Shown here: piece after piece, positions 1 to 64,000 of the stretch
Numbering within the stretch: the stretch's first letter is position 1
Layout: every line of letters starts with the position of its first letter
From: Pempheris klunzingeri
Taxonomy: Eukaryota > Chordata > Actinopteri > Acropomatiformes > Pempheridae
Length of the DNA: 64,000 nucleotides
Assembly: GCF_042242105.1 (NCBI RefSeq)
Contig: NC_092013.1
Location: 3,839,987 to 3,903,986 of the forward strand
Reading direction: 5' to 3'
Made by a program: the position numbers and the translations under genes
The notes under the pieces: generated by a model
The model's input: the letters and a program-made list of their open reading frames with translations, nothing else
Told to the model about the DNA's origin: nothing
Database searches by the model: none

Positions 1-3000
1 GGAGAGGTGATTAGTAGGATGGAAGAGGGGGTCAGCAGAGGGGGGGAGGGTTGGCGGCGGGTGAGATTCAAGCACAGCAGGGACGATGCATAACATTTAG
101 AAAATGGTCTGGAAAAAAAACAAAAACTATGAGTTAGAGAAGACAGGTGGAGGTGGGCAGAGCAAATGAAGGATGCTGGATGAGAGGTGCTTTGATTCCT
201 CATCTAGAGTCCCAGTAATGAGAACATCCAGCAGTTAACCTGTGCTGTTGTACAATAGAGACTTCTGCTACGGACCCAGCAGAGTTGTAGACTTATGTTA
301 ATAAGAGAGCCATCAGAGGTGGGCTCCACTGCTCTGAAATAATAATCAAGTCGGTAAAAGGTCTTCATAGTCAGAGATACTCATAGATAAGGAGATTAAC
401 TTCAGAGAAGGTTTCTTTGATGGGCTTAGCTGAAGTTAGCTTGGTGTCCCTGTGGCAGATAGGCAGAGTGAAAGAAGAAAACTCAAGTTGCCCCCTTGAT
501 AAATGGCGTATATAGACTCAAAGCTTTGCTGCTGGCTCGCAGCCAGTGCCTTGTGTGTTGTAAATAAAGTTCTCCTCTTCAAACGTATCCAAGCCTGGCT
601 CTTTTTCATTTCCTCTCAATATAGCTAGTGAGTCTCTGAGGCTCTGAGTGCTGGGAACAGTCAAATCTGAAAAACACCACAGGATGTTGGTTCTGATGTC
701 GGCCACATGATCAACTTCACAGTTTAGTGTTGATGTTGCCGTTCGGCAAAGGTACCAGCCAGGCCAGGCCGGCTCTGCTGGCAGCTTTTCTGCTGACACC
801 ACTCTGAGCCTCCTGCTATTTCAGGACTCGGTCTAAAATGAGATCAAAGCAGCAGAATAAATTTGATGTTCCTGCTGCAAGAGGGGAGAGAATATATTTA
901 CTGTTTAACGACCAGCCATTTAGGATATGGATGGCTGGGTCGGTGGAGACGCTCTGCTAATACCAGGACAGGCTGTTTATATCAGCCGGGCCTGAAACAC
1001 TGACTATACACCATCAAACAGCATTTCAAAAAGAGCTTTTCCTTCTAATCATGACTGAGTTTAGAAATGCTGCATTTTCTTAATAGTGATTTTAATCCCT
1101 ATACATTTATTCAGCAGCTATAGTTCTCAGTTTTTTCACTGACTGCATCTGTACGTGTTAAACATGGGATAAACCACCCAAACATATGAGATATGAAGTG
1201 CTGGCACAGTAGTCTGTAGTGGTTTAGTGGCACTAATGGTCCAGACTGGATTACTAACAGACAACGGCCCCGGGGCGCCAAGAGCCTGACTGAGTGTCAG
1301 TTAAAAATAATTTGACTGATTCCCAAACTTTTGGCTTGCTGCAGTATGAAAGGTACCAGCAAGCCACCGCAGTGAGCCAGTGTGCTGAACTGAAGCAGCC
1401 ACCGCTCACTTTATTGTTCACATTCACTGCTGTGACTTTTTAAAATGCCTTCAACGAAAAAGGAAGTAAATACTGTAAGTACATATTATTATTACCCAAT
1501 GGTTCAGCTGTCTGTTAGAGGGGTCACGTGTCAAAAATAGTGATGCCCTGACTTTTTTTTTTCTTAGAACCATGAGGTTGATTTAATAGAATAGTTTCTT
1601 TGCTTTGTTACGGCAGCGATACAGACAGACACTTAAGGCACAGTAACAACAGTAAAAAAGGACAAAATATATGAAAAATATAAGATATGTACAATCTAAA
1701 ATAGAATAATATAACATAAGACTAGTATACAATATAAAGAATAAAAAAACATCTTGTGCAAATTCATGTACGATGTGCAAAAACTGGCTGGGGGAGAAAA
1801 GAGGAGGAGAAATATACATATACACAATAGAACATACTAAACACAGCATATAAACACTAATACAACACTATTTTGAATGAAATGAACTCAACTGACTTCA
1901 ATATTTAGTGTAAACTAATGTCTAATCTAGTGTTGAAATTGATTTGATTTCACCTTCAATGTGGCATCTAATCTTAGATCAGTACTTTTATTTATGACTA
2001 AATGTTCTCATCTCTTTCTAAACAAACTTTGTCTGATCAAATGGCCACGCAGTCACTCACACACAGTGACATGGGGCTGGGTGCTGATATACCAGAAGGA
2101 GGACTGGTTGATTTCTGAGCTGCTCACCAGTTAATGGATCAATAATTCATACCACTCTGAAAAGCAGAGAGACAGGCAGTAAGAGATGGTTAGTCGTGAT
2201 GTTTATGTACATTATGCTGCTAATATGTCAGTTTTTTTTTTACACATGAAGCTGAGTTTGCTTGCTGCTCAGCCGGGGGAAACAGTTGGTAAAGGACTTC
2301 TGCGGCTCCCTTTCTCTGGAGGCAACTGAGAGAGAAACATAAGGCGGAGTGTTATTTGTTCTGACCCATAGAAGAGAGTCATTTTTTAATATGTTTCTTG
2401 TGGCTTCCTGGGGCTGTAATACGAAGTCACTGGAGCTGTTATGAAAAGCGTTTCCACGTCGTGATGTTTCTGCTTTTACTAACCTAAAGGGTCTGAACAC
2501 ATCATGAAACAACTCGAACCCTCTAATTATGAGTTTGGACACGAACCACCACACAACACACTTCAGGAACACCTATAATATAATCACCATCAATGATGCA
2601 TTGTGGGAGTGCCCTTGTGTTACAAGTACAAGAAAGCTGCGCCGCTGCCGGTGCTGCTGTGCAGCAGCTCTGTCGAGGCCGGCTTCTCTGCGTGATTACA
2701 TGCAGGAGTGCCGTTAGAAATTCTAGCTGCGTCCTCGAGCAGAGCGGCTGCTCTAATCAACTGGATGTAATTCCTCACCTTAGCCACAGGTTAAGTGCCT
2801 TCCCCGGGACACTGGCTACAACTCCAAATGGTGTAGGAGATGATTCCTTCGCAGCCAATTCAGTCTCTGGTGTCCTTTAGGGTACAATCAAGCTTCCATT
2901 CCCATCTGTCCTCCGTTTCCCTCTGTCAGCATCACTCCAGGAAGACAGCCCAACACTTACCATGAATAATGGATGCATAGCATAGTCATTAGTATAAATA

Positions 3001-3507
3001 AATAATTTAGCGCCTCACGTGTGTGACAGAATTAGTCTTGTAAATGTAATGATGATATTACAGTAGCACGATAGGGAGGAACGACAGCTTATCTGGCCGC
3101 TTGCCAATGTAAGCTGATTAGTCACAGTTTGATGACTGTGTTCTTAAATGCAAGTGTCTACATATATAAACTTCTCTCTCCATTTCAAGATAATAATTTA
3201 CATATGTTTCATATGTAAATGATTATGTTTCATGGTGAAACATTATGTAACAACGATCATACATAATTCATTTGTCTCTTCCTGAATGTTAAGAGCTGCT
3301 TCACAGTGAGGTGAATTTCTCGGCTCACGGCGTCTCGTGGTCATTCGTAAATTTATATATTTATGGATGTGGTTTATTTTTTGACAGCTTTTTAAACATG
3401 TGATGTGTTTAAACAATGAAATTCTGTACAGACATTTACGTTGATCCTTGTGCCATCATGATGTTTTATATTGTTTTAGTTTAGTTTAGTGTTTCTTAGC
3501 AACTATA
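1..3507. other. Intergenic, no supported gene
   Basis: Only short chance frames are present. The stretch about 1600-1800 is AT-rich and similar in style to interspersed fish repeats. I see no exon with convincing splice sites or protein similarity. Confidence 0.5.
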
Positions 3508-4330
3508 TTCTCATGAAATTTTGTCGTAGATATTTATGGTGACCACAGGATGAGTCCTTATAAACTAAAAAAAAAAACTAAAGAGATGATTATTGATCCG
3601 AGGCGGAGGAAAGAGCAGCTTGCACCACTCTTCATCAGTGGGACTGAGGTGGAGAGGGTGAAAACATTCAAACTCCTTGGCTCAACAGAGACTGTACTTC
3701 TTAAGGAAGCTGAGAAAATTTGGACTACCCACCAAACTTCTCAGCAACTTCTACAGATGTACAGTGGAGAGCATCCTGAATATTCCATCTTTGCACCTTA
3801 TATATCTTTGCATTGCACTGGTGATCTGCAGTCAAACTCTAATACACTGTTTGTTTCTTTTTTTCTTCTTAAATTATTTTTCTGTACAATGCCTTTTTTT
3901 TGTTCTTTTTATATTTATAATAGTTTTTGCCTACGTGGAGGGAAACGAGCAAAGTAAGATTTTCATTGCTCAGTGTTACCGTGTTTTTCACTGTGCACAT
4001 GATACATAAACATCTTGCATCTTATGTCGCTGGTGATCACTTGACTTTTCCTTTGAGGGCACCGGGAGGTCATAGATTTCTCTCCTCCTAAGAAATATCT
4101 CAACTTCTGTAATCATTTTGGTGGCATCTAATGGCTAATGGCATTCCCATCAGCCCTTCTTGGCAAATGTTAGCATGCTAACAGGTAAAACTATGCTGGA
4201 GAACATAGTAAACATACCTGCAGCAGTTAAACATTGTCATTGTGGGGTTGTTGCCATGCTAGAGTTAGCATTTAGCTCAAAGCTCCTGCTGTGTCCAAGC
4301 ACAGCCGTACAAACCCCCCAAGCATGGCTG
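3508..4330 (+). repeat. Fish-wide interspersed repeat, split by a LINE insertion
   Basis: The left part (3508-3555) reads ATGAAATTTTGTCGTAGATA then ACCACAGGATGAGTCC. The right part (from about 4026) reads GCTGGTGATCACTTGACTTT and continues through AAATATCTCAACTTCTG, GTTAGCATGCTAACAG and TTAGCATTTAGCTCAAAGC. From memory of teleost genomes these belong to one very common repeat family. Here a LINE fragment interrupts it. Confidence 0.6.
3556..4020 (+). mobile_element. 5'-truncated, broken LINE reverse-transcriptase tail
   Basis: The translation shows typical C-terminal LINE reverse-transcriptase residues: KTKEMIIDPRRRKEQ, then after an internal loss AQQRLYFLRKLRKFGLPTKL and NFYRCTVESIL. These lie in two different frames, so it is a dead copy. 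A T-rich region follows to about 3960. Clade is not assigned (L2/Rex-like in style). Confidence 0.75.
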
Positions 4331-5329
4331 TCTGTTGTTTTTTCACTGCCTGTCTTCCAAAGTGTACCACAGGACACTAATTTAGCACGAGACTTGAGGA
4401 TCACAGAGAGATCGCTACACAATAAAGTGCATGCGACTCCAATCTGAGCGTGAGATGAAAGCTCAGTGCAAATGCAAAACTTGACTTTCACACCAGCCCA
4501 CATCATTTAGAGTCTGGCGCCTCAGCCTGTTTGTTCCTGTGTGATTTTGGGTGTGCGTGTCACACATTTCCCAGTGTGAACCACAAGTGTGTACGCTCAA
4601 CACATTTTGGTACCTGTCCCGCCTCATATAGGTGATGACTTTGTAAATGGAGATGTTACTCTCATGTGGGCTGACACTGCTTGCTGCTTGACCTGATTCA
4701 GCTCCATTAAAGAGGCCAACAGGCTATTAACCCGCGCGTCAATACCTCACAGGTTCAGCCACGCTTACAAACCCATTTCAGCAGCGACCATAAACACTGG
4801 CCTTATTATAGTATCTCTAGGCCAAAGCAGAGTGCCCAAGTCGACCCCATAACAAAAGAGTCCTAAAGTCAGCATTAGCCTGGGTGGAACAAGGGCATGG
4901 ATGCACAGGAAATGGACTTGCAGGGAGGTGTAAACTAATGAACTGTTATTGCATGTTATAGTTCAGGGTCTGTTTCCTCGGGAAAGGCTGAGAAGAGTTC
5001 TTTCATCTCAGAATAAAAGTGGTTATAGGCTACGAGATTTGTGCCTCTTAATGGATGATAAAGTGCAGCGACTGGATCACAGTGTGCCACATCGGTTCAT
5101 CCCAATCACATTCTCACGTCTCTCCTAGGAGAGAGTTTTATTCATAAGCTCAAAGCTTAATCAACAATATGCAAGGAGGCATTGAAAAGGATAAAATTAA
5201 TTAACTGACTTTTAGTATTGCATTTGTCTCACAGCGTGAATACGGTGTGGGATTACGAGTGGAATTTTTAATTCACTGGATTGCAAAGTAATGTCAATGA
5301 AAAAGTATCACAACCTTTTTTTTGTTTTA
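4331..5329. other. Intergenic, nothing recognised
   Basis: No exon, RNA gene or clear repeat was found in this stretch apart from short chance frames. Confidence 0.4.
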
Positions 5330-7160
5330 GTAAATTTACTATTCTATTTAACAGGGACAGCACACATTAATAAACATTGTGATAAATGCGCAAGACTTTG
5401 CTAGTTATTTTTCATCTGCAGTCCCTGGGCAGATGTTGCAAAGTCACTCTGAAAACAGAATGTAAGATTACAATTACAAATGTATTGAGATTATTCACAA
5501 ACACAAAGAACAATAACAAACAGAGAATATTAATGTTAATTTAAAAAAAAAACATCATTCCATTATATTACATTACAGCATTCAACACCGAGGTGCATAT
5601 AAGACAAAGCAATGACATGAGTGACACTAATGTCAATAGAAATATGGAATAAATGAGACAACATTGTGGAAAGGCACGTACAGAATATAACATACATAAA
5701 TCACAATAAAAACACACACACACACACACATGTAGGTACATGAGGACAGACTGGCGACAGTAAGAAAGCCAACGGTGACAGCAGACAGCGAGGCAGGTTT
5801 ACAGCACCGACAGACCGACAATAAACCATTTCTTTAAATTGGCCTTAAATAAACTGCACGTGTCCTGTTCTCTAATACTTGCCGGGATAGAGTTACATTC
5901 AAGTGCTTCTTTAATAGAGTACGCAGACGGACTAAAAGCACTTTTTCTCTGAGGGATAATGCAATCTCCTCTAGCTGCACCTCTTCTGAACTGGTATGCA
6001 GTTGCTCATATGATAACTGTCTGCAAAGGAGAAGTGAAGTCATTTACAACCATGTTCGTAAAACAAACATCTACATATTTAATCAGGTTTTCCCGCCCCA
6101 GAAAGATGTATTTTTTATCATTTCCTGTCGTGGATTTTGACTGTTTGCTTGTTTTCATTTCATTTTTATCTTATTCTTAGCAGAGCAAAGCTGACTCATT
6201 ACCCGCGGTGGACCTGCCTCAGATTAAAAACTCCAGCAGGTTTCCCGCTAATGAAGGTTTAGGAAAGGTTAGCATCAATCAGTACTCTGATGTTCTTCAT
6301 TCAGATATAACTGATAGCTTCCTCCTAATATAAACACATTTTGTCATGATCTGCACCTAGTTGTGTTTCAGACTCTAAAGACATTATGATGTTATGTTTT
6401 TATTTTGTAGTCTTGTTATTTATTCATTGTTTCCTGTCTTAGCTTGTACTAGGCTCCTCTCATTTCTTTTACTTACTTTCTGCTGTTGTGTGTTTTCTCA
6501 CTCTTGTGATTGTCCACATTTGTTCCACGTTAGCCTCAGTCAGTCACTTCTTATACCAGCCCAGATCCTTTGTTCCCGGTCAGTTTGTCGTCTTTGCTTA
6601 CGATTGGTTTCACTTCCACTGAGTGTCTAATACCTGTATCCTGATTTCTTGCTGTTCCTGCCTATCTGCCTTTGCTTGTAAGGAATTTTCGCGTTAAATC
6701 ACTGAAGATGATCCTTTGCCTCTGTCTAGTTTTGGGTCCTACCCCTGTGTCCCTGCCTACCAATAGTGATTGTTTGTCTTGGTGAAAAACATGCTTACTG
6801 TACAGCTTTACTTTAACCACGCTGTTAGAAGAACCATGGTGTTTATGAGCTCACCAGCAACTTGTGTCCCTACTGCTACCATGTATGTAAATCACAGTGT
6901 CATCTGCATACATTTGGATATTAGTGTCAGCAAATACAAATCATTAATATACATAATGTAAATTGCAATGGGCCTAGGATAGCTCCTTGTGGGACACCTG
7001 TGGACAGCTGATTGATGATTCTGTCCTTGAACACACTGTGTGATTTTACAGGTATGATTCTTTCCATTTAAGTGCTTCTGAAAAAAAAAAGGTTTCAGAT
7101 AACTTAGACATGAGAATTCTAAGATTAGCTGTGTCTTCTTATTCATCTAGCCATAGGGGC
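5330..7160 (-). mobile_element. Decayed LINE on the minus strand (RT and 3' end)
   Basis: On the minus strand near 6830-7060 the translation shows STGVPQGAILGPL and, after frame breaks, NIQMYADDTVIYIHG, the reverse-transcriptase catalytic YADD motif. Near 5840-6040 a later frame gives SIREQDTCSLFKANLKKW, typical of the end of the ORF. At the low-coordinate end, AACAGGGACAGCACACATTA (5352-5371) and GCAGTCCCTGGGCAG resemble the 3' end of common fish LINEs. Stops and frameshifts make it inactive. A CA microsatellite lies inside (about 5711-5730). Confidence 0.7.
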
Positions 7161-7164
7161 CTTA

Positions 7165-8760
7165 CCTTAATAAAGACTTTCATAACTATCAGATTCATGT
7201 AAGTAATGGGAGCAGGGGGAGCTTTCATCAGCCTCTAACCGTCATTAAAGCTGAGCCCCTCTGTGAGCGTAAACAAGCGAAGAAATTTAGGCTGGAGACT
7301 TATCATAAAAGTTCAAGAGGATCACCCTGCTGAGAAGCACTATCATAGCAGTCAAATCCCATCTTGAAATCAGACAAAAGCACCCATGGCTAAGTACAAA
7401 TGAACAGTCGCAGGCATGAGCATGCCTGAACACACAAGCACACAAATAAACCTTCTTTAGATATGGTTTATTGTATAATCTCACCCTGGGGTGAAAGCAA
7501 AAATGACAACACTGAATGTAACAAATTAATAACAGCCCCCTTTAATGAATGTCAGGGAAGGAAGCAGTGATGTTACTTTTCTCGCTTCTTCCCTCTGGCA
7601 GGCTCAGGGTGTTTACCCAACACCCTCAGGTGCAGTGACTGAGACGTTGCTAGGCAACCGCACCATCCCTGTTGTTGCTCTGCCTCTGGCACTCAAGTGG
7701 GAGCTTATGTGGACTTAACTCTGAAAGAGCAGAAGTGTTGAGGAGTGGAAGGGGGATTACCAGGAAAAATATTGGATTGGGCTGAAGCACAAGGGGCGAG
7801 GCCTTACCTGAATCACCACCGGCACCACACGGAGATGCCATGATGGACCGTCAGGCCACGCTGGTTCTGAAAAAGCCTGGCTTTTATCAGGCACTGCTTT
7901 CTCACAGCTGCACAATGCTGTGACATTATCGGAAAAAAACTCTCTCTCTCTTTCTCAAATGTTATGCAAAATGTCTGACAGGGTGGCCCTAGTAGTCAGT
8001 ATTGTCGGTGTCGAGGTGGGTAAAACACGTGAATGATGAAGTCAACCAAATGTAACCTGGCAATATTAACCATAAAGAAGAACCAGAAGGTGCAGCCTCA
8101 GTCTGTCTGCTACAGGAGAGTCCTGTAATGTGGTAAAATGAGCTATTGCCACCTAGTGGCTCCCAGATGCACTTTCATTATGGAAAATGAAACTGTGGCT
8201 CATCACCACTGATGGCTCCAAATACACACTTATTGTTCCTCTTTGGTCAACGCAGATAGGAAAGCTGCTCCCAATCATTGTAACATCAGGCTACTGTCCC
8301 AGTGGCTGAACGGCCTAATTATTTCCAGCCCGTGGTTGTAGTGAATGTTAGCAGCTGATGTTGCAGCTGTTGACAATGCACCGTGTGCCGGGCTGATAAT
8401 GGAGACGGACTCAAACAAGACAGCCCGACAAAGATCTGCACAGACTGGAAGCAGACTGTGTGTGAGTGTAATTTCATTCTCGTTTGAGAGCTGTGTGTCC
8501 TGCTCATGGGATTTATGCTCAGTTGATGCCGTAAACAGTGTGTACTACACGTGGCTTTGCAGATGTTAGAGGATTATTGGAATTATGGAATTATCTATGA
8601 ACAGGTAGAGTGAGAAGGAATTAAAAAACGTTCAGCTCACTCATGTGCAAAGCCTCAGTATCCTCAGAGCCACATGTAGTTCACGTCCAGATGTTATTAT
8701 AATGCAATGCTGCCCCCTAGTGCAATGCATGGAAACACCAAACTAAGCCAGTTACTGTAA
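7165..8760. other. Intergenic, one exon-like piece and one X-box
   Basis: Apart from the X-box (7646-7658) and a short minus-strand exon-like frame (7804-7841, MASPCGAGGDSG with a following GTAAGG donor), nothing is recognised. Confidence 0.4.
7646..7658. promoter_or_regulatory. RFX X-box motif
   Basis: GTTGCTAGGCAAC is a near-perfect palindromic RFX X-box. It lies alone in intergenic DNA about 185 bp from a minus-strand exon-like ATG frame (7804-7841). Function is not shown by sequence alone. Confidence 0.45.
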
Positions 8761-8768
8761 AATCATTA

Positions 8769-8774
8769 TTTATT
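8769..8774 (-). terminator. Candidate taf4 poly(A) signal (AATAAA on minus strand)
   Basis: This minus-strand AATAAA lies about 1.2 kb past the taf4 stop (9945). The AT-rich stretch 8775-9940 between them has no other gene and would be the 3'UTR. It contains an A15 run and a CA microsatellite. Confidence 0.35.
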
Positions 8775-9043
8775 CAATAGAGAAAATGTGGTTCTTTATG
8801 CTATATGGGTAAATTCTCAATTCTATACAAAACTGCGTGTAAAACTTTAGGTGTAACATTTACAAATATACAGAAAGAAACTCCAGTTTCTTGCGTTGGA
8901 GGACAGCCGCTATTAAAAGAGTAAAAATGTATGTTGGTGGGTAGCTACAAAAATAGAAATCAGCTTCTGGTAGGTGCATGTTTGGTATAGCAGTAAGTTT
9001 TAGAAATCAAAACGAGTCAAACTAAATTTAAATTTAACAGATT

Positions 9044-9083
9044 AAAAAAAAAAAAAAACACACACACACACACACACACACAC
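9044..9083. repeat. A-run followed by (CA)n microsatellite
   Basis: A15 (9044-9058) joined to an uninterrupted CA run (9059-9083), inside the probable taf4 3'UTR. Confidence 0.95.
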
Positions 9084-9944
9084 CTCTCTTCATGCACTGA
9101 AAACTATGCAAATGTCCAAACTGATTTCAAACGCATGCAAGTAAATGCACGTTTTTGTTTTGAATTTAAGCTACATGAACTAATTGAGGTGTCACATGAA
9201 ATTAAATAAATAACTAAACATTAATTTAAGCTTGAGTTTAGTAAATAAATACGCAGGGGGGGCAAAAAAAACAACTAATAAAGTGATGGAGATGACATAC
9301 AGAGCAAGCTACTGCTTCGTGAGTTACACATGGGTTAATTGCTTCAGGATGGCTATATGGCTTATTCATAGTTAGGAAGGCAACTCAGTAGGTTACACAG
9401 TTTGGAGATCAAACTTATTCATTCGACAAAACAAAAAAAAATAAAATCATTATTTGATAAAAATTAGTTGGTGGTCTCTTAAAACAAATATGTTGATTTC
9501 CATTGCTTTAAAGCCCAATGCGCACACGAATAATTAGAAAACAAACTGTGTGACAGTGCATAATTGTACAATAAGTCGTTTGTTCATACAAAAACCCTTC
9601 CTCGTAAAACATGTGATCCGTTTTTTTTTTTTCTAACTTTCTTGAAAAAGAAGTTGTACAAAGTAAAGAAAGGGGGCGTTTGTCTGTGACTGCTCTGACA
9701 GAAAATAGGCGTTATTTGAGGAGAGAGGTAGAGAGGCCATCCAATATGGCTACTACTGTACTTCAGCTATCACGTATCTCTGAAAGACCTTGAAATGTGC
9801 CAAGTCTCTTCTCTCCTCCTCTTCATTTTGAAGAGTCTCTTACGGTGGTGAGTGCGGCTGGTCTCTCTCCACACACTTCATTTCCTCTCCCCTCTCCTCC
9901 TCCTCCTCCTCATCCTCCTCCCCCGCTCCTCTCTGACATCAAGC

Positions 9945-12900
9945 CTATTTGAGAAAGCCCTTGTAGAGGAAATGGGAGCGACTGGTGAATCTCTCGTTCT
10001 CCAAACAGAAGAGCAGGTCCCTGAGATTGACACGTGTGATGCGATGCCGCGTGGGTCTGGAGCCCGACGATCCGGCCCCACCGGACAGAGAGGGACCCGT
10101 TCCTGATCCCTGCAACAGGTGGGAGGGAGAGAGGGGTGAGTATGTGCACCAATATAATAATAATGTACTTCAATGCAAGTAAATTCCTGCATTTAAAATC
10201 CTACTTGAGAAGGATAAGAACCCTTTTCTCCTTTAAGTAAAATTATGGGGGATATAAAACAGACTAAATGGATCACAAGGAACTCATTTCTGAACTTATT
10301 TTTCCAGGATCTGAAATGTTAAATATGTGTCACAGCATCAGCTTTTTCACAAAATACAGTCAGGACACGGTAACTGTAATCTAGGACAGTCACTGAGGGA
10401 CTTCTTGAGTTAAATTCAAGGATAAAACTCCAGAATATTTACAAAGTCTGTGACACCTGTGTCACTGTGGGTTTAGTAAAAGTGCTTCCAGAAAAATGAT
10501 ATTTTATTATATATTTTCTATCAGATGTTAATACTGATACACGTGGTGCAGCTAGTTTTAAGGACTTTATGTTGGAATTAGGTTGTTTCATCTAGTGGCG
10601 GCTTCCTAAGGGCCACAAGATGAGAAGAAAAGATGAAAAAAGTTCTGTCACACAAATATATTCTTAAGGACTTTTGTCATCTTAAGCTTTTTGAGCTGCA
10701 AACAGGTATTTAAATGCGTCAAACGTCTCTTTGGTGGAGCTGCTCTCAACTCATGGGCACAAGCCAAGTGACAAGTTTGGACACCACAGGTTTAGACTTC
10801 AACAAATTATTGTATTCTATAAAACAAATGTCATGTTTTTATGTAAAGTCTTAATCTGAAAAGTAATTAGTAACTAAAGCTGTTTCCATTCCACCGCTGG
10901 ACACAAAGAGTATTTCAGAAGAGTTCATGCAACTTAACTTTTCTATTTTCACATTTCAGTGAATAATGTTGACCAGAGTGTGTTCAGACTGAAAGTATCA
11001 TCTGGTGCATGCTGTCCTGCACGGTTTCTTCTGGAAGCTCTGGAGGAATCCAGAGTCCAAACACAAGCAGATAAGGAGAGTGATTCCCAAACAGCTGTAC
11101 TTGCACCGCGGGAGGTAAGTAGGTTGAAACAGAGTTGGAAACTCTAAATCTAAATAATCCAGTTGGTAAAAAACGGGGGGGGTGTCTGTCAGTCTGCACA
11201 TGTTTTGTTTCCAGACTTTTGACCTGTCCTGTGTGGTTGCAGACTCTTGCCCCGTGCATGATGGATAACCTTGAGCTCCATCACGACCCTGAACAGCGTA
11301 GAGCCGTTGATAATGATAATAATGGGTGATGTACGCTAAAAAAGTTGTCCGAAACTTTTGTTTTTCTTTGAGGGTCAAGTGAGAAAGTGGATTGTGCTTT
11401 TGTTGCGGGTACTCTGGGTGAATTGTCAAGTATGCATGATGAAACTGCCTCTAGCCTGTTTGTTGATACATGCAGTTCATCACCATGAAACCTGTGAAGA
11501 CCTTTTCCAGCCAGCAGTACCATGCAGATTTTATCTCTGAATCTTTGCCACTACAGCCTCCGTCGCTCATAAAACTAAAATCCCTGCCTCGTGGTTGTAC
11601 ACCTCCGCAAACGAGTCAAAGAGACAGTTTACATCCACGTCTGTCCAGGCCAAAGATTATAGTGTCACCACTTCAGGATCCGATCAAACGCGGAATATGG
11701 TCACAGTCTCCTCCTGTGCTCAGGTGTTATGGCGTTAAATAACAGAACATGATGCTTTCACAGTGGAGGTGACCTTTTGGACGTGAAACAGTCTATTAGA
11801 CATTTGTGTGAAATGTTATCATAAGCAGTGTATGAATTCTTGGGTTGTGGCCAAAAATGTGATCCTGACCTTTGACCACCAAAATGTAATCAGAATTCCC
11901 TTCTGGTGCTCCAGAGAGCTCACGCTCACAAACGGATGAGACGGACAGACAACCCAAAAACGCAATGCATCCAGCCACAGTTGTCGTGGATGTGGAGGCA
12001 TAAAAAGCTCCACAAAACCCCCTGAAGAACGATACTGTTTTGTTCAAGTGTGATTCCCACATGTGTGAAAGATGTTACCAGATAAAACAAACACATGTTT
12101 ACCATCCAATTTGTAGCACCTCACAGAGCACATTACAAATCTTTTTCTCCTGTATTGTCTGAGGAACACGATAAAGCAGAATTCTCACTAGGGGGCAGAG
12201 AAGGTGCACAAAGTCACACCGTCTATAAATTACTGCAACCTTTATCAAAGCAAGCAAACATAAAAGAGATATCACACATTCTGTGTGTTCTTTCTGTTCT
12301 CAGGCACAGTTGAAGAAAACTGGGCCATTTGTTCCAGTTAATGGTTCGACTGTACTTGACAGAACACGCTCTGCGCTTGTGAGAGCTCCCAAGTGAATCC
12401 AAACAGTAAGCGATTCAATGTGGAGAGAAACAAACCCCCAAAGGTAAAACACTAAACAGAGCAGAACCAGCCACATGCATGGAGTATATGCTGTATAGAA
12501 AAACACGAGGCACGGTACACAATCACTAAGGGAGTCACAAGTCTGGAAGAGACAGAGATTTATGGTCAAAGGAAAAAAGACTGAAGTGAGAAACAGTGAT
12601 CTGTGGCAGGTAGAACCGAGAGTGACGGTTCGTCACAGTGTCTTGATTGAATGTGACTTGTGTCGTTTTAAAATGTGATCTGCGATTACAAGAGTCAGCT
12701 GACAATGTGCACGAGTGCAGTGCCCTGTCGGCGCTAATGAGCCGCTTCATTATGTTATTTTCCTCCAGGTATGTGAGCGGCTCAGACGGCTGACGGCAGG
12801 TTTCTGTCTGGGCAGTGTGGGCTGTCAGCGCCTGCTCCTCAGTTGTCAACCAGTTCCACTAGAGAGAGGAACTGACTTACTGTTAGCACCAACATTAGCT

Positions 12901-15900
12901 GATGCTGTTACTGCTGTCTCTGCAATATTAACTTTAAAACTTTGGTGTCTCATTCTCATTTGGTATCTCTGTCCAGCTTATGCTAATTAAGTAATGTAAA
13001 GGAGATGTAAAGGAGAGGTTGTGAATGAGGAAAAGTAACCGGATGGTCGTGGGAACACGGTGACTTTATGACAGGGGTCATACTTGACAGCCACCCCAGG
13101 ATAAATAACATTGTGTGGGGAATGTACTGTGATTAGTATTACCTCAGCTGCAGCAGAAGAGGATGGAGGGTCCAGAATCTTCCTCTTCCTGGGACCGATG
13201 GCCGCCAGAGCCGTCTGGTTGGCCTCCATCTGTCTCATCTGAGCCAGCTCCTGCTGCTGCATCTGGACGACGCACACAAACCGACACGGAAATCAGACAT
13301 ACGGAGTGCATTAACGTGCAGAAACATGTAGAAGTCCTCCTCCTCTCATCATACCTCTTTTGCCTTCTGCTTCAGACGCAGCTGCTCTGGGTCCTCCTGC
13401 CGAGCTCGAGACTGCGAAGCCAAAAGCAAGACACATAAATAACTGATGTTGGCAGGAGAAACACCAAAGCCCTGGATGTGTAGAACTAGAGATACTGTGG
13501 AATTTGCAAGTGTTTGATCATTAATAAAGTCCATTAATGCACGAGAATCTGCAATCCTCAGTCGACGGAAAACTTTAGAAAAGTTAGAATCTACAATAAC
13601 TACTTGTTCTGAAGTCCCCTGAATAGACCCGTACACATCACTATTTACATTTTGAGCTAAAAACAACGATTGTTGAATAAAAACCTCTCGTCTACTTTAA
13701 CTTTTTTGTCATCATTATCTTATTAATGCCACGGATCTACTGGAATTTCATTTGCCGTTATAAATTCATCCCCGGCCCCCTTTGATATATCACACAGTAG
13801 ATTTGTTAAAAGCTGTTAGAAGTTATTCGATTTACATCCTAACAGGCGTCCTCAGGGTGAGATAAAATCAATCGTAGGCAACCTTTTGTCAAAATTTATA
13901 GAATACATTATATCTCTGAGGAAGAGAATACCTGCGGATTACCAAAATACTAAGTGTAGGCCCGACAAATCAGTATTTACTGGGGGCCGTGATTTCATAT
14001 AAACATTAGAAACACTAAGAGTGTGTCTTCATAAAAACACACCTGGATGCTTGAAACTGAAGCTGAAAGTCTGTTAAAACCTAGAAAATATTCAGTACCA
14101 TGCCAGCTATATTATATCAAGGCAACAAAGTGCATGTTTCTATAGTTTCGGATTTTGTTTCAATCTCATAAAGATTTTTTTTAATCCAGGTATTTATTAT
14201 TGAAGCCATTAAAACCTCTCCGTTATAGAGTTTTATATTTCCACTCTATTTGAGACCACTTATCTGAAACCACACTCATCTGTTTGAGTATATTAAATTT
14301 CACCAGCAGCCTTTGGAGGCGTTATTTGGTCCGACGTCTTCTAAGATATCATTTGTCTGTGAGTGACTCTGTACCTTAGCTGCCTTTAGGAGGATTTCTC
14401 TCTCCTGTTCGTCCTTCCGTTGCTTCTCCAACTGTTCCAGCTGCTCGAAGAACTTGAGCTGAGTACGAACATCGCTGCTCTGCTCGTGATGGCCACCCTC
14501 CTGCCGACAGACAGCAGTGTCACCATGTTATCCCAGAAGACCAGAAGTTTACAGGGCAGTTAGTTGCAAACATGCTAGGATGCTAAAAACAACATAGTAA
14601 ATACAGTACACACATTTGTGTCAAAGCACCTGTGTTCTTTTCCTGCAAGGGGGCGTTTACTAGTATGAGCCTCTCTATAATGATGCTATGAGCAAACCTT
14701 GAAATTGACATTTTTCTGCTGGGCCACTTGGGAAACGTTCTCCAGCAGGCTCTGGAGCCGCTGCTGAGTAGCATGGGAGACGTAGTTCACCACCTCCGCA
14801 CCCAGGTCTGTCACACCATACCTCCTGCCTGGAAATGGCACAGCGGGACGCTGGTTTTATGAGGTGCATGGATACACTGTATAGTCAGTAGTGTTGTAAG
14901 TGTCTCACCAATCTCCAGCATCCTCCTCTGCAGCATGGCACAGGAGAGAAAAGCCTCGTCCTTACAGGAATGTGTCACCGCTCCCACTAGTCCAGAGTTG
15001 GTTGCCAGGATGTTAGCGCTTTCCTCTGATAGGTTCACTCCAGCCATGGAGGCCACGTCATTGATGTCTTCATCATCTCTGTAACCATACATGCAGTAAG
15101 GAAAACCCAGTCACTAGACTGAAGATCATGAACTCAGATATGTGTCTCACGCAGGTGTAACATTAAAACCTGGAGAAATCACTATGAACTGTTTGTCATT
15201 TATTTGTCAGCGCTGTACTGTATATATGTATGAGATTTTTGTTTTTGCTGGCTGAATTTCCTGCCTCCAGGTGATGCTAATACTAAAACATGTGTGATTA
15301 CACAACATTCATGGGAAAACTCTCTTATCTTTGTTCTTACTTGAAAGTGCCACCCGGCTCCTTCAGCTTGTTCTTCTGAGCCGGAGTCATGGCTGCAGCG
15401 CAGACTTGTTTAGAGACATGCGGCACCTCCAGTCTCACAGGAACTGACCGGGACACAGAATTGCAATAAATATTCCTGGTCGCCACAAGAGACACGTGCA
15501 CAGAGGTGACATCAGACCGATGTCCTCACCTGGTTGCAGCTCTTTGAGCTGGACCTGTTGCTGTCCCAGCATGATGCGGCCAGGGGCCTGATTCCTGAGA
15601 GTCACCATGGGGGTCGTCGCTAAGGTTACCTGAGGTCTCAACATTGCCCTCTGCTGCTGAGGCTGGAGAACCTGCAGATACAGATTATCAAAGTAGCATC
15701 ATTTGTCCTTTTACAAGGTCATAACACCTTCATCCTGTACACAGGTAGAACATACTTTATTTACAAATACTCAAATTTAGATATAACATGAAATACTGAA
15801 TAAATATATATATAGGATATATGTTGGGGGGGATGTAAACAGCAGCAACAAGATACAGTAGATAATTTGGTCTTCATCTTCACATTAAAAGTTGGACAAC

Positions 15901-18900
15901 TAGGAAACACAATCAACTTTGACTGTGTTTCAGCACTAAGCATCAGTGACGTAAGCAGAGTCTTGTTAGAGTCTTGTGTTCAGTCAGCTTGGAACAGGCT
16001 CCATAAATATCTATTTATTACCAGAGTGACATGTATTCTTTATGTTTTATTCTGCAATTTGAGGGAAGTATTTGGGATACCTTGTATTTGATATAAAGCC
16101 ATCTCATATATCTTCAGGTGTCAATTTACCAGTGAGGTGGTCTGTCCCGGTTTGCCAACTCCAGACTGGAGCTGGGGCCTGGCGACTGGAGCCGCGAGCC
16201 GGGGGGCTGAGCTGCTCAGGACCACCGTGGTGGGGGTGGGAGAGGTGGAGGAGACTGGAGCTGAGGCCAGCTGGGGGAGCTGACTCTGCTGGATGAAGGC
16301 TGCGGAGTCTGGGGTGAGCTGCCTCAAGGCTGGGAGGCTTCTCTGCAGAGGACAGACGGACAGACAGGACGAACATCACAGAAATATACTTGAAGATGAC
16401 ATTTGGTTTGCTGTGGACTAAAACACACACGACAAGAATGACAAGAGGATATCAGCTTTCTTACCTTGAAGAAAGGCACAAGGTAAGGTTGGGGTGAGGA
16501 GTTAAGCTCTTTGTATAATCTGCTGGTGAATTCCTCAGCTTCCAGCTTGCCCTCCTAACACAACATACAGGCATATTTGTAAGTCCACATGACGCTTCTC
16601 TTGGATGAAGGTTTTCTACTATTTTTTTTCATACCTTTCATTTTTAAACACGCCTGTCAGATGTGAAACATGCGCACAATATAGCAACTGACAGGTTAAT
16701 GTATGCCTCCTGTGTGTGCGGCTCACTCACCAGCAGGTCCTTGACTAGCTCTCTCACACTGGCTGCAGTCTCAGTTGATTGCTTCCCAGTGGATGCCAAC
16801 TTGATCAATGTGGACAGGAAGTTCTTACATTTCTTCACATTCTCCATTGTCTCCTGCCAAAAAAAAAGAAAAGAATCATGTTTCATCTCAGAATATCCAT
16901 GCCACACATCGCAGCATGCTGGGTTTAGCACAACTCACTTTGCTCACTGTTACTGAGGTAACTGTGGTCCCAGCCGTTTGGCTGACAGTCCTGGGGGTCA
17001 TTCCTGGTACTGCAGCCCCGACTGAGCTCTGGGAGGACAGACAGCGACATCACAACAGGTTATTTAGGTTGCTGAAACGTCTCAAAATGAGTGTGGGGTT
17101 TCGGAGATACTTCTAAGACGATCAAGTGCATCAAACATGAGGTTCAGAGGAAACAAGAGCGCTTCTCCAGAACTGAATCTCAGCTGGGTGCCCCTCCTCA
17201 AAAAATAACTTGAACATAGATGGTTTTAAGAGGTCAGTTTGTTGGAGGAAGTGGTCTAATCACCTAATAACATGGCCGAACACTTCTGTATGGTCACTGC
17301 CTGCTCTCCAGCTGGCTGATTAAAGTCCCGTAAACATTTCTATGAAATGAGCCTTAAAACTCAACAACTAAAGCCAATTATTTAATTATTTTGTTGACTT
17401 CTTTTGGCAAACGTTAAAAAAAACAAGTAAATGTGAAGAGGACGTACAAGTTTCAAATTTTTATTTTCATGTCCCGATTTTGACTTCAAATTTGGTGATG
17501 AACTGACAAGCAGGTGTTAAAATTACAGTTTTAACCAAAATCCTGCAACAAGTTATTATGACGTATGACTTTTCGTTCCTCCATCAAAAAAATAAACATG
17601 TATCTTGCTTTCTTGTCCATTTTGCACCTAATAAATTAATAAATGAATTGAGGCATTCTGTCCAGTGTCAGCGATCAACATGACCTCTGGCTGCTGGAAT
17701 TTATAGAATATCTCTTTAGAAATAAACGTATTTCCTCTGAGTCTGGGTCTCCATTCAACTAAAGTGAATCCAGGAATCAAGGTCCAGGATTCTCTTCTAG
17801 AGAATGAGAGTGTGCACCCTTTTTATTGTAGGAAAATGAACTCTTAAGACCCTTCTAGTGTCACTTTGACATATAAACCAGCGGTGATATTGTGTATTTA
17901 TAATATAATAATACACAGACGATCAGTGAATGACACAAAATGTGAAACAAGCCAAATGAACATAATCAGAAGGAATTTGACGAGGGGTCACCTGAAGGAT
18001 GGGAGGTCGGTGAAGAGTGGTGGTCGCAGCGAGTGACGTCGGGGCTGGACAGCTCTGACGGATGATGGTGCTGGGAGCCACTTGTCTGTTGATGATGGTG
18101 TTTCCAGGAGCCTGAGGAGGCACAAACACCCATTTCATCAAACTAGAAAATATTGTTTATGACGAAATACATTCATATCTATATGTCTGTTATAGTGTTG
18201 CATAAAGTAAGACTAATTACACAACACAATAACTTTTAATATTAGTAATTAATCAATATTCTACTCAACAGGTGCTTCGCTGAGCTGTAGGCAGGGAGAC
18301 AAGCGGAACACGGGCGATGATACCGACGTTGGCGCAAAAGTGAGACATGATGGTTGCTGATATAAAACTCTTCCTGGGACAGACTGAGCGATCTTACCTG
18401 GCCAGGAGGCACGTTTGTTGGCGTGGTGGTCCGAGGTGCCATCCCTCCCTGGGCCTGAGCCTGAGCCTGGGCCTGGGCCTGCATCTGGGCCAGAGCCTGC
18501 TGGGGAATCATCAGCAGCTGTCCACTCTCACTGCGCACAAGCACCATCCCTGAAGCAAGTCAGGAAATAAAAAGAGGCAACGGATCTCGCAAAGTGGTCA
18601 CCATGAAGCATAACAAACCAGACATGTAGTGTCATTGAACACATTCTGTATTATTATAATCCTTAAATGTTTATTTTTACAATCACTGATGAGAGGCAAA
18701 TGAAAATCACCCCACTTTGGTGCATCAGTCAAGTGTGGAAATAAAAGTCTGTGCACAGAAAAAGTTCTGATTTCACTCACCAGGGGGGAGCTGGATGTTG
18801 TGTACACTGGGCTGACCCGGGGAGGTGTGGGGGAGCCTTGGGGCCAACATCTGAGGCGTCAGGGCTCGGATCCCGCCTGCTACCGTCACGGGAGTCCGCG

Positions 18901-19534
18901 GACCAGTGGTGACAACCGGCTGCGGTGCTGACTGTATTATTGTCGTGGGTGGCTCTGCCTTGATTATGTGCGACACCGAGTTGCACGGCTGGCTGTTGTT
19001 GTTGTTGTTGTTTACAAGCGGGGTCGGTGCGCTGATACCTGCGTGACCTGCTGCACCTGCAGCCACGGCCGGACTCGCATTGTTGCTCCCATTCAAAGTT
19101 GCGCCCGACCCCGCGGTTTGCATAGGCGGCCTGACGAGCGTCACAGTGGGTCCCGGTGCCTGGCTCACAGGCTGAGCCGGAGGGACAACACTCAGGGGAG
19201 GCGTCTGGATTACACTGTTTGACGACGGGGGCATTATCGCACCGGCCAGCCCTTTTGGCATCACCGGTCCGCCGCTGACAGCCGTGGCAGAGATAGCAGT
19301 GCTGCTGCCGCCGCTGTTACCGGCGCCACTTGTCGCTGTCGTCCCCAAGAGAGGAGCAGCGCTTCCTGAATTGTGAGAGCTCATAGTTTGGCTCCCATTG
19401 AAAGTCTGCGCTGAGTACGAGCCCACTTTCCCCTGGTCATTAGGGAGAGGAGTTACACCGCCGCTAACAACAACAAGTGTTTTGCCGGGGTCGTGTCCCG
19501 TGGTGGAGTCCGTGCTGGCCGTCGACGCATCCAT
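9945..19534 (-). CDS. taf4: TFIID subunit TAF4, 15 coding exons
   Basis: Nuclear core subunit of TFIID that pairs with TAF12 through its C-terminal histone-fold region and contacts activators. Coding exons (minus strand, high to low) are 18781-19534, 18398-18549, 17992-18111, 16939-17028, 16731-16853, 16465-16554, 16130-16342, 15530-15671, 15341-15443, 14909-15078, 14698-14828, 14375-14500, 13355-13411, 13143-13262 and 9945-10109. All junctions are GT-AG and phases close, giving 851 aa. Residues 1-350 are low-complexity Ser/Thr/Pro/Gly/Gln with a QA repeat near 273-284. The TAFH/NHR1 domain (ETMENVKKCKNFLSTLIKLA) spans about 373-465. The C-terminal TAF4 domain (from DDEDINDVASMAGVNL to the end, YKGFLK) spans about 595-851. 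The match is to TAF4 rather than TAF4B, because exon 2 (MVLVRSESGQLLMIPQQ) is TAF4-specific. It is shorter than human TAF4, with a compact N-terminus. The start is MDASTAST, the first ATG in frame; an out-of-frame ATG lies just upstream. Confidence 0.95.
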
Positions 19535-19969
19535 AGTTGGACCATGGGGACCCCGTTAGGACGAGACCCCCTGCGCTTCAACTTGTTGAGAAGGAGCACA
19601 AACAACCTTGAATGTGACGGGGACAGGACTCTGACACATGTGCTGTTTCCCTCCGTCAGCCTGCTTTTCGTGTACGCTCGGAGAGACAAAGAGGAAAACA
19701 ACATTAGTAGTTACAGCGTACCTGCTTCGGCAAACCGTCTTGACCGAGTCCCAGCTGGACATTAGCTCGCGCTACCCGCTTGTCCCGGAACTACAGCCAT
19801 GTAATTACCAGTGGTTGTTGTGACACAAGAAACGACAGCTGTGGCTCTACAGACCGCACAGGATGACAAACTACCGCTTTATTCACCTCTGTGTGTACAG
19901 GAGGCTCATCCAGCGGGCCGGGGCCAACCGCCATCTTCACACTCCTGCGAGCTTGTGAGAGAAGTGAGG

Positions 19970-20310
19970 TACTTACCAACTGACGTGCGCATGCGCACAG
20001 CGGCTCAACGTCTCCGAGCAGTTGGCCTCGGCGCGCTCTGATTGGCTGCCGGACGTTCTAAAAGGCGGAACCAATGGCTCCGGCTGTCATTCCGGAGGAT
20101 GCGGGAGACGGACCAACATCGAAGCGGAGACGAAGGAGATTTCACCGAATGTCGCCTCCTCGGCTGCCTGTTTGTCCCGTTAATATAACTATCCCGCTTC
20201 AGATTTGTACCGTGCGGCTGTTGGTTGAGTGATAACGTGGTTTGCAACAAGCCAACACGCCGAATTTCAGAGTCCAGTCGCTCTCGGTGCGCCGAGCAAG
20301 ATGGCTGCAG
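19970..20310. promoter_or_regulatory. GC-rich promoter region of taf4 (NRF1, CCAAT, YY1-like sites)
   Basis: A CpG-rich stretch lies 0.45-0.8 kb upstream of the taf4 ATG. It holds a perfect NRF1 palindrome TGCGCATGCGCA (19986-19997), an inverted CCAAT box (ATTGG 20041-20045), a direct CCAAT box (20071-20075) and a YY1-like AAGATGGCTGC (20298-20308). A strong minus-strand donor (G|GTAAGTACC, exon edge 19977) suggests a non-coding first exon of taf4 spliced towards the ATG exon. The set is typical of a TATA-less housekeeping promoter. It may also serve the plus strand towards lsm14b. Site calls come from sequence; function is inferred. Confidence 0.6.
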
Positions 20311-20521
20311 TGTTTTTGGCCAGCGAGTGAAGTTGCTGTTGTAATGAGGCGTTTGAAGGCGCCCCACCCTCCCTGTCAGAGAGGAAGCCTTCAGCAGTCT
20401 CAGGGCTTAGTGTGGATCAGCTCCACAGAAATGCAAAACACAGCCATAAAAAAAAAAAAAAATCACTTTCATTCATGCATTTAATTAAAAAAACAAAAAC
20501 AAATGTAGAATATGTTGCATG

Positions 20522-21254
20522 TGCAATTTAAGCTCCAAATGTACTGTTCATCTGATAGGACCCTTAATATAAGATAAGAAGCTTTATTTACGCCACACCG
20601 GCGAAATTTACTTGTTACAGCAGCAGAGGGGACAGAGAAGGTGCAGAAACAAAGTGCCAGTAACAGAAGTAGTGCAAAAAGAAGGGATGTAATAAGATAA
20701 AAGTAAAAATATGAGGAAAAAATGTTAAAGATATACATGTGTGTATTGCACAGGCTTCATAACCACTGTAAAGTAATTTTCTGGAATGTAATTTTCATTT
20801 TTATGAGCAATTAGAGCAAACAAATGTCTTTTTTTATTATTTAATATCAGTCACAAATGTTCCATGTGCCATTTTCACCCACAATTAAAAGCAATTTAAG
20901 TTCCAAATGTACCGTCCATTGGATAGGACACTTGTCCCACACCAGAGAAATTCACTTGTTACAGCAGCAGAGGGAACAGAGAAGGTGCAGAAACAAAGTG
21001 TCAGTAACAGAAGTAGTGCAAAAACATGGAATATAACAAATATAAGAATAGATACAAATAAATCAATGAGGAAAAAATGTAAAATGTATGCATGTGGGTA
21101 TTGCACAGGCTTCATAACTACTGTAAAGTAATTTTCTGGAATGCAATTTTCATTTATATGAGCAATTAGAGCATCCAAATCTTTATTTTTTTTTAAAAAT
21201 CAATCACAAAATCAGTCACAAATGTTGCATGTGCCATTTTCACCCACAATTAGA
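20522..21254. repeat. Two tandem copies of a roughly 365-bp repeat unit
   Basis: The unit starting GCAATTTAAGCTCCAAATG at about 20522 recurs, slightly changed, at about 20891. Shared landmarks in order are the start motif, TTACTTGTTACAGCAGCAGA or close variant, GGTGCAGAAACAAAGTG, CAGTAACAGAAGTAGTGCAA, GTATTGCACAGGCTTCATAA, GTAATTTTCTGGAATG, and an end with CATTTTCACCCACAATTA. A fragment of the end motif (GTTGCATGTGC) also precedes copy 1. The duplicate fills most of the spacer between the taf4 and lsm14b promoters. The unit looks like an interspersed AT-rich fish repeat that was tandemly duplicated. Confidence 0.85.
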
Positions 21255-21669
21255 ATTAAAAAGAGAGTCTATTGATAGTCAAATGTTATAAAGAAAAGGG
21301 AAACTAAAGAAGGAAATTTGATATATAGGCTATTAAGTCAAATAAAGTGAAATATAATTAGAATTAAATGTGCATTTCCAAATTCTCAATAGCTCCTTTT
21401 TAACATTTAATTATGGCCATGACCTTCCGGCCCATGGTCCACTTTGCCCACGGCTGCAGACCCACAGACTCTACTCTGGCGGTGTACGCCGCCAAGCTAA
21501 AGAAACTAACCCTGTTTTGCGCACAGGTGACCCATCCGCAGAGAGGCGCGTCACTGGCGATCGTTTAAAGCGCACAGGTGTCCGCTGATTGCGCACATTT
21601 TGCTGATTAGTTCATGTCTGAAGTGTGCCGTGGTTTATTCGCTCCTCTTTATCTAGTTTCACTGCAAAC

Positions 21670-23617
21670 ATGAGCGCTGGAGGAGGAACTCCTTACATTG
21701 GTAGTAAGATAAGTTTGATATCCAAGGCGCAGATTCGGTATGAGGGCATCCTGTCCTCTGTGGACACCGAGAGGTCCACGGTTGCTTTAGCCAAAGGTGG
21801 GTTGATTGGCCTGGCCAGCACGTGTGCTTTTCACCCTCTGACAATTTCTGTTATATCAAGTCGTGAACAAACTACTCAGGGGGGATGTAATGCTAATTAT
21901 TTTAATTATTTTCCCAATTAACTTCATCTCCCAACAGTTAAATCCTATGGGACAGAGGACCGGCACACAGACAGACCAGTGCCCCCCAAAGATGAGATTT
22001 ATGAATACATAATCTTCAGAGGAAGTGACATTAAGGACATCACTGTGTCTGAGCCGCCCAAACCACACCATGGACTGCCCCGTGACCCTGCCATTGTACA
22101 GGTGTGTGTGGCTCAGAGAGCTTTGGCTGACTTCTTTTTGTGCACTTGGCATTAATTAAAGCATCCTTTGTTTTCCTTTTATCTTCATTTTTGGGATTTT
22201 AGTCGTCCATTGGCAGCTCTTCTGCTCCGTATCACCCACGCTGGAATCCCTACAGAGACATGATGCCCACCTACGACCAGCTGGCCGCCAGTTCTCTACT
22301 CAACCAGCAGTACAACGCAGCACTGGGCCTAGGTATCATTAATGACATGCTAGTCTTTTTTTTCTGTTTGTCACATGTGCCTGCAGTCGGTCGGGCTCCA
22401 ACATGTCTGCTCCTGTTCCTTCAGTACCAGGACTTCACGGCATCCCAGCCCGCAGAGCTCCCATGGTCGAGCAGGCCGTCCAGACGGCTCCGTTGGCCAG
22501 CACGGCCCAGAGAAGGGGGAAGACGTCCACCCAGCCACAGGGCAGACAGCCCGCCCGTCCGGCCCAGCGCTCCGGCCGGGGCGGCTCCCAGGTTCAGAAG
22601 GAGAATGTGCCCACCAGTAAGCATCTTTAACAGTTAGAAAAATCACTCTGCGTGTTTCATTCATAGCTTCTATTCTCTCTTTAATTCAAATAGAAACATT
22701 AAACCTTTTTAATCTACGTTCAGGTCGGGCTCCATCTCAGCCGAGTGCACCAAAGATTCAAGGCCAAAGCACTGAGAACCAGAAACAAAGGCAAAAACAA
22801 GGTATCTGTGCACACTGTAGGCTGTTTCCTACTCAGAATATTTGCTTTGTCTCTGCTGTCAAACATCAGAGGAGGGCAGCAGGTATTATGTTAACTAATA
22901 CTGCTCATCTGCCTGTAAGAGAGACTGGATGAACCTCTTAGTAAACCAGTTTAACAGCTGCTGGCCACCTGTTTTTGTCTGAACTTTTCTCTCGTGCAGG
23001 CAGTCGCAGGTCCAGGAACCGAAACAGAGGCCAACTTCTGGTGAAAAACTCAAAGGCCACAACCTTGCAGTTTGAGTCGGATTTTGATTTTGAAACTGCA
23101 AATGCTCAGTTTAAAGATGATCTCACAAAGGATGTTGAAGGTGTGTTTTTTTATTTTTTTTATTTTCAAGGATCATCAGTCGATTCACTTTCACTGGACA
23201 CACTATGAACCGTTTCTATGCACGTGTGTGAATTCTCTCTTTGTTAATTGCTGCAGTTGAAAAGGTGGACTGTGGGGAGGCCCAGGACGGACAGGGTATG
23301 CAGCAGGAGGAGGAAACTCTGGGGGAAAAGTATTACGACAAAGCCAAATGCTTCTTTGACAACATCTCCTCAGACCTTAAGCCCAGGTGAGTCTGTAGCT
23401 GCGGGTCTCTGTTACTTCAGGGGTTTGTCGTGTCTTTGACCTCCTCCTGTGTGTCCTCAGGAGAACCACGTGGGCCGAGGAGAAGAAGCTGAACATGGAA
23501 ACGTTCGGCGTCCCCGGCCGCTTCCTGAGGGGAAGAGGATTCAGGGGCCGAGGACACGCAGGGCAGAGCACCGCTGAGCAGCAACCCCTCCCGAAGATTG
23601 GTAGTGGGAGGGTGTGA
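21670..23617 (+). CDS. lsm14b: LSM14 homologue B, RNA-binding P-body protein
   Basis: Cytoplasmic mRNP protein of the RAP55/Scd6 family; it takes part in translational repression and P-body or oocyte mRNA storage. Exons are 21670-21796, 21938-22101, 22203-22332, 22425-22616, 22724-22801, 23000-23140, 23257-23386 and 23461-23617; phases close to 372 aa. An N-terminal LSm domain covers about residues 3-80 ([20 protein letters not shown] at its start). The DFDF box is at 258-261 ([14 protein letters not shown]), the FFD box about 303-317 ([15 protein letters not shown]), and the TFG box about 323-337 ([15 protein letters not shown]), followed by an RGRGFRGRG tail. The end (GSGRV) fits LSM14B and not LSM14A. 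Exon 4 was set at 22425 because it restores phase 1; the nearer AG at 22386 would break the frame. It is divergently oriented to taf4. Confidence 0.95.
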
Positions 23618-24027
23618 AGGCTTTTTTCTTTTGTTGAACATTTTCTGTAAATAGTAGTTTTGTACTTATTTAAAAAGTACCTCCATTTTTTTCACCCCTT
23701 TAAAGCACTTGAGGAAAAGATGTTTTGTTTGTTCTTTATCCCAAATATGCATTCAGGGAATTTTGTACTTTGCATTATGAAATGGGAGAGCAATTTCTTT
23801 TAATCGAGCAGCTGTATGCTAGAAAGCAAATGAATCCATTGGTAGTTGGGTGAAATGCAGTGTGGAATTCGAACAGGCCAGCAGGCGTGTGCAGTAATTT
23901 ATTTTGTGTATTGTCTATTTGACTGTCCAAATGTAACTCCAAACTGCTTTTGGAGAACAGCTGTACTTTATTTTTTTTTCCCCTTTACTTGTAAAAATGA
24001 AAACTGTGGAGGACTTTAACAGTTGCT

Positions 24028-24033
24028 ATTAAA
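24028..24033 (+). terminator. Probable lsm14b poly(A) signal (ATTAAA)
   Basis: ATTAAA lies about 410 bp after the lsm14b stop, at the end of a T-rich 3'UTR-like stretch. It is the first plausible plus-strand signal there. The cleavage site is not visible from sequence alone. Confidence 0.45.
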
Positions 24034-24059
24034 TAACATATGATTAACAGACTGGTTTC

Positions 24060-24640
24060 CGTCTGTGGTGCTGTAAAGCAAGACGATGCAGGCAAAGGCT
24101 TGTGTTCTTAATGCACCTGTCAGTTTTTGGGATATCCATAACCTGCCCCTCCAGATTACTGGGAAAACATTTACTTTTTTTTTTTTTTACTTTTTCTATT
24201 TGCATCTGTATATTTCCCCTGAATTGCCATTTTTGGTTTCCCCTTACACATCAGACATACCTTTAGTAGCATTTGCACACATTTCAGTTGGAGGGAAGGA
24301 TTTTAGAGGGTTTTTTTTCCCTCTCCATGTAATGGCTCAATTTAAGGATTCCTAAAAATGTGAATTTATGTACAGTCCAAAAAAAAAACTTTGGCTCTAA
24401 GTCAAAATGGAACAATTTTGAACATGGCCTTGTTCAGATTTCTGGGAATGTATGCTTAAACCTAAAGTTTCAGAAGCCTTTCACAAACTAACTCTCATGG
24501 TGATATCTTGGTAGAAATGTCACCCTGATGTGTCTTGCTATAAGATTTCTTTGAGAAACTAAATGCATCCTAAGAAAATTATTATATATTTTTTTAAAAC
24601 TTAAGCATTCGTCAACCTGTACAGTTAAGTTTCTCTGCTC
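24060..24640. other. Spacer between convergent lsm14b and cdh26
   Basis: AT-rich with T-runs, and probably the cdh26 3'UTR on the minus strand. No gene is visible and no clear minus-strand AATAAA near the cdh26 stop was found. Confidence 0.4.
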
Positions 24641-24645
24641 AGGAA

Positions 24646-27600
24646 CTAAAGTATGTTGGTTCCAAAAAACACTTGTTCTGTGTTTGTCGGCTTGCAAATG
24701 GACGCCAGCTGGTTGAACTTGGGGTCAAAGCCTTGCAGCGCTTTCTGGAATGAATCATCGTCAGGAATCGTGATGTCTTCCAGCTCCGAGTGGTTGTCAG
24801 AGTCCCCCTCATCTGCATAGAGGTGAGGCTGATAGTCCAGCAGGCCTTCCTCTGTCTCCTTGATAGAAGACAGCCTCTGCAGGAGTGGAAAAATGCTCAT
24901 TTTACTGCTGCAGGCACATTCACTGTGACAGTATGTCATGCAGCAGAGTAGATCTTATAATGCACAGTAAGTGGTGCTACCAACCAGATGAAGCAGGTCT
25001 TGGAGAGCTGAGTCTGACACATAGCTTGCGTTCCTTGTGTGGAGGAAATGCATCGTGCTCATGTCGCCGATCTGTACACAACAAAAAGTTCACACTATGT
25101 TCCCTCAGCTGCTGCCTCAAAGTGTCACTTAGCACAAAGCAAAGAGTGATCTTCTACCTGCTGGGTGTGGTGGTAGCCAGCGGCTATAGGAGCATTCCAG
25201 GTCCTCTAGAGTTGGAGCGAAGAGTGAAGCAGAGGGGAGCAAAGCTGTGAATTAATATTTGAATACACATTTGATATAATTGACCTAAAGCGTGTACAGC
25301 ACCTGGTTCCAGTTCGTACTGAACAGCGAGGAATGGTTTTCACTTCTGTATTCTTCAAAGTGGTTGGAGATGAAGGTTCGTGCCGTATTCTGTTGAACAG
25401 AATGACAAGAGTAATTATCAGCTTAAGTTAAAGGGCAAAATAGCAGTTTGTAACCTTCAAAGTTCACTAAAGAATGTGAGAAAACCTGTACCTCAGAAGG
25501 TGAAAGTCCATCCATATGATTGCTATCTGTACCCACCTTTGTTGAAACGTTTTCTCGCCGTATTTCAACTTGCAGACTTTTCGTAGCAGGCGGGTCTTGG
25601 TGTTTCTTATCAGTGAACACCGCCTGAACACTGTCAGGTACCTTGAGAGAAAAAACAATCTTACTGAGACAAAAGTGGAGATGTACGCCTGGTTTGTTTG
25701 CAAATGTTTGTGAGCAGTGACCTCGCAGTCTGTTCCTGGATTCTCAATGTTTGATTCGAGGAGGGTTTCTCCAGAGGACTCGTTGGTCTGCAAGGTGACG
25801 AACTGTTTTTTGCAGGAGATGGTGACTAACATCAGCAGCAGAACTGTTGGCCAGACAGAGAGGACCGATAAATCACCGCAACAATACATGAACAGGATAC
25901 TCCGATGATAACTAAAGCCGATGGTTCACTTTCTTACACAGGAGTAAAAACAGCGAGGCAAACATGATGCCTATAGCACCAGAGGAGGCTTTTGTTGTGG
26001 TTTCTCTGCGGCCTCGACAGTCGCCCGTCTCGGAGCATTCACACACGTTCACACTGAGGTTGTAGGCGCCAGACTTTCCCTGCATGTCGGAGATCTTCAG
26101 ATAAACGGTGTGTGGGCCTGAATACACACCGGGCTCCTTCACCAAGCCAGCTGTGAACCCTTTGAGAGGTAATCACAAAATCAGATGGTCGTCCTTTTTT
26201 AACGCTTCCTGTAATATTTCACGACATGTCATAGCTATCTCTACCATATGACGGATTCAGCTTCCATTTTCCTTTGACGTCGCCCAGCAGTTTAAATGAG
26301 AAAGGCCCTCCGAAGGGGTTGTCGTCCAAGTCAGAGGCTGTGATGCTGCTGGTGGTGGGGCTGTCAGACACACACACATCCATATTGTCCTCCAACAGCT
26401 CGGGCACGTTGTCGTTCTGGTCGGCAATGTGGATGTTCAGCGTGGCCGTGCCTGTCATAGGTGGGATACCTGTGAAGACAATAGCAGCACAAAGCAGTGG
26501 ACATGCGGCTCAAAATCCTGACTCTGTCCCAAAAATGTCACACATTCGGTGAGTCCGTGCCAGCTGGCAGCACTTTGAGCTTTACCAAAATCCACTGCGT
26601 GCAGTATGACGGTGTAGAGGCCGTTAACAACATGAGGAGATTCTCTGTCAGGTGTCTTGACTGTGGTGATGTCTCCTGTGTGGGGATCCACCGTCACCCA
26701 GCCTGCAGGATCACTTCCTATCTTGTACCTGTGGGCGAACACAATTTGCTTCAGTGTAGGAGGTCCCAGACAAGAGCGCAAACATGCTGGAATAAAATGT
26801 CCCACTTACACAAAGTCTGTTGAGTGGCTGGAGTCAGGATCGACAGCGGTCACTGACGTCACCGAGGTTCCAACGGCTGTGTTCTCCTCCAGCATGACCT
26901 CTTTGACCATGACGCTGAACAGCGGGGGGTCATTGGCGTCCTCGATTTCGATGATGAGTTTGACAGAGGGACGCTGAGCTACGCCTTCAGTGGTGTTCAC
27001 TTTCCAGAGGCCTGAGGACGTCTTCTCCTCCACTTTACAGGAGAAATACGGCGCCTCATTTTCCACTGAGATGGACAGCTCCCTGTGTGCTCCCTCCTCA
27101 AAGTCCAAAGGCTGAAATGATACAGTATATTTATTCATTTCCTTATTTATCTATTAATTTATAAGGATCCCTATTAGCTGATGCACCAGGTAGTTGTCCT
27201 GGAGTGTATCATTCTTAACCCTTTAACGCCAAGTGTATCATATTTGATACATGAGTTTTTGAGACCTCTACATCATCAGTGTGATATTTTTTGATTTTTT
27301 GTATCTTATCTGTGTTTTATGTTTTTGTTTGTTTAAGATGAACAAACTGTGAGCAATAAATTGCACAAAAATGCCAGATGTAGCAAAAACGAACAAATTA
27401 AGACTTTTTAAACTTAATTTTTTTTTTTGTAATTTGTCAGAAGGTTCAATAAACACTCCAGTTTCAAAGAAATTTGAATTTTCTGGCAATTCTTTCATGG
27501 TTCAGGCATTAAAGGGTTAAAACATTCAAAAATTCAACTAAAGCACAGAGTTTAAACATTTTAACTTCAAGTATTTCTACTGTGACGGACATGTGTGTAG

Positions 27601-30600
27601 TGATTACACATCAGACCTGGGTGGTCGTCCTGTAATGTGAAGCAGCACTTACTTTAACTACCGTCAGGATTCCATCGTTCGTGTCTGGATCTGTCTCTAT
27701 TTTAAAGTGCTCTCCCTCGTCACCCTGTATGGTGTATCTGGCTCTCCACGCCGGGCTGTTTGGTGTGTCTTTGTCCGTCACATGCAGCCGCATGGGAGAA
27801 CCGCCGCTCTCATCTTCTCTTACTTTGCCAGAGCCCTGTAGTGTAAATCCAGGGTGCACAGGTCGGGAGGAAAAATGCAGAAATGTGTCAACACTATTTT
27901 CTGCATGCACACACCCCATGTCAATAAATAGACAAATTTCCATCCATGTTTATTTGTACAAGCATCTATTGTTGTTTTTCTGCCCATAGAGCTGATATGT
28001 CTTTTTGAAGGTGTAAAATTGACAGGATAAACACTGGAACAGTGATGTGAAAGTAGTTTTCTTTTTATACTACAAGACATTCATCTTATTTGCTGAATAT
28101 TCTTTTGGTTGTAGTAAGGAAATGTAAAACTGCATGTATATTATGTATATTTTCCATTCAAGAACGTAGAACCAGAGTGAAAGAAGTGTATGAAACTGAG
28201 AAAAAATACTAATATACTGAAAAAACACTTAATAATGAATAATTCCTAAGGCTGTTGAGAGATGTTGAGAAGCCATCATGTAATTTATTGCAAACTGATA
28301 CTGACACTAACTTCACTAGTTTTTGTTTGTGTGTTTCAACTTAATTTGAAATCTTTTTGTAAATCATCCATGTGCTCTTATGATTAAAATCACGAACATG
28401 GTTCCTTGGACACATAAAGTTCAAATATTGATATTTTCATCCACACAGCAGCACCACAGATGTGTTAAAGCATGAGGGGCTGTGTCATCTGCAGACATCA
28501 TTGCAATGCTGTTGAGGATTTGTCAAGCAAGATGGCCGCCTACTGTCTGTCCGCTGATGGTTGGGAGGTGGTTGTTGGCGTCCTGGACGTGAATAACAAC
28601 AGTGGTGGAACTGGACAGACTGACCACTTCCCCGTGGTCCTTGGCCTCCAGCAGCACTGTGAACTTTTCCGCCACCTTCATACAAGCAAATAAAGATGGT
28701 TCATCGTTTTTTTTCTTCTACTTTCATGAGCGTATCTTGCATCCAATTCCTTGAAAGCAGCTTAATCATTTTGCACAATATGTAACCAGTTGTTTTCATT
28801 AAAGGTTTACCAGTTTTCTTACCAACGTATGTACTGAATGAAGTGTTAATGAGACATATGGACACCAAATTACTTCCTTATGAATGACTCCAAAGGAAAC
28901 TCACCCTGCGGCTCGTTTTACTTCATATAAGTGTTGTATAAGAAAAATACATAACATATAATTAGCCAGTGCTTGAGGCAAACATGCTGTACATAATTCC
29001 ATACATAACCAACAAGCACGTCATGATTTCACACTCTCTAATCAGCTGAAGACCAAGCAGAACAGGTACTGCTGCTATAATTCGATCTACAGTGTAGTGC
29101 GTTACTGACGCACGAATCAAAGGGAGCTCTTGCCTCGTGATCCAAGCATCCTTTGAACGAGATTACTCCAGACTCATCGATGAAGAACTCAGTGTCTGGA
29201 AGGTCTGGAGACACAGATTTGAGCTCAAAGTGGAACGTAGAGTTTGGTGTCCCTCTCTGGTCTCTGTCGTAGGCCACAGCCGCCAGGAGGTGGGAGCCTG
29301 TTGGGAAACAACACAGGAGTGCATTTAAATAGAGACTGTAGGTAAGAAAAACAAGTAAAACAAATGGGATATGGCTTCTTTTACTCTTTACCTTGTGCAC
29401 TTTTCTCATCAATGTTGATTTCATACAGATCCTTGTAAAAGAGCGGAGGGTTGTCGTTGATGTCCAGTATGGAAATCTCAACTCCTAATTTAGTGTCAAT
29501 GGATGAATCTGCCTTTCTGGCCTCAAACCTCAGCTACGGAGTGAAAGATACGTCTCAGAGTTAGCCCCAGTTCTGACGGGTTCATTGAGAATATCACACA
29601 TATCCCTGATTAGTGTGTAGAAGTTTACAGCAGCACAGATACGATGTTGGTTTGTAATGTGTGTTGAGCCGCACCGAGAGCGTCGTCCTCTCTTCATAGT
29701 CCAGGGCCTTGTGGACAGACACCATGCCAGACTCCTTATCGATGGAGATGACTCCCTTTGGCTCCTCATCCACTCCTTCCCCGAAGAGATGAAAGTATAC
29801 TTGATATTTCCGATCGACTATTATCTACAGACAAAGACTTTACAGTCAGATTTGGGGAGCCTGAGACCTGCATTAGTCATTTATACATTTTCACGATGAA
29901 GAAACACCACCTAGATTTGGATATATATATATTATATATTACAGATATAGACAACTAATTAAAGAATTGATTGTTGATTTACAAATATAGATGTTTGGTA
30001 TCTATATTTATTATAATTAATAGGTATAGTGGAGTTTGCTATTTGTGTTTGAAAATGAACACAGAGCCTATTTATTTGTCGACTCAAAGTCGGACTAGTT
30101 TTCTTCACTGGTTTTCTCACCTCGCCCAGCTCGTAAGGGAAGGGACCTGGATACCCCTCTTCAATAGAGAAGGAGTCGATGATCCAAGTCCTCTTGTGGC
30201 GGCTCAGCACCTCCGAGCATGTTGCAAGTGACGAATAATAAACCTGAAAGACGAGTCATAATATATAAACGTAGGAATGTTTGTTGACATGAAAGGCTAT
30301 AGGTCACAAGTCCAAGGCTCATCGTGCTGCATAGTGGATGAACCAGTTCCACTGAAACGTACACCAGGACTTTCTACTGAAACAACAGTATCACAAAGGG
30401 ACACTGTGTTCAGCACCTTATGTTTGACCATAGAGTAAAGTTTTTAGATTGCTTGTACACATTAAAGCAGTTCATTTTACACAAATATTTGCCGACTTAT
30501 TAAATACTTATGCTGGAAGATATTGACACAAGCATCAACTTATTATGGAACTTACCAGAAGAAAAACAAAGTGACTGATTTCTACAGATAATAATCAAAC

Positions 30601-30778
30601 CCTTCCAACCTCATTGCATAGTAAAAGGTGGTGCTGTGTCCAACTTCATTCCCAAATAAAGAAAAATAAGTATTAATGTCAAATTTAATCAGGTTAATTA
30701 GATGCCTAAAATGAAGAAATAGCATTTATCTCAAATGAAAGTGTTGCTACATACCAAGAGGAAGAGGCAGAGCATCAT
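24646..30778 (-). CDS. cdh26: Cadherin-26-like single-pass cadherin
   Basis: Calcium-dependent cell-adhesion protein. Coding exons (high to low) are 30755-30778, 30121-30243, 29675-29824, 29392-29533, 29134-29297, 28544-28675, 27653-27835, 26810-27111, 26586-26728, 26245-26469, 25938-26159, 25722-25843, 25537-25641, 25303-25389, 25158-25205, 24985-25071 and 24646-24876; phases close to 829 aa, close to human CDH26. There is a short hydrophobic start (MMLCLFLL), a furin-type RHKR at 23-26, and mature TWIID with Trp at position 2. Calcium motifs are DINDNPP (about 123), DANNH (about 233), DANDPP and DQNDNVP, followed by a membrane-proximal Cys-containing domain. The transmembrane segment is about 590-613. 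The acidic cytoplasmic tail ends with a classical-cadherin-like catenin-binding segment (DDDSFQKALQGFDPKFNQLA). Intron 5 appears to use a GC donor. The first exon, only 8 codons, is the least certain. Confidence 0.9.
27215..27520. mobile_element. piggyBac-type non-autonomous MITE in a cdh26 intron
   Basis: The element is 298 bp (27219-27516), bounded on both sides by TTAA (27215-27218 and 27517-27520), the target duplication of piggyBac transposons. The termini are inverted: CCCTTTAACGCC at left and GGCATTAAAGGG at right, with one mismatch over 12 bp. Just inside the left end is a small palindrome TGTATCATATTTGATACA. The interior is AT-rich with no transposase. It lies between the exons at 27653-27835 and 26810-27111. 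Confidence 0.75.
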
Positions 30779-30938
30779 GCTGGTTGAGTACTTCCAGCTC
30801 CGAGTGTTCCACGACTGACTTTCTGACTTTCTGACTTTGGAGCAAAAAGCATGAGACCCTGCCCTCCCTGTTTTACCCACCCACTCACATGAATATAGTA
30901 ACTGCAGGTTACAGCGTGCATGTGTGTACATGTACATA

Positions 30939-30941
<3 letters not shown>

Positions 30942-30974
<33 letters not shown>
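30942..30974. repeat. (GT)n microsatellite upstream of cdh26
   Basis: An uninterrupted GT/TG run followed by a short GA run. It lies about 160 bp upstream of the putative cdh26 start codon, so it may sit in the promoter or 5' leader. Confidence 0.95.
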
Positions 30975-30983
<9 letters not shown>

Positions 30984-31413
30984 ATGTGTCTATAGGTGTG
31001 TATGTGTTTGTCCAACCGACATTTCTATAATCTTCAACACGTCACTGTTTGTTCATGAGGTTTTCTTAAGGATTAAGGACCATTTAAAGCACAGCTTATA
31101 GTTTCTGGGTGTCGGTGTGCAGTGTTTGCTTAACAATCTGCACTTTTGCTATAAGACTGATAGGTAGATGAAGTCTTTTTGCTCTTTATATATGTGACTC
31201 CTTCTTATACAGCATACGTTGCAGGATCTCAGCACTCTGCAAACTGGTTGCTGACCGGTTCTAGCTGCAGCATCCTCAAGCTTCCCCTGGAGCATAATTT
31301 TTTACTGCTGTCTGAAAGAGGCTAAGCCATTCTTCACATTTACTAAAACACCTTGAATTAACTAGGAACTGTTTAACAAATAAGAAATAGCTGAATAAAT
31401 TATACCCTCTTCC

Positions 31414-31419
31414 TTTATT
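31414..31419 (-). terminator. Probable dbndd2 poly(A) signal (AATAAA)
   Basis: The minus-strand AATAAA lies about 480 bp past the dysbindin-domain gene stop (31901) and about 640 bp before the cdh26 start. It is the first such hexamer downstream. The assignment is inferred from position. Confidence 0.45.
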
Positions 31420-31900
31420 GTTAGAACAAAGAGATCTTGTGAGATATCGGTTTCAAATCAGAGCTAGAAAACAGAAGCTGCGTTTGCAGGGCATCAAAAA
31501 CTGTACATTGAATAATCTGAAGCCTTCTACTTATAATCACACATCATCCACTTATTATGTGCTACTCCAGGCGCTGCTGGCTCGTGTTAATACTGTACAA
31601 AAGTCCACCATTCAACAGGGAGAGCAGGTCCTTCAACACATGCCAAAACATGAATGGAGACAGGTGAGAATGCATTGGAGAGCTTCATACTTATAGTTCA
31701 TAGTCCCCACAAAACCCAACGAACAACTCATAAATCAAAGGAAAGGTTGAAAGCAGTGTTTGGAGCCGGTGTGTGGAAGACTGTCTGAGCTGAGAGGCCT
31801 CAATCAGCGGCTCCAGTCCCAAAGTCCACTCCTCTTCACCCACGGCCTGGGTGTCATCTACCAAGCTGCAGGTGAAGATCTACTGCGGAGAGGGTGCGTC

Positions 31901-34900
31901 CTACGAAGACGACGCCGGAGTCTGAATTTTCACCTTTTCTACCTCTGGAGGAGCGTTTCTTCGTTTGGCCGTGCTGGTGTGTGATTCCTCATCGTCAGAC
32001 CTGACCACAGGGGTGTCTCCCCCGTTGGCGTTGGTGGTCTGGCTGTCGGAGGAGGAGGTTGAAGATGTGGAGGACATGCGGGACTTGTCCAGACCTTCAA
32101 GGACATGTCGAAAGAGTCCATTGCTGATGACTTCCTCGTTGTTGTTGTTTCCTTGGACAGATAAAAACAAAGAATATTGTTTAGGGATTTGAATGTGACG
32201 TGTGTTTTTATAATCTCTGCTCTATTTCCAGGTTTCATACCTGGCAGTGGGGAGGTCAGCACCCCCTCCTCTCCCCCAGAGCTGAAGAAGACATCCAAAG
32301 CCTCCTGGTCAGAGATGTCAATCAGCTCCATCTGGTCCAGCAAGTCCACGTTCACCTCCATGGATGAGATGCTGCCAATTGGAGCTGCAGGAGAGGGGAT
32401 GCAGTGAAATGATGTTCATCTGTGTATGAACACAAACATATTTGCATGAGTGCCACCGGTCCAACTCACGCCTCTTATAGTCTCGGATACAAAGGTGCGC
32501 CGAGGACAGGTAGACGTCCACATCGTGCTGGAAGACCTCCTCAAAGAAGCGCTGTCTCTCTCTCAGCTTGAGCTGCTGTGCTGCGTCCACATCTGGGAGC
32601 CTCTGGCCTCGCTCGGTCTCCGCTGGCAACGACAACAGAGGGGCAGGAAGTTATGTGACGTGTGAGGGAAACCTTCATACCTGATGCCTGGAGATTTGAG
32701 GCCAGAGAGTTTGAAAATATGTGCACACCAAAGAAAAGGGGTTTCATAGACTAGTTACTCCACTCTGGACGTAGGCGTGCTGATGATGTTTAACGTGTCG
32801 CATAGTTTGAGAATCATTTTAAGTCACACAGGGGTCAAATGTTGGTAGCCAGAAGGTGGAGACATTGAGCTGTAAGTGAGAGACATAAGGAGGTGGACTC
32901 CCCCTTTCATGGGGAATTAAACTTTGCAAGGAGACGTAATGAAAAGTCAAACATAACTTATCAAAATGAATAAAAGATACTGTTGTTGTCTTAAGTGCAA
33001 AAAACTGCATCCATTTTCCACTAAACTTTCACTCCTTCGGATTATGATTCATCCCACTGATAAAAACAAACTGTTGCTTTCTTCACAAAGCTAATTAAAC
33101 AGCCTCTGCAAACATCCACACTGTGCTGTCCTGCATGTTTACTGAACCAGCTCCGATCCATTGATTTGCAAACAGTAAGCTGCCAGGTCCTTGACTGAGT
33201 TAATCTCGTTTGAGATACCATCCGATCCCATTTCCCCCCTCATCAGCATCCTTGTAATAAAGCTGAGTGCAAGTCCAATGCATGCGTGCGAGCGGAGCGG
33301 TGAACTGCAGCAGTGTGGCTGTGAGAGCAAAGAGGAGAGGGGGAATGCTGGACTCTATAGATGCTGCAGATGGTGGAGGATTTTTAATGAAAAGCAACGC
33401 ACAGAAGAAGCTGATTTGTTCGTTTATGCGTTGTGGGAAAGGCCTGTTAGCGTAGCTTAGCATAAAGACTGAAAACGGGGGGAAACAGCTAGCCTGGGTC
33501 TGTCTAACATCAGCTCACCAGCTCCTCTAAAGCTGATTTATTGTTTGTTTTTTTTTAGGTTTTGTAAGTGTTGAAGGGAGGATGACAGGAAATCTACCAC
33601 TTGGACTCAGCGGAGGGGCAGAGTCTATAAAAAGGGATGGGAGGCTCACCTTCCTGGTCTGAGACACACCTGAGGGAGCAGCTTTGTTCAGTGGTTGATT
33701 TGATTTGGAGGAAAAAAATATGCTTTGAATCAGGATTTGAATGGTGAAACATTTCTTTTAGTTCTTGGTGTTAAAGATTTGTTAAATAGTGGGTAAAAGG
33801 CATTATTTTCTTGATGCTGAGGTGAGACACATCAGCCAACAATGAAAGTATGCTCAAGCACAACAGAAATGTTTTTAATTAGGTTTTTTATCGACAAAAT
33901 TACATTTAACAAGCTTCTTGCTTGAGGGGGAAGGTTGCTGCATTTTTCACTACATACTCTGAATTTGAACTGACAAATGTTGGAATCTTTTATTATTAAG
34001 TGCTATTTCCTCCACTTAATCCATATGCTGCAGTCACAAGGGCCACGTCTGGGTTTCAAAGAGCTTTTACAGCCTCCAGGCAGGGATTGAGCTAACTGGA
34101 TGGGCCTCTCAAGCCTTGTCTAAACTAGGAACAATGTGAAGATTATCTAGCCTATGTTGAGAGCAGCAGTCACAACAGCTCTACAAATACACCAGTGAGT
34201 GATGGAGGAAAGACATTTAGCTTAGGATGTTTACAATGCCAGGAAAGCAAAGGTTTCCAGGGATTCTCTGTTGTCTTTAACAACATGAAGAGGCTCCCAC
34301 TGACTCAACCTGTCTCATAATGAGCTACAACCATAACTCCATAACTGCAGGAGAAACCTGCAACCACTGCAAATCCCCAGAAATGTAGATGCAGCCTAAA
34401 AGCAGCGGTCGCCGTCCTCAGAGTGCTTCCTCAGCACTGTCCTCGCCACGAGTCGAGCGCGGCCACATGTCTGTGGTGACGGAGGGACGCGCTCCTGTCA
34501 CTGCAGCTCTGCTCTGCCCTGTTTGACAGCCGGCCTCCTGGGTACAGGAGCCTCACTGGGATCAGACGGGCAGACCGCATCGGAGGGAGGAGCGGAAGAG
34601 GACAGCTCAAAGCCCAGGGCCGGACCGGCTGACAGCACCTATGGGCATACAGTATATGTGTGCATAGAGGAAATGCAGAAATATAGACGTGGTTCCCCAA
34701 AGACTGAAAAAACATGAAGTGTACGAGGAAACTGACTGCAAAAAGTGATGAGTTGACAACATCTGCCTTGGCACAGAGCTCAGACTTCGGTTTAAATGAT
34801 GAACAATCAACAAAACATCCCCGTGTTTTGTTTTGTCAAGGCAGTGAACCCTAACACCTACAAACTGAGAGGCCCTGAGATGGTGATGATCGCGCTGTGC

Positions 34901-37900
34901 AGCCTGACAAAGTATACGGCTTTCTCTGTGCCGTCAGACAAGATGAGATCCGTCTCTACACCACCTACAGTTTGGTGGTCAGAATCCGTTCTCATACTGA
35001 AAACGACACCACTGGTTGGGTGAATGAGCTACAATGGCTCCTTCGGGGCAATCGTGCCAAAGTACACCAGCTAAAAGTGCTCGTTTTTACCACTGACAGG
35101 CTCAGATTGTGTCTCACAACGTTACAGAAAGGATCCATGCAGAGATAGAACTGGAAGATCCTTTTGGTTTAACCACAAACAGACCTTCTATCATTCAGAT
35201 CAAAGCCACCAGACTCCATTGATTAAAATAAAGCAATTTAACATTTGAGTTGCTGTCTTGTCTTGATCATTTAGTCTGCTATCGTGTGACTTAGTTCAGA
35301 TCCAACACAATAATTGAATGAGAGATCAAAATTGCTGTTTTTGTCAATGGAGTCTGGTGGGTTTGAAAAGATCCTTTTTGTCTAAAGGATCTTACAGGTT
35401 TATCTCTGTAGGGATCCTTTCTGTAATGTCGTCACCAGTCATTTTGAACTCAAAACATGTAGAAAAAAGGCCCCTAGTTTAAAAACACAGGTGAGATCCT
35501 TTAACTTATGTCACATGACCCACCCCAGGATCTTTTCCTAAACCTAACCAAGTAGTTCTGGTGTCTAAATCTAACCCAACAGCGACCCTGTGACTGTGTC
35601 ACCCCCTTTTGACGTTTAATACTGTCACACAGTGAGCGTCTGCATTGGACCCTCAGAAAAGATGATGTTTGGGTTCATATAAGAATTTTCTCAGTCTCAC
35701 TTTCGGTTTTACATGAGACACAAACCTCCCGACTCAAAGTCCAGTGTTCGTCCCATCAAACCAGCCCTCCATGACCTCCATAAGCAGACTTTTTTGCTGT
35801 TATGCTCTAAAGGGTGCCTTATGCACCGGTATCAGACTCTACAGGTGGTGACAAAGCGCCGGGTTTTGACCCCCTGGGAACGACAACAGTCTCTGACTCT
35901 AGTGATGTCACTTTATCACTTTTTGCACGGTTCCCACTGGAGCTACAAAAGGTTCCCTCAGACCTGTAATCACACTTCGGCGTGTAATATCAGTCTCACT
36001 TCCTCTTTAAGTAATGTCCGTCATTTACCAAACAGGGACAGACAGCAGATGCCACTTTAAGTCCCCTGCAAGAGGTGATGTTAGTGATTACAAAGTAATT
36101 AAGTTTGGCTGTGCAGCCACTAACTAAGGGTGGAGCTGCTCTTTCCTGGTTGTAATCTTAAAAAGAAAAGTGATGCTCTCAGATGTTGCTGGATGATTGA
36201 TTACAAATTGTTTATCTTGCGTCAGTCTTTTTTGTCTTTGTGTAGATGTCGGGGGTGTGTGTGTGTGTGTGTGTGTGTGCCTGCGATGCTCTCTTCTCCT
36301 TGCACTGTTACACAATCAGAAACACTTTTGTCAAAGGGAGCAACGCTGACAAAGCAGGATGTCAGTCACAATCAGGAGCTGCCCGTTTGATGTGTGTGCT
36401 TGGATGAAAAGAGCTCCTTGTTTAACGTGACCAGCTGAGGACATCGTGTCAAACAAAACTGAGTTTGTACCGGCTGAATGGTCATCCTTTCTTTCCTGTC
36501 AAACGGAGAGCAGACAGGACTCAAACCGCATGTTCGAGCTGCAACCGCCTCCAAGAAAACGACGCCTTCCATCACTGCAGCTTTAAACAAACTGCTTATC
36601 CTGGAGTTTTTTCCCCACTCAGTTCACAGTTCAATAATTGATCTCATCATTGATTGTTTCTACTTAAAGGCTGAGGCCTGCGGAGAGCTAAAGGTTAGCC
36701 ACAGATGTATATCCTCGCATTGATTTTGCTTCCCTATCCAGTTCTTTTTTCCACTGAATCACTCCGATCGATGCGGCTTCCCCGGCCGCTGACGACCCCT
36801 CCGACCTCTGATTAGCACAACCGCTCACAGGGGGGAAAATCCTGTGTCACAAGGAAGAAAGCCTGGCCATGAGATTACACGTTGGGTCTGCTGCAGCCCC
36901 GCCACAACCCAAAGACTGTAGCTTCATACCACAAGATGCCTGGAGGGCCTGTGGCTGCTCGAGACACACAGAGAGAGAGAGACGACAGAGACAAACAACC
37001 TGCAGGCTCCAGCTTGACTTTGTGTTCTGTGTGTGTTTGATTCATTCTGTCTTTCTTTTTTCCTTCTTTATCACTGTCTTTTTATCCAAACCTCTGTCTT
37101 TCTTTCTCCAGTTGAGTCTCTGTTTTCTTTCATTTCATTTCAGCATGTTTGGTCTGGACCTGCTCTTTATGGCCGGCGTCTTGAGATAACACTGTTGTGA
37201 ACTGGCGCTCTTTCTTCCATCGTTCTATTTTCATCTTTCTGATTTTCTGTCTGTTTGTCTTTTTCTGTTTCAGCAGTCTGTCTTTTTGTTTTTCTCTCTC
37301 TTTCTGTATTCCTTCCTGTCTTCTTCTGTCTATCTGTCACTTTCTATCCATTCTATTCCCTTTATACTTCTCTCTTTCTCTCTCCCTGTATCATATTTGT
37401 CTCCCCCTCCTTCCTTCCTCTGACTGCTCGGGGACTTGAGAAAAGGAAAAGGTCATAGATCAGGGCTCAGGACCAGCTATGCAGAATGACTGCAACTGAC
37501 AGAAAGACGGGGACGGACACAGCGGGCCGGACGTGCATGCGAGCCACTCTGCCTCCCCACATAAAGACAAACCCAGATCCTCCGCTGGGGGAGGAGGAGG
37601 GGGCGGCAGAGAGAGAAAGGGCCCATTCAGAGGCGAACAAAAGCAGGGAACGGGACTGGCCTGCCCTCCTTAGACATGCTGCTACTTACAGGAAGTCATT
37701 TCAGATGTAGTGGAGGGTGAACACCCTTAAACACACCTTTAATTTGTTTAGTAGGGTCAGATCCGTAACCGATCAGGAGATGCTTGTTAAATTCCTCCTG
37801 TTTTTTCCTGCATATTTTTTCTCTTAAATCAGAAAACAGACTTTTCAGAAGAGTCAGAAGCTGTCAGCAGACCTAAAGCATCATCCCCACATGAGGATAC

Positions 37901-40900
37901 AGATTTGCTCAATGCTCTATTGTGCCCAAAAAAAAAAAAAGAGAGTCATGCATGCCAAAAATGATGTCACGCTCTATATCTATTTTGTATCTGAATGTCA
38001 TCCGCTGCCATGTTTTCAAGGACGGGACCCTAAAACGCCAGTTTAGAAGCACCACCGGCACAAGCAGCCGAGGCAGCACATTGATCTGGAGGCTAAATGA
38101 GGCGATGGGAGGGCTCGGTGTCGCCCACAGGCTGCCATTAGCCCGTCGCTGTGCTGAAAATGTGAGCCCACTGGCAGACTCCCCTGTGACGGGGAAGGTC
38201 AGAGCAAAGCAGATCGCAGACAACTGCCTCTCCAGATGATCCAGTTGTTTTTAAACTTGTTGACTTGAGGAGCAGCTCCGGCACCTCGGTTCACCAGAGT
38301 CCACTCATCTAAGCCAAGGCTTTTTCTGAGAAGTGGTTTCATTATACAAACGGATGAGGTCGACCATGTTTAGATGACTGTGGTGGTGACACATACGTCC
38401 ACGCGTCGCCTCAGACATCCAGGAAAAAACACCAAGCACTTCAGTGTCAGTGGTTTAAATAGAAGAATGTACTTACAGACTGAGTACTTTCCCCTGTTCC
38501 TCATACACAATTCAATGTTGAAATACATGAATATATACTAAAATAAACACAAATAAATAAATGAATGAATAGATAAAAGAATAAATATATAAAAAGATGC
38601 TAAAATAGATACATTAACTATTTAATATGGCAGTAAATAAGCAAATGAATAATAAATATGAATAAAAAATGCTAAATAAATAAATAAATCAAAGTTTAGA
38701 ATTAATCAGAACATAAATTAATTAACATTTATTTGTTTGTTTCTTATTTTGCTTATGCAGTTCTATATTTCGATCGCTGCAACCTATCTCCTCATTATTT
38801 ATTCATTTAAGGTTTTACTTTGTTCTTTACTCATTTAAATAATTAATTCTTTATCCCTCTCTGTCTCTCAGACACACTCTGCTGCTGTATATACTGAATT
38901 GACGAGGCACGATCCCCCATCGCTGACTTCTGAACACCACGACAGACCTGAAACTCTGAGGTAACACTTGTTTGGGCAGATGCCACTGCGAATAGACCGA
39001 CTGCCCTTTCCACCCAGACACTCTCTGTCAGAGGAGAGAGATTTTATTTCACATGGACGAGCTCCCGACTGCAACAAGAAAGAGAGAGAGAGAGAGGGTG
39101 CAGGAGAAGGAGAAGGCAGTGAGTGGCCTTAAACACAGAAAGACAGCGAGGAGAGTGAGGGAGGAAAGGTCAGGCGGGACAGCAACATTTGCAGAAAGGA
39201 TGAAAATGAGGAGGAGGAGGAGGAGGAGGAGGATGTCTTTAAAAAATTCAGAGTATGACAGGAGAGAGGTTAGCCAAAAGTGAGTGAGTCAACACTTTGG
39301 GTGTGGGGTGCACTGATGGAAAGGATGGAGAGAAGGAATTCTGCACAGGCTCATTAATTAAAAAGGATTTCTTGTTATTTTTACTGTGAGTCTCATCCGT
39401 ACCTTCCAGCACAACATTGACCTCAGCAGCAGCAACAGCAGGCTGTTAACAGTCTACAGCCGGTCATTAGTGGATCGTCTCTATACTGGAGCTGTTACAG
39501 TAATTAATGGTGTTTCGACGGTCGTGGAGAAAGGTGGAACGACTGGTTGGCCACAGGTAGCAGATTTATCCTCCTCTAACAGCAGGAGCAGAGCTGCAAC
39601 TATTACTGAATGTGCTAATTTATCACAAACGTTATAAAAAGATGATGCTGAGTGCTTTGACACATCCTGGTCAGCACATCCTGAAAGCTTCCCGTGAAGT
39701 AAACTCCCTTACAGTTTTCTATTTTCCCCGTGACTGCAGTTTCAAAACCATCGCATTCCCTGCTTGTACCTTTTTCTCCTCCTCCTCCTTCTTCGGAAAA
39801 CAGAAAAATGCTTTCAATTAAAGTGGAGCAGACAGCTGGCCAGCTTTGTAAAATGGACAATAACATCTTTGGAGATGATACACTCGCTTTTTCCTTCTCA
39901 CACTTTTATTTTCGGTTTCTTTCGCACTCTTACCAGGCTCCAATTGCAAGGACAGTAAATTATTTATGGCAGCTATTGATGTGTGTCTGTGTGTCTGTCT
40001 GCTCTGTCTGTCAGCGCATGTGTGTGTGTTTTTATTTGCATATTAGATCAGGATGTTTATAGTGGGGACAAAGCGGTGTCCAGCACCACCAGCCCAGTCC
40101 ATCAGGACAACAATGACCTCAGTGTTAACCCTCTCTTTCCTTCCCTCCCGCCTGGTTTACACCCGAATGACAATAGGACTGTTTGTAGGTCAGTGTCCTG
40201 TCCCACTGCCCTCCATCAGCCCACAAGCAGGCTGTCATGAGCTCTAATCGACACAACAGGCCTCACCAGCTGACAAAGTACCGACGTACTCGTGGTTTTT
40301 TTTTCAATGACTAATCTTCTTATCCAAAATGACTATTGACGAATTGTAGAGTAAGATTATTAAACTACAATTTAAGCAATCCAACCAGCCAATACTGCTC
40401 AAATCTCTGCGAGGGCTATTGAATTACTGCATCTGTGAATCAACACGGCCGTCTATTAAAGTAAATGGTGCTAAGTGTCTCTGAAGCGACTGTCGACACA
40501 CTGGCACGGCAGCGTCGAATATCCTGACACATTTTACCCGATAATTAAATCTCCACGCACTCTAAAAGGAATATAAAATTATCCGGTGAATGCTGATCCT
40601 CTGTCTAATGATGCCTTAACAAGTCTTTCAACGTCGAATCCTCGCATGCTGACTTCTCTTGTGAAAACCTCCTCAACAGCCCTGTTGTTTCTGGGAAAGC
40701 AGCACTGCCACATATTTGTTTGAGAGGTTTAAATCTGTTTTCCCTCCCTCCAGTTGGGAGAACTGTAGGAATGTTTGGTTAAACTCACGGAGTGTCTCAG
40801 ACGTGTCTCCTGTGTTTGTGGAGGCTTACGCAGGCCGGCCTGCAGATACTTCAGCTATAAAGGATTAAACATGGTTTTTATCATGATTTATTGCAGCACC

Positions 40901-43900
40901 GACCGGCCAAGAACATTGAATTATAACTTGAGTCACAGTCACAACACGCATGTGATTAATGTGACTTCAAATCCACAGTGACATGTTCAAAGGGATGCTT
41001 CATGCTTTTAATCAGGGAATTAGTAGACATAGCAAATCACATTCATACTTTTATTAACAAGCCCTCCCTGTCAGCTGGCTCCTGAACTCATCACCCAGCA
41101 AATCTAATCAGTTTGCATCGTTTTTTTTAAAGGGAGAATTAATAAAATTAGACTAAATATTTGTTTGATATGTGCTTGTTAGGTAGCCAAAGAAACATCA
41201 CGTGAGAATCAAGATTTGATAGGAGTGACTTTGACTCTGTGCAGCATCAGTGTTCATCTACTTACATTTCTAATGAATCATGTGATGTGTCGGTGGAGTC
41301 AGTCATGATGGAGTTCACTCTAGAAGTTCTCTTTTCAATATCTCATCATCTCAGACCAAAACAACTGTGCGCCTCCCTCGTCCCCTGCAGCCATGTTTGC
41401 TCATTCTTGTTCGTTCTGCACACATTTCCTAACTTTTGTGCCACTGTGTTAGCTCAGTAGCTCAGTGAGTTTGTGGCTGGGCTTGTTTTCGCTGTTCTGT
41501 GGTTCGCTAACTGAGTGATTCACAGACTCACGTCCCAAATGATGACCAAAACAACAGACAAGAGAAGCTGGAATTAAAACACACAGAGAGCGCACAGCTA
41601 AAAATCTACTAACGTTTTCAGAAAAGGTTCCAAAATCTCCATCACTGCTTTCTCAAACTAGGCTGAATCTGTAAAATCAAGAGCGCTAAAATCAAATTCA
41701 ACAAAAGTTAGCAGTCTGACACGGTGAGGAGGAAAATGGCCCTGAAGCTGACGAAGGTGCGGACTGTCGGGGATCTGACTGCTAACTTTGGAAAAGAAAT
41801 TAGTGAGCTTGCACAAACAATAGCCAATCTGGAAAACTACTCCAGATGCAGTGACTCACGGCACGTTACCTTCCCTGAAAATACAGAAGGAAATGACATA
41901 ACAGGATTTACCAGCAGTCTGCATAAGAGCACCCCAGTAGACCAGCTTAGCCTCACAATAGATAGAGTAAACATGTTGGGTCCAGGGTCAGGATCAATAA
42001 GCCACAAACAAATTATCCTGAGGCCACTTTATCCTCAGCAAGATCAGCGAAGGTGATCAGAAAGCGAATGAAGTACAACAACATAAAGGACGCCCTGCAT
42101 CCCCTCTGGGCTGTCTGATCATCACCATCGACGGGCTGCGGCACATCTGCAATAATCCTGGAAAAGGCTAAAATTGGGTCCTTGTGTTATATTAGAGGGG
42201 CTTTTATAAAACGGACAGGTGGTTATTTTAAGTGTTTATGGGTCTGACAATAACTCTTCACCAAGAAAAGCACTGAGCTCTCTCAACATTCAGGGAAACC
42301 AATTATCATGGTGGGGGGGTTATAATATAGTGGCTGACCCCTCTATTGATACACCTCGGTAACCTGCCTCCATCGGACCAGGACATCTGGAGACTATTGA
42401 GCCCAGACCTTTATAGGTAACAGGGCTTTTATAATGTGGATTATCTTCTTTTATCTATTTATTTTATTATTAATGTTTCTTTTATTCATTATCTATTTAT
42501 TCGTCTATTTATTTTCCTTCTTCCTTCTTTCCTTTTATTTATTCATCGATTTATTGAATTGTATCCTTCTTTTCTCCAGTATGTATTTATAGACTTTGTG
42601 TATTTGGGGTTTTGATATAATTTAAACCACACTAGTAGAGAACAGGTGGCCACTTTGTACCAGCTGTACGCTGCATGTTATGATTCGTTCAATAAGAAAA
42701 AAACATCTATCTTCTTGAATCCCCATGAGACATTCTCCAGAATAGATTTGGGTTATTCCAAATGTACGATACTAAAATCCAAACATGATTATTTTGTCCC
42801 TCCGTTATAGTCACATTAGCCCGTCTATATGGAAGTTAAGTCTTACTAAACCCAGATCTGATTGATTATATTGAAAAAGAAACAGAGAGCCACTTTAAAG
42901 TAAGTAGTCTGGGAAGCCTATGAAGCTCGTAGAGGCTCCTCATGTGGTTTCCATCAAACCAGCAGGAAAAGAGAACAGAAAAGCACAACAGCCTCATCAG
43001 GGAATTATCTGACCTAGAACTGGTCCCAAAAATGACCAGATTTACACTAAACTGCTGAAAGCAAAAATAGAAGTTAGAGGAAGACGGTTTAAATCGATAG
43101 AGATTAAACTGATGAGTGTTATTTTTAAAATAAGTGATGAATTGCTCCCCCACTTTTCGGTCCAAGACTGGAGAAACTTTTACAATTAACGATCAAGGAG
43201 TTCTACAAAACACTCTAAACCTCTTAAGTTCAGCCAGCGATATCAGATTTTGACTTGATATTATGCAAATTAAAGCTCTCCTCACTGTCGCTGACGAAGA
43301 CAGAGAGGAGCCAGAAGGTGACATTTCTCATTCTGAGATAAAACAGGCAATCAGGGCATTAGCTGCCATCAAGGCTCCAGGGATGATGGATTTAGCATAA
43401 ACTTTTCAGATATATTAAGTGATAAACCAGTATTGTCTGAGACCAATAAAGATCCTGTCCAGTGTGAGGAATATCGGTCCGTCTCGCTCCTTAACTGTGA
43501 AGTTTTTTTTACATTTATTGCACGTTGTTGGATTTTATTTTCCCGTGATTTCACCTGCTGGGCTAATGAGCTATACTGGAAACTCATGAGGTCACCAGAC
43601 ATCATGAATCAATAAAAATAATCCTCAAGACAATCCCCAAAATAAATCAATAAGATAATAAGCCATAAGAAAAACACCTGTTTGGGTGTTTAGGCCCTTA
43701 AAATGTTGTTCTAATGCACTTATTTGCATATATATTTGAACTGCCTCAGTGTTTAAATGATGCTTTACAAATACTCTTGCCTTGGCTAACAGATACAGAT
43801 CAACATTAGCATTCATTTAGAGTCCTGTTTCTGCACAGCAGATCAACATAAGATCAATATTCACTCCCTTTTAGCTCTGTTTTTGGTCTCTACCAACGTC

Positions 43901-46468
43901 TGAGCTGCTAAATGCTGCCCAGTGTTCACCAGCTACTGGTTAACTTTGTCTTTGTGTGTCGATTGGTGCTGGGCAGGTAGTGTACAGTGTGTTTTTAGAG
44001 GGGTTTTTTTTGGCTGAAAACGGCTGCGGCTGAAAAAAACACGCATGCATAGTAAAGTTACAGGCTGCAAAACCAAAATAATAAGCTGAAAATCAATGAA
44101 ATGCACCATTGAGCTGAGAGGAACTGCAGAGTTGAGCTCAAATTCTCAACAAGCGACCCCCATTCACATGCTCATTGTCATTTGATTGTTTGTTAATTGA
44201 TTTTTAATACAAATAGTCAGAAGAATGGGAAGTTTTCTCCTACCAGCAATATCAGCACCTCAGCGAACAAACTCTAAATTATCAACCGACCAAACGAGTG
44301 GCTTTGTGCTACATGGTTTACACATTTGGAAGAGTGTTCACATGATAAATTGCGGCTGTCTTTCCGTGTGGCGCTCTGAACGCTCTCTGCATGCCTGGAG
44401 GCGGTAGCTCCATCTATTACCCAGAGGATTCGGCTCAACAGTGAGTAGATGGATTTGTTAGAGGACTAATGAGAGGAGCTGGTCTGTTTCCCCAGGGCTG
44501 CACGGCTGAGGCCGTTGAACTGACGGGAACCTTAATCAGTCATCCATGTAGGGCTGTTTAGCATAATCACGCACAAACACCCACATATGATCAAGTTAAA
44601 GCGCTGTCAGGCCACGAGGCATTGCTTGTAATAGAATAATCTCTGTTTACACCATGTGAGCTTTCCTCACATTGGTGAGCAACGCTCCTGTTAGTGCTCC
44701 TGTTAGTGCTCCTGTTGTTTCATAGCACGGTGCTGAAACTTGTTTAAACAATGGTTGTTTTTCCCTGTAATCAGGACCGATGTCTACTGATTTAGGGGTC
44801 GTTATCTCTAACAACCTGTGTGGCTGCATGAGTTTTATCTGCACTTATCAGGAGGACGACGTCCCCTTGTGTGATCAGTGCAACACCAGATCTTTAAATT
44901 AATGAAAAAGGTGAATGATTCAGAAGTCTGCCACTCGGCGACTATCCAGCTAAACTGTCTCTAATTATTAATTTCCCAAAATGGAGGTCTAAATGCTGCC
45001 TCAAAGCCTCTTTTATTTCATTTTTCAGTTCATTTTTCTATTTGTTGGTAATAAAATAGTCAAATTTAAAGCTGTAATAGTGAATATTTTTAATATAATA
45101 TAATGTGAGAGGTGGCACACTTAGTGACGAACCCTCAGAGAATTATCACCCGACTTTCCTTCCTCCAGCTCTACAGAGAGTTTTGTAACGTGAGCTCGTT
45201 GTCGTGGTTGTTTTGTGAGCTCAACACTCCCAAAGTGACATAGTTGGACAATTCAGCAACTAAAGAGACAAATGTTTCCCTCAGGAGTTGGTGGAGACCA
45301 AAAACAGAGCCAAAAGAGGATATTAATATTGGACTTAGTCAGACTACCAGAGGTTATCTAGTGTAACAAAAACCCAGAACAGATGGAGCGTGCAGATCTG
45401 TTGTGTACAGAGCCAACATTATGTGGAACAAATGACCAACTATGATCACTGAAGCACCAAGTAAGGCGGATTTTAAAAGACGACTAAAAAAAACACATTA
45501 ACAATAACTCCAATGTCAATTAACCGAGCTGAGCAACTACAATCTAACGCATTTTGATGTGTTGTGGTTAGTTTTTTTGTACCTGACTTATCTTTGTTGA
45601 GACTTTTGACATGTTTCATGTGTTTTATATGTTTTGAAAGAAACAGAGAAAGATTTAGTTTTGAAATTTGCCTACAAGTTGTTAAGTGTTTAGCTTTTAA
45701 CTGTAGATTATAAAGTACCTCAACATCACTGAATTCCTAGAAAAAAATACACGGGACATGACATGATTGTTTTCTATGTTTAAATCCAACTGTCAGACTC
45801 ATTCAGAAGAAGAAAAAGGGGCAAAGGAGGTAAAAAAAAAAAGACCCACATGCTCTGGTTTATACTTTCCTAAGCGTGTTCAGACTCGTGTCTCCTGCAG
45901 CTCAGAAATGAAGCTCCAAAGACTGGAGATCAGCGCAGCACGCCTGAGATGTATAACCATCCCTCGGAGTGTGATCAATTAAAGATACGGACATTACATG
46001 ATAAGGATTTTTACCCTCTAAAGTGCTCATTAAACAGAATCTACCCCTCATTCCTATCTGGGTCAAGTCCAAAGGGACTGCACTAAGAATACATGGAAAA
46101 TAGAAACAATTCCTTCTCCACCCGGTGCCCTGCTGTCTGTAACGTGCTCCCAGCAGCTGGTCAGTCCTTCACTCCACGGCACACAGATGTGCGGCTCTCT
46201 GGCGCATTCCCACAATGATGAAAACTTGACAGAGGGAGAGCAACAGATGGGAGACGTCTTCTCTGGAGCCACAGCCCTGATCCTTTTTAGCCTCGTGAAA
46301 TCGCTCGCTGATCTGGCTGGGGACTAATTCACTTTCAGGTCTGTGGGACAGGCTGCAGACCACCACCGCAGTCAGGTGACTCTGATGAGATCTGCAGCCA
46401 CAATCCCATTAGAAAGAAGAAGAGATCTTTGTCTGGAGCTCTGCTGTGGCCCCAATCCAAGCCTGCCT

Positions 46469-46519
<51 letters not shown>

Positions 46520-47114
46520 AAAGCATCCCTGTTCCTGTGTGAAGAGAGTGTGACCTATTCACTCTGTATTAGTGAACATTACTCAGGGTGATGATTCAAC
46601 ATTCCCGTCTGACTTCTGGCTGGCACAGCACTTGGACCAGTCACTTCAGGCAACATCAACACAACGGCAGCTATTTAACACGCTGGCTGAGCGGTCACAC
46701 CGGCTTTTACATTATATCTAACACACACACACACACGAACACACACACACAGAGCTTATTCGTCATAGTAATGGAGCAGTGAATAGATTTAGTGTCCACT
46801 ATAAATGAAGAAAAACTCCAGGACGCTGCTCATTTGTGCCTTTTCCTCACTTACTTGACAGTAATTTGACACTTTTTAATATAAGATTAATGTTAAAATG
46901 TGATGCCAAAATGGAAAAGGTGGGTTTTAAATTAACTTTGCTTCGTCTCTTGCCTTAAGTCTAACAGCCAAACCTGGAGAATAGTGTTCTCCTCTCTGAT
47001 GTCCTGCTCTACATCTAAAACACAAAGCATCCAGCTGGCGTAAGAGAAGATGTAGAAGTAGTGGTACTCACTGGGCAGGCGCTTGTTGTGCAGGTTGGCT
47101 GATGAGGAGCTCAT
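31901..47114 (-). CDS. dbndd2: Dysbindin domain-containing protein, DBNDD2 type
   Basis: Small dysbindin-family protein. The human homologue is reported to bind casein kinase 1, and its cellular role is poorly known. Exons (high to low) are 47072-47114, 32470-32622, 32241-32384 and 31901-32151; phases close to 196 aa. Exon 1 encodes MSSSSANLHNKRLP. Exon 2 has a basic/acidic helix (LKLRERQRFFEEVFQHDVD). Exon 3 has the diagnostic core PPIGSISSMEVNVDLLDQ then MELIDISDQEALDVFF at about 66-99. Exon 4 is a Ser/Thr/Asp-rich tail ending in KVKIQTPASSS. The dysbindin core is certain. The link to exon 1 across 14.4 kb is inferred from a matching phase-1 donor (CCCA|GTGAGT) and acceptor, and an alternative nearer first exon is possible. 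The gene runs in the same direction as cdh26 and head to head with the ataxin-type gene. Confidence 0.82.
33447..33545 (+). repeat. Short interspersed fish repeat (GCTTAGCATAAAGACTG family)
   Basis: GCTTAGCATAAAGACTG, GGGGGAAACAGCTAGCCTGG and CTCCTCTAAAGCTGATTTAT match, from memory, a repeat found all over percomorph genomes. It lies in the first intron of dbndd2. Confidence 0.55.
35116..35434. mobile_element. Foldback (long inverted repeat) element
   Basis: The two halves are inverted copies. The outer arms read GTTACAGAAAGGATCC (35121-35136) and GGATCCTTTCTGTAAT (35412-35427). The inner arms CCACCAGACTCCATTGA (35207-35223) and TCAATGGAGTCTGGTGG (35344-35360) are perfect over 17 bp. The DNA between the arms is only partly paired. 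There is no coding capacity. It lies in the dbndd2 intron. Confidence 0.75.
35440..41690. other. Large part of dbndd2 intron 1, no exon recognised
   Basis: It contains a polypyrimidine stretch (about 37045-37430), a GGA run (about 39210-39232) and an AT-rich AATAAATA-type stretch (about 38525-38830). No protein-coding exon with similarity was recognised on either strand. Confidence 0.45.
36255..36279. repeat. (GT)n microsatellite
   Basis: An uninterrupted GT run in the dbndd2 intron. Confidence 0.95.
41700..43570 (+). mobile_element. Heavily decayed L1-like LINE
   Basis: A frame at 41724-42056 resembles an L1 ORF1 C-terminal part (LENYSRC, then FPENTEGNDITGF). Further on are endonuclease remnants (KPIIMVGG near 42295-42320) and, near 43335-43560, the start of a reverse transcriptase (EIKQAIRALAAIKAPG, then NKDPVQCEEYRSVSLLN). 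Many stops and frameshifts separate the pieces. The order ORF1-EN-RT on one strand supports a single old insertion. Confidence 0.6.
43870..44145 (+). repeat. Interspersed fish repeat, plus orientation
   Basis: GCTGCTAAATGCTGCCCAGT, TGTTCACCAGCTACTGG and GGGCAGGTAGTGTACAGTG match, from memory, a common percomorph repeat. A related copy lies in reverse at about 45115-45335. Confidence 0.5.
45115..45335 (-). repeat. Interspersed fish repeat, minus orientation
   Basis: CTCAGGAGTTGGTGGAGACC followed by AAAAACAGAGCCAAAAGAG is the reverse complement of the usual leading part of the repeat annotated at 43870-44145. Confidence 0.45.
46471..46517. repeat. (GT)n microsatellite, 47 bp
   Basis: An uninterrupted GT run, the longest in the window, in dbndd2 intron 1 about 0.55 kb from exon 1. 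Confidence 0.97.
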
Positions 47115-47148
47115 GCTGTCGCTGGAGAGATAATCAGTCAGAGATGAT

Positions 47149-47150
<2 letters not shown>

Positions 47151-47186
<36 letters not shown>
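47151..47186. repeat. (GT)n microsatellite just upstream of dbndd2 exon 1
   Basis: An uninterrupted GT run of 36 bp that starts 37 bp upstream of the putative dbndd2 ATG (minus strand), so it would be in the leader or core promoter. Confidence 0.95.
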
Positions 47187-47187
<1 letters not shown>

Positions 47188-47865
47188 CACCAGAGAGGCT
47201 GCCGATCATCTCCCACCTCCTCTGCTCACTGTGAAGAGCCCCAAAGCGAGTGATGCTGCTCTCTCTTTCCCCCGTTTCCCCTCAGTGGACTCTGATCCAC
47301 TTGGACGAGGCGAGAACAAGTTTGCGGCTTTGTGGAGCCGACCAGCTGACCAATGACAGGGAGGAGGGAGGAGCTGAGGGGGACCGAGGAAGGGATTGAG
47401 AAGAGGGAAGGAGGGATTTTATGTAACGGAGTGGAAAATACCAAGGAGAGACAGACACATGCCTTTGTTATTTTTGTCTCCTTACTCCTCCCTCCCTCCC
47501 CCTTCTCCCTCTCTGTCTCCTGTTCCCTGCCTCCCCTTTTTTTCTGCAGATTTAAACCTCCTGTCTTCTCATCTCACCTTCAGGGTCAAGTCATGTCAAC
47601 AAATGTTTCATTAACAGACAGCAAATGTCCCTTTAACTCTCGTATTGGGATTTTAATAATGATTAGAATAGAATTGATGCTGTTGAACAATTTAAAGGAT
47701 TTTTCAGGCTTCGTCTTGGCAAAGAACATTTTGTTCTTTTCTACAGAAGAATGACTAACATCACCACAGAAAGTAGAAAAATAGATTCTCTATTCAAACA
47801 TTAACAGCAACCCAAAAAAGTAGTCATTTTTAAAAAGATCAATTGGTTTTACATCAGAGCTCAAA

Positions 47866-48150
47866 CTATTACTGGTTAATTGATCAGTCTGGTGACAGAA
47901 AGTTAGTCTGCAGCTACGCATTTTATAAGCAAAATTGTATAAACAAGTGAGGATTTGCAGCTTTTCTCTGTCTTATTATTATAAATGATACATCTTTGGG
48001 TTTCAGACTGACGATGAAGAAAAACAAGATATTTACAGCTTCAGCTCTGGGAAACTGTGATGGGCAATGTTTCTCCATCATCTGACATTTCAAACAATTG
48101 ATAAATGAGTTGATCAAATAATCAGTAGATTTGTCTATAACGTCTATAAT
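47866..48150 (+). repeat. Old interspersed fish repeat
   Basis: TTACTGGTTAATTGATCAGT, ATCTTTGGGTTTCAGACTG, CTCTGGGAAACTGTGATGGG and AATGAGTTGATCAAATAATC follow, in order, the landmarks of a repeat with TAATCGATTAATC-type ends that I know to be abundant in percomorph fish. Confidence 0.5.
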
Positions 48151-48377
48151 GTATATAAAACTTTCTTATATCTGAGTCAATCCTTCGTGTCAGATCATTG
48201 GTTTAAACAGCCTAAAGTTGGAGCTGCACTGGTGTCCTAGAGTTTAACTTCACTAACCATGAACCACAACATCGCCAGTTCAAGTCTGACCTTTGTTTCA
48301 TGTCACTCTCCATCCCTCCGTCATCCCTCATCTCCTGTCATTGACTCTCCATTAAAGGTGTGCAGGATCACTTCCAC

Positions 48378-49074
48378 TACTCACAAAAAGTTAGGGATAT
48401 TCGACTTTCAGGTGAAATTCATGGAAAATGTAAAAAGTGAATGCTACAGTGATATTATATCATGAAAGTAGGGCATTTAAGTGGAAGCATGCACTGGTGA
48501 TTTCTTCATTTTAAACAATTTATTGAAAGAAAATCTAACAACAGTGGTAGGTAAACCACAACAAAACATTTTCAGTGTCTCAATAAATTGGGATGTGGCC
48601 AAAGGACGTCCACTCCTCTCCTTTCTGTGACTCTTCCAGTCTCTGTATCACTGTTCCAACCTCCTGATGACACTCTGTGACCCTCTAAGCTCAGTGAACA
48701 CCTCCGTCTGAGGACTTCCTGTTTGAAGCCTCCAGTGTTGAGGTGCTGCTGATCAACTGTTAGGTGTCGTCTTGGTCTCATGATGTCAGAATGTGAACAG
48801 CAGGATGAGGAGGACTGTTTAAATACCAATTCTAACTGAAGCAGGAAATGTATTGGTGGATTCATGGATCAAACCTGTTGTGAATGTTGCTGTTAAGCTT
48901 CTTGTTAGAGAACAGCAGCTGGTGCAGAAAGTACTGAGACACTGAACAGTTGGACATGTGCATTCAAAGGTTTAGAGAAGGTCACATTAAGTTCACCTGG
49001 AAAGGTTAGAATGCATTTTAGGTTCATCCTGAAATTTCACCTGAAAGCCGAACATCCCTAACTTCTTGTGAGTA
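48378..49074. mobile_element. Tc1/mariner-type MITE with TA flanks
   Basis: The element spans 48380-49072 (693 bp) between TA dinucleotides (48378-48379 and 49073-49074). The inverted termini begin CTCACAAAAAGTTAGGGAT at left and, read from the right, CTCACAAGAAGTTAGGGAT. Similarity runs on for about 40 bp (CTTTCAGGTGAAATT in both). No transposase frame is visible. It lies between dbndd2 and the ataxin-type gene. Confidence 0.75.
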
Positions 49075-49079
49075 GTGTG

Positions 49080-50600
49080 TCTGTGAATCAGAGTCAGTAA
49101 AGAACAACTTCTGACAATCTGTGTCACCATCTAGTGGACAACAGCTGACACTACCAGTCCTCTAAACTGGACCTGCTGATGAATCAATATTTGCATGCAG
49201 AGGCTTCAGAAAGCAGCATTACATCATCGCCTTTTTTCAAAACAGTGTGTCTGCATTTTAGAGACACTTTAAAAAAAAAAAAAAAAAGGTGTTTTGCTTC
49301 GGTTGCAGGCAGGAAAAGCTGCCCGGTGTGAGTCATAGCAAGAATCTGTCGGTGAGAATCAGCACAAGTGGGCCAAGCTTGTTGATCATCCACAATAACT
49401 TTGGGCAACAGAAAATGTTTAATTTGTCTTTAGAGGGATTTCAGTTATCTTTATAGAATATTTGACCAAAAACATGGCACATAGTTGACAACGCACAACA
49501 GATCTTCATGTGCTTATGTCTGCAAGTGCACAGGCACGGAAACTTTCACTACTGAAACTGACACTTGGTGCCTGTGCCAAGCTGAAAAGTGAAACTTCAA
49601 ATACCGGCTTTAATGTAGCAGTTGGGAAGTGGTGGGAGTGACTGGCGATTTACATCAATAAAAAAACTCTTTGTAAATGTCAGCGGTTCTGGTGGTTTAG
49701 TCTGAATGTGCTCGTTGTGGCGAAGACTGCCATGCAGCATTTTACCATGCCGTGAACTTTGATGTGTGTGTGCGTGCGTGTGTGTGTGTGTGTGTGTACA
49801 CCAGAGAGACAGAGAGAAAACAAAGAGGTAGATACAGGGAGAGTGGGCAGAGGAAGCATGGTGTGACTCAAAGTGAGAAATCCTCTTCACCTCAAACTAA
49901 ATTCTGCGTGGGCTTTCTCATGACTGGGGGTTCACCTGCTGTGGCCCTGCAGAATCAATAGCTGAGAGACCTGTGCTGCTGTGCTGCTGTGCTGCTGAGG
50001 CTGCCATGAAGCAAAAACTAAGTCCTCTTTCTTATGTTTTAAAATGAGATGAAAGGTGGAAGCAAGAAAGCGAGCGAGAACAAAGTGAAGAAAAAATATA
50101 TATAGAGAGAGAAGAGCAGGCAGGCAGCAGGATGTGGGTGAGAGTGAGGGGGACATTGTTTATGTTGTCTGCACAACCATGAAAAGCCTCCTTTTTTCTG
50201 CAGAAGATTGGCTTTAGTACTTAATGTTGACCTTTGAACACTTTGCTCAAAAGCAATTACTGGCGGTTTGAAAACATTCATTTGGTTTGTCATCTTCGCT
50301 CTTTCCGGATGAAACATCATTTGTCCGCGTCTTCACACCGAGGTGACAAAAGTAGGAAGTGCAGGAACAGCAGGGAGAGTTAACAACAAGAAAGGGCTGT
50401 TTGCTATCAGATGGCAGATGTGATGGCAAGATTGCTGTTCTGCCATCCTGTTTTTTTTTTTTTTATTTCAGTGCTTGTGTGTGTCCAGGCTAATCTAAAG
50501 CAACGGTTTCCCGCCTTCACTACACCGGGCAGAGCGCCAAAGCCATCAGGCAGTCACACGCCTACCATCAGCTGAGGAGTTGCACAGCAGTCTCATTTCT
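49080..50600. other. Spacer between dbndd2 and the ataxin-type gene
   Basis: It holds an A-run (about 49271-49287), a GT run (about 49778-49797) and short CTG-type repeats (about 49975-49997). No exon was recognised. Confidence 0.4.
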
Positions 50601-50629
50601 AATTATACACCCAACAAGAGAGAGCCACG

Positions 50630-50656
50630 GAGGGAGGGAGGGAGGGAGGGAGGGAG
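50630..50656. repeat. (GGGA)n microsatellite
   Basis: A tandem AGGG/GGGA tetranucleotide run in a purine-rich stretch (about 50600-50960) upstream of the ataxin-type gene. Confidence 0.9.
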
Positions 50657-50999
50657 AGAGGGAGAGAGTGGAATATGGAGAGAGGAAGAGGAGTGTTATT
50701 ACAAATGGAAGAGAGGCTGAGAGTGCTACTCGGCAGCAAACACAGGGTGAACAAGTTCAGTTGTGAGAGATTGAAAGAGAGAGAGAGAGAGAGAGAAAGT
50801 AAGAGAGGATGAGGGAGAGACATCAAATCCGTCTGCGAAAGGTTAACAGGACTGACTGACTAAGTAGAGTGGGAGTGTAAAATGTAAAAGCGAGTAGGAG
50901 GGAAGAGAGAAAGGAAGAGGAGAAGAGAAAAGGGGGAGAGCGTGTCTGATAGACAGTCTGTTGAGCGCGTCTGGATGCTTCTGATCCACTCTGCTCTGT

Positions 51000-51151
51000 T
51001 TGTGCCTCTTCACCTGCAGCCTCTGGGAGGACAGCACGAGCCAGACAGGTGTGTGTGAGTGTGTGTGAGTGTGTGTGTGAGAACATGGAGCGACATGCTT
51101 CGTGAAGATGGACGCACAGAGAGACGGATGGACGGACGGATGGAGGAGCAC
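51000..51151 (+). other. Candidate non-coding 5' exon of the ataxin-1-type gene
   Basis: A good donor, GAGCAC|GTAAGTAAA, follows position 51151. The coding exon has a good acceptor (TTCTTTTCAG) ending at 53290, so the leader part of that exon would be 53291-53418. Joining the two gives no long frame, as expected for the spliced untranslated leaders of ATXN1 genes. Short upstream ATG frames occur in both pieces, for example at 53382-53402. The left edge (51000) is arbitrary and the transcription start is unknown. Confidence 0.4.
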
Positions 51152-53418
51152 GTAAGTAAACCGCCAACATGAATCTTCAGTGTAAAACCAGCTTGATTTA
51201 TGTGGCATCTTCCTGCGTTTGACTCCACCAGGAGATCCAGCTGTGATACGTGCATCTGTCTAACTCTGGGTGCGTGTTTGAGGAACTATTTGTGGTCTGT
51301 GGGTTTCAGCACCAGAGTTTAAATTTGGTTGTGTTGCACTACAGCTCCATAGATAGAAACATCAAGCGGACTACATGCAATATTGTTAGTCCTGATATGC
51401 AAATTATGACTATCATGATGACAGACACTGCTGTGTGTACGTTTCATTTACGTAGATTAGAGAGCTGCAGTGAAGTGATCGCCTCATAAGGTTGTTCAGC
51501 CTGTAAGACGTGACAGCGTCGGCCTGTTTGGGTCAAGATCCGATCGTACCTGAGTCACTGTGAGTGAGTGGCCCACACGTCCAAGCCGATTTGAATGAAT
51601 TTCCATTTAGACTGCAGGCATTTAGCTGACAAATACTTATCTATTTTATGGTCTAATGCTGAGTGCTTGCACAGGAATGTCAGTGTGAGGGTGTTGTCTG
51701 ATCCCACACACACACACACACTCACACATTATTAGAGAAACAGCTCATATCAGAGACATGCCTGTCAGGCGAGTGAAAGAGGTCCATTGAGCCTTGGTGC
51801 TCGGTTATGATGGTGACATAATGCAGGGCATTTAGATGAGCTTTGCATTGATGGGCTGTAAAGGTTCTGTGCTGCTCTCTACCTCCCTGCATCACTTTAT
51901 GTAAAGAATGTGTCTGCAGAGTCTTTGAATAGGTAAGAAACTGTGTGTGTGTGTGTGTGTGGTGCTTATATTTAGCCTCTTCCAGTGAGCTGACTCACTT
52001 CTGTGCGTGCATACCAGAAGGATGATGGGGTTTTAAACACACTTTGCTGTGTTTCGAGTGGAAAATTACACCATGAAAACCTGACTGAAAGATAACATTA
52101 AAGCAGCAGTCTGTAACTTTTGTTTGTGCATGCTCTCCACTCAGTCAAGCTCCAAATCTGCAGCAGCGACCTGTGCAAACACAACGGCTGAGAGAAATCC
52201 AGCAGCGATGAAGAAACAAGTTACTTCAGCTCTGTGGAACATAGTTTGTGCTTCGGTGTCACTCACGGGACGCACAGGAGGCGGAGGTGCCGTGAAAACG
52301 CTGTAATATGTTGATTGTCTGGCAAGCAGCATCCTGGCTGTTCACACCAGAGGCACGTTTGTCAGCGCCTGTCAACAAGCGAGTCTGCTCTCCTCTGGTC
52401 CTTTATAGTCATACCCAGAGCTGATCTTTATCTGTAACCTCAATAATGTGCATTCACAACGTAAAGCAGCGCCTCACCACCACCTTTCTGTCTCTGTGTG
52501 TGTGTCGTCTCCATCGCCTTAGGTTCAAACAATTAAAAAAATAATCATAAAAATCACAAACAGCTGTGTTACTAGACTATTTCTAATTAATATAGCTGAT
52601 GGGCTTTTGAAATTTCATCATGTGTGGGGGGGAAGAATCTGGGAAACTCCAGGAGAACAGTGGGTCGTGTCCACAGCCCAGAGCTTCTGCGAGCAGCTCT
52701 TGCAGCTGTGGTCCTGCAGCGTTACTGCTGTGTGATGCCGTGGAGGCCGTTGCATCTCCAGGTAGCCTGTTCAGCCTCCAGTGTGTGCACAACGGCCTCC
52801 TCTGCTCTCCCCTCCTCTCTGGTGAAGAGGGAGGGGAGGGAACGGGGAATTAAGTTGTACTGTTTCCACTCACTTCTCAGACCCGTCATCCTTTTACTTT
52901 GCATTATTCTCACTCGTTCCTCCACCGACCACACTGTGCAGTACTTTGTTACCATAGTAACTTTTTTTTTTTTTTTTTTTTCAATGGAGTTGGTAGACGT
53001 CTATCAAACTACAGCCCATCAATCTAGCAAGTGGTGGTTTGAAAGCCTTTATTTGAAAGTGATGGTGAAGTTATTGTTGATGTGCCAAGGGGATATTTAC
53101 AGGCAATGATCACACCAGGTGGCTCATTCAGAGGGGAGGAGAAAAGTTCTGTCACTCATCGGGAACATTGTGACGGCAGAAAAAAACAGAGTCTAAACAC
53201 AGAAGCAAATGATTTTCTCCTGCTGGATGTCTTGATGTTTTGTTTGCGAGGATATTAAGTGCACAAATATTTGTTTCTCCTTCTTTTCAGATCGTGAACA
53301 CCTCGGACCCGACCAGCTACAAAGAGACACTGGAGACTGTGGCACGTGATCACAACACCTCCTCGGCTTCTGCAGGAGGGCATGCAGTGCCAGCGTGAGT
53401 GACAGGCAGCGTGAGCTA

Positions 53419-56014
53419 ATGAGCTTCACACCGAACCCAGGTCTAGTCCCAGACAGGGGCAGCCTCCCGCTCAAAAAGAGGGACCAATGGCCGAGCTCAT
53501 CGCCGCCACCACCGCCACCGCCGCAGCAGCAGCAGTGTGATGCTGCAACATTTAAGGCGCCCTACCCATACAAGAGCCACAGTGAGTTTAAGACCATACC
53601 CAAACGGGTTCCTGCACTGTACCAGCCCTGGATGCAGACTCACACCTCCACCAGGTCCAAACCTCACCTCCTCTCTGCATTCAGGGAGCATCAGGGCTGG
53701 GCGGAGTGGAGAGACTTCAACCCCCTGCACGCCGCATGGGACTATTCTCTCCACTATCAGCACCGTGGACACCTGTCCGGCACGCCGTCACTCCACCCGT
53801 GCCCTCCACACCACCCCTCCAGATTCAGCCCCGTCTCCACTGAGGGTTTCCGGGGTGTGGGTGGAGGGTACGCCTGGGAGCAGCTCAGGACATTAAGGGA
53901 CAAGAGCTCATACACAGAGAGGCAGAGCAACGGACGGAGTAAAGGGCCGTATGTGAGGAGAAGAGACAGAAAAGCTGAGTACTTACCCAGGGTTGAGAAA
54001 ACAAGTCCTCCATCGCTGAGCACATGCCTACCTCACTCTCCACACGAGGACTTCACACAGCAATATGACCTGTTGTACAAATCAACAAAGGCTGTCAAAC
54101 ATCCCATTTCTAGACATTCCTTCGTAAGAGTTTCCCCTGACAAGAACTCAAGCAGCACACACACCTCCACGAAGGAGGACGCACCGAGATCCTCTGCTCT
54201 CGCCTCTTCTGTGCAGTCCTCTCCCCCCTCCTCCTCCTCCTCCTCCTCCTCCTCCTCCAACAGCTTTCCCTGGCTGCTCCCTCACTTCGTGGCAGGCTCT
54301 CTCATCGAGCTCAGAGACGGGCGGCTGAGGAGGGTGGAACACCTGCAGACAGAGGACTTCCTGCTGGGATCACTGGCCTGTCCAGACCTGCGTCTGAGCT
54401 GCTGCACGGTGCAGAGCATCTCCCCTTCGGCCTCCTCGTCCTCCATCTCACGTCTCATCATCCTGCTGCACGACCAGCAGTCACAGGTGAGGGGAACATC
54501 ACTCTGTGGTATTCAACACTCACAACTAGCTGGCAGTATTCTGATTACGTAGCACATCCACCAAAGGATTCATTCAGGTCATATGGGGTTAAGATACATA
54601 GCACAAGTGCTTAAATCCTCCAAATTCTAATGACAAAATGCCTTTCAGGACATGTTAAAGGCTGGTGATGTTACAACATACAATGAGAATCCCCCAAAAA
54701 ACAACTATTGTCTGTGTAGCAGTGCTTGTTGTTCTGTGGCATGGAGCTCCACTGTATTGAAAATAAATGGTGCTGTAGAGATACAAGCACACAAAGTTTG
54801 TGTTAATCCGCAGCTGAAAATAGTCCCCAACAAATGTGCCACTTACTTCTGTTTGAGTAACGGTTGCTAGAAGCTGCAGTGCCCAGGTGTTTTAGGGAAA
54901 TATTTAGCCTTTTTAAAGACTGAAAATGGAAATGAAAGTGCTCGGGACTGACTGCTACACACAGGGTGGGCGAGGAGTAGAGTAGGAACAGACACTCATG
55001 GTTGATTTTGGTTTTGGTCTCTTTATGATAGTCCAACCTTTATATTCTACACCTGCTACTTGTAAAACTATAACATTTCTGACATTTGAGCCTCCTGTTT
55101 TAGCATTTAATGATAGTGGCAGGCAAGTTAATGTGTTGCTTTCACTTGGATCGTTTGATTTTTCTCCAAACAGAAACTACTATCATCAGGCAGGTAGGTT
55201 GCTCCGAAATTAAAGGTCTTGTGATGTGTGATCTCTGATCAGTCACATTATGAGCAAATCACAACTTCAAGGTTCCTGATACGAGACAGAAAGTTTGACA
55301 GGATCTATAATTACATACCAATTAATTACTGTGGTGGGATATTATGGTGGCATGGCAAAGTTTGGCATGTGTTTAAGAAACTCTTAGTTAGGGGTGTCGC
55401 TTTTAACCGTGCAGACAGCTGATCAGCACAAACTTGCATTTATGAAATCTCTACGTTTATTTAAAAAAAAAAAAAAACTTTGTGGTGTCAAACAAGTCAG
55501 CAGCAGTCATTAAGCTCATCAAACATTATTACACTGCTGTTTGACATGAATCAGTAGACTCTCTGAACTGGAACAACACCGCTCCCTGGTGAACAATAAT
55601 GTCAGCTGCATTTCTGTGTCTAACGTTGCAGTGTGTTTGTAACACCCCCCTCAGGAGCTGGTGGATGTCTACGTGGAGTACCCGTTCTTTGTGCGTGGGC
55701 GGGGCTGGTCCTCCTGCAGCCCTCAGAGGACTGCCCATCTCTGTGGCCTGCAGTGTCGCCAGCTCAGCGTGGGGGACGTCTGCCTGGCCCTCACCCCCGT
55801 CTCAGCCCCCCAGCCAGCACCGCCCGACGCCCAGGAGCCGAAATCCTCACCCAGGAGGTCTGAGGGAGGGTGCGAGTCCCCGAAGGCACCACAACCACAG
55901 GTTCCCCCGGGGCCAGAGAAGCCAGCAGGGGGGCAGGGGAGGGAGGCAGAGGTGGCCCGGAGGAGACACTATTCAGCCCCTGAGCTGAGAGCTCCAGGGA
56001 CAAACTGCATGTAG
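53419..56014 (+). CDS. Ataxin-1 family protein with AXH domain
   Basis: Member of the ATXN1/ATXN1L family, nuclear co-repressor partners of Capicua. Two coding exons, 53419-54486 and 55655-56014, give 475 aa. The start is MSFTPNP, followed by PLKKRDQW, which resembles the conserved N-terminal PPKKR(D/E) of ATXN1 and ATXN1L. A Pro7-Gln4 run follows, then an unfamiliar middle and a Ser-rich tract. The AXH domain spans about 283-404 (LLPHFVAGSLIELRDGRLRR; VDVYVEYPFFVRGRGWSSC; LSVGDVCLAL), with the intron inside it. The C-terminus has RRRHYSAPEL with Ser463, equivalent to the ATXN1 Ser776 14-3-3 site. It is much shorter than ATXN1 and lacks its long polyQ. Whether it is atxn1l or a third paralogue cannot be settled from sequence alone. 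It is convergent with bmp7. Confidence 0.9.
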
Positions 56015-57001
56015 TGCAGCTCACCTCCTGTTTTATGGACAGGAAGGGTTAGGGTTAGGCTCTGCTGTGTTCAGCCTATATTTGCTGTCTTTCTACCTCC
56101 TGAATCATATTTCTGTGCTTGACTATTCTAAATGTATCTAAGGAGTGAAAGCTGAAGAGGAACGATAAGATTAAGTCTCAGTGTCAGTCGGGGATCGAAC
56201 ACCGACTGTGTGAGTTGAGTTGAAACATTACAGATGTGGATCCAGGTGAGAGAGCTCGCCTGTTTCCTACGTTATTGTGGGAAAGTGGAGAACCAAAGTG
56301 TGCGTTTGTGTTGCCACAGGCGGCTGCTTCATTGACAGTGAATTTGTAAACGAGGGTGTCTGGGTTTAAAGTGAGTGTTCGTATTATTTCTAGCATTACG
56401 TCGTTATTTCTATTTCTAGTTCTGACTGAATCAGCCCACATTCCTTGAAAAGCACAGAAAAATACTCTCTCAGGTCCTTCACTGCTGATCATATCATTCA
56501 ACATTAGTCTCTCTTCCACCTAATATTACTTCTTTATGATCATAAACAATAGATTTCATTCCAAATTACCGCACATCTTTAATGCCAGTCAACAATCAAC
56601 ACCACTTTTGATTGTAGTAGGATTCAGTTTTACGCTTCTACCTCTATTTTCTATTTATGGTGACAGATGCATATAATCTGTGTTTTTAACGGTGTGCACA
56701 GTTGTAATATGCTGGAAGCTCTCAGCTTCTCAGTCGATGTCAGTTTGAGAGCCTTTGTTTGCCTGCTTGTTACAGCATATAGCCGCTTTGCTTTTGTACT
56801 GATGCTCCGTTTAAACGCCTGTCTCATTGTTAAAGAGTGGAGGTGCCAGTGCTGTCCAAAATACTGTAAAAGCCCAATCTGTGAGCCACGTGTCCGCACC
56901 GCAGTGTCATTTCCTCCTGACTTTAAATTTGGACAAACAATTGAACTGTACTGCACACACAGATTAGGTTTTTAACTTGTGAAACAGTTTTCTCACTGCT
57001 A

Positions 57002-57007
57002 AATAAA
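57002..57007 (+). terminator. Candidate poly(A) signal of the ataxin-1-type gene (AATAAA)
   Basis: The hexamer AATAAA lies about 990 bp past the stop at 56014, with no closer plus-strand AATAAA seen. It would leave a short gap to the bmp7 3' end on the opposite strand. Confidence 0.4.
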
Positions 57008-57182
57008 TATGTCACGTGTAAGATTTTCTGCATATTTTTTTAGACAGCATTCCAAAACCCAATAATCTCACTCACAAAATATTAATTTCCTGGCTGAAGG
57101 TGCTTTGAATGCCACTGCAAGGAGGATTAATGAGGCTGAATGAGGTAAAAACACACACCTGCTTCTTATTTTATAGCTTCCA

Positions 57183-57188
57183 TTTATT
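57183..57188 (-). terminator. Candidate bmp7 poly(A) signal (AATAAA on minus strand)
   Basis: The minus-strand AATAAA lies about 820 bp past the bmp7 stop codon. Frames seen between here and the stop (for example near 57293-57589) are best read as 3'UTR shadows. Confidence 0.4.
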
Positions 57189-58004
57189 CGCCTACTTGAA
57201 TATGACAAAATAAAATTATAGTTTCCCTTTGCCCACCTGCAGCTCTGGTCTGACACCAGAAGGCGGCGGCGTGCGCCCCGGGTGTCCGTCTCATGAAGAT
57301 GAATCGCTGTGTGCCTTTCACGGGCCTGGTGATATATGTCTGCACCAGGGAGCTGAGCCCATCAGACGGGCCCTTCAGTCCCGCACTCTGTTCTTTAACA
57401 GTCTTCACTGAGCTCCTCTACATCAGCAGCGCACGCACAGATGTCTTACACCTGACCCGCACCAAACGGCCTCCTGAACAACCAGTTCAATGCCTGAGAA
57501 GTTTGGTGGAGAATAAGTCCCTCCAGCTGTTCCAAAAAAACAAGAAGGTTCAACAGGAAGATGGAGATTTGACCCTTTATGAGCTATAAATCAGTTACCA
57601 AATGCGTGTTTCCACCCAGGCGATATTTTATATTCTGATGCCTGACGGTCACACGAGGATCACTCATAGTGGGGAAAATAGTCTTTAACGTTCGGTTCTC
57701 TCTGAAAAGTTTCTCAGATGTAACTCCACACTGCTCAGAGTCCTTTTAGTGCCTTTTTTCTGGTCAGACTCAAAGGAGAAACAAAAGAAACCCCTTTGTT
57801 CAACCTTTCTCTGTGAATAATAGTTGTAATTGGTTTGTGGTAGTGGTTAATACTGTGTGGGAGACTCCAGATTAAAGCTCGTTCTGTGGCAGGAGCTCCC
57901 CGGTGACCAGCCAGTCAATCACGTCTTGTCTCCGGTTCCTTCACTTACGCCTTTCCTAAGCATCCCTCCGGGTTTGCGGAGCTCACAGAGGAGGGGACAA
58001 GCGG

Positions 58005-61000
58005 TCAGTGACAGCCACAGGCTCTGACCACCATATTGCGGTACTTCTTGAGGATGACGTTGGAGCTGTCGTCAAAGTAGAGCACCGAGATGCCATGGAG
58101 CTGGGTGGGCGCACAGCAGGGCTTGGGCACCGTCTCTGGGTTGATAAAGTGCACCTGTGGTTCGAGGAAGCATAAATCAATCTTCACTCAAAGTGGAGGT
58201 TGTAGTGAAAGTGCCTCCCATCAAGGGCTTTTCGGGGCTTACCAGAGTTTGCACAATAGCGTGATTGGTGGCATTCATGTAGGAGTTGAGAGGGAAGGCG
58301 CATTCTCCCTCGCAGTAGTACGCTGCATAGCCCTCTGGTGCTATGATCCAGTCCTGTATCGAGTAAAATCACAAGCAAATGTCTGGTAATTGTCACTTTT
58401 GCACATAAAATGATGTGAGATTTTATTAAAATGAGAAAAAATTTAAAGTTTGAACAATACCTGCCATCCCAAATCTCTGAAACTGACATACAGCTCGTGT
58501 TTTTTACATCCCTCTTTGGAGATGCCGAGGTTTTCTAAAATTAAAAACAAGCAGGTATTAGTACACAAAAGTATAGAAAGTACTAAAGGCCAGTTTGTCT
58601 GGGTCATTAAACTATGACCACACTCTATGGTGGTGCTACCTGTTGCGGCCTCCACTGCCTTTACAGCATCTTGGACCGTCCTCTGGGGTTTGGAGCGGTT
58701 AGACTGGCGCCCCTTCTGACCGTGGGCGGAGCGGATGCTGCGGAAGCGCACCTCATTGGCTCTGAAGAAGGCGACCATGAAGGGCTGCTTGTCCTGGGGT
58801 CCGCTGCCCATCACCAGCCCCGCCACACGGGGGTTCCTCCTCTGGCCTGCAGAGGGAGACAGCGGGAACAGAACTAATGAGACAACAACACACATCTGAG
58901 TCTCTACTAAACAATAATGTGTTCATCCTAATATGACCACAACCACCACAATCCTAGCTTGAACTCTGTAAGAACCCTTTACACACATTAACTAAGCATG
59001 TGATGATCCTTTTAACCGTAGGATTTACAGAGAGTCAATAAATCATGACTCCAGACAAAGACTGTATTCTTGCTGTTATGGGTCCTTGTTTGGTAACATA
59101 ATGGTGGTGACTGACCGTGGATGTCCTCCACGACCACGTGCAGGCCGAGGTTCTGCTCGGGACTGACCACCCAGAGGTTAGTGGTCGCGGTCAGGTCAAA
59201 GAGCAGCCAGCCCTCCTCTGCAGCCCACACGTCTCGCTGGTCCAGCAGAAAGAGCTCCACTTCACTGAGGAGAGGACAGGATGTAATCTAATTCAGAGCA
59301 TGTCAAGACCGAACACATTCAGAGTCAAAACACAGTTTTCGGGGGAGTATCCTTGGCTGCAGACCGAAATATTCCACATTTTCCTTGGATGCACCATCAA
59401 AGACATCCCACATCATCGCTGTGCTGATGAAAATGCTGATGATTTGTTACTCATGTCTCATTTTTAAGTTTCAGCAAATTGATTGTCATTCCTGAAATGA
59501 ATGGAAAAAGCACCAACTGTCTGGAATGTATGAAAACAATCTAAAAAGCATGTGGGAAGTGGCCGGCTGTCATGCAAATTACATAAAAATGAGTATTTAA
59601 TTGGCAAAAAAAAACTGTATGTGTGGTCCTGCGATGGTTTGTGTTGATGTTTTATGTTGTTATGGCAAAATACTCCAGCAATCTGGGTTTGAAATGAAAA
59701 GTGCAGGAATCATAACACTTTTATACATATTTTCCCCAATTTTAGGAAAGATGATACGTTAAAGGCAACTCAAAGGAGTTAAAGCCCTAAAAGTGAAATA
59801 TAGCAAGACAAGCTGAGCTCAGTACAACAGAGAGTTTGATTTGCTGAGGACCAGACTGACGGCAAAGAATGTGTAAAATAATTAAGTTCATGTTAACTTG
59901 TTCAGATTTGTTGCGTCACCAAAAAACTCTTCAATATAAAACAGTTCTATCATTCGCACATTGTTCGTCAGACGTGGATATGAACAAAACCAAATTAAAG
60001 ATGAAAAACAAATCAGATATGAGCCAACAGAGCAGAAAATGTGTGAAATGGGAATCAGTGCAAAACTACTGATGCATGTACAAATTATAAGTGTTTTAGA
60101 TCATTTCAATGCAGGATTAAAGAAGATCCTTTTGGGTCATTTCAGCCTCAGAGCAATTAGTAGTGGCCTAATAATTGAGGGTAGTTCCCCTCAATCGTGT
60201 ATCCGCCCACGAACGAACGGCCATCATCAAGGGAGCGCCTTCTTAACGTCCCAGCAGAAAACTCCTGCACTGATACGTGCCGTCTGAATGGCAGATTTCA
60301 CAGACAATAGCTCTGATTGCAGATTGAGTTTCAGACCCTCAGGCAGGCGTCTGTCTATAGTCCTGCGCCTGCTCGTCTGAGTGGAGTGGCCTTTGTGTGT
60401 CTGTGAATGACAATAGTGTCGCCCTTAACGCCATCGTCAGCCCCACTGTCACCGACGAAGGACTTTAAATCTGCTGCCGGCACTTGATTCCTCCTGCTCG
60501 CTCACGTCTGCCTGGCTGCAAGCCGGTTGATGGGATGCCGAGATTTTATAATGTGGGTGGTAAAACTTTGATTTGTGAGAAAGAGGAGCGACGTGTGGAG
60601 TCTAATTACTCTTCAAACGGATGATCCGTCATATCGTTTTCCAATCTCAGATGTGGTTCGAAAAGAAGAAAACAGTGTGAGAGTAACACAGAAGCTGGCA
60701 GACTGACAGACACAGCAGAGCCACAGGCAGTCAGACAAGACGGGAACGTGGAGGGATAACCACCTGCGTGAGAGAACGAGAGAGAACTGACGTCTTGGGG
60801 GCCGAGAGTGTTATTTGTGGTTATAAACGCAGGTCTCCTGGGGACTGTGCTGCTCTGACTGCGTGAGGGTAAACTCGCTCTGGTGGGGGGGGGACAACTG
60901 TGCTTCTGTAATTGACACTAATGTCTGTGTAAACAGCTTTGGCGCTGACACGAACATGGGCAGGAATAACCTGTGGGGAGATGCACACAGACAGCCAAAG

Positions 61001-62157
61001 CAGCATTTTTGCTTCAGTAGTACTAAAAAAATTACATTAAAATGTTCACCAGTATCATTTTAGTCTTCAGGTCTCTGTTGTGGTAATAAACCCTTCTGGA
61101 GATTATGTTTTGGAGACGTAATGTGTTGTGCTGGTCGTCCTCTTTGGTGCAGACTGAAATATTTCAACAGTTATGGATGATTGCCATGATTGCCATTCAT
61201 GCCCCCGTCGGGATGAGCTGTAATCACTTTAGTGATCAATGACTGTTGCTGGAGTTTTTACTGCTACAGTCAAATATGTCAACAGAATCAGCACAGATGC
61301 TCAGAATGACTTCAGGGATCTCCTTTAGTGCCAATTTGTGTTGATCAGGGAAATAACTCGACAAATATTGGACTGGACTGATGTGAACTTTGGTGCAGAC
61401 ATTATTTCCTGTTTAGATTATTTGTAGTAACATTTTCTTTGTTGCAATCATCAGGTCAAATGTCTAAATTGCTGTTTATCTCCAGTGCTAATGAGTAATC
61501 ATGGTGAACAAGGTAAATATTATATGTTGTAATCATCAGCCTGATTATTCTTATTATTTTGCATGCGAGAACAATGAAATTGAATTATCAAAAATAAAAT
61601 AAAACTTCATTCTCGAAATGTAAAATAGAAAAAGAAAATTCCTCTAATTTCCCGGTATTCTTCCACAGCCTGTTAGCATTGTGCTAATGTTAGCATGGTG
61701 ACCTTTGAGCATTCGGCTAGCGTAGCAGCAGATGTCATTTTCATTCCTGTGAGCACCACAAATTAAATCCCAGTCATCTCCATCGTACTGTGGCAGAAAT
61801 CAGGCAGGCATACGGAGTAAGTGTGGAAATACTATATTTATTTGTTTGTAATTTGAATGAACTGACCCCTGAATGTGAAAGACCACTGAGGACATCAGGC
61901 TGATGCATCACAGGATAAAGCAAAAATAAGTGGAACCTGTAAACTAAACTCTTACTCGTACCTGTCTGAAGGCTCCTGCAGGACCTGGTAGACGCCGACT
62001 CTGAAGGTCTCGTTCTCGTAGCGCTCCTGGGTGAAATCCTTATAAATCCTGAACTCTGCAGCGGTGACGGACTCTCCCTCTGGGATACGTGAGAGATCAA
62101 ATCGAAATTCTCTTCTGTGCTGCTGGAGCAGAAGATCCTGATCCTGATCCGGATCAA
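58005..62157 (-). CDS. bmp7: Bone morphogenetic protein 7, exons 2-7 (5' partial)
   Basis: Secreted TGF-beta family ligand acting through BMP receptors and SMAD1/5. Exons (high to low) are 61962-62157, 59116-59264, 58640-58846, 58461-58534, 58243-58353 and 58005-58154; all phases match the vertebrate BMP7 gene. Exons 2 and 3 encode prodomain ([37 protein letters not shown]). Exon 4 carries a furin-type FRSIR site and a basic linker. Exons 5-7 carry the cystine-knot domain: [36 protein letters not shown], and the end VVRACGCH. The final eight residues match BMP7 rather than BMP5 (SCGCH) or BMP8. Exon 1, with the signal peptide, is not in the window. Exon 2 begins with a short acidic DPDQDQD stretch not seen in human BMP7. 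It could be either teleost bmp7 copy. Confidence 0.95.
59265..61119. other. bmp7 intron 2, mostly unique sequence
   Basis: No exon is visible. The stretch about 60100-60680 is non-repetitive, with homeobox-like TAATTA/AATTAG and CAAT sites, and is a candidate regulatory element only. Confidence 0.35.
61120..61760 (+). repeat. Fish-wide interspersed repeat in bmp7 intron 2
   Basis: GCAGACTGAAATATTTCAAC, TGATTGCCATGATTGCCATT, GACTTCAGGGATCTCCTTTA, TGCAGACATTATTTCCTG and AATGTTAGCATGGTGACC follow the order of the same common family as the repeat at 3508-4330. It is old and diverged. Confidence 0.5.
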
Positions 62158-62159
62158 CT

Positions 62160-64000
62160 ACCAGGAGGAGACAAAGAGAGAAAGACATGGAGGTGATTGA
62201 TGCTTTATGGTGCGTGATGACAAAGCTTCATTCATAATCCGCTAGATGATGAGAACAGGATGATGAATGATTTATTGGAGTCTGCATCAGCTGACACACA
62301 CACACACACATATATACAGAAATAATACATCTGACCCTCAAAGGGAAAGTTTGGACATCTGAGGAAACGGCAAACCACTGTAAGCGCGACCGAGCGATTC
62401 TCTGATGTGTGTCTCTCTGCCCACATCTCGGAAGCGCTTTGTCAGAAATAGGAAAACTTCTGCCTCCACCAGAGAAGTGACTGATCTAAACATCACTTAA
62501 GTCAAGTCTGCCATACGTGCCAATGTGGGGGAGAGAAAACACACTCGGGACGCAGATTGGCTCCCTGTTTAAATTGCACACATGTGCTGACCACAAGAAA
62601 AGGCCTGTTAAGGCACTGCCCGGAAAACCACAGCAGCCAGGGTGCTTTTATAAACACACTTAAGTAAAGTATAGAGGGACACACAAATTCATGTGTGATT
62701 TAACTAGCAGAGTCTGTACCACCCACACCTCCCTGATCATTTTGCCATGTATCACCGGGGATTTCACTCTGATTGTTGCGGATGAAGTAAAGCAGCAGTA
62801 GCTGATGGCGCTGAGGGGTTTTCACCGCGCCCTGAGCCCGCTGAAGCCCTCCAACACTCAGACTTTCCAGAGGAGCGGCGGTCAGAGAGAACCCAAAGCT
62901 TCCTGAGGCTTTCCAGCGTCGTGTTTTCACAGCGTTAGCCAATGTGTTTGTCCTTGGAAAGAGCGGTGGAGGTCTCTGGTGAAGGTGTGCAGAGCGGAGC
63001 AGCGATTAGTCGCCTTTAAACACATCCTGCCCACTGGCGTACACCGTGACATCATCATGACATCACCCCGCCGTCCCTCTCTGATGGCCCGCTATCGTTT
63101 CAGCACACACAACACTAGAACATATTTACCACAGAACACACACACACACACACACTGACTCAAGGCCCTCTAAAAACATTTGTAACGACTCAAAATCACA
63201 CACAAGCCGCTCATGGTTAAGAGCAGTGCATTCTGAACTCTGCGAGTCATTTGTTTGACCGCAATTAAATGCTGGAAGGGAACGAGGGGTGTTTTTATGA
63301 AAGCAATAATTGCTTGTAAGGACTCGGTGTGTTTACGTTAGGGACCATTAGCAGCAGAGATCAGACCTCAGATATGCAAACTTCCCTCTGGGAGGCATTT
63401 CAACACTTCAGATTACTCCTGACACTGCAGGGCCACACAGCCACGGAGCCATCATTAACCCATCGCAGTTTTATAGTAAGTGGGGTTTTTTTTTGTTTTT
63501 TACAAATCAGCATGGGTGGTTTATAGATTTATTTATGTCACTCTGGGCCTCAGCCGAGCTCAGACTTGAATTTTCACGGGATTAAAGTTGGTCGTAAATG
63601 TGAACACTTTCTGCCCTTTAAATTTTATGAATGTCTGCATGTGTGAGTTTGACAGCATTTTAGTTTAGTTGTTTTTCTTTCACATTATTAGAAGCACCAA
63701 AAAAAAGCCTTTGTCAACAGATATTGCACCGTGGCTGCTTAAGTGAGTTCTTTATTTTCTATTCTGCACCAGATCTAAAAGACAAAAGTAGGGTTGAAGT
63801 GGCTCGTCAGGAGATGCCACCGTGCCAGTACAAGCGGAGCTACAGGCTAAAGAGAAAAGGGGATTGTGCTGCAAGTGAATGTATAAATAATGAGACGGTT
63901 AATGAGATTTTCTGGTGGGCAAGAGAAAATCTTAGTATGATCTCTTCATGCTTCCTCCTGATCAGCTTAGCGGGACAAACACTTTTCTTCTTCTCTGCTT
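62160..64000. other. bmp7 intron 1 (partial)
   Basis: bmp7 exon 1 was not found here. A minus-strand exon-like open frame lies at about 62700-63012, and short AC runs occur at about 62297-62310 and 63139-63154. Nothing else is recognised. Confidence 0.4.

Follow-up and report, generated by a model that had tools for sequence, protein, structure and literature searches.

Ataxin-1 is the gene of the human brain disease SCA1, and its family is usually given as ATXN1 and ATXN1L (BOAT; human 16q22.2), with three members, atxn1a, atxn1b and atxn1l, in zebrafish. We know of no ataxin beside human DBNDD2 at 20q13.12. Published accounts place human DTNBP1 and ATXN1 at 6p22.3, DBNDD1 and ATXN1L on 16q, and DBNDD2 at 20q13.12 (PMC10418609, PMC10676324, PMC8583371). 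The C-terminal region is described as conserved in ATXN1 and ATXN1L (PMC8583371), and residues V591 and S602 of the ATXN1 AXH domain as important for CIC binding (PMC9957872).

The window analysed here is a 64,000-nucleotide stretch of a fish genome (G000:C2:3839987-3903986), and its features are collected in Table 1. Pfam matches bore out the initial annotation, which had placed a dysbindin-domain gene, an AXH-domain ataxin and bmp7 side by side. The Dysbindin profile matched at 31939-32415 (E 3.2e-26) and 32318-32650 (9.9e-16), both on the minus strand. The AXH match was split between 53350-54552 (E 3e-8) and 55643-56014 (8.9e-18) on the plus strand; against a profile cut-off of 33 bits, AXH positions 1-75 aligned at 54286-54513 with 36.3 bits, the match extending into the intron, and positions 68-115 at 55652-55795 with 66.6 bits. 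The AXH domain is therefore complete and above the Pfam cut-off. TGF-beta propeptide or mature domains were detected on the minus strand at 61955-62227, 59015-59287, 58180-58368 and 58008-58187, and comparison of the last bmp7 exon with solved structures gave BMP7 as the top match (1bmp, 102.4 bits; BMP6, 92.5). Exon 1 of bmp7 was not seen in the window and probably lies beyond base 64000. Among the Pfam matches of the cadherin gene, which we take to be cdh26-like, one was above the cut-off and the others were weaker. Ten longer open reading frames tested in the interval between dbndd2 and the ataxin gave no Pfam match above the cut-off.

Table 1. Features of the window (window positions) and of the homologous block on C11
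Feature	Position	Strand	Evidence
taf4 homologue, conserved-domain exons	9960..15065	-	Genome-wide Pfam PF05236 matches inside C2:3849946-3855051
Cadherin gene, exons encoding cadherin repeats and the cytoplasmic tail	24649..30255	-	Pfam cadherin; homologous exons on C11
dbndd2 homologue	31904..32650	-	Pfam Dysbindin; exon matches 32182-32418, 32462-32614
Coding exon 1 of the putative third-lineage ataxin, from the start codon through the first AXH half	53419..54486	+	Reading frame, GT donor
Ataxin intron within AXH, phase 0	54487..55654	+	Position common to the C8, C11 and C16 ataxins
Coding exon 2 of the putative third-lineage ataxin, with the second AXH half, the RRRHYSAPE motif and the stop codon	55655..56014	+	AXH/Pfam match
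bmp7 homologue, exons seen at 58008-58166, 58237-58362, 58461-58550, ~58664-58896, 59108-59263, 61940-62086	58008..62086	-	
C11 bmp7 copy	C11:17012306-17019549		
C11 dbndd2 sister	C11:17065755-17067375		
C11 cadherin homologous exons	C11:17075677-17082872		
C11 taf4 matches	C11:17127721-17129136		Pfam PF05236 search

Chromosome C11 carries bmp7 (+), an ataxin (-), dbndd2 (+), the cadherin gene (+) and taf4 (+), which is the order and orientation of the window in reverse. Since five genes are collinear on C2 and C11, these are two copies of one block, arising most simply by the teleost duplication. The dysbindin tree paired C2 with C11 (bootstrap 89), as did the ataxin trees, and joined C16 to C1 (support 39) rather than to C8. 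The initial annotation had spoken of one extra ataxin copy; that copy is itself doubled, which was unforeseen.

Profile searches, whose counts are lower bounds for large families, found five ataxin-1-type AXH genes (C1, C2, C8, C11 and C16) and two HBP1-type AXH genes (C5 and C22). Five dysbindin genes were found, on the same five chromosomes as the ataxin-1-type genes, and the dysbindin search gave no match on the HBP1 chromosomes C5 and C22. The ataxin and dysbindin genes lie within about 110 kb of each other on C2, C11 and C16, and are 11.6 Mb apart on C8 and 1.09 Mb apart on C1, so that linkage is tight on three of the five chromosomes. When five ataxins and five dysbindins were placed uniformly at random, at least one ataxin fell within 120 kb of a dysbindin in 1854 of 200,000 draws, at least two ataxins did so in 6, and at least three in none. 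Three were observed to do so, or two if C2 and C11 reflect a single ancestral event, with the cut-off of 120 kb picked after the distances had been seen. The linkage exceeds chance, and for a third whole-genome-duplication copy one expects each ataxin chromosome to carry a paralogous neighbour, as all five do here (close on three).

Human dysbindin and ataxin positions pair up, with DBNDD2 left without a known ataxin, and a third ancient lineage is therefore favoured. We consider it likely that the window gene represents such a lineage. An ancestral block in which an ataxin adjoined a dysbindin gene would have been multiplied by the genome duplications of early vertebrates, yielding the pairs ATXN1-DTNBP1 and ATXN1L-DBNDD1 and a third ataxin paired with DBNDD2. 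In teleosts this third block would have been doubled again, giving the C2 and C11 copies, and the human line would have retained DBNDD2 and lost the ataxin. The idea of an ancient duplicated block had been put forward from the sequence, and its extra ataxin copy is upheld by the sister pairs and the human positions; its BMP6 part is not. The proposed mirror of DTNBP1-ATXN1-BMP6 fails in this genome because bmp6 lies on C21 without an ataxin, and the AXH and dysbindin searches both gave no match on that chromosome. A mirror involving other BMPs was also discarded. The sole multi-exon BMP5-8-type match on the ATXN1 chromosomes was a different BMP gene, presumably bmp8-like, on the atxn1/dtnbp1 chromosome C16 and 7 Mb from atxn1.

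The window ataxin is one intact protein of 475 amino acids, encoded by two exons with GT-AG splice sites, compared with 694 in the C11 copy. The N-terminal motif ECLPPKKRE is present in C16 and C11; the window copy has the decayed form SLPLKKRD, and its NLS motif reads RRRHYSAPE, versus RKRRWSAPD in C11 and RKRRWSAPE in ATXN1 proper. By our own count in the AXH alignment, the positions of V591 and S602 (human numbering) are both retained in C11, whereas the window copy keeps the valine and has glycine for the serine. With one CIC residue lost, one motif changed and another decayed, the window copy is the more diverged partner. A C-terminal tail common to C16, C8 and C1 is absent from both the C2 and C11 proteins. 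A tail pattern search of the window found none (one interrupted by an intron would escape it), and the only match in the 90-kb C11 block was on the same strand as the ataxin but 43 kb upstream, and is thus not a 3' exon of that gene; a lost tail on a separate exon was rejected on these grounds. Judged from its sequence, the protein most likely acts, like ATXN1 and ATXN1L, as a nuclear scaffold that would bind a Capicua-type repressor through AXH, and the C11 copy retains both CIC-binding residues and RKRRWSAP.

These differences raise the possibility, which we regard as doubtful and which is compatible with the other readings, that the gene in the window is in decay and that the C11 copy performs its function. 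In addition to its shorter length, altered motifs and lost serine, its AXH branch is longer (0.55 vs 0.26). The open frame and intact splice sites speak against decay, as does an AXH dN/dS of ~0.36 between the copies (dN 0.35, dS 0.98), a value that averages both branches with dS near saturation. On average, then, the AXH of the pair is under purifying selection.

The ataxins of C2 and C11 group firmly as sisters (support 80/81 with HBP1, 99.9/100 without HBP1, and 100/100 at full length), in trees with ATXN1 as the sole human ataxin and teleosts as the sole fish. In the unrooted AXH analysis five of the seven tested trees, all splitting C2 from C11, were rejected (p-AU <=0.0005). AXH singles out no attachment point for the pair. 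When rooted on HBP1, placement of the pair outside ATXN1 and the C1 gene, which was named ATXN1L-like from its features, was the best of four (p-AU 0.67), followed by placement beside all ATXN1 (0.62); none of the four was rejected, and the lead of the third-lineage placement is without significance. The best trees held the pair outside human ATXN1. In 13 AXH columns human ATXN1, both fish ATXN1 copies and C1 agree, and C2 and C11 share a different residue. Pattern searches of viral and prokaryote contigs for relatives outside the teleosts yielded 79 and 63 matches, none of which was confirmed.

It is unlikely, though it fits several of these results, that the pair descends from a single-gene ATXN1 duplicate of the ray-finned or teleost stem, inserted beside dbndd2 and bmp7 before the teleost duplication and fast-evolving since. 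Placement beside fish ATXN1 with human outside had p-AU 0.25 unrooted and 0.15 rooted, the AXH intron stands where it does in ATXN1, RKRRWSAP is retained in C11 as in ATXN1, and in 11 AXH columns C11 matches all three ATXN1 sequences against C1. Such a duplicate would, however, have had to land by chance beside a dysbindin paralogue, the type of gene that adjoins ATXN1, and there is no net sharing of sites with fish ATXN1 against human: C11 and C2 share two columns each (one in common), C11 matches human instead in two, and four further columns match one fish ATXN1 copy only.

It appears improbable that ATXN1L (the C1 gene) gave rise to the pair through a later ray-finned duplication. C1 neighbours the pair in the best unrooted tree, and their rooted grouping had p-AU 0.20, but only one AXH column of C11 and four of C2 are shared with C1 against ATXN1, the C1 AXH lacks the intron that the pair has in common with ATXN1, and the neighbours are dbndd2 and bmp7, versus a different dysbindin 1.09 Mb away on C1. 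The split of 11 columns to one for C11 leans towards ATXN1 kinship or a fast-evolving C1; it counts against a third lineage, as do the missing tail of the pair, the wide spacing of ataxin and dysbindin on C8 and C1, the grouping of C16 with C1 in the dysbindin tree, and the position of bmp6 off the ataxin chromosomes. That the window gene alone is the teleost duplicate of atxn1l, atxn1a or atxn1b is very improbable: duplicates are expected in this family, zebrafish atxn1a and atxn1b being teleost duplicates (PMC8583371), but C2 and C11 share the five-gene block, and the five topologies placing either alone beside C1 or one fish ATXN1 are those rejected above. A position inside ATXN1 or ATXN1L, named at the outset as the contrary outcome, is thus made unlikely by synteny, although the AXH trees do not reject it.

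On balance, we favour the view that three ataxin-1 genes, each with its own dysbindin, were present in early jawed vertebrates, and that the third, linked to DBNDD2 and BMP7, survives in this fish as a tail-less teleost pair, one copy of which retains the nuclear and CIC-contact motifs of ATXN1. A partial literature search found no paper announcing a third lineage; genome databases may well list the gene as an unnamed ataxin-1-like entry. Such a lineage would supply the ataxin missing from the third ataxin-dysbindin block, and would account for the occurrence of both families on the same chromosomes. Fish retaining it would have five ataxin-1-type genes, so that members left out of the count may buffer SCA1 models built on a single fish gene. 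The pair indicates which parts are dispensable: both copies do without the C-terminal tail, and one also lacks a residue that contacts CIC. A tail-less third ataxin would be a natural test of AXH action without that tail.

Compared with known systems, the pair shares with ATXN1 (human 6p22.3; zebrafish atxn1a and atxn1b) the AXH domain, dysbindin linkage and, with the fish ATXN1 genes of this genome, two coding exons and the phase-0 AXH intron; the CLPPKKRE and RKRRWSAP motifs of ATXN1 are kept by the C11 copy. It differs in lacking the C-terminal IPQEVK..IEG tail, in lying beside dbndd2 and bmp7, and in AXH identity to human ATXN1, which is 45% for C2 and 50% for C11, versus 86% (C16) and 77% (C8) for the fish ATXN1 copies and 60% for C1. 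ATXN1L (zebrafish atxn1l; here C1) resembles the pair in its AXH family and in having a dysbindin paralogue on its chromosome; unlike the pair, C1 has an uninterrupted AXH, keeps the C-terminal tail and carries QRRWSSP in place of RKRRWSAP. The AXH domain of HBP1 belongs to the same Pfam family as those of C2 and C11, yet shows 25-29% identity to them and other intron positions.

From left to right, the window (C2:3839987-3903986) contained taf4 exons, a cadherin gene and dbndd2 on the minus strand, the ataxin gene on the plus strand and bmp7 on the minus strand. Pfam matches placed the dysbindin and AXH domains where the initial annotation had located them, and TGF-beta exons of bmp7 were detected, the last of which had BMP7 as its top solved structure. 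The ataxin product was 475 amino acids long, with zero internal stops. Reading by eye, the end of a 5' untranslated exon is likely to lie near 51151, with a putative splice acceptor 5' of 53291. A reading frame between taf4 and the cadherin gene (22203-22637), which we take to resemble LSM14B, was without a Pfam family match. A dispersed repeat at 35075-35479 had matches near the AXH genes of chromosomes C16 and C22, and part of it occurred in the C11 block (C2 being the chromosome of the window); a short repeat at 10196-10496 was also found at C11:17089549-17089806.

Coding exons of the window ataxin and positions of the five genes on chromosome C11
Feature	Position	Strand	Basis
Window ataxin, coding exon 1	window 53419-54486	+	GT-AG splicing
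Window ataxin, coding exon 2	window 55655-56014	+	GT-AG splicing
bmp7 exons, C11 copy	C11:17012306-17019549	+	window-ORF comparison
ataxin exons, C11 copy	C11:17029043-17029687	-	window-ORF comparison
dbndd2, C11 copy	C11:17065755-17067375	+	window-ORF comparison
cadherin, C11 copy	C11:17075677-17082872	+	window-ORF comparison
taf4, C11 copy	C11:17127721-17129136	+	taf4 family genome search

AXH and dysbindin family searches covered the whole genome (646 Mb). Thirteen exon matches defined seven AXH genes: two fish ATXN1 copies (C16 and C8), an ATXN1L-like gene (C1), the window ataxin (C2), its counterpart on C11, and HBP1-type genes on C5 and C22. The HBP1-type gene is likewise present in two copies (C5:9758130-9758636 and C22:2391053-2391396; 70.9% identity over 86 amino acids). 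Nine exon matches defined five dysbindin genes, on C2, C16, C1, C11 and C8; all five lay on a chromosome that also carries an ataxin-1-type gene, and none of the five on an HBP1 chromosome. Ataxin and dysbindin were separated by ~22 kb on C2, ~36 kb on C11, ~100 kb on C16, 1.09 Mb on C1 and 11.6 Mb on C8. With random placement (200,000 draws), at least three ataxins had a dysbindin no more than 120 kb away in 0 draws and at least two in 6; the 120 kb limit was fixed with the distances already in view, and C2 and C11 are non-independent.

A 90-kb part of C11 was searched with the ORFs of at least 20 amino acids from the whole window. With taf4 added from its family search, the five genes were present on C11 in the window's order and orientation, reversed, with the intervening content read up to 17.09 Mb; taf4-type matches were additionally found on C1, C5 and C6. 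Comparison of the window ORFs with stretches around the C16, C8, C1, C5 and C22 genes, which at 10-30 kb were too short to reveal wider synteny, gave 34 matches at 1e-3, and each of the 12 below 1e-5 came from an ataxin exon, once in an antisense frame, or from a dispersed repeat. The C2 and C11 dysbindins, presumably DBNDD2, were paired in the dysbindin tree (bootstrap 89), a short alignment in which C1 exon 1 was missing and C16 and C8 were not recovered together.

The AXH domains of the C2 and C11 ataxins were 61% identical, and those of C16 and C8 81%; identity to human ATXN1 was 86% for C16, 60% for C1, 50% for C11 and 45% for C2. The C2-C11 grouping received branch supports of 99.9/100 in an AXH tree without HBP1, and 100/100 in a full-length five-gene tree with much disordered sequence in its alignment. 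With HBP1 included, the pair (80/81) fell weakly outside ATXN1 and C1 (36/54 for ATXN1 with C1). Seven hand-chosen unrooted AXH topologies were tested, and all five that kept C2 and C11 apart were rejected (p-AU 0.0005 or less); a topology that joins the C2-C11 pair to the two fish ATXN1 copies and leaves human ATXN1 outside was not (p-AU 0.25, 0.95 log units). None of four HBP1-rooted placements was rejected: outside ATXN1 and C1 was best (p-AU 0.67), followed by beside all ATXN1 (0.62), beside C1 (0.20) and beside fish ATXN1 only (0.15). Together, the unrooted and rooted tests show that the C2 and C11 ataxins are sisters and distinct, and it is this, rather than the attachment point of the pair, that the AXH domain establishes.

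Thirteen AXH columns had one residue in human ATXN1, fish ATXN1 and C1 and another, shared by C2 and C11. C11 agreed with all three ATXN1 sequences against C1 at 11 columns, and with C1 against ATXN1 at one (C2: four), so the pair is possibly closer to ATXN1 than to C1. C11 and C2 each shared two columns with both fish ATXN1 copies against human, one being common to both; C11 sided with human against fish ATXN1 at two, and four more columns showed a match to a single fish copy only. These columns give no indication of a teleost derivation of the pair from ATXN1, an alternative raised in the initial annotation.

The block had also been likened to DTNBP1-ATXN1-BMP6. A BMP7 query of the genome located bmp7 on C2 and C11, and solved-structure scores identified a C21 gene as bmp6 (189.4 bits for BMP6 vs 173.7 for BMP7). 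From signature residues, we take the C12 BMP to be bmp5-like and the C16 BMP to be bmp8-like, the latter scoring near-equally against BMP6 (137.1) and BMP7 (135.4). The genome searches gave zero AXH or dysbindin matches on C21; in this genome the likeness is therefore limited to the dysbindin-ataxin pair and does not extend to BMP6.

The three human dysbindin paralogues (PMC9510119, PMC10418609) are located at 6p22.3 (DTNBP1), 20q13.12 (DBNDD2) and 16q24.3 (DBNDD1) (PMC10418609), ATXN1 at 6p22.3 (PMC8583371) and ATXN1L at 16q22.2 (PMC10676324); two of the three thus share a chromosome with an ataxin. The human linkage is also seen in zebrafish, between dtnbp1a and atxn1b (PMC8583371). The pairing of the fish dysbindins suggests that they correspond to the human three, in which case the paralogues would predate the fish-tetrapod split. 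BMP7, TAF4 and CDH26 are further genes of human 20q13, where we know of no ataxin; the C2/C11 ataxin would take this third ataxin-dysbindin slot. Transfer of a single gene out of ATXN1 or ATXN1L is disfavoured by synteny, since it requires a chance landing in a dysbindin neighbourhood. This fish has an extra ataxin-1-type gene, retained as two sister copies, one in each of two matching blocks, and the best reading of the pair is a third ancient ataxin-1 lineage that arose through block duplication. We infer its early-vertebrate date from synteny, not from the tree. No description of such a lineage was found in the literature searched; for zebrafish, PMC8583371 lists three genes, with no duplicate atxn1l found.

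Over 117 AXH codons, C2 and C11 differed by a dN of 0.35 and a dS of 0.98 (near saturation), indicating purifying selection on the pair, on average; comparison with C16 and C8 (dN 0.12, dS 1.33) indicates faster protein evolution in the C2/C11 pair. The CIC repressor is a partner of ATXN1 and ATXN1L, a partnership that requires the AXH domain (PMC10676324), and V591A with S602D ablates CIC binding in mouse (PMC9957872). With this numbering mapped onto the solved AXH sequence by our own count, both residues were kept in C11, and the window copy kept V and had G at S602. Another contrast was RKRRWSAPD in C11 vs RRRHYSAPE in the window copy. Judging from sequence, the pair most likely acts as an AXH scaffold of a repressor complex, a role that C11 has most likely preserved better than the window copy has. 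A knock-out phenotype of atxn1l has been described in medaka (PMC11405765), in passages without bearing on a third lineage.

The C11 protein (C11:17029454-17031136) carries, N-terminal to its AXH domain, a long charged run of alternating Arg-Asp/Arg-Glu that is missing from the window copy. Unlike C16, C8 and C1, the C2 and C11 proteins are without a C-terminal tail. A short minus-strand frame near C11 ~17074469, past dbndd2 and 43 kb 5' of the C11 ataxin, reads SFIPEEVKL, like the missing ATXN1/ATXN1L tail; the likeness is probably chance. The ATXN1L-like protein of C1 (C1:16015173-16016687) has a glutamine/histidine-rich tract directly after the AXH domain, in contrast to the polyQ of ATXN1, which among the species compared is restricted to human and chimpanzee (PMC8583371).
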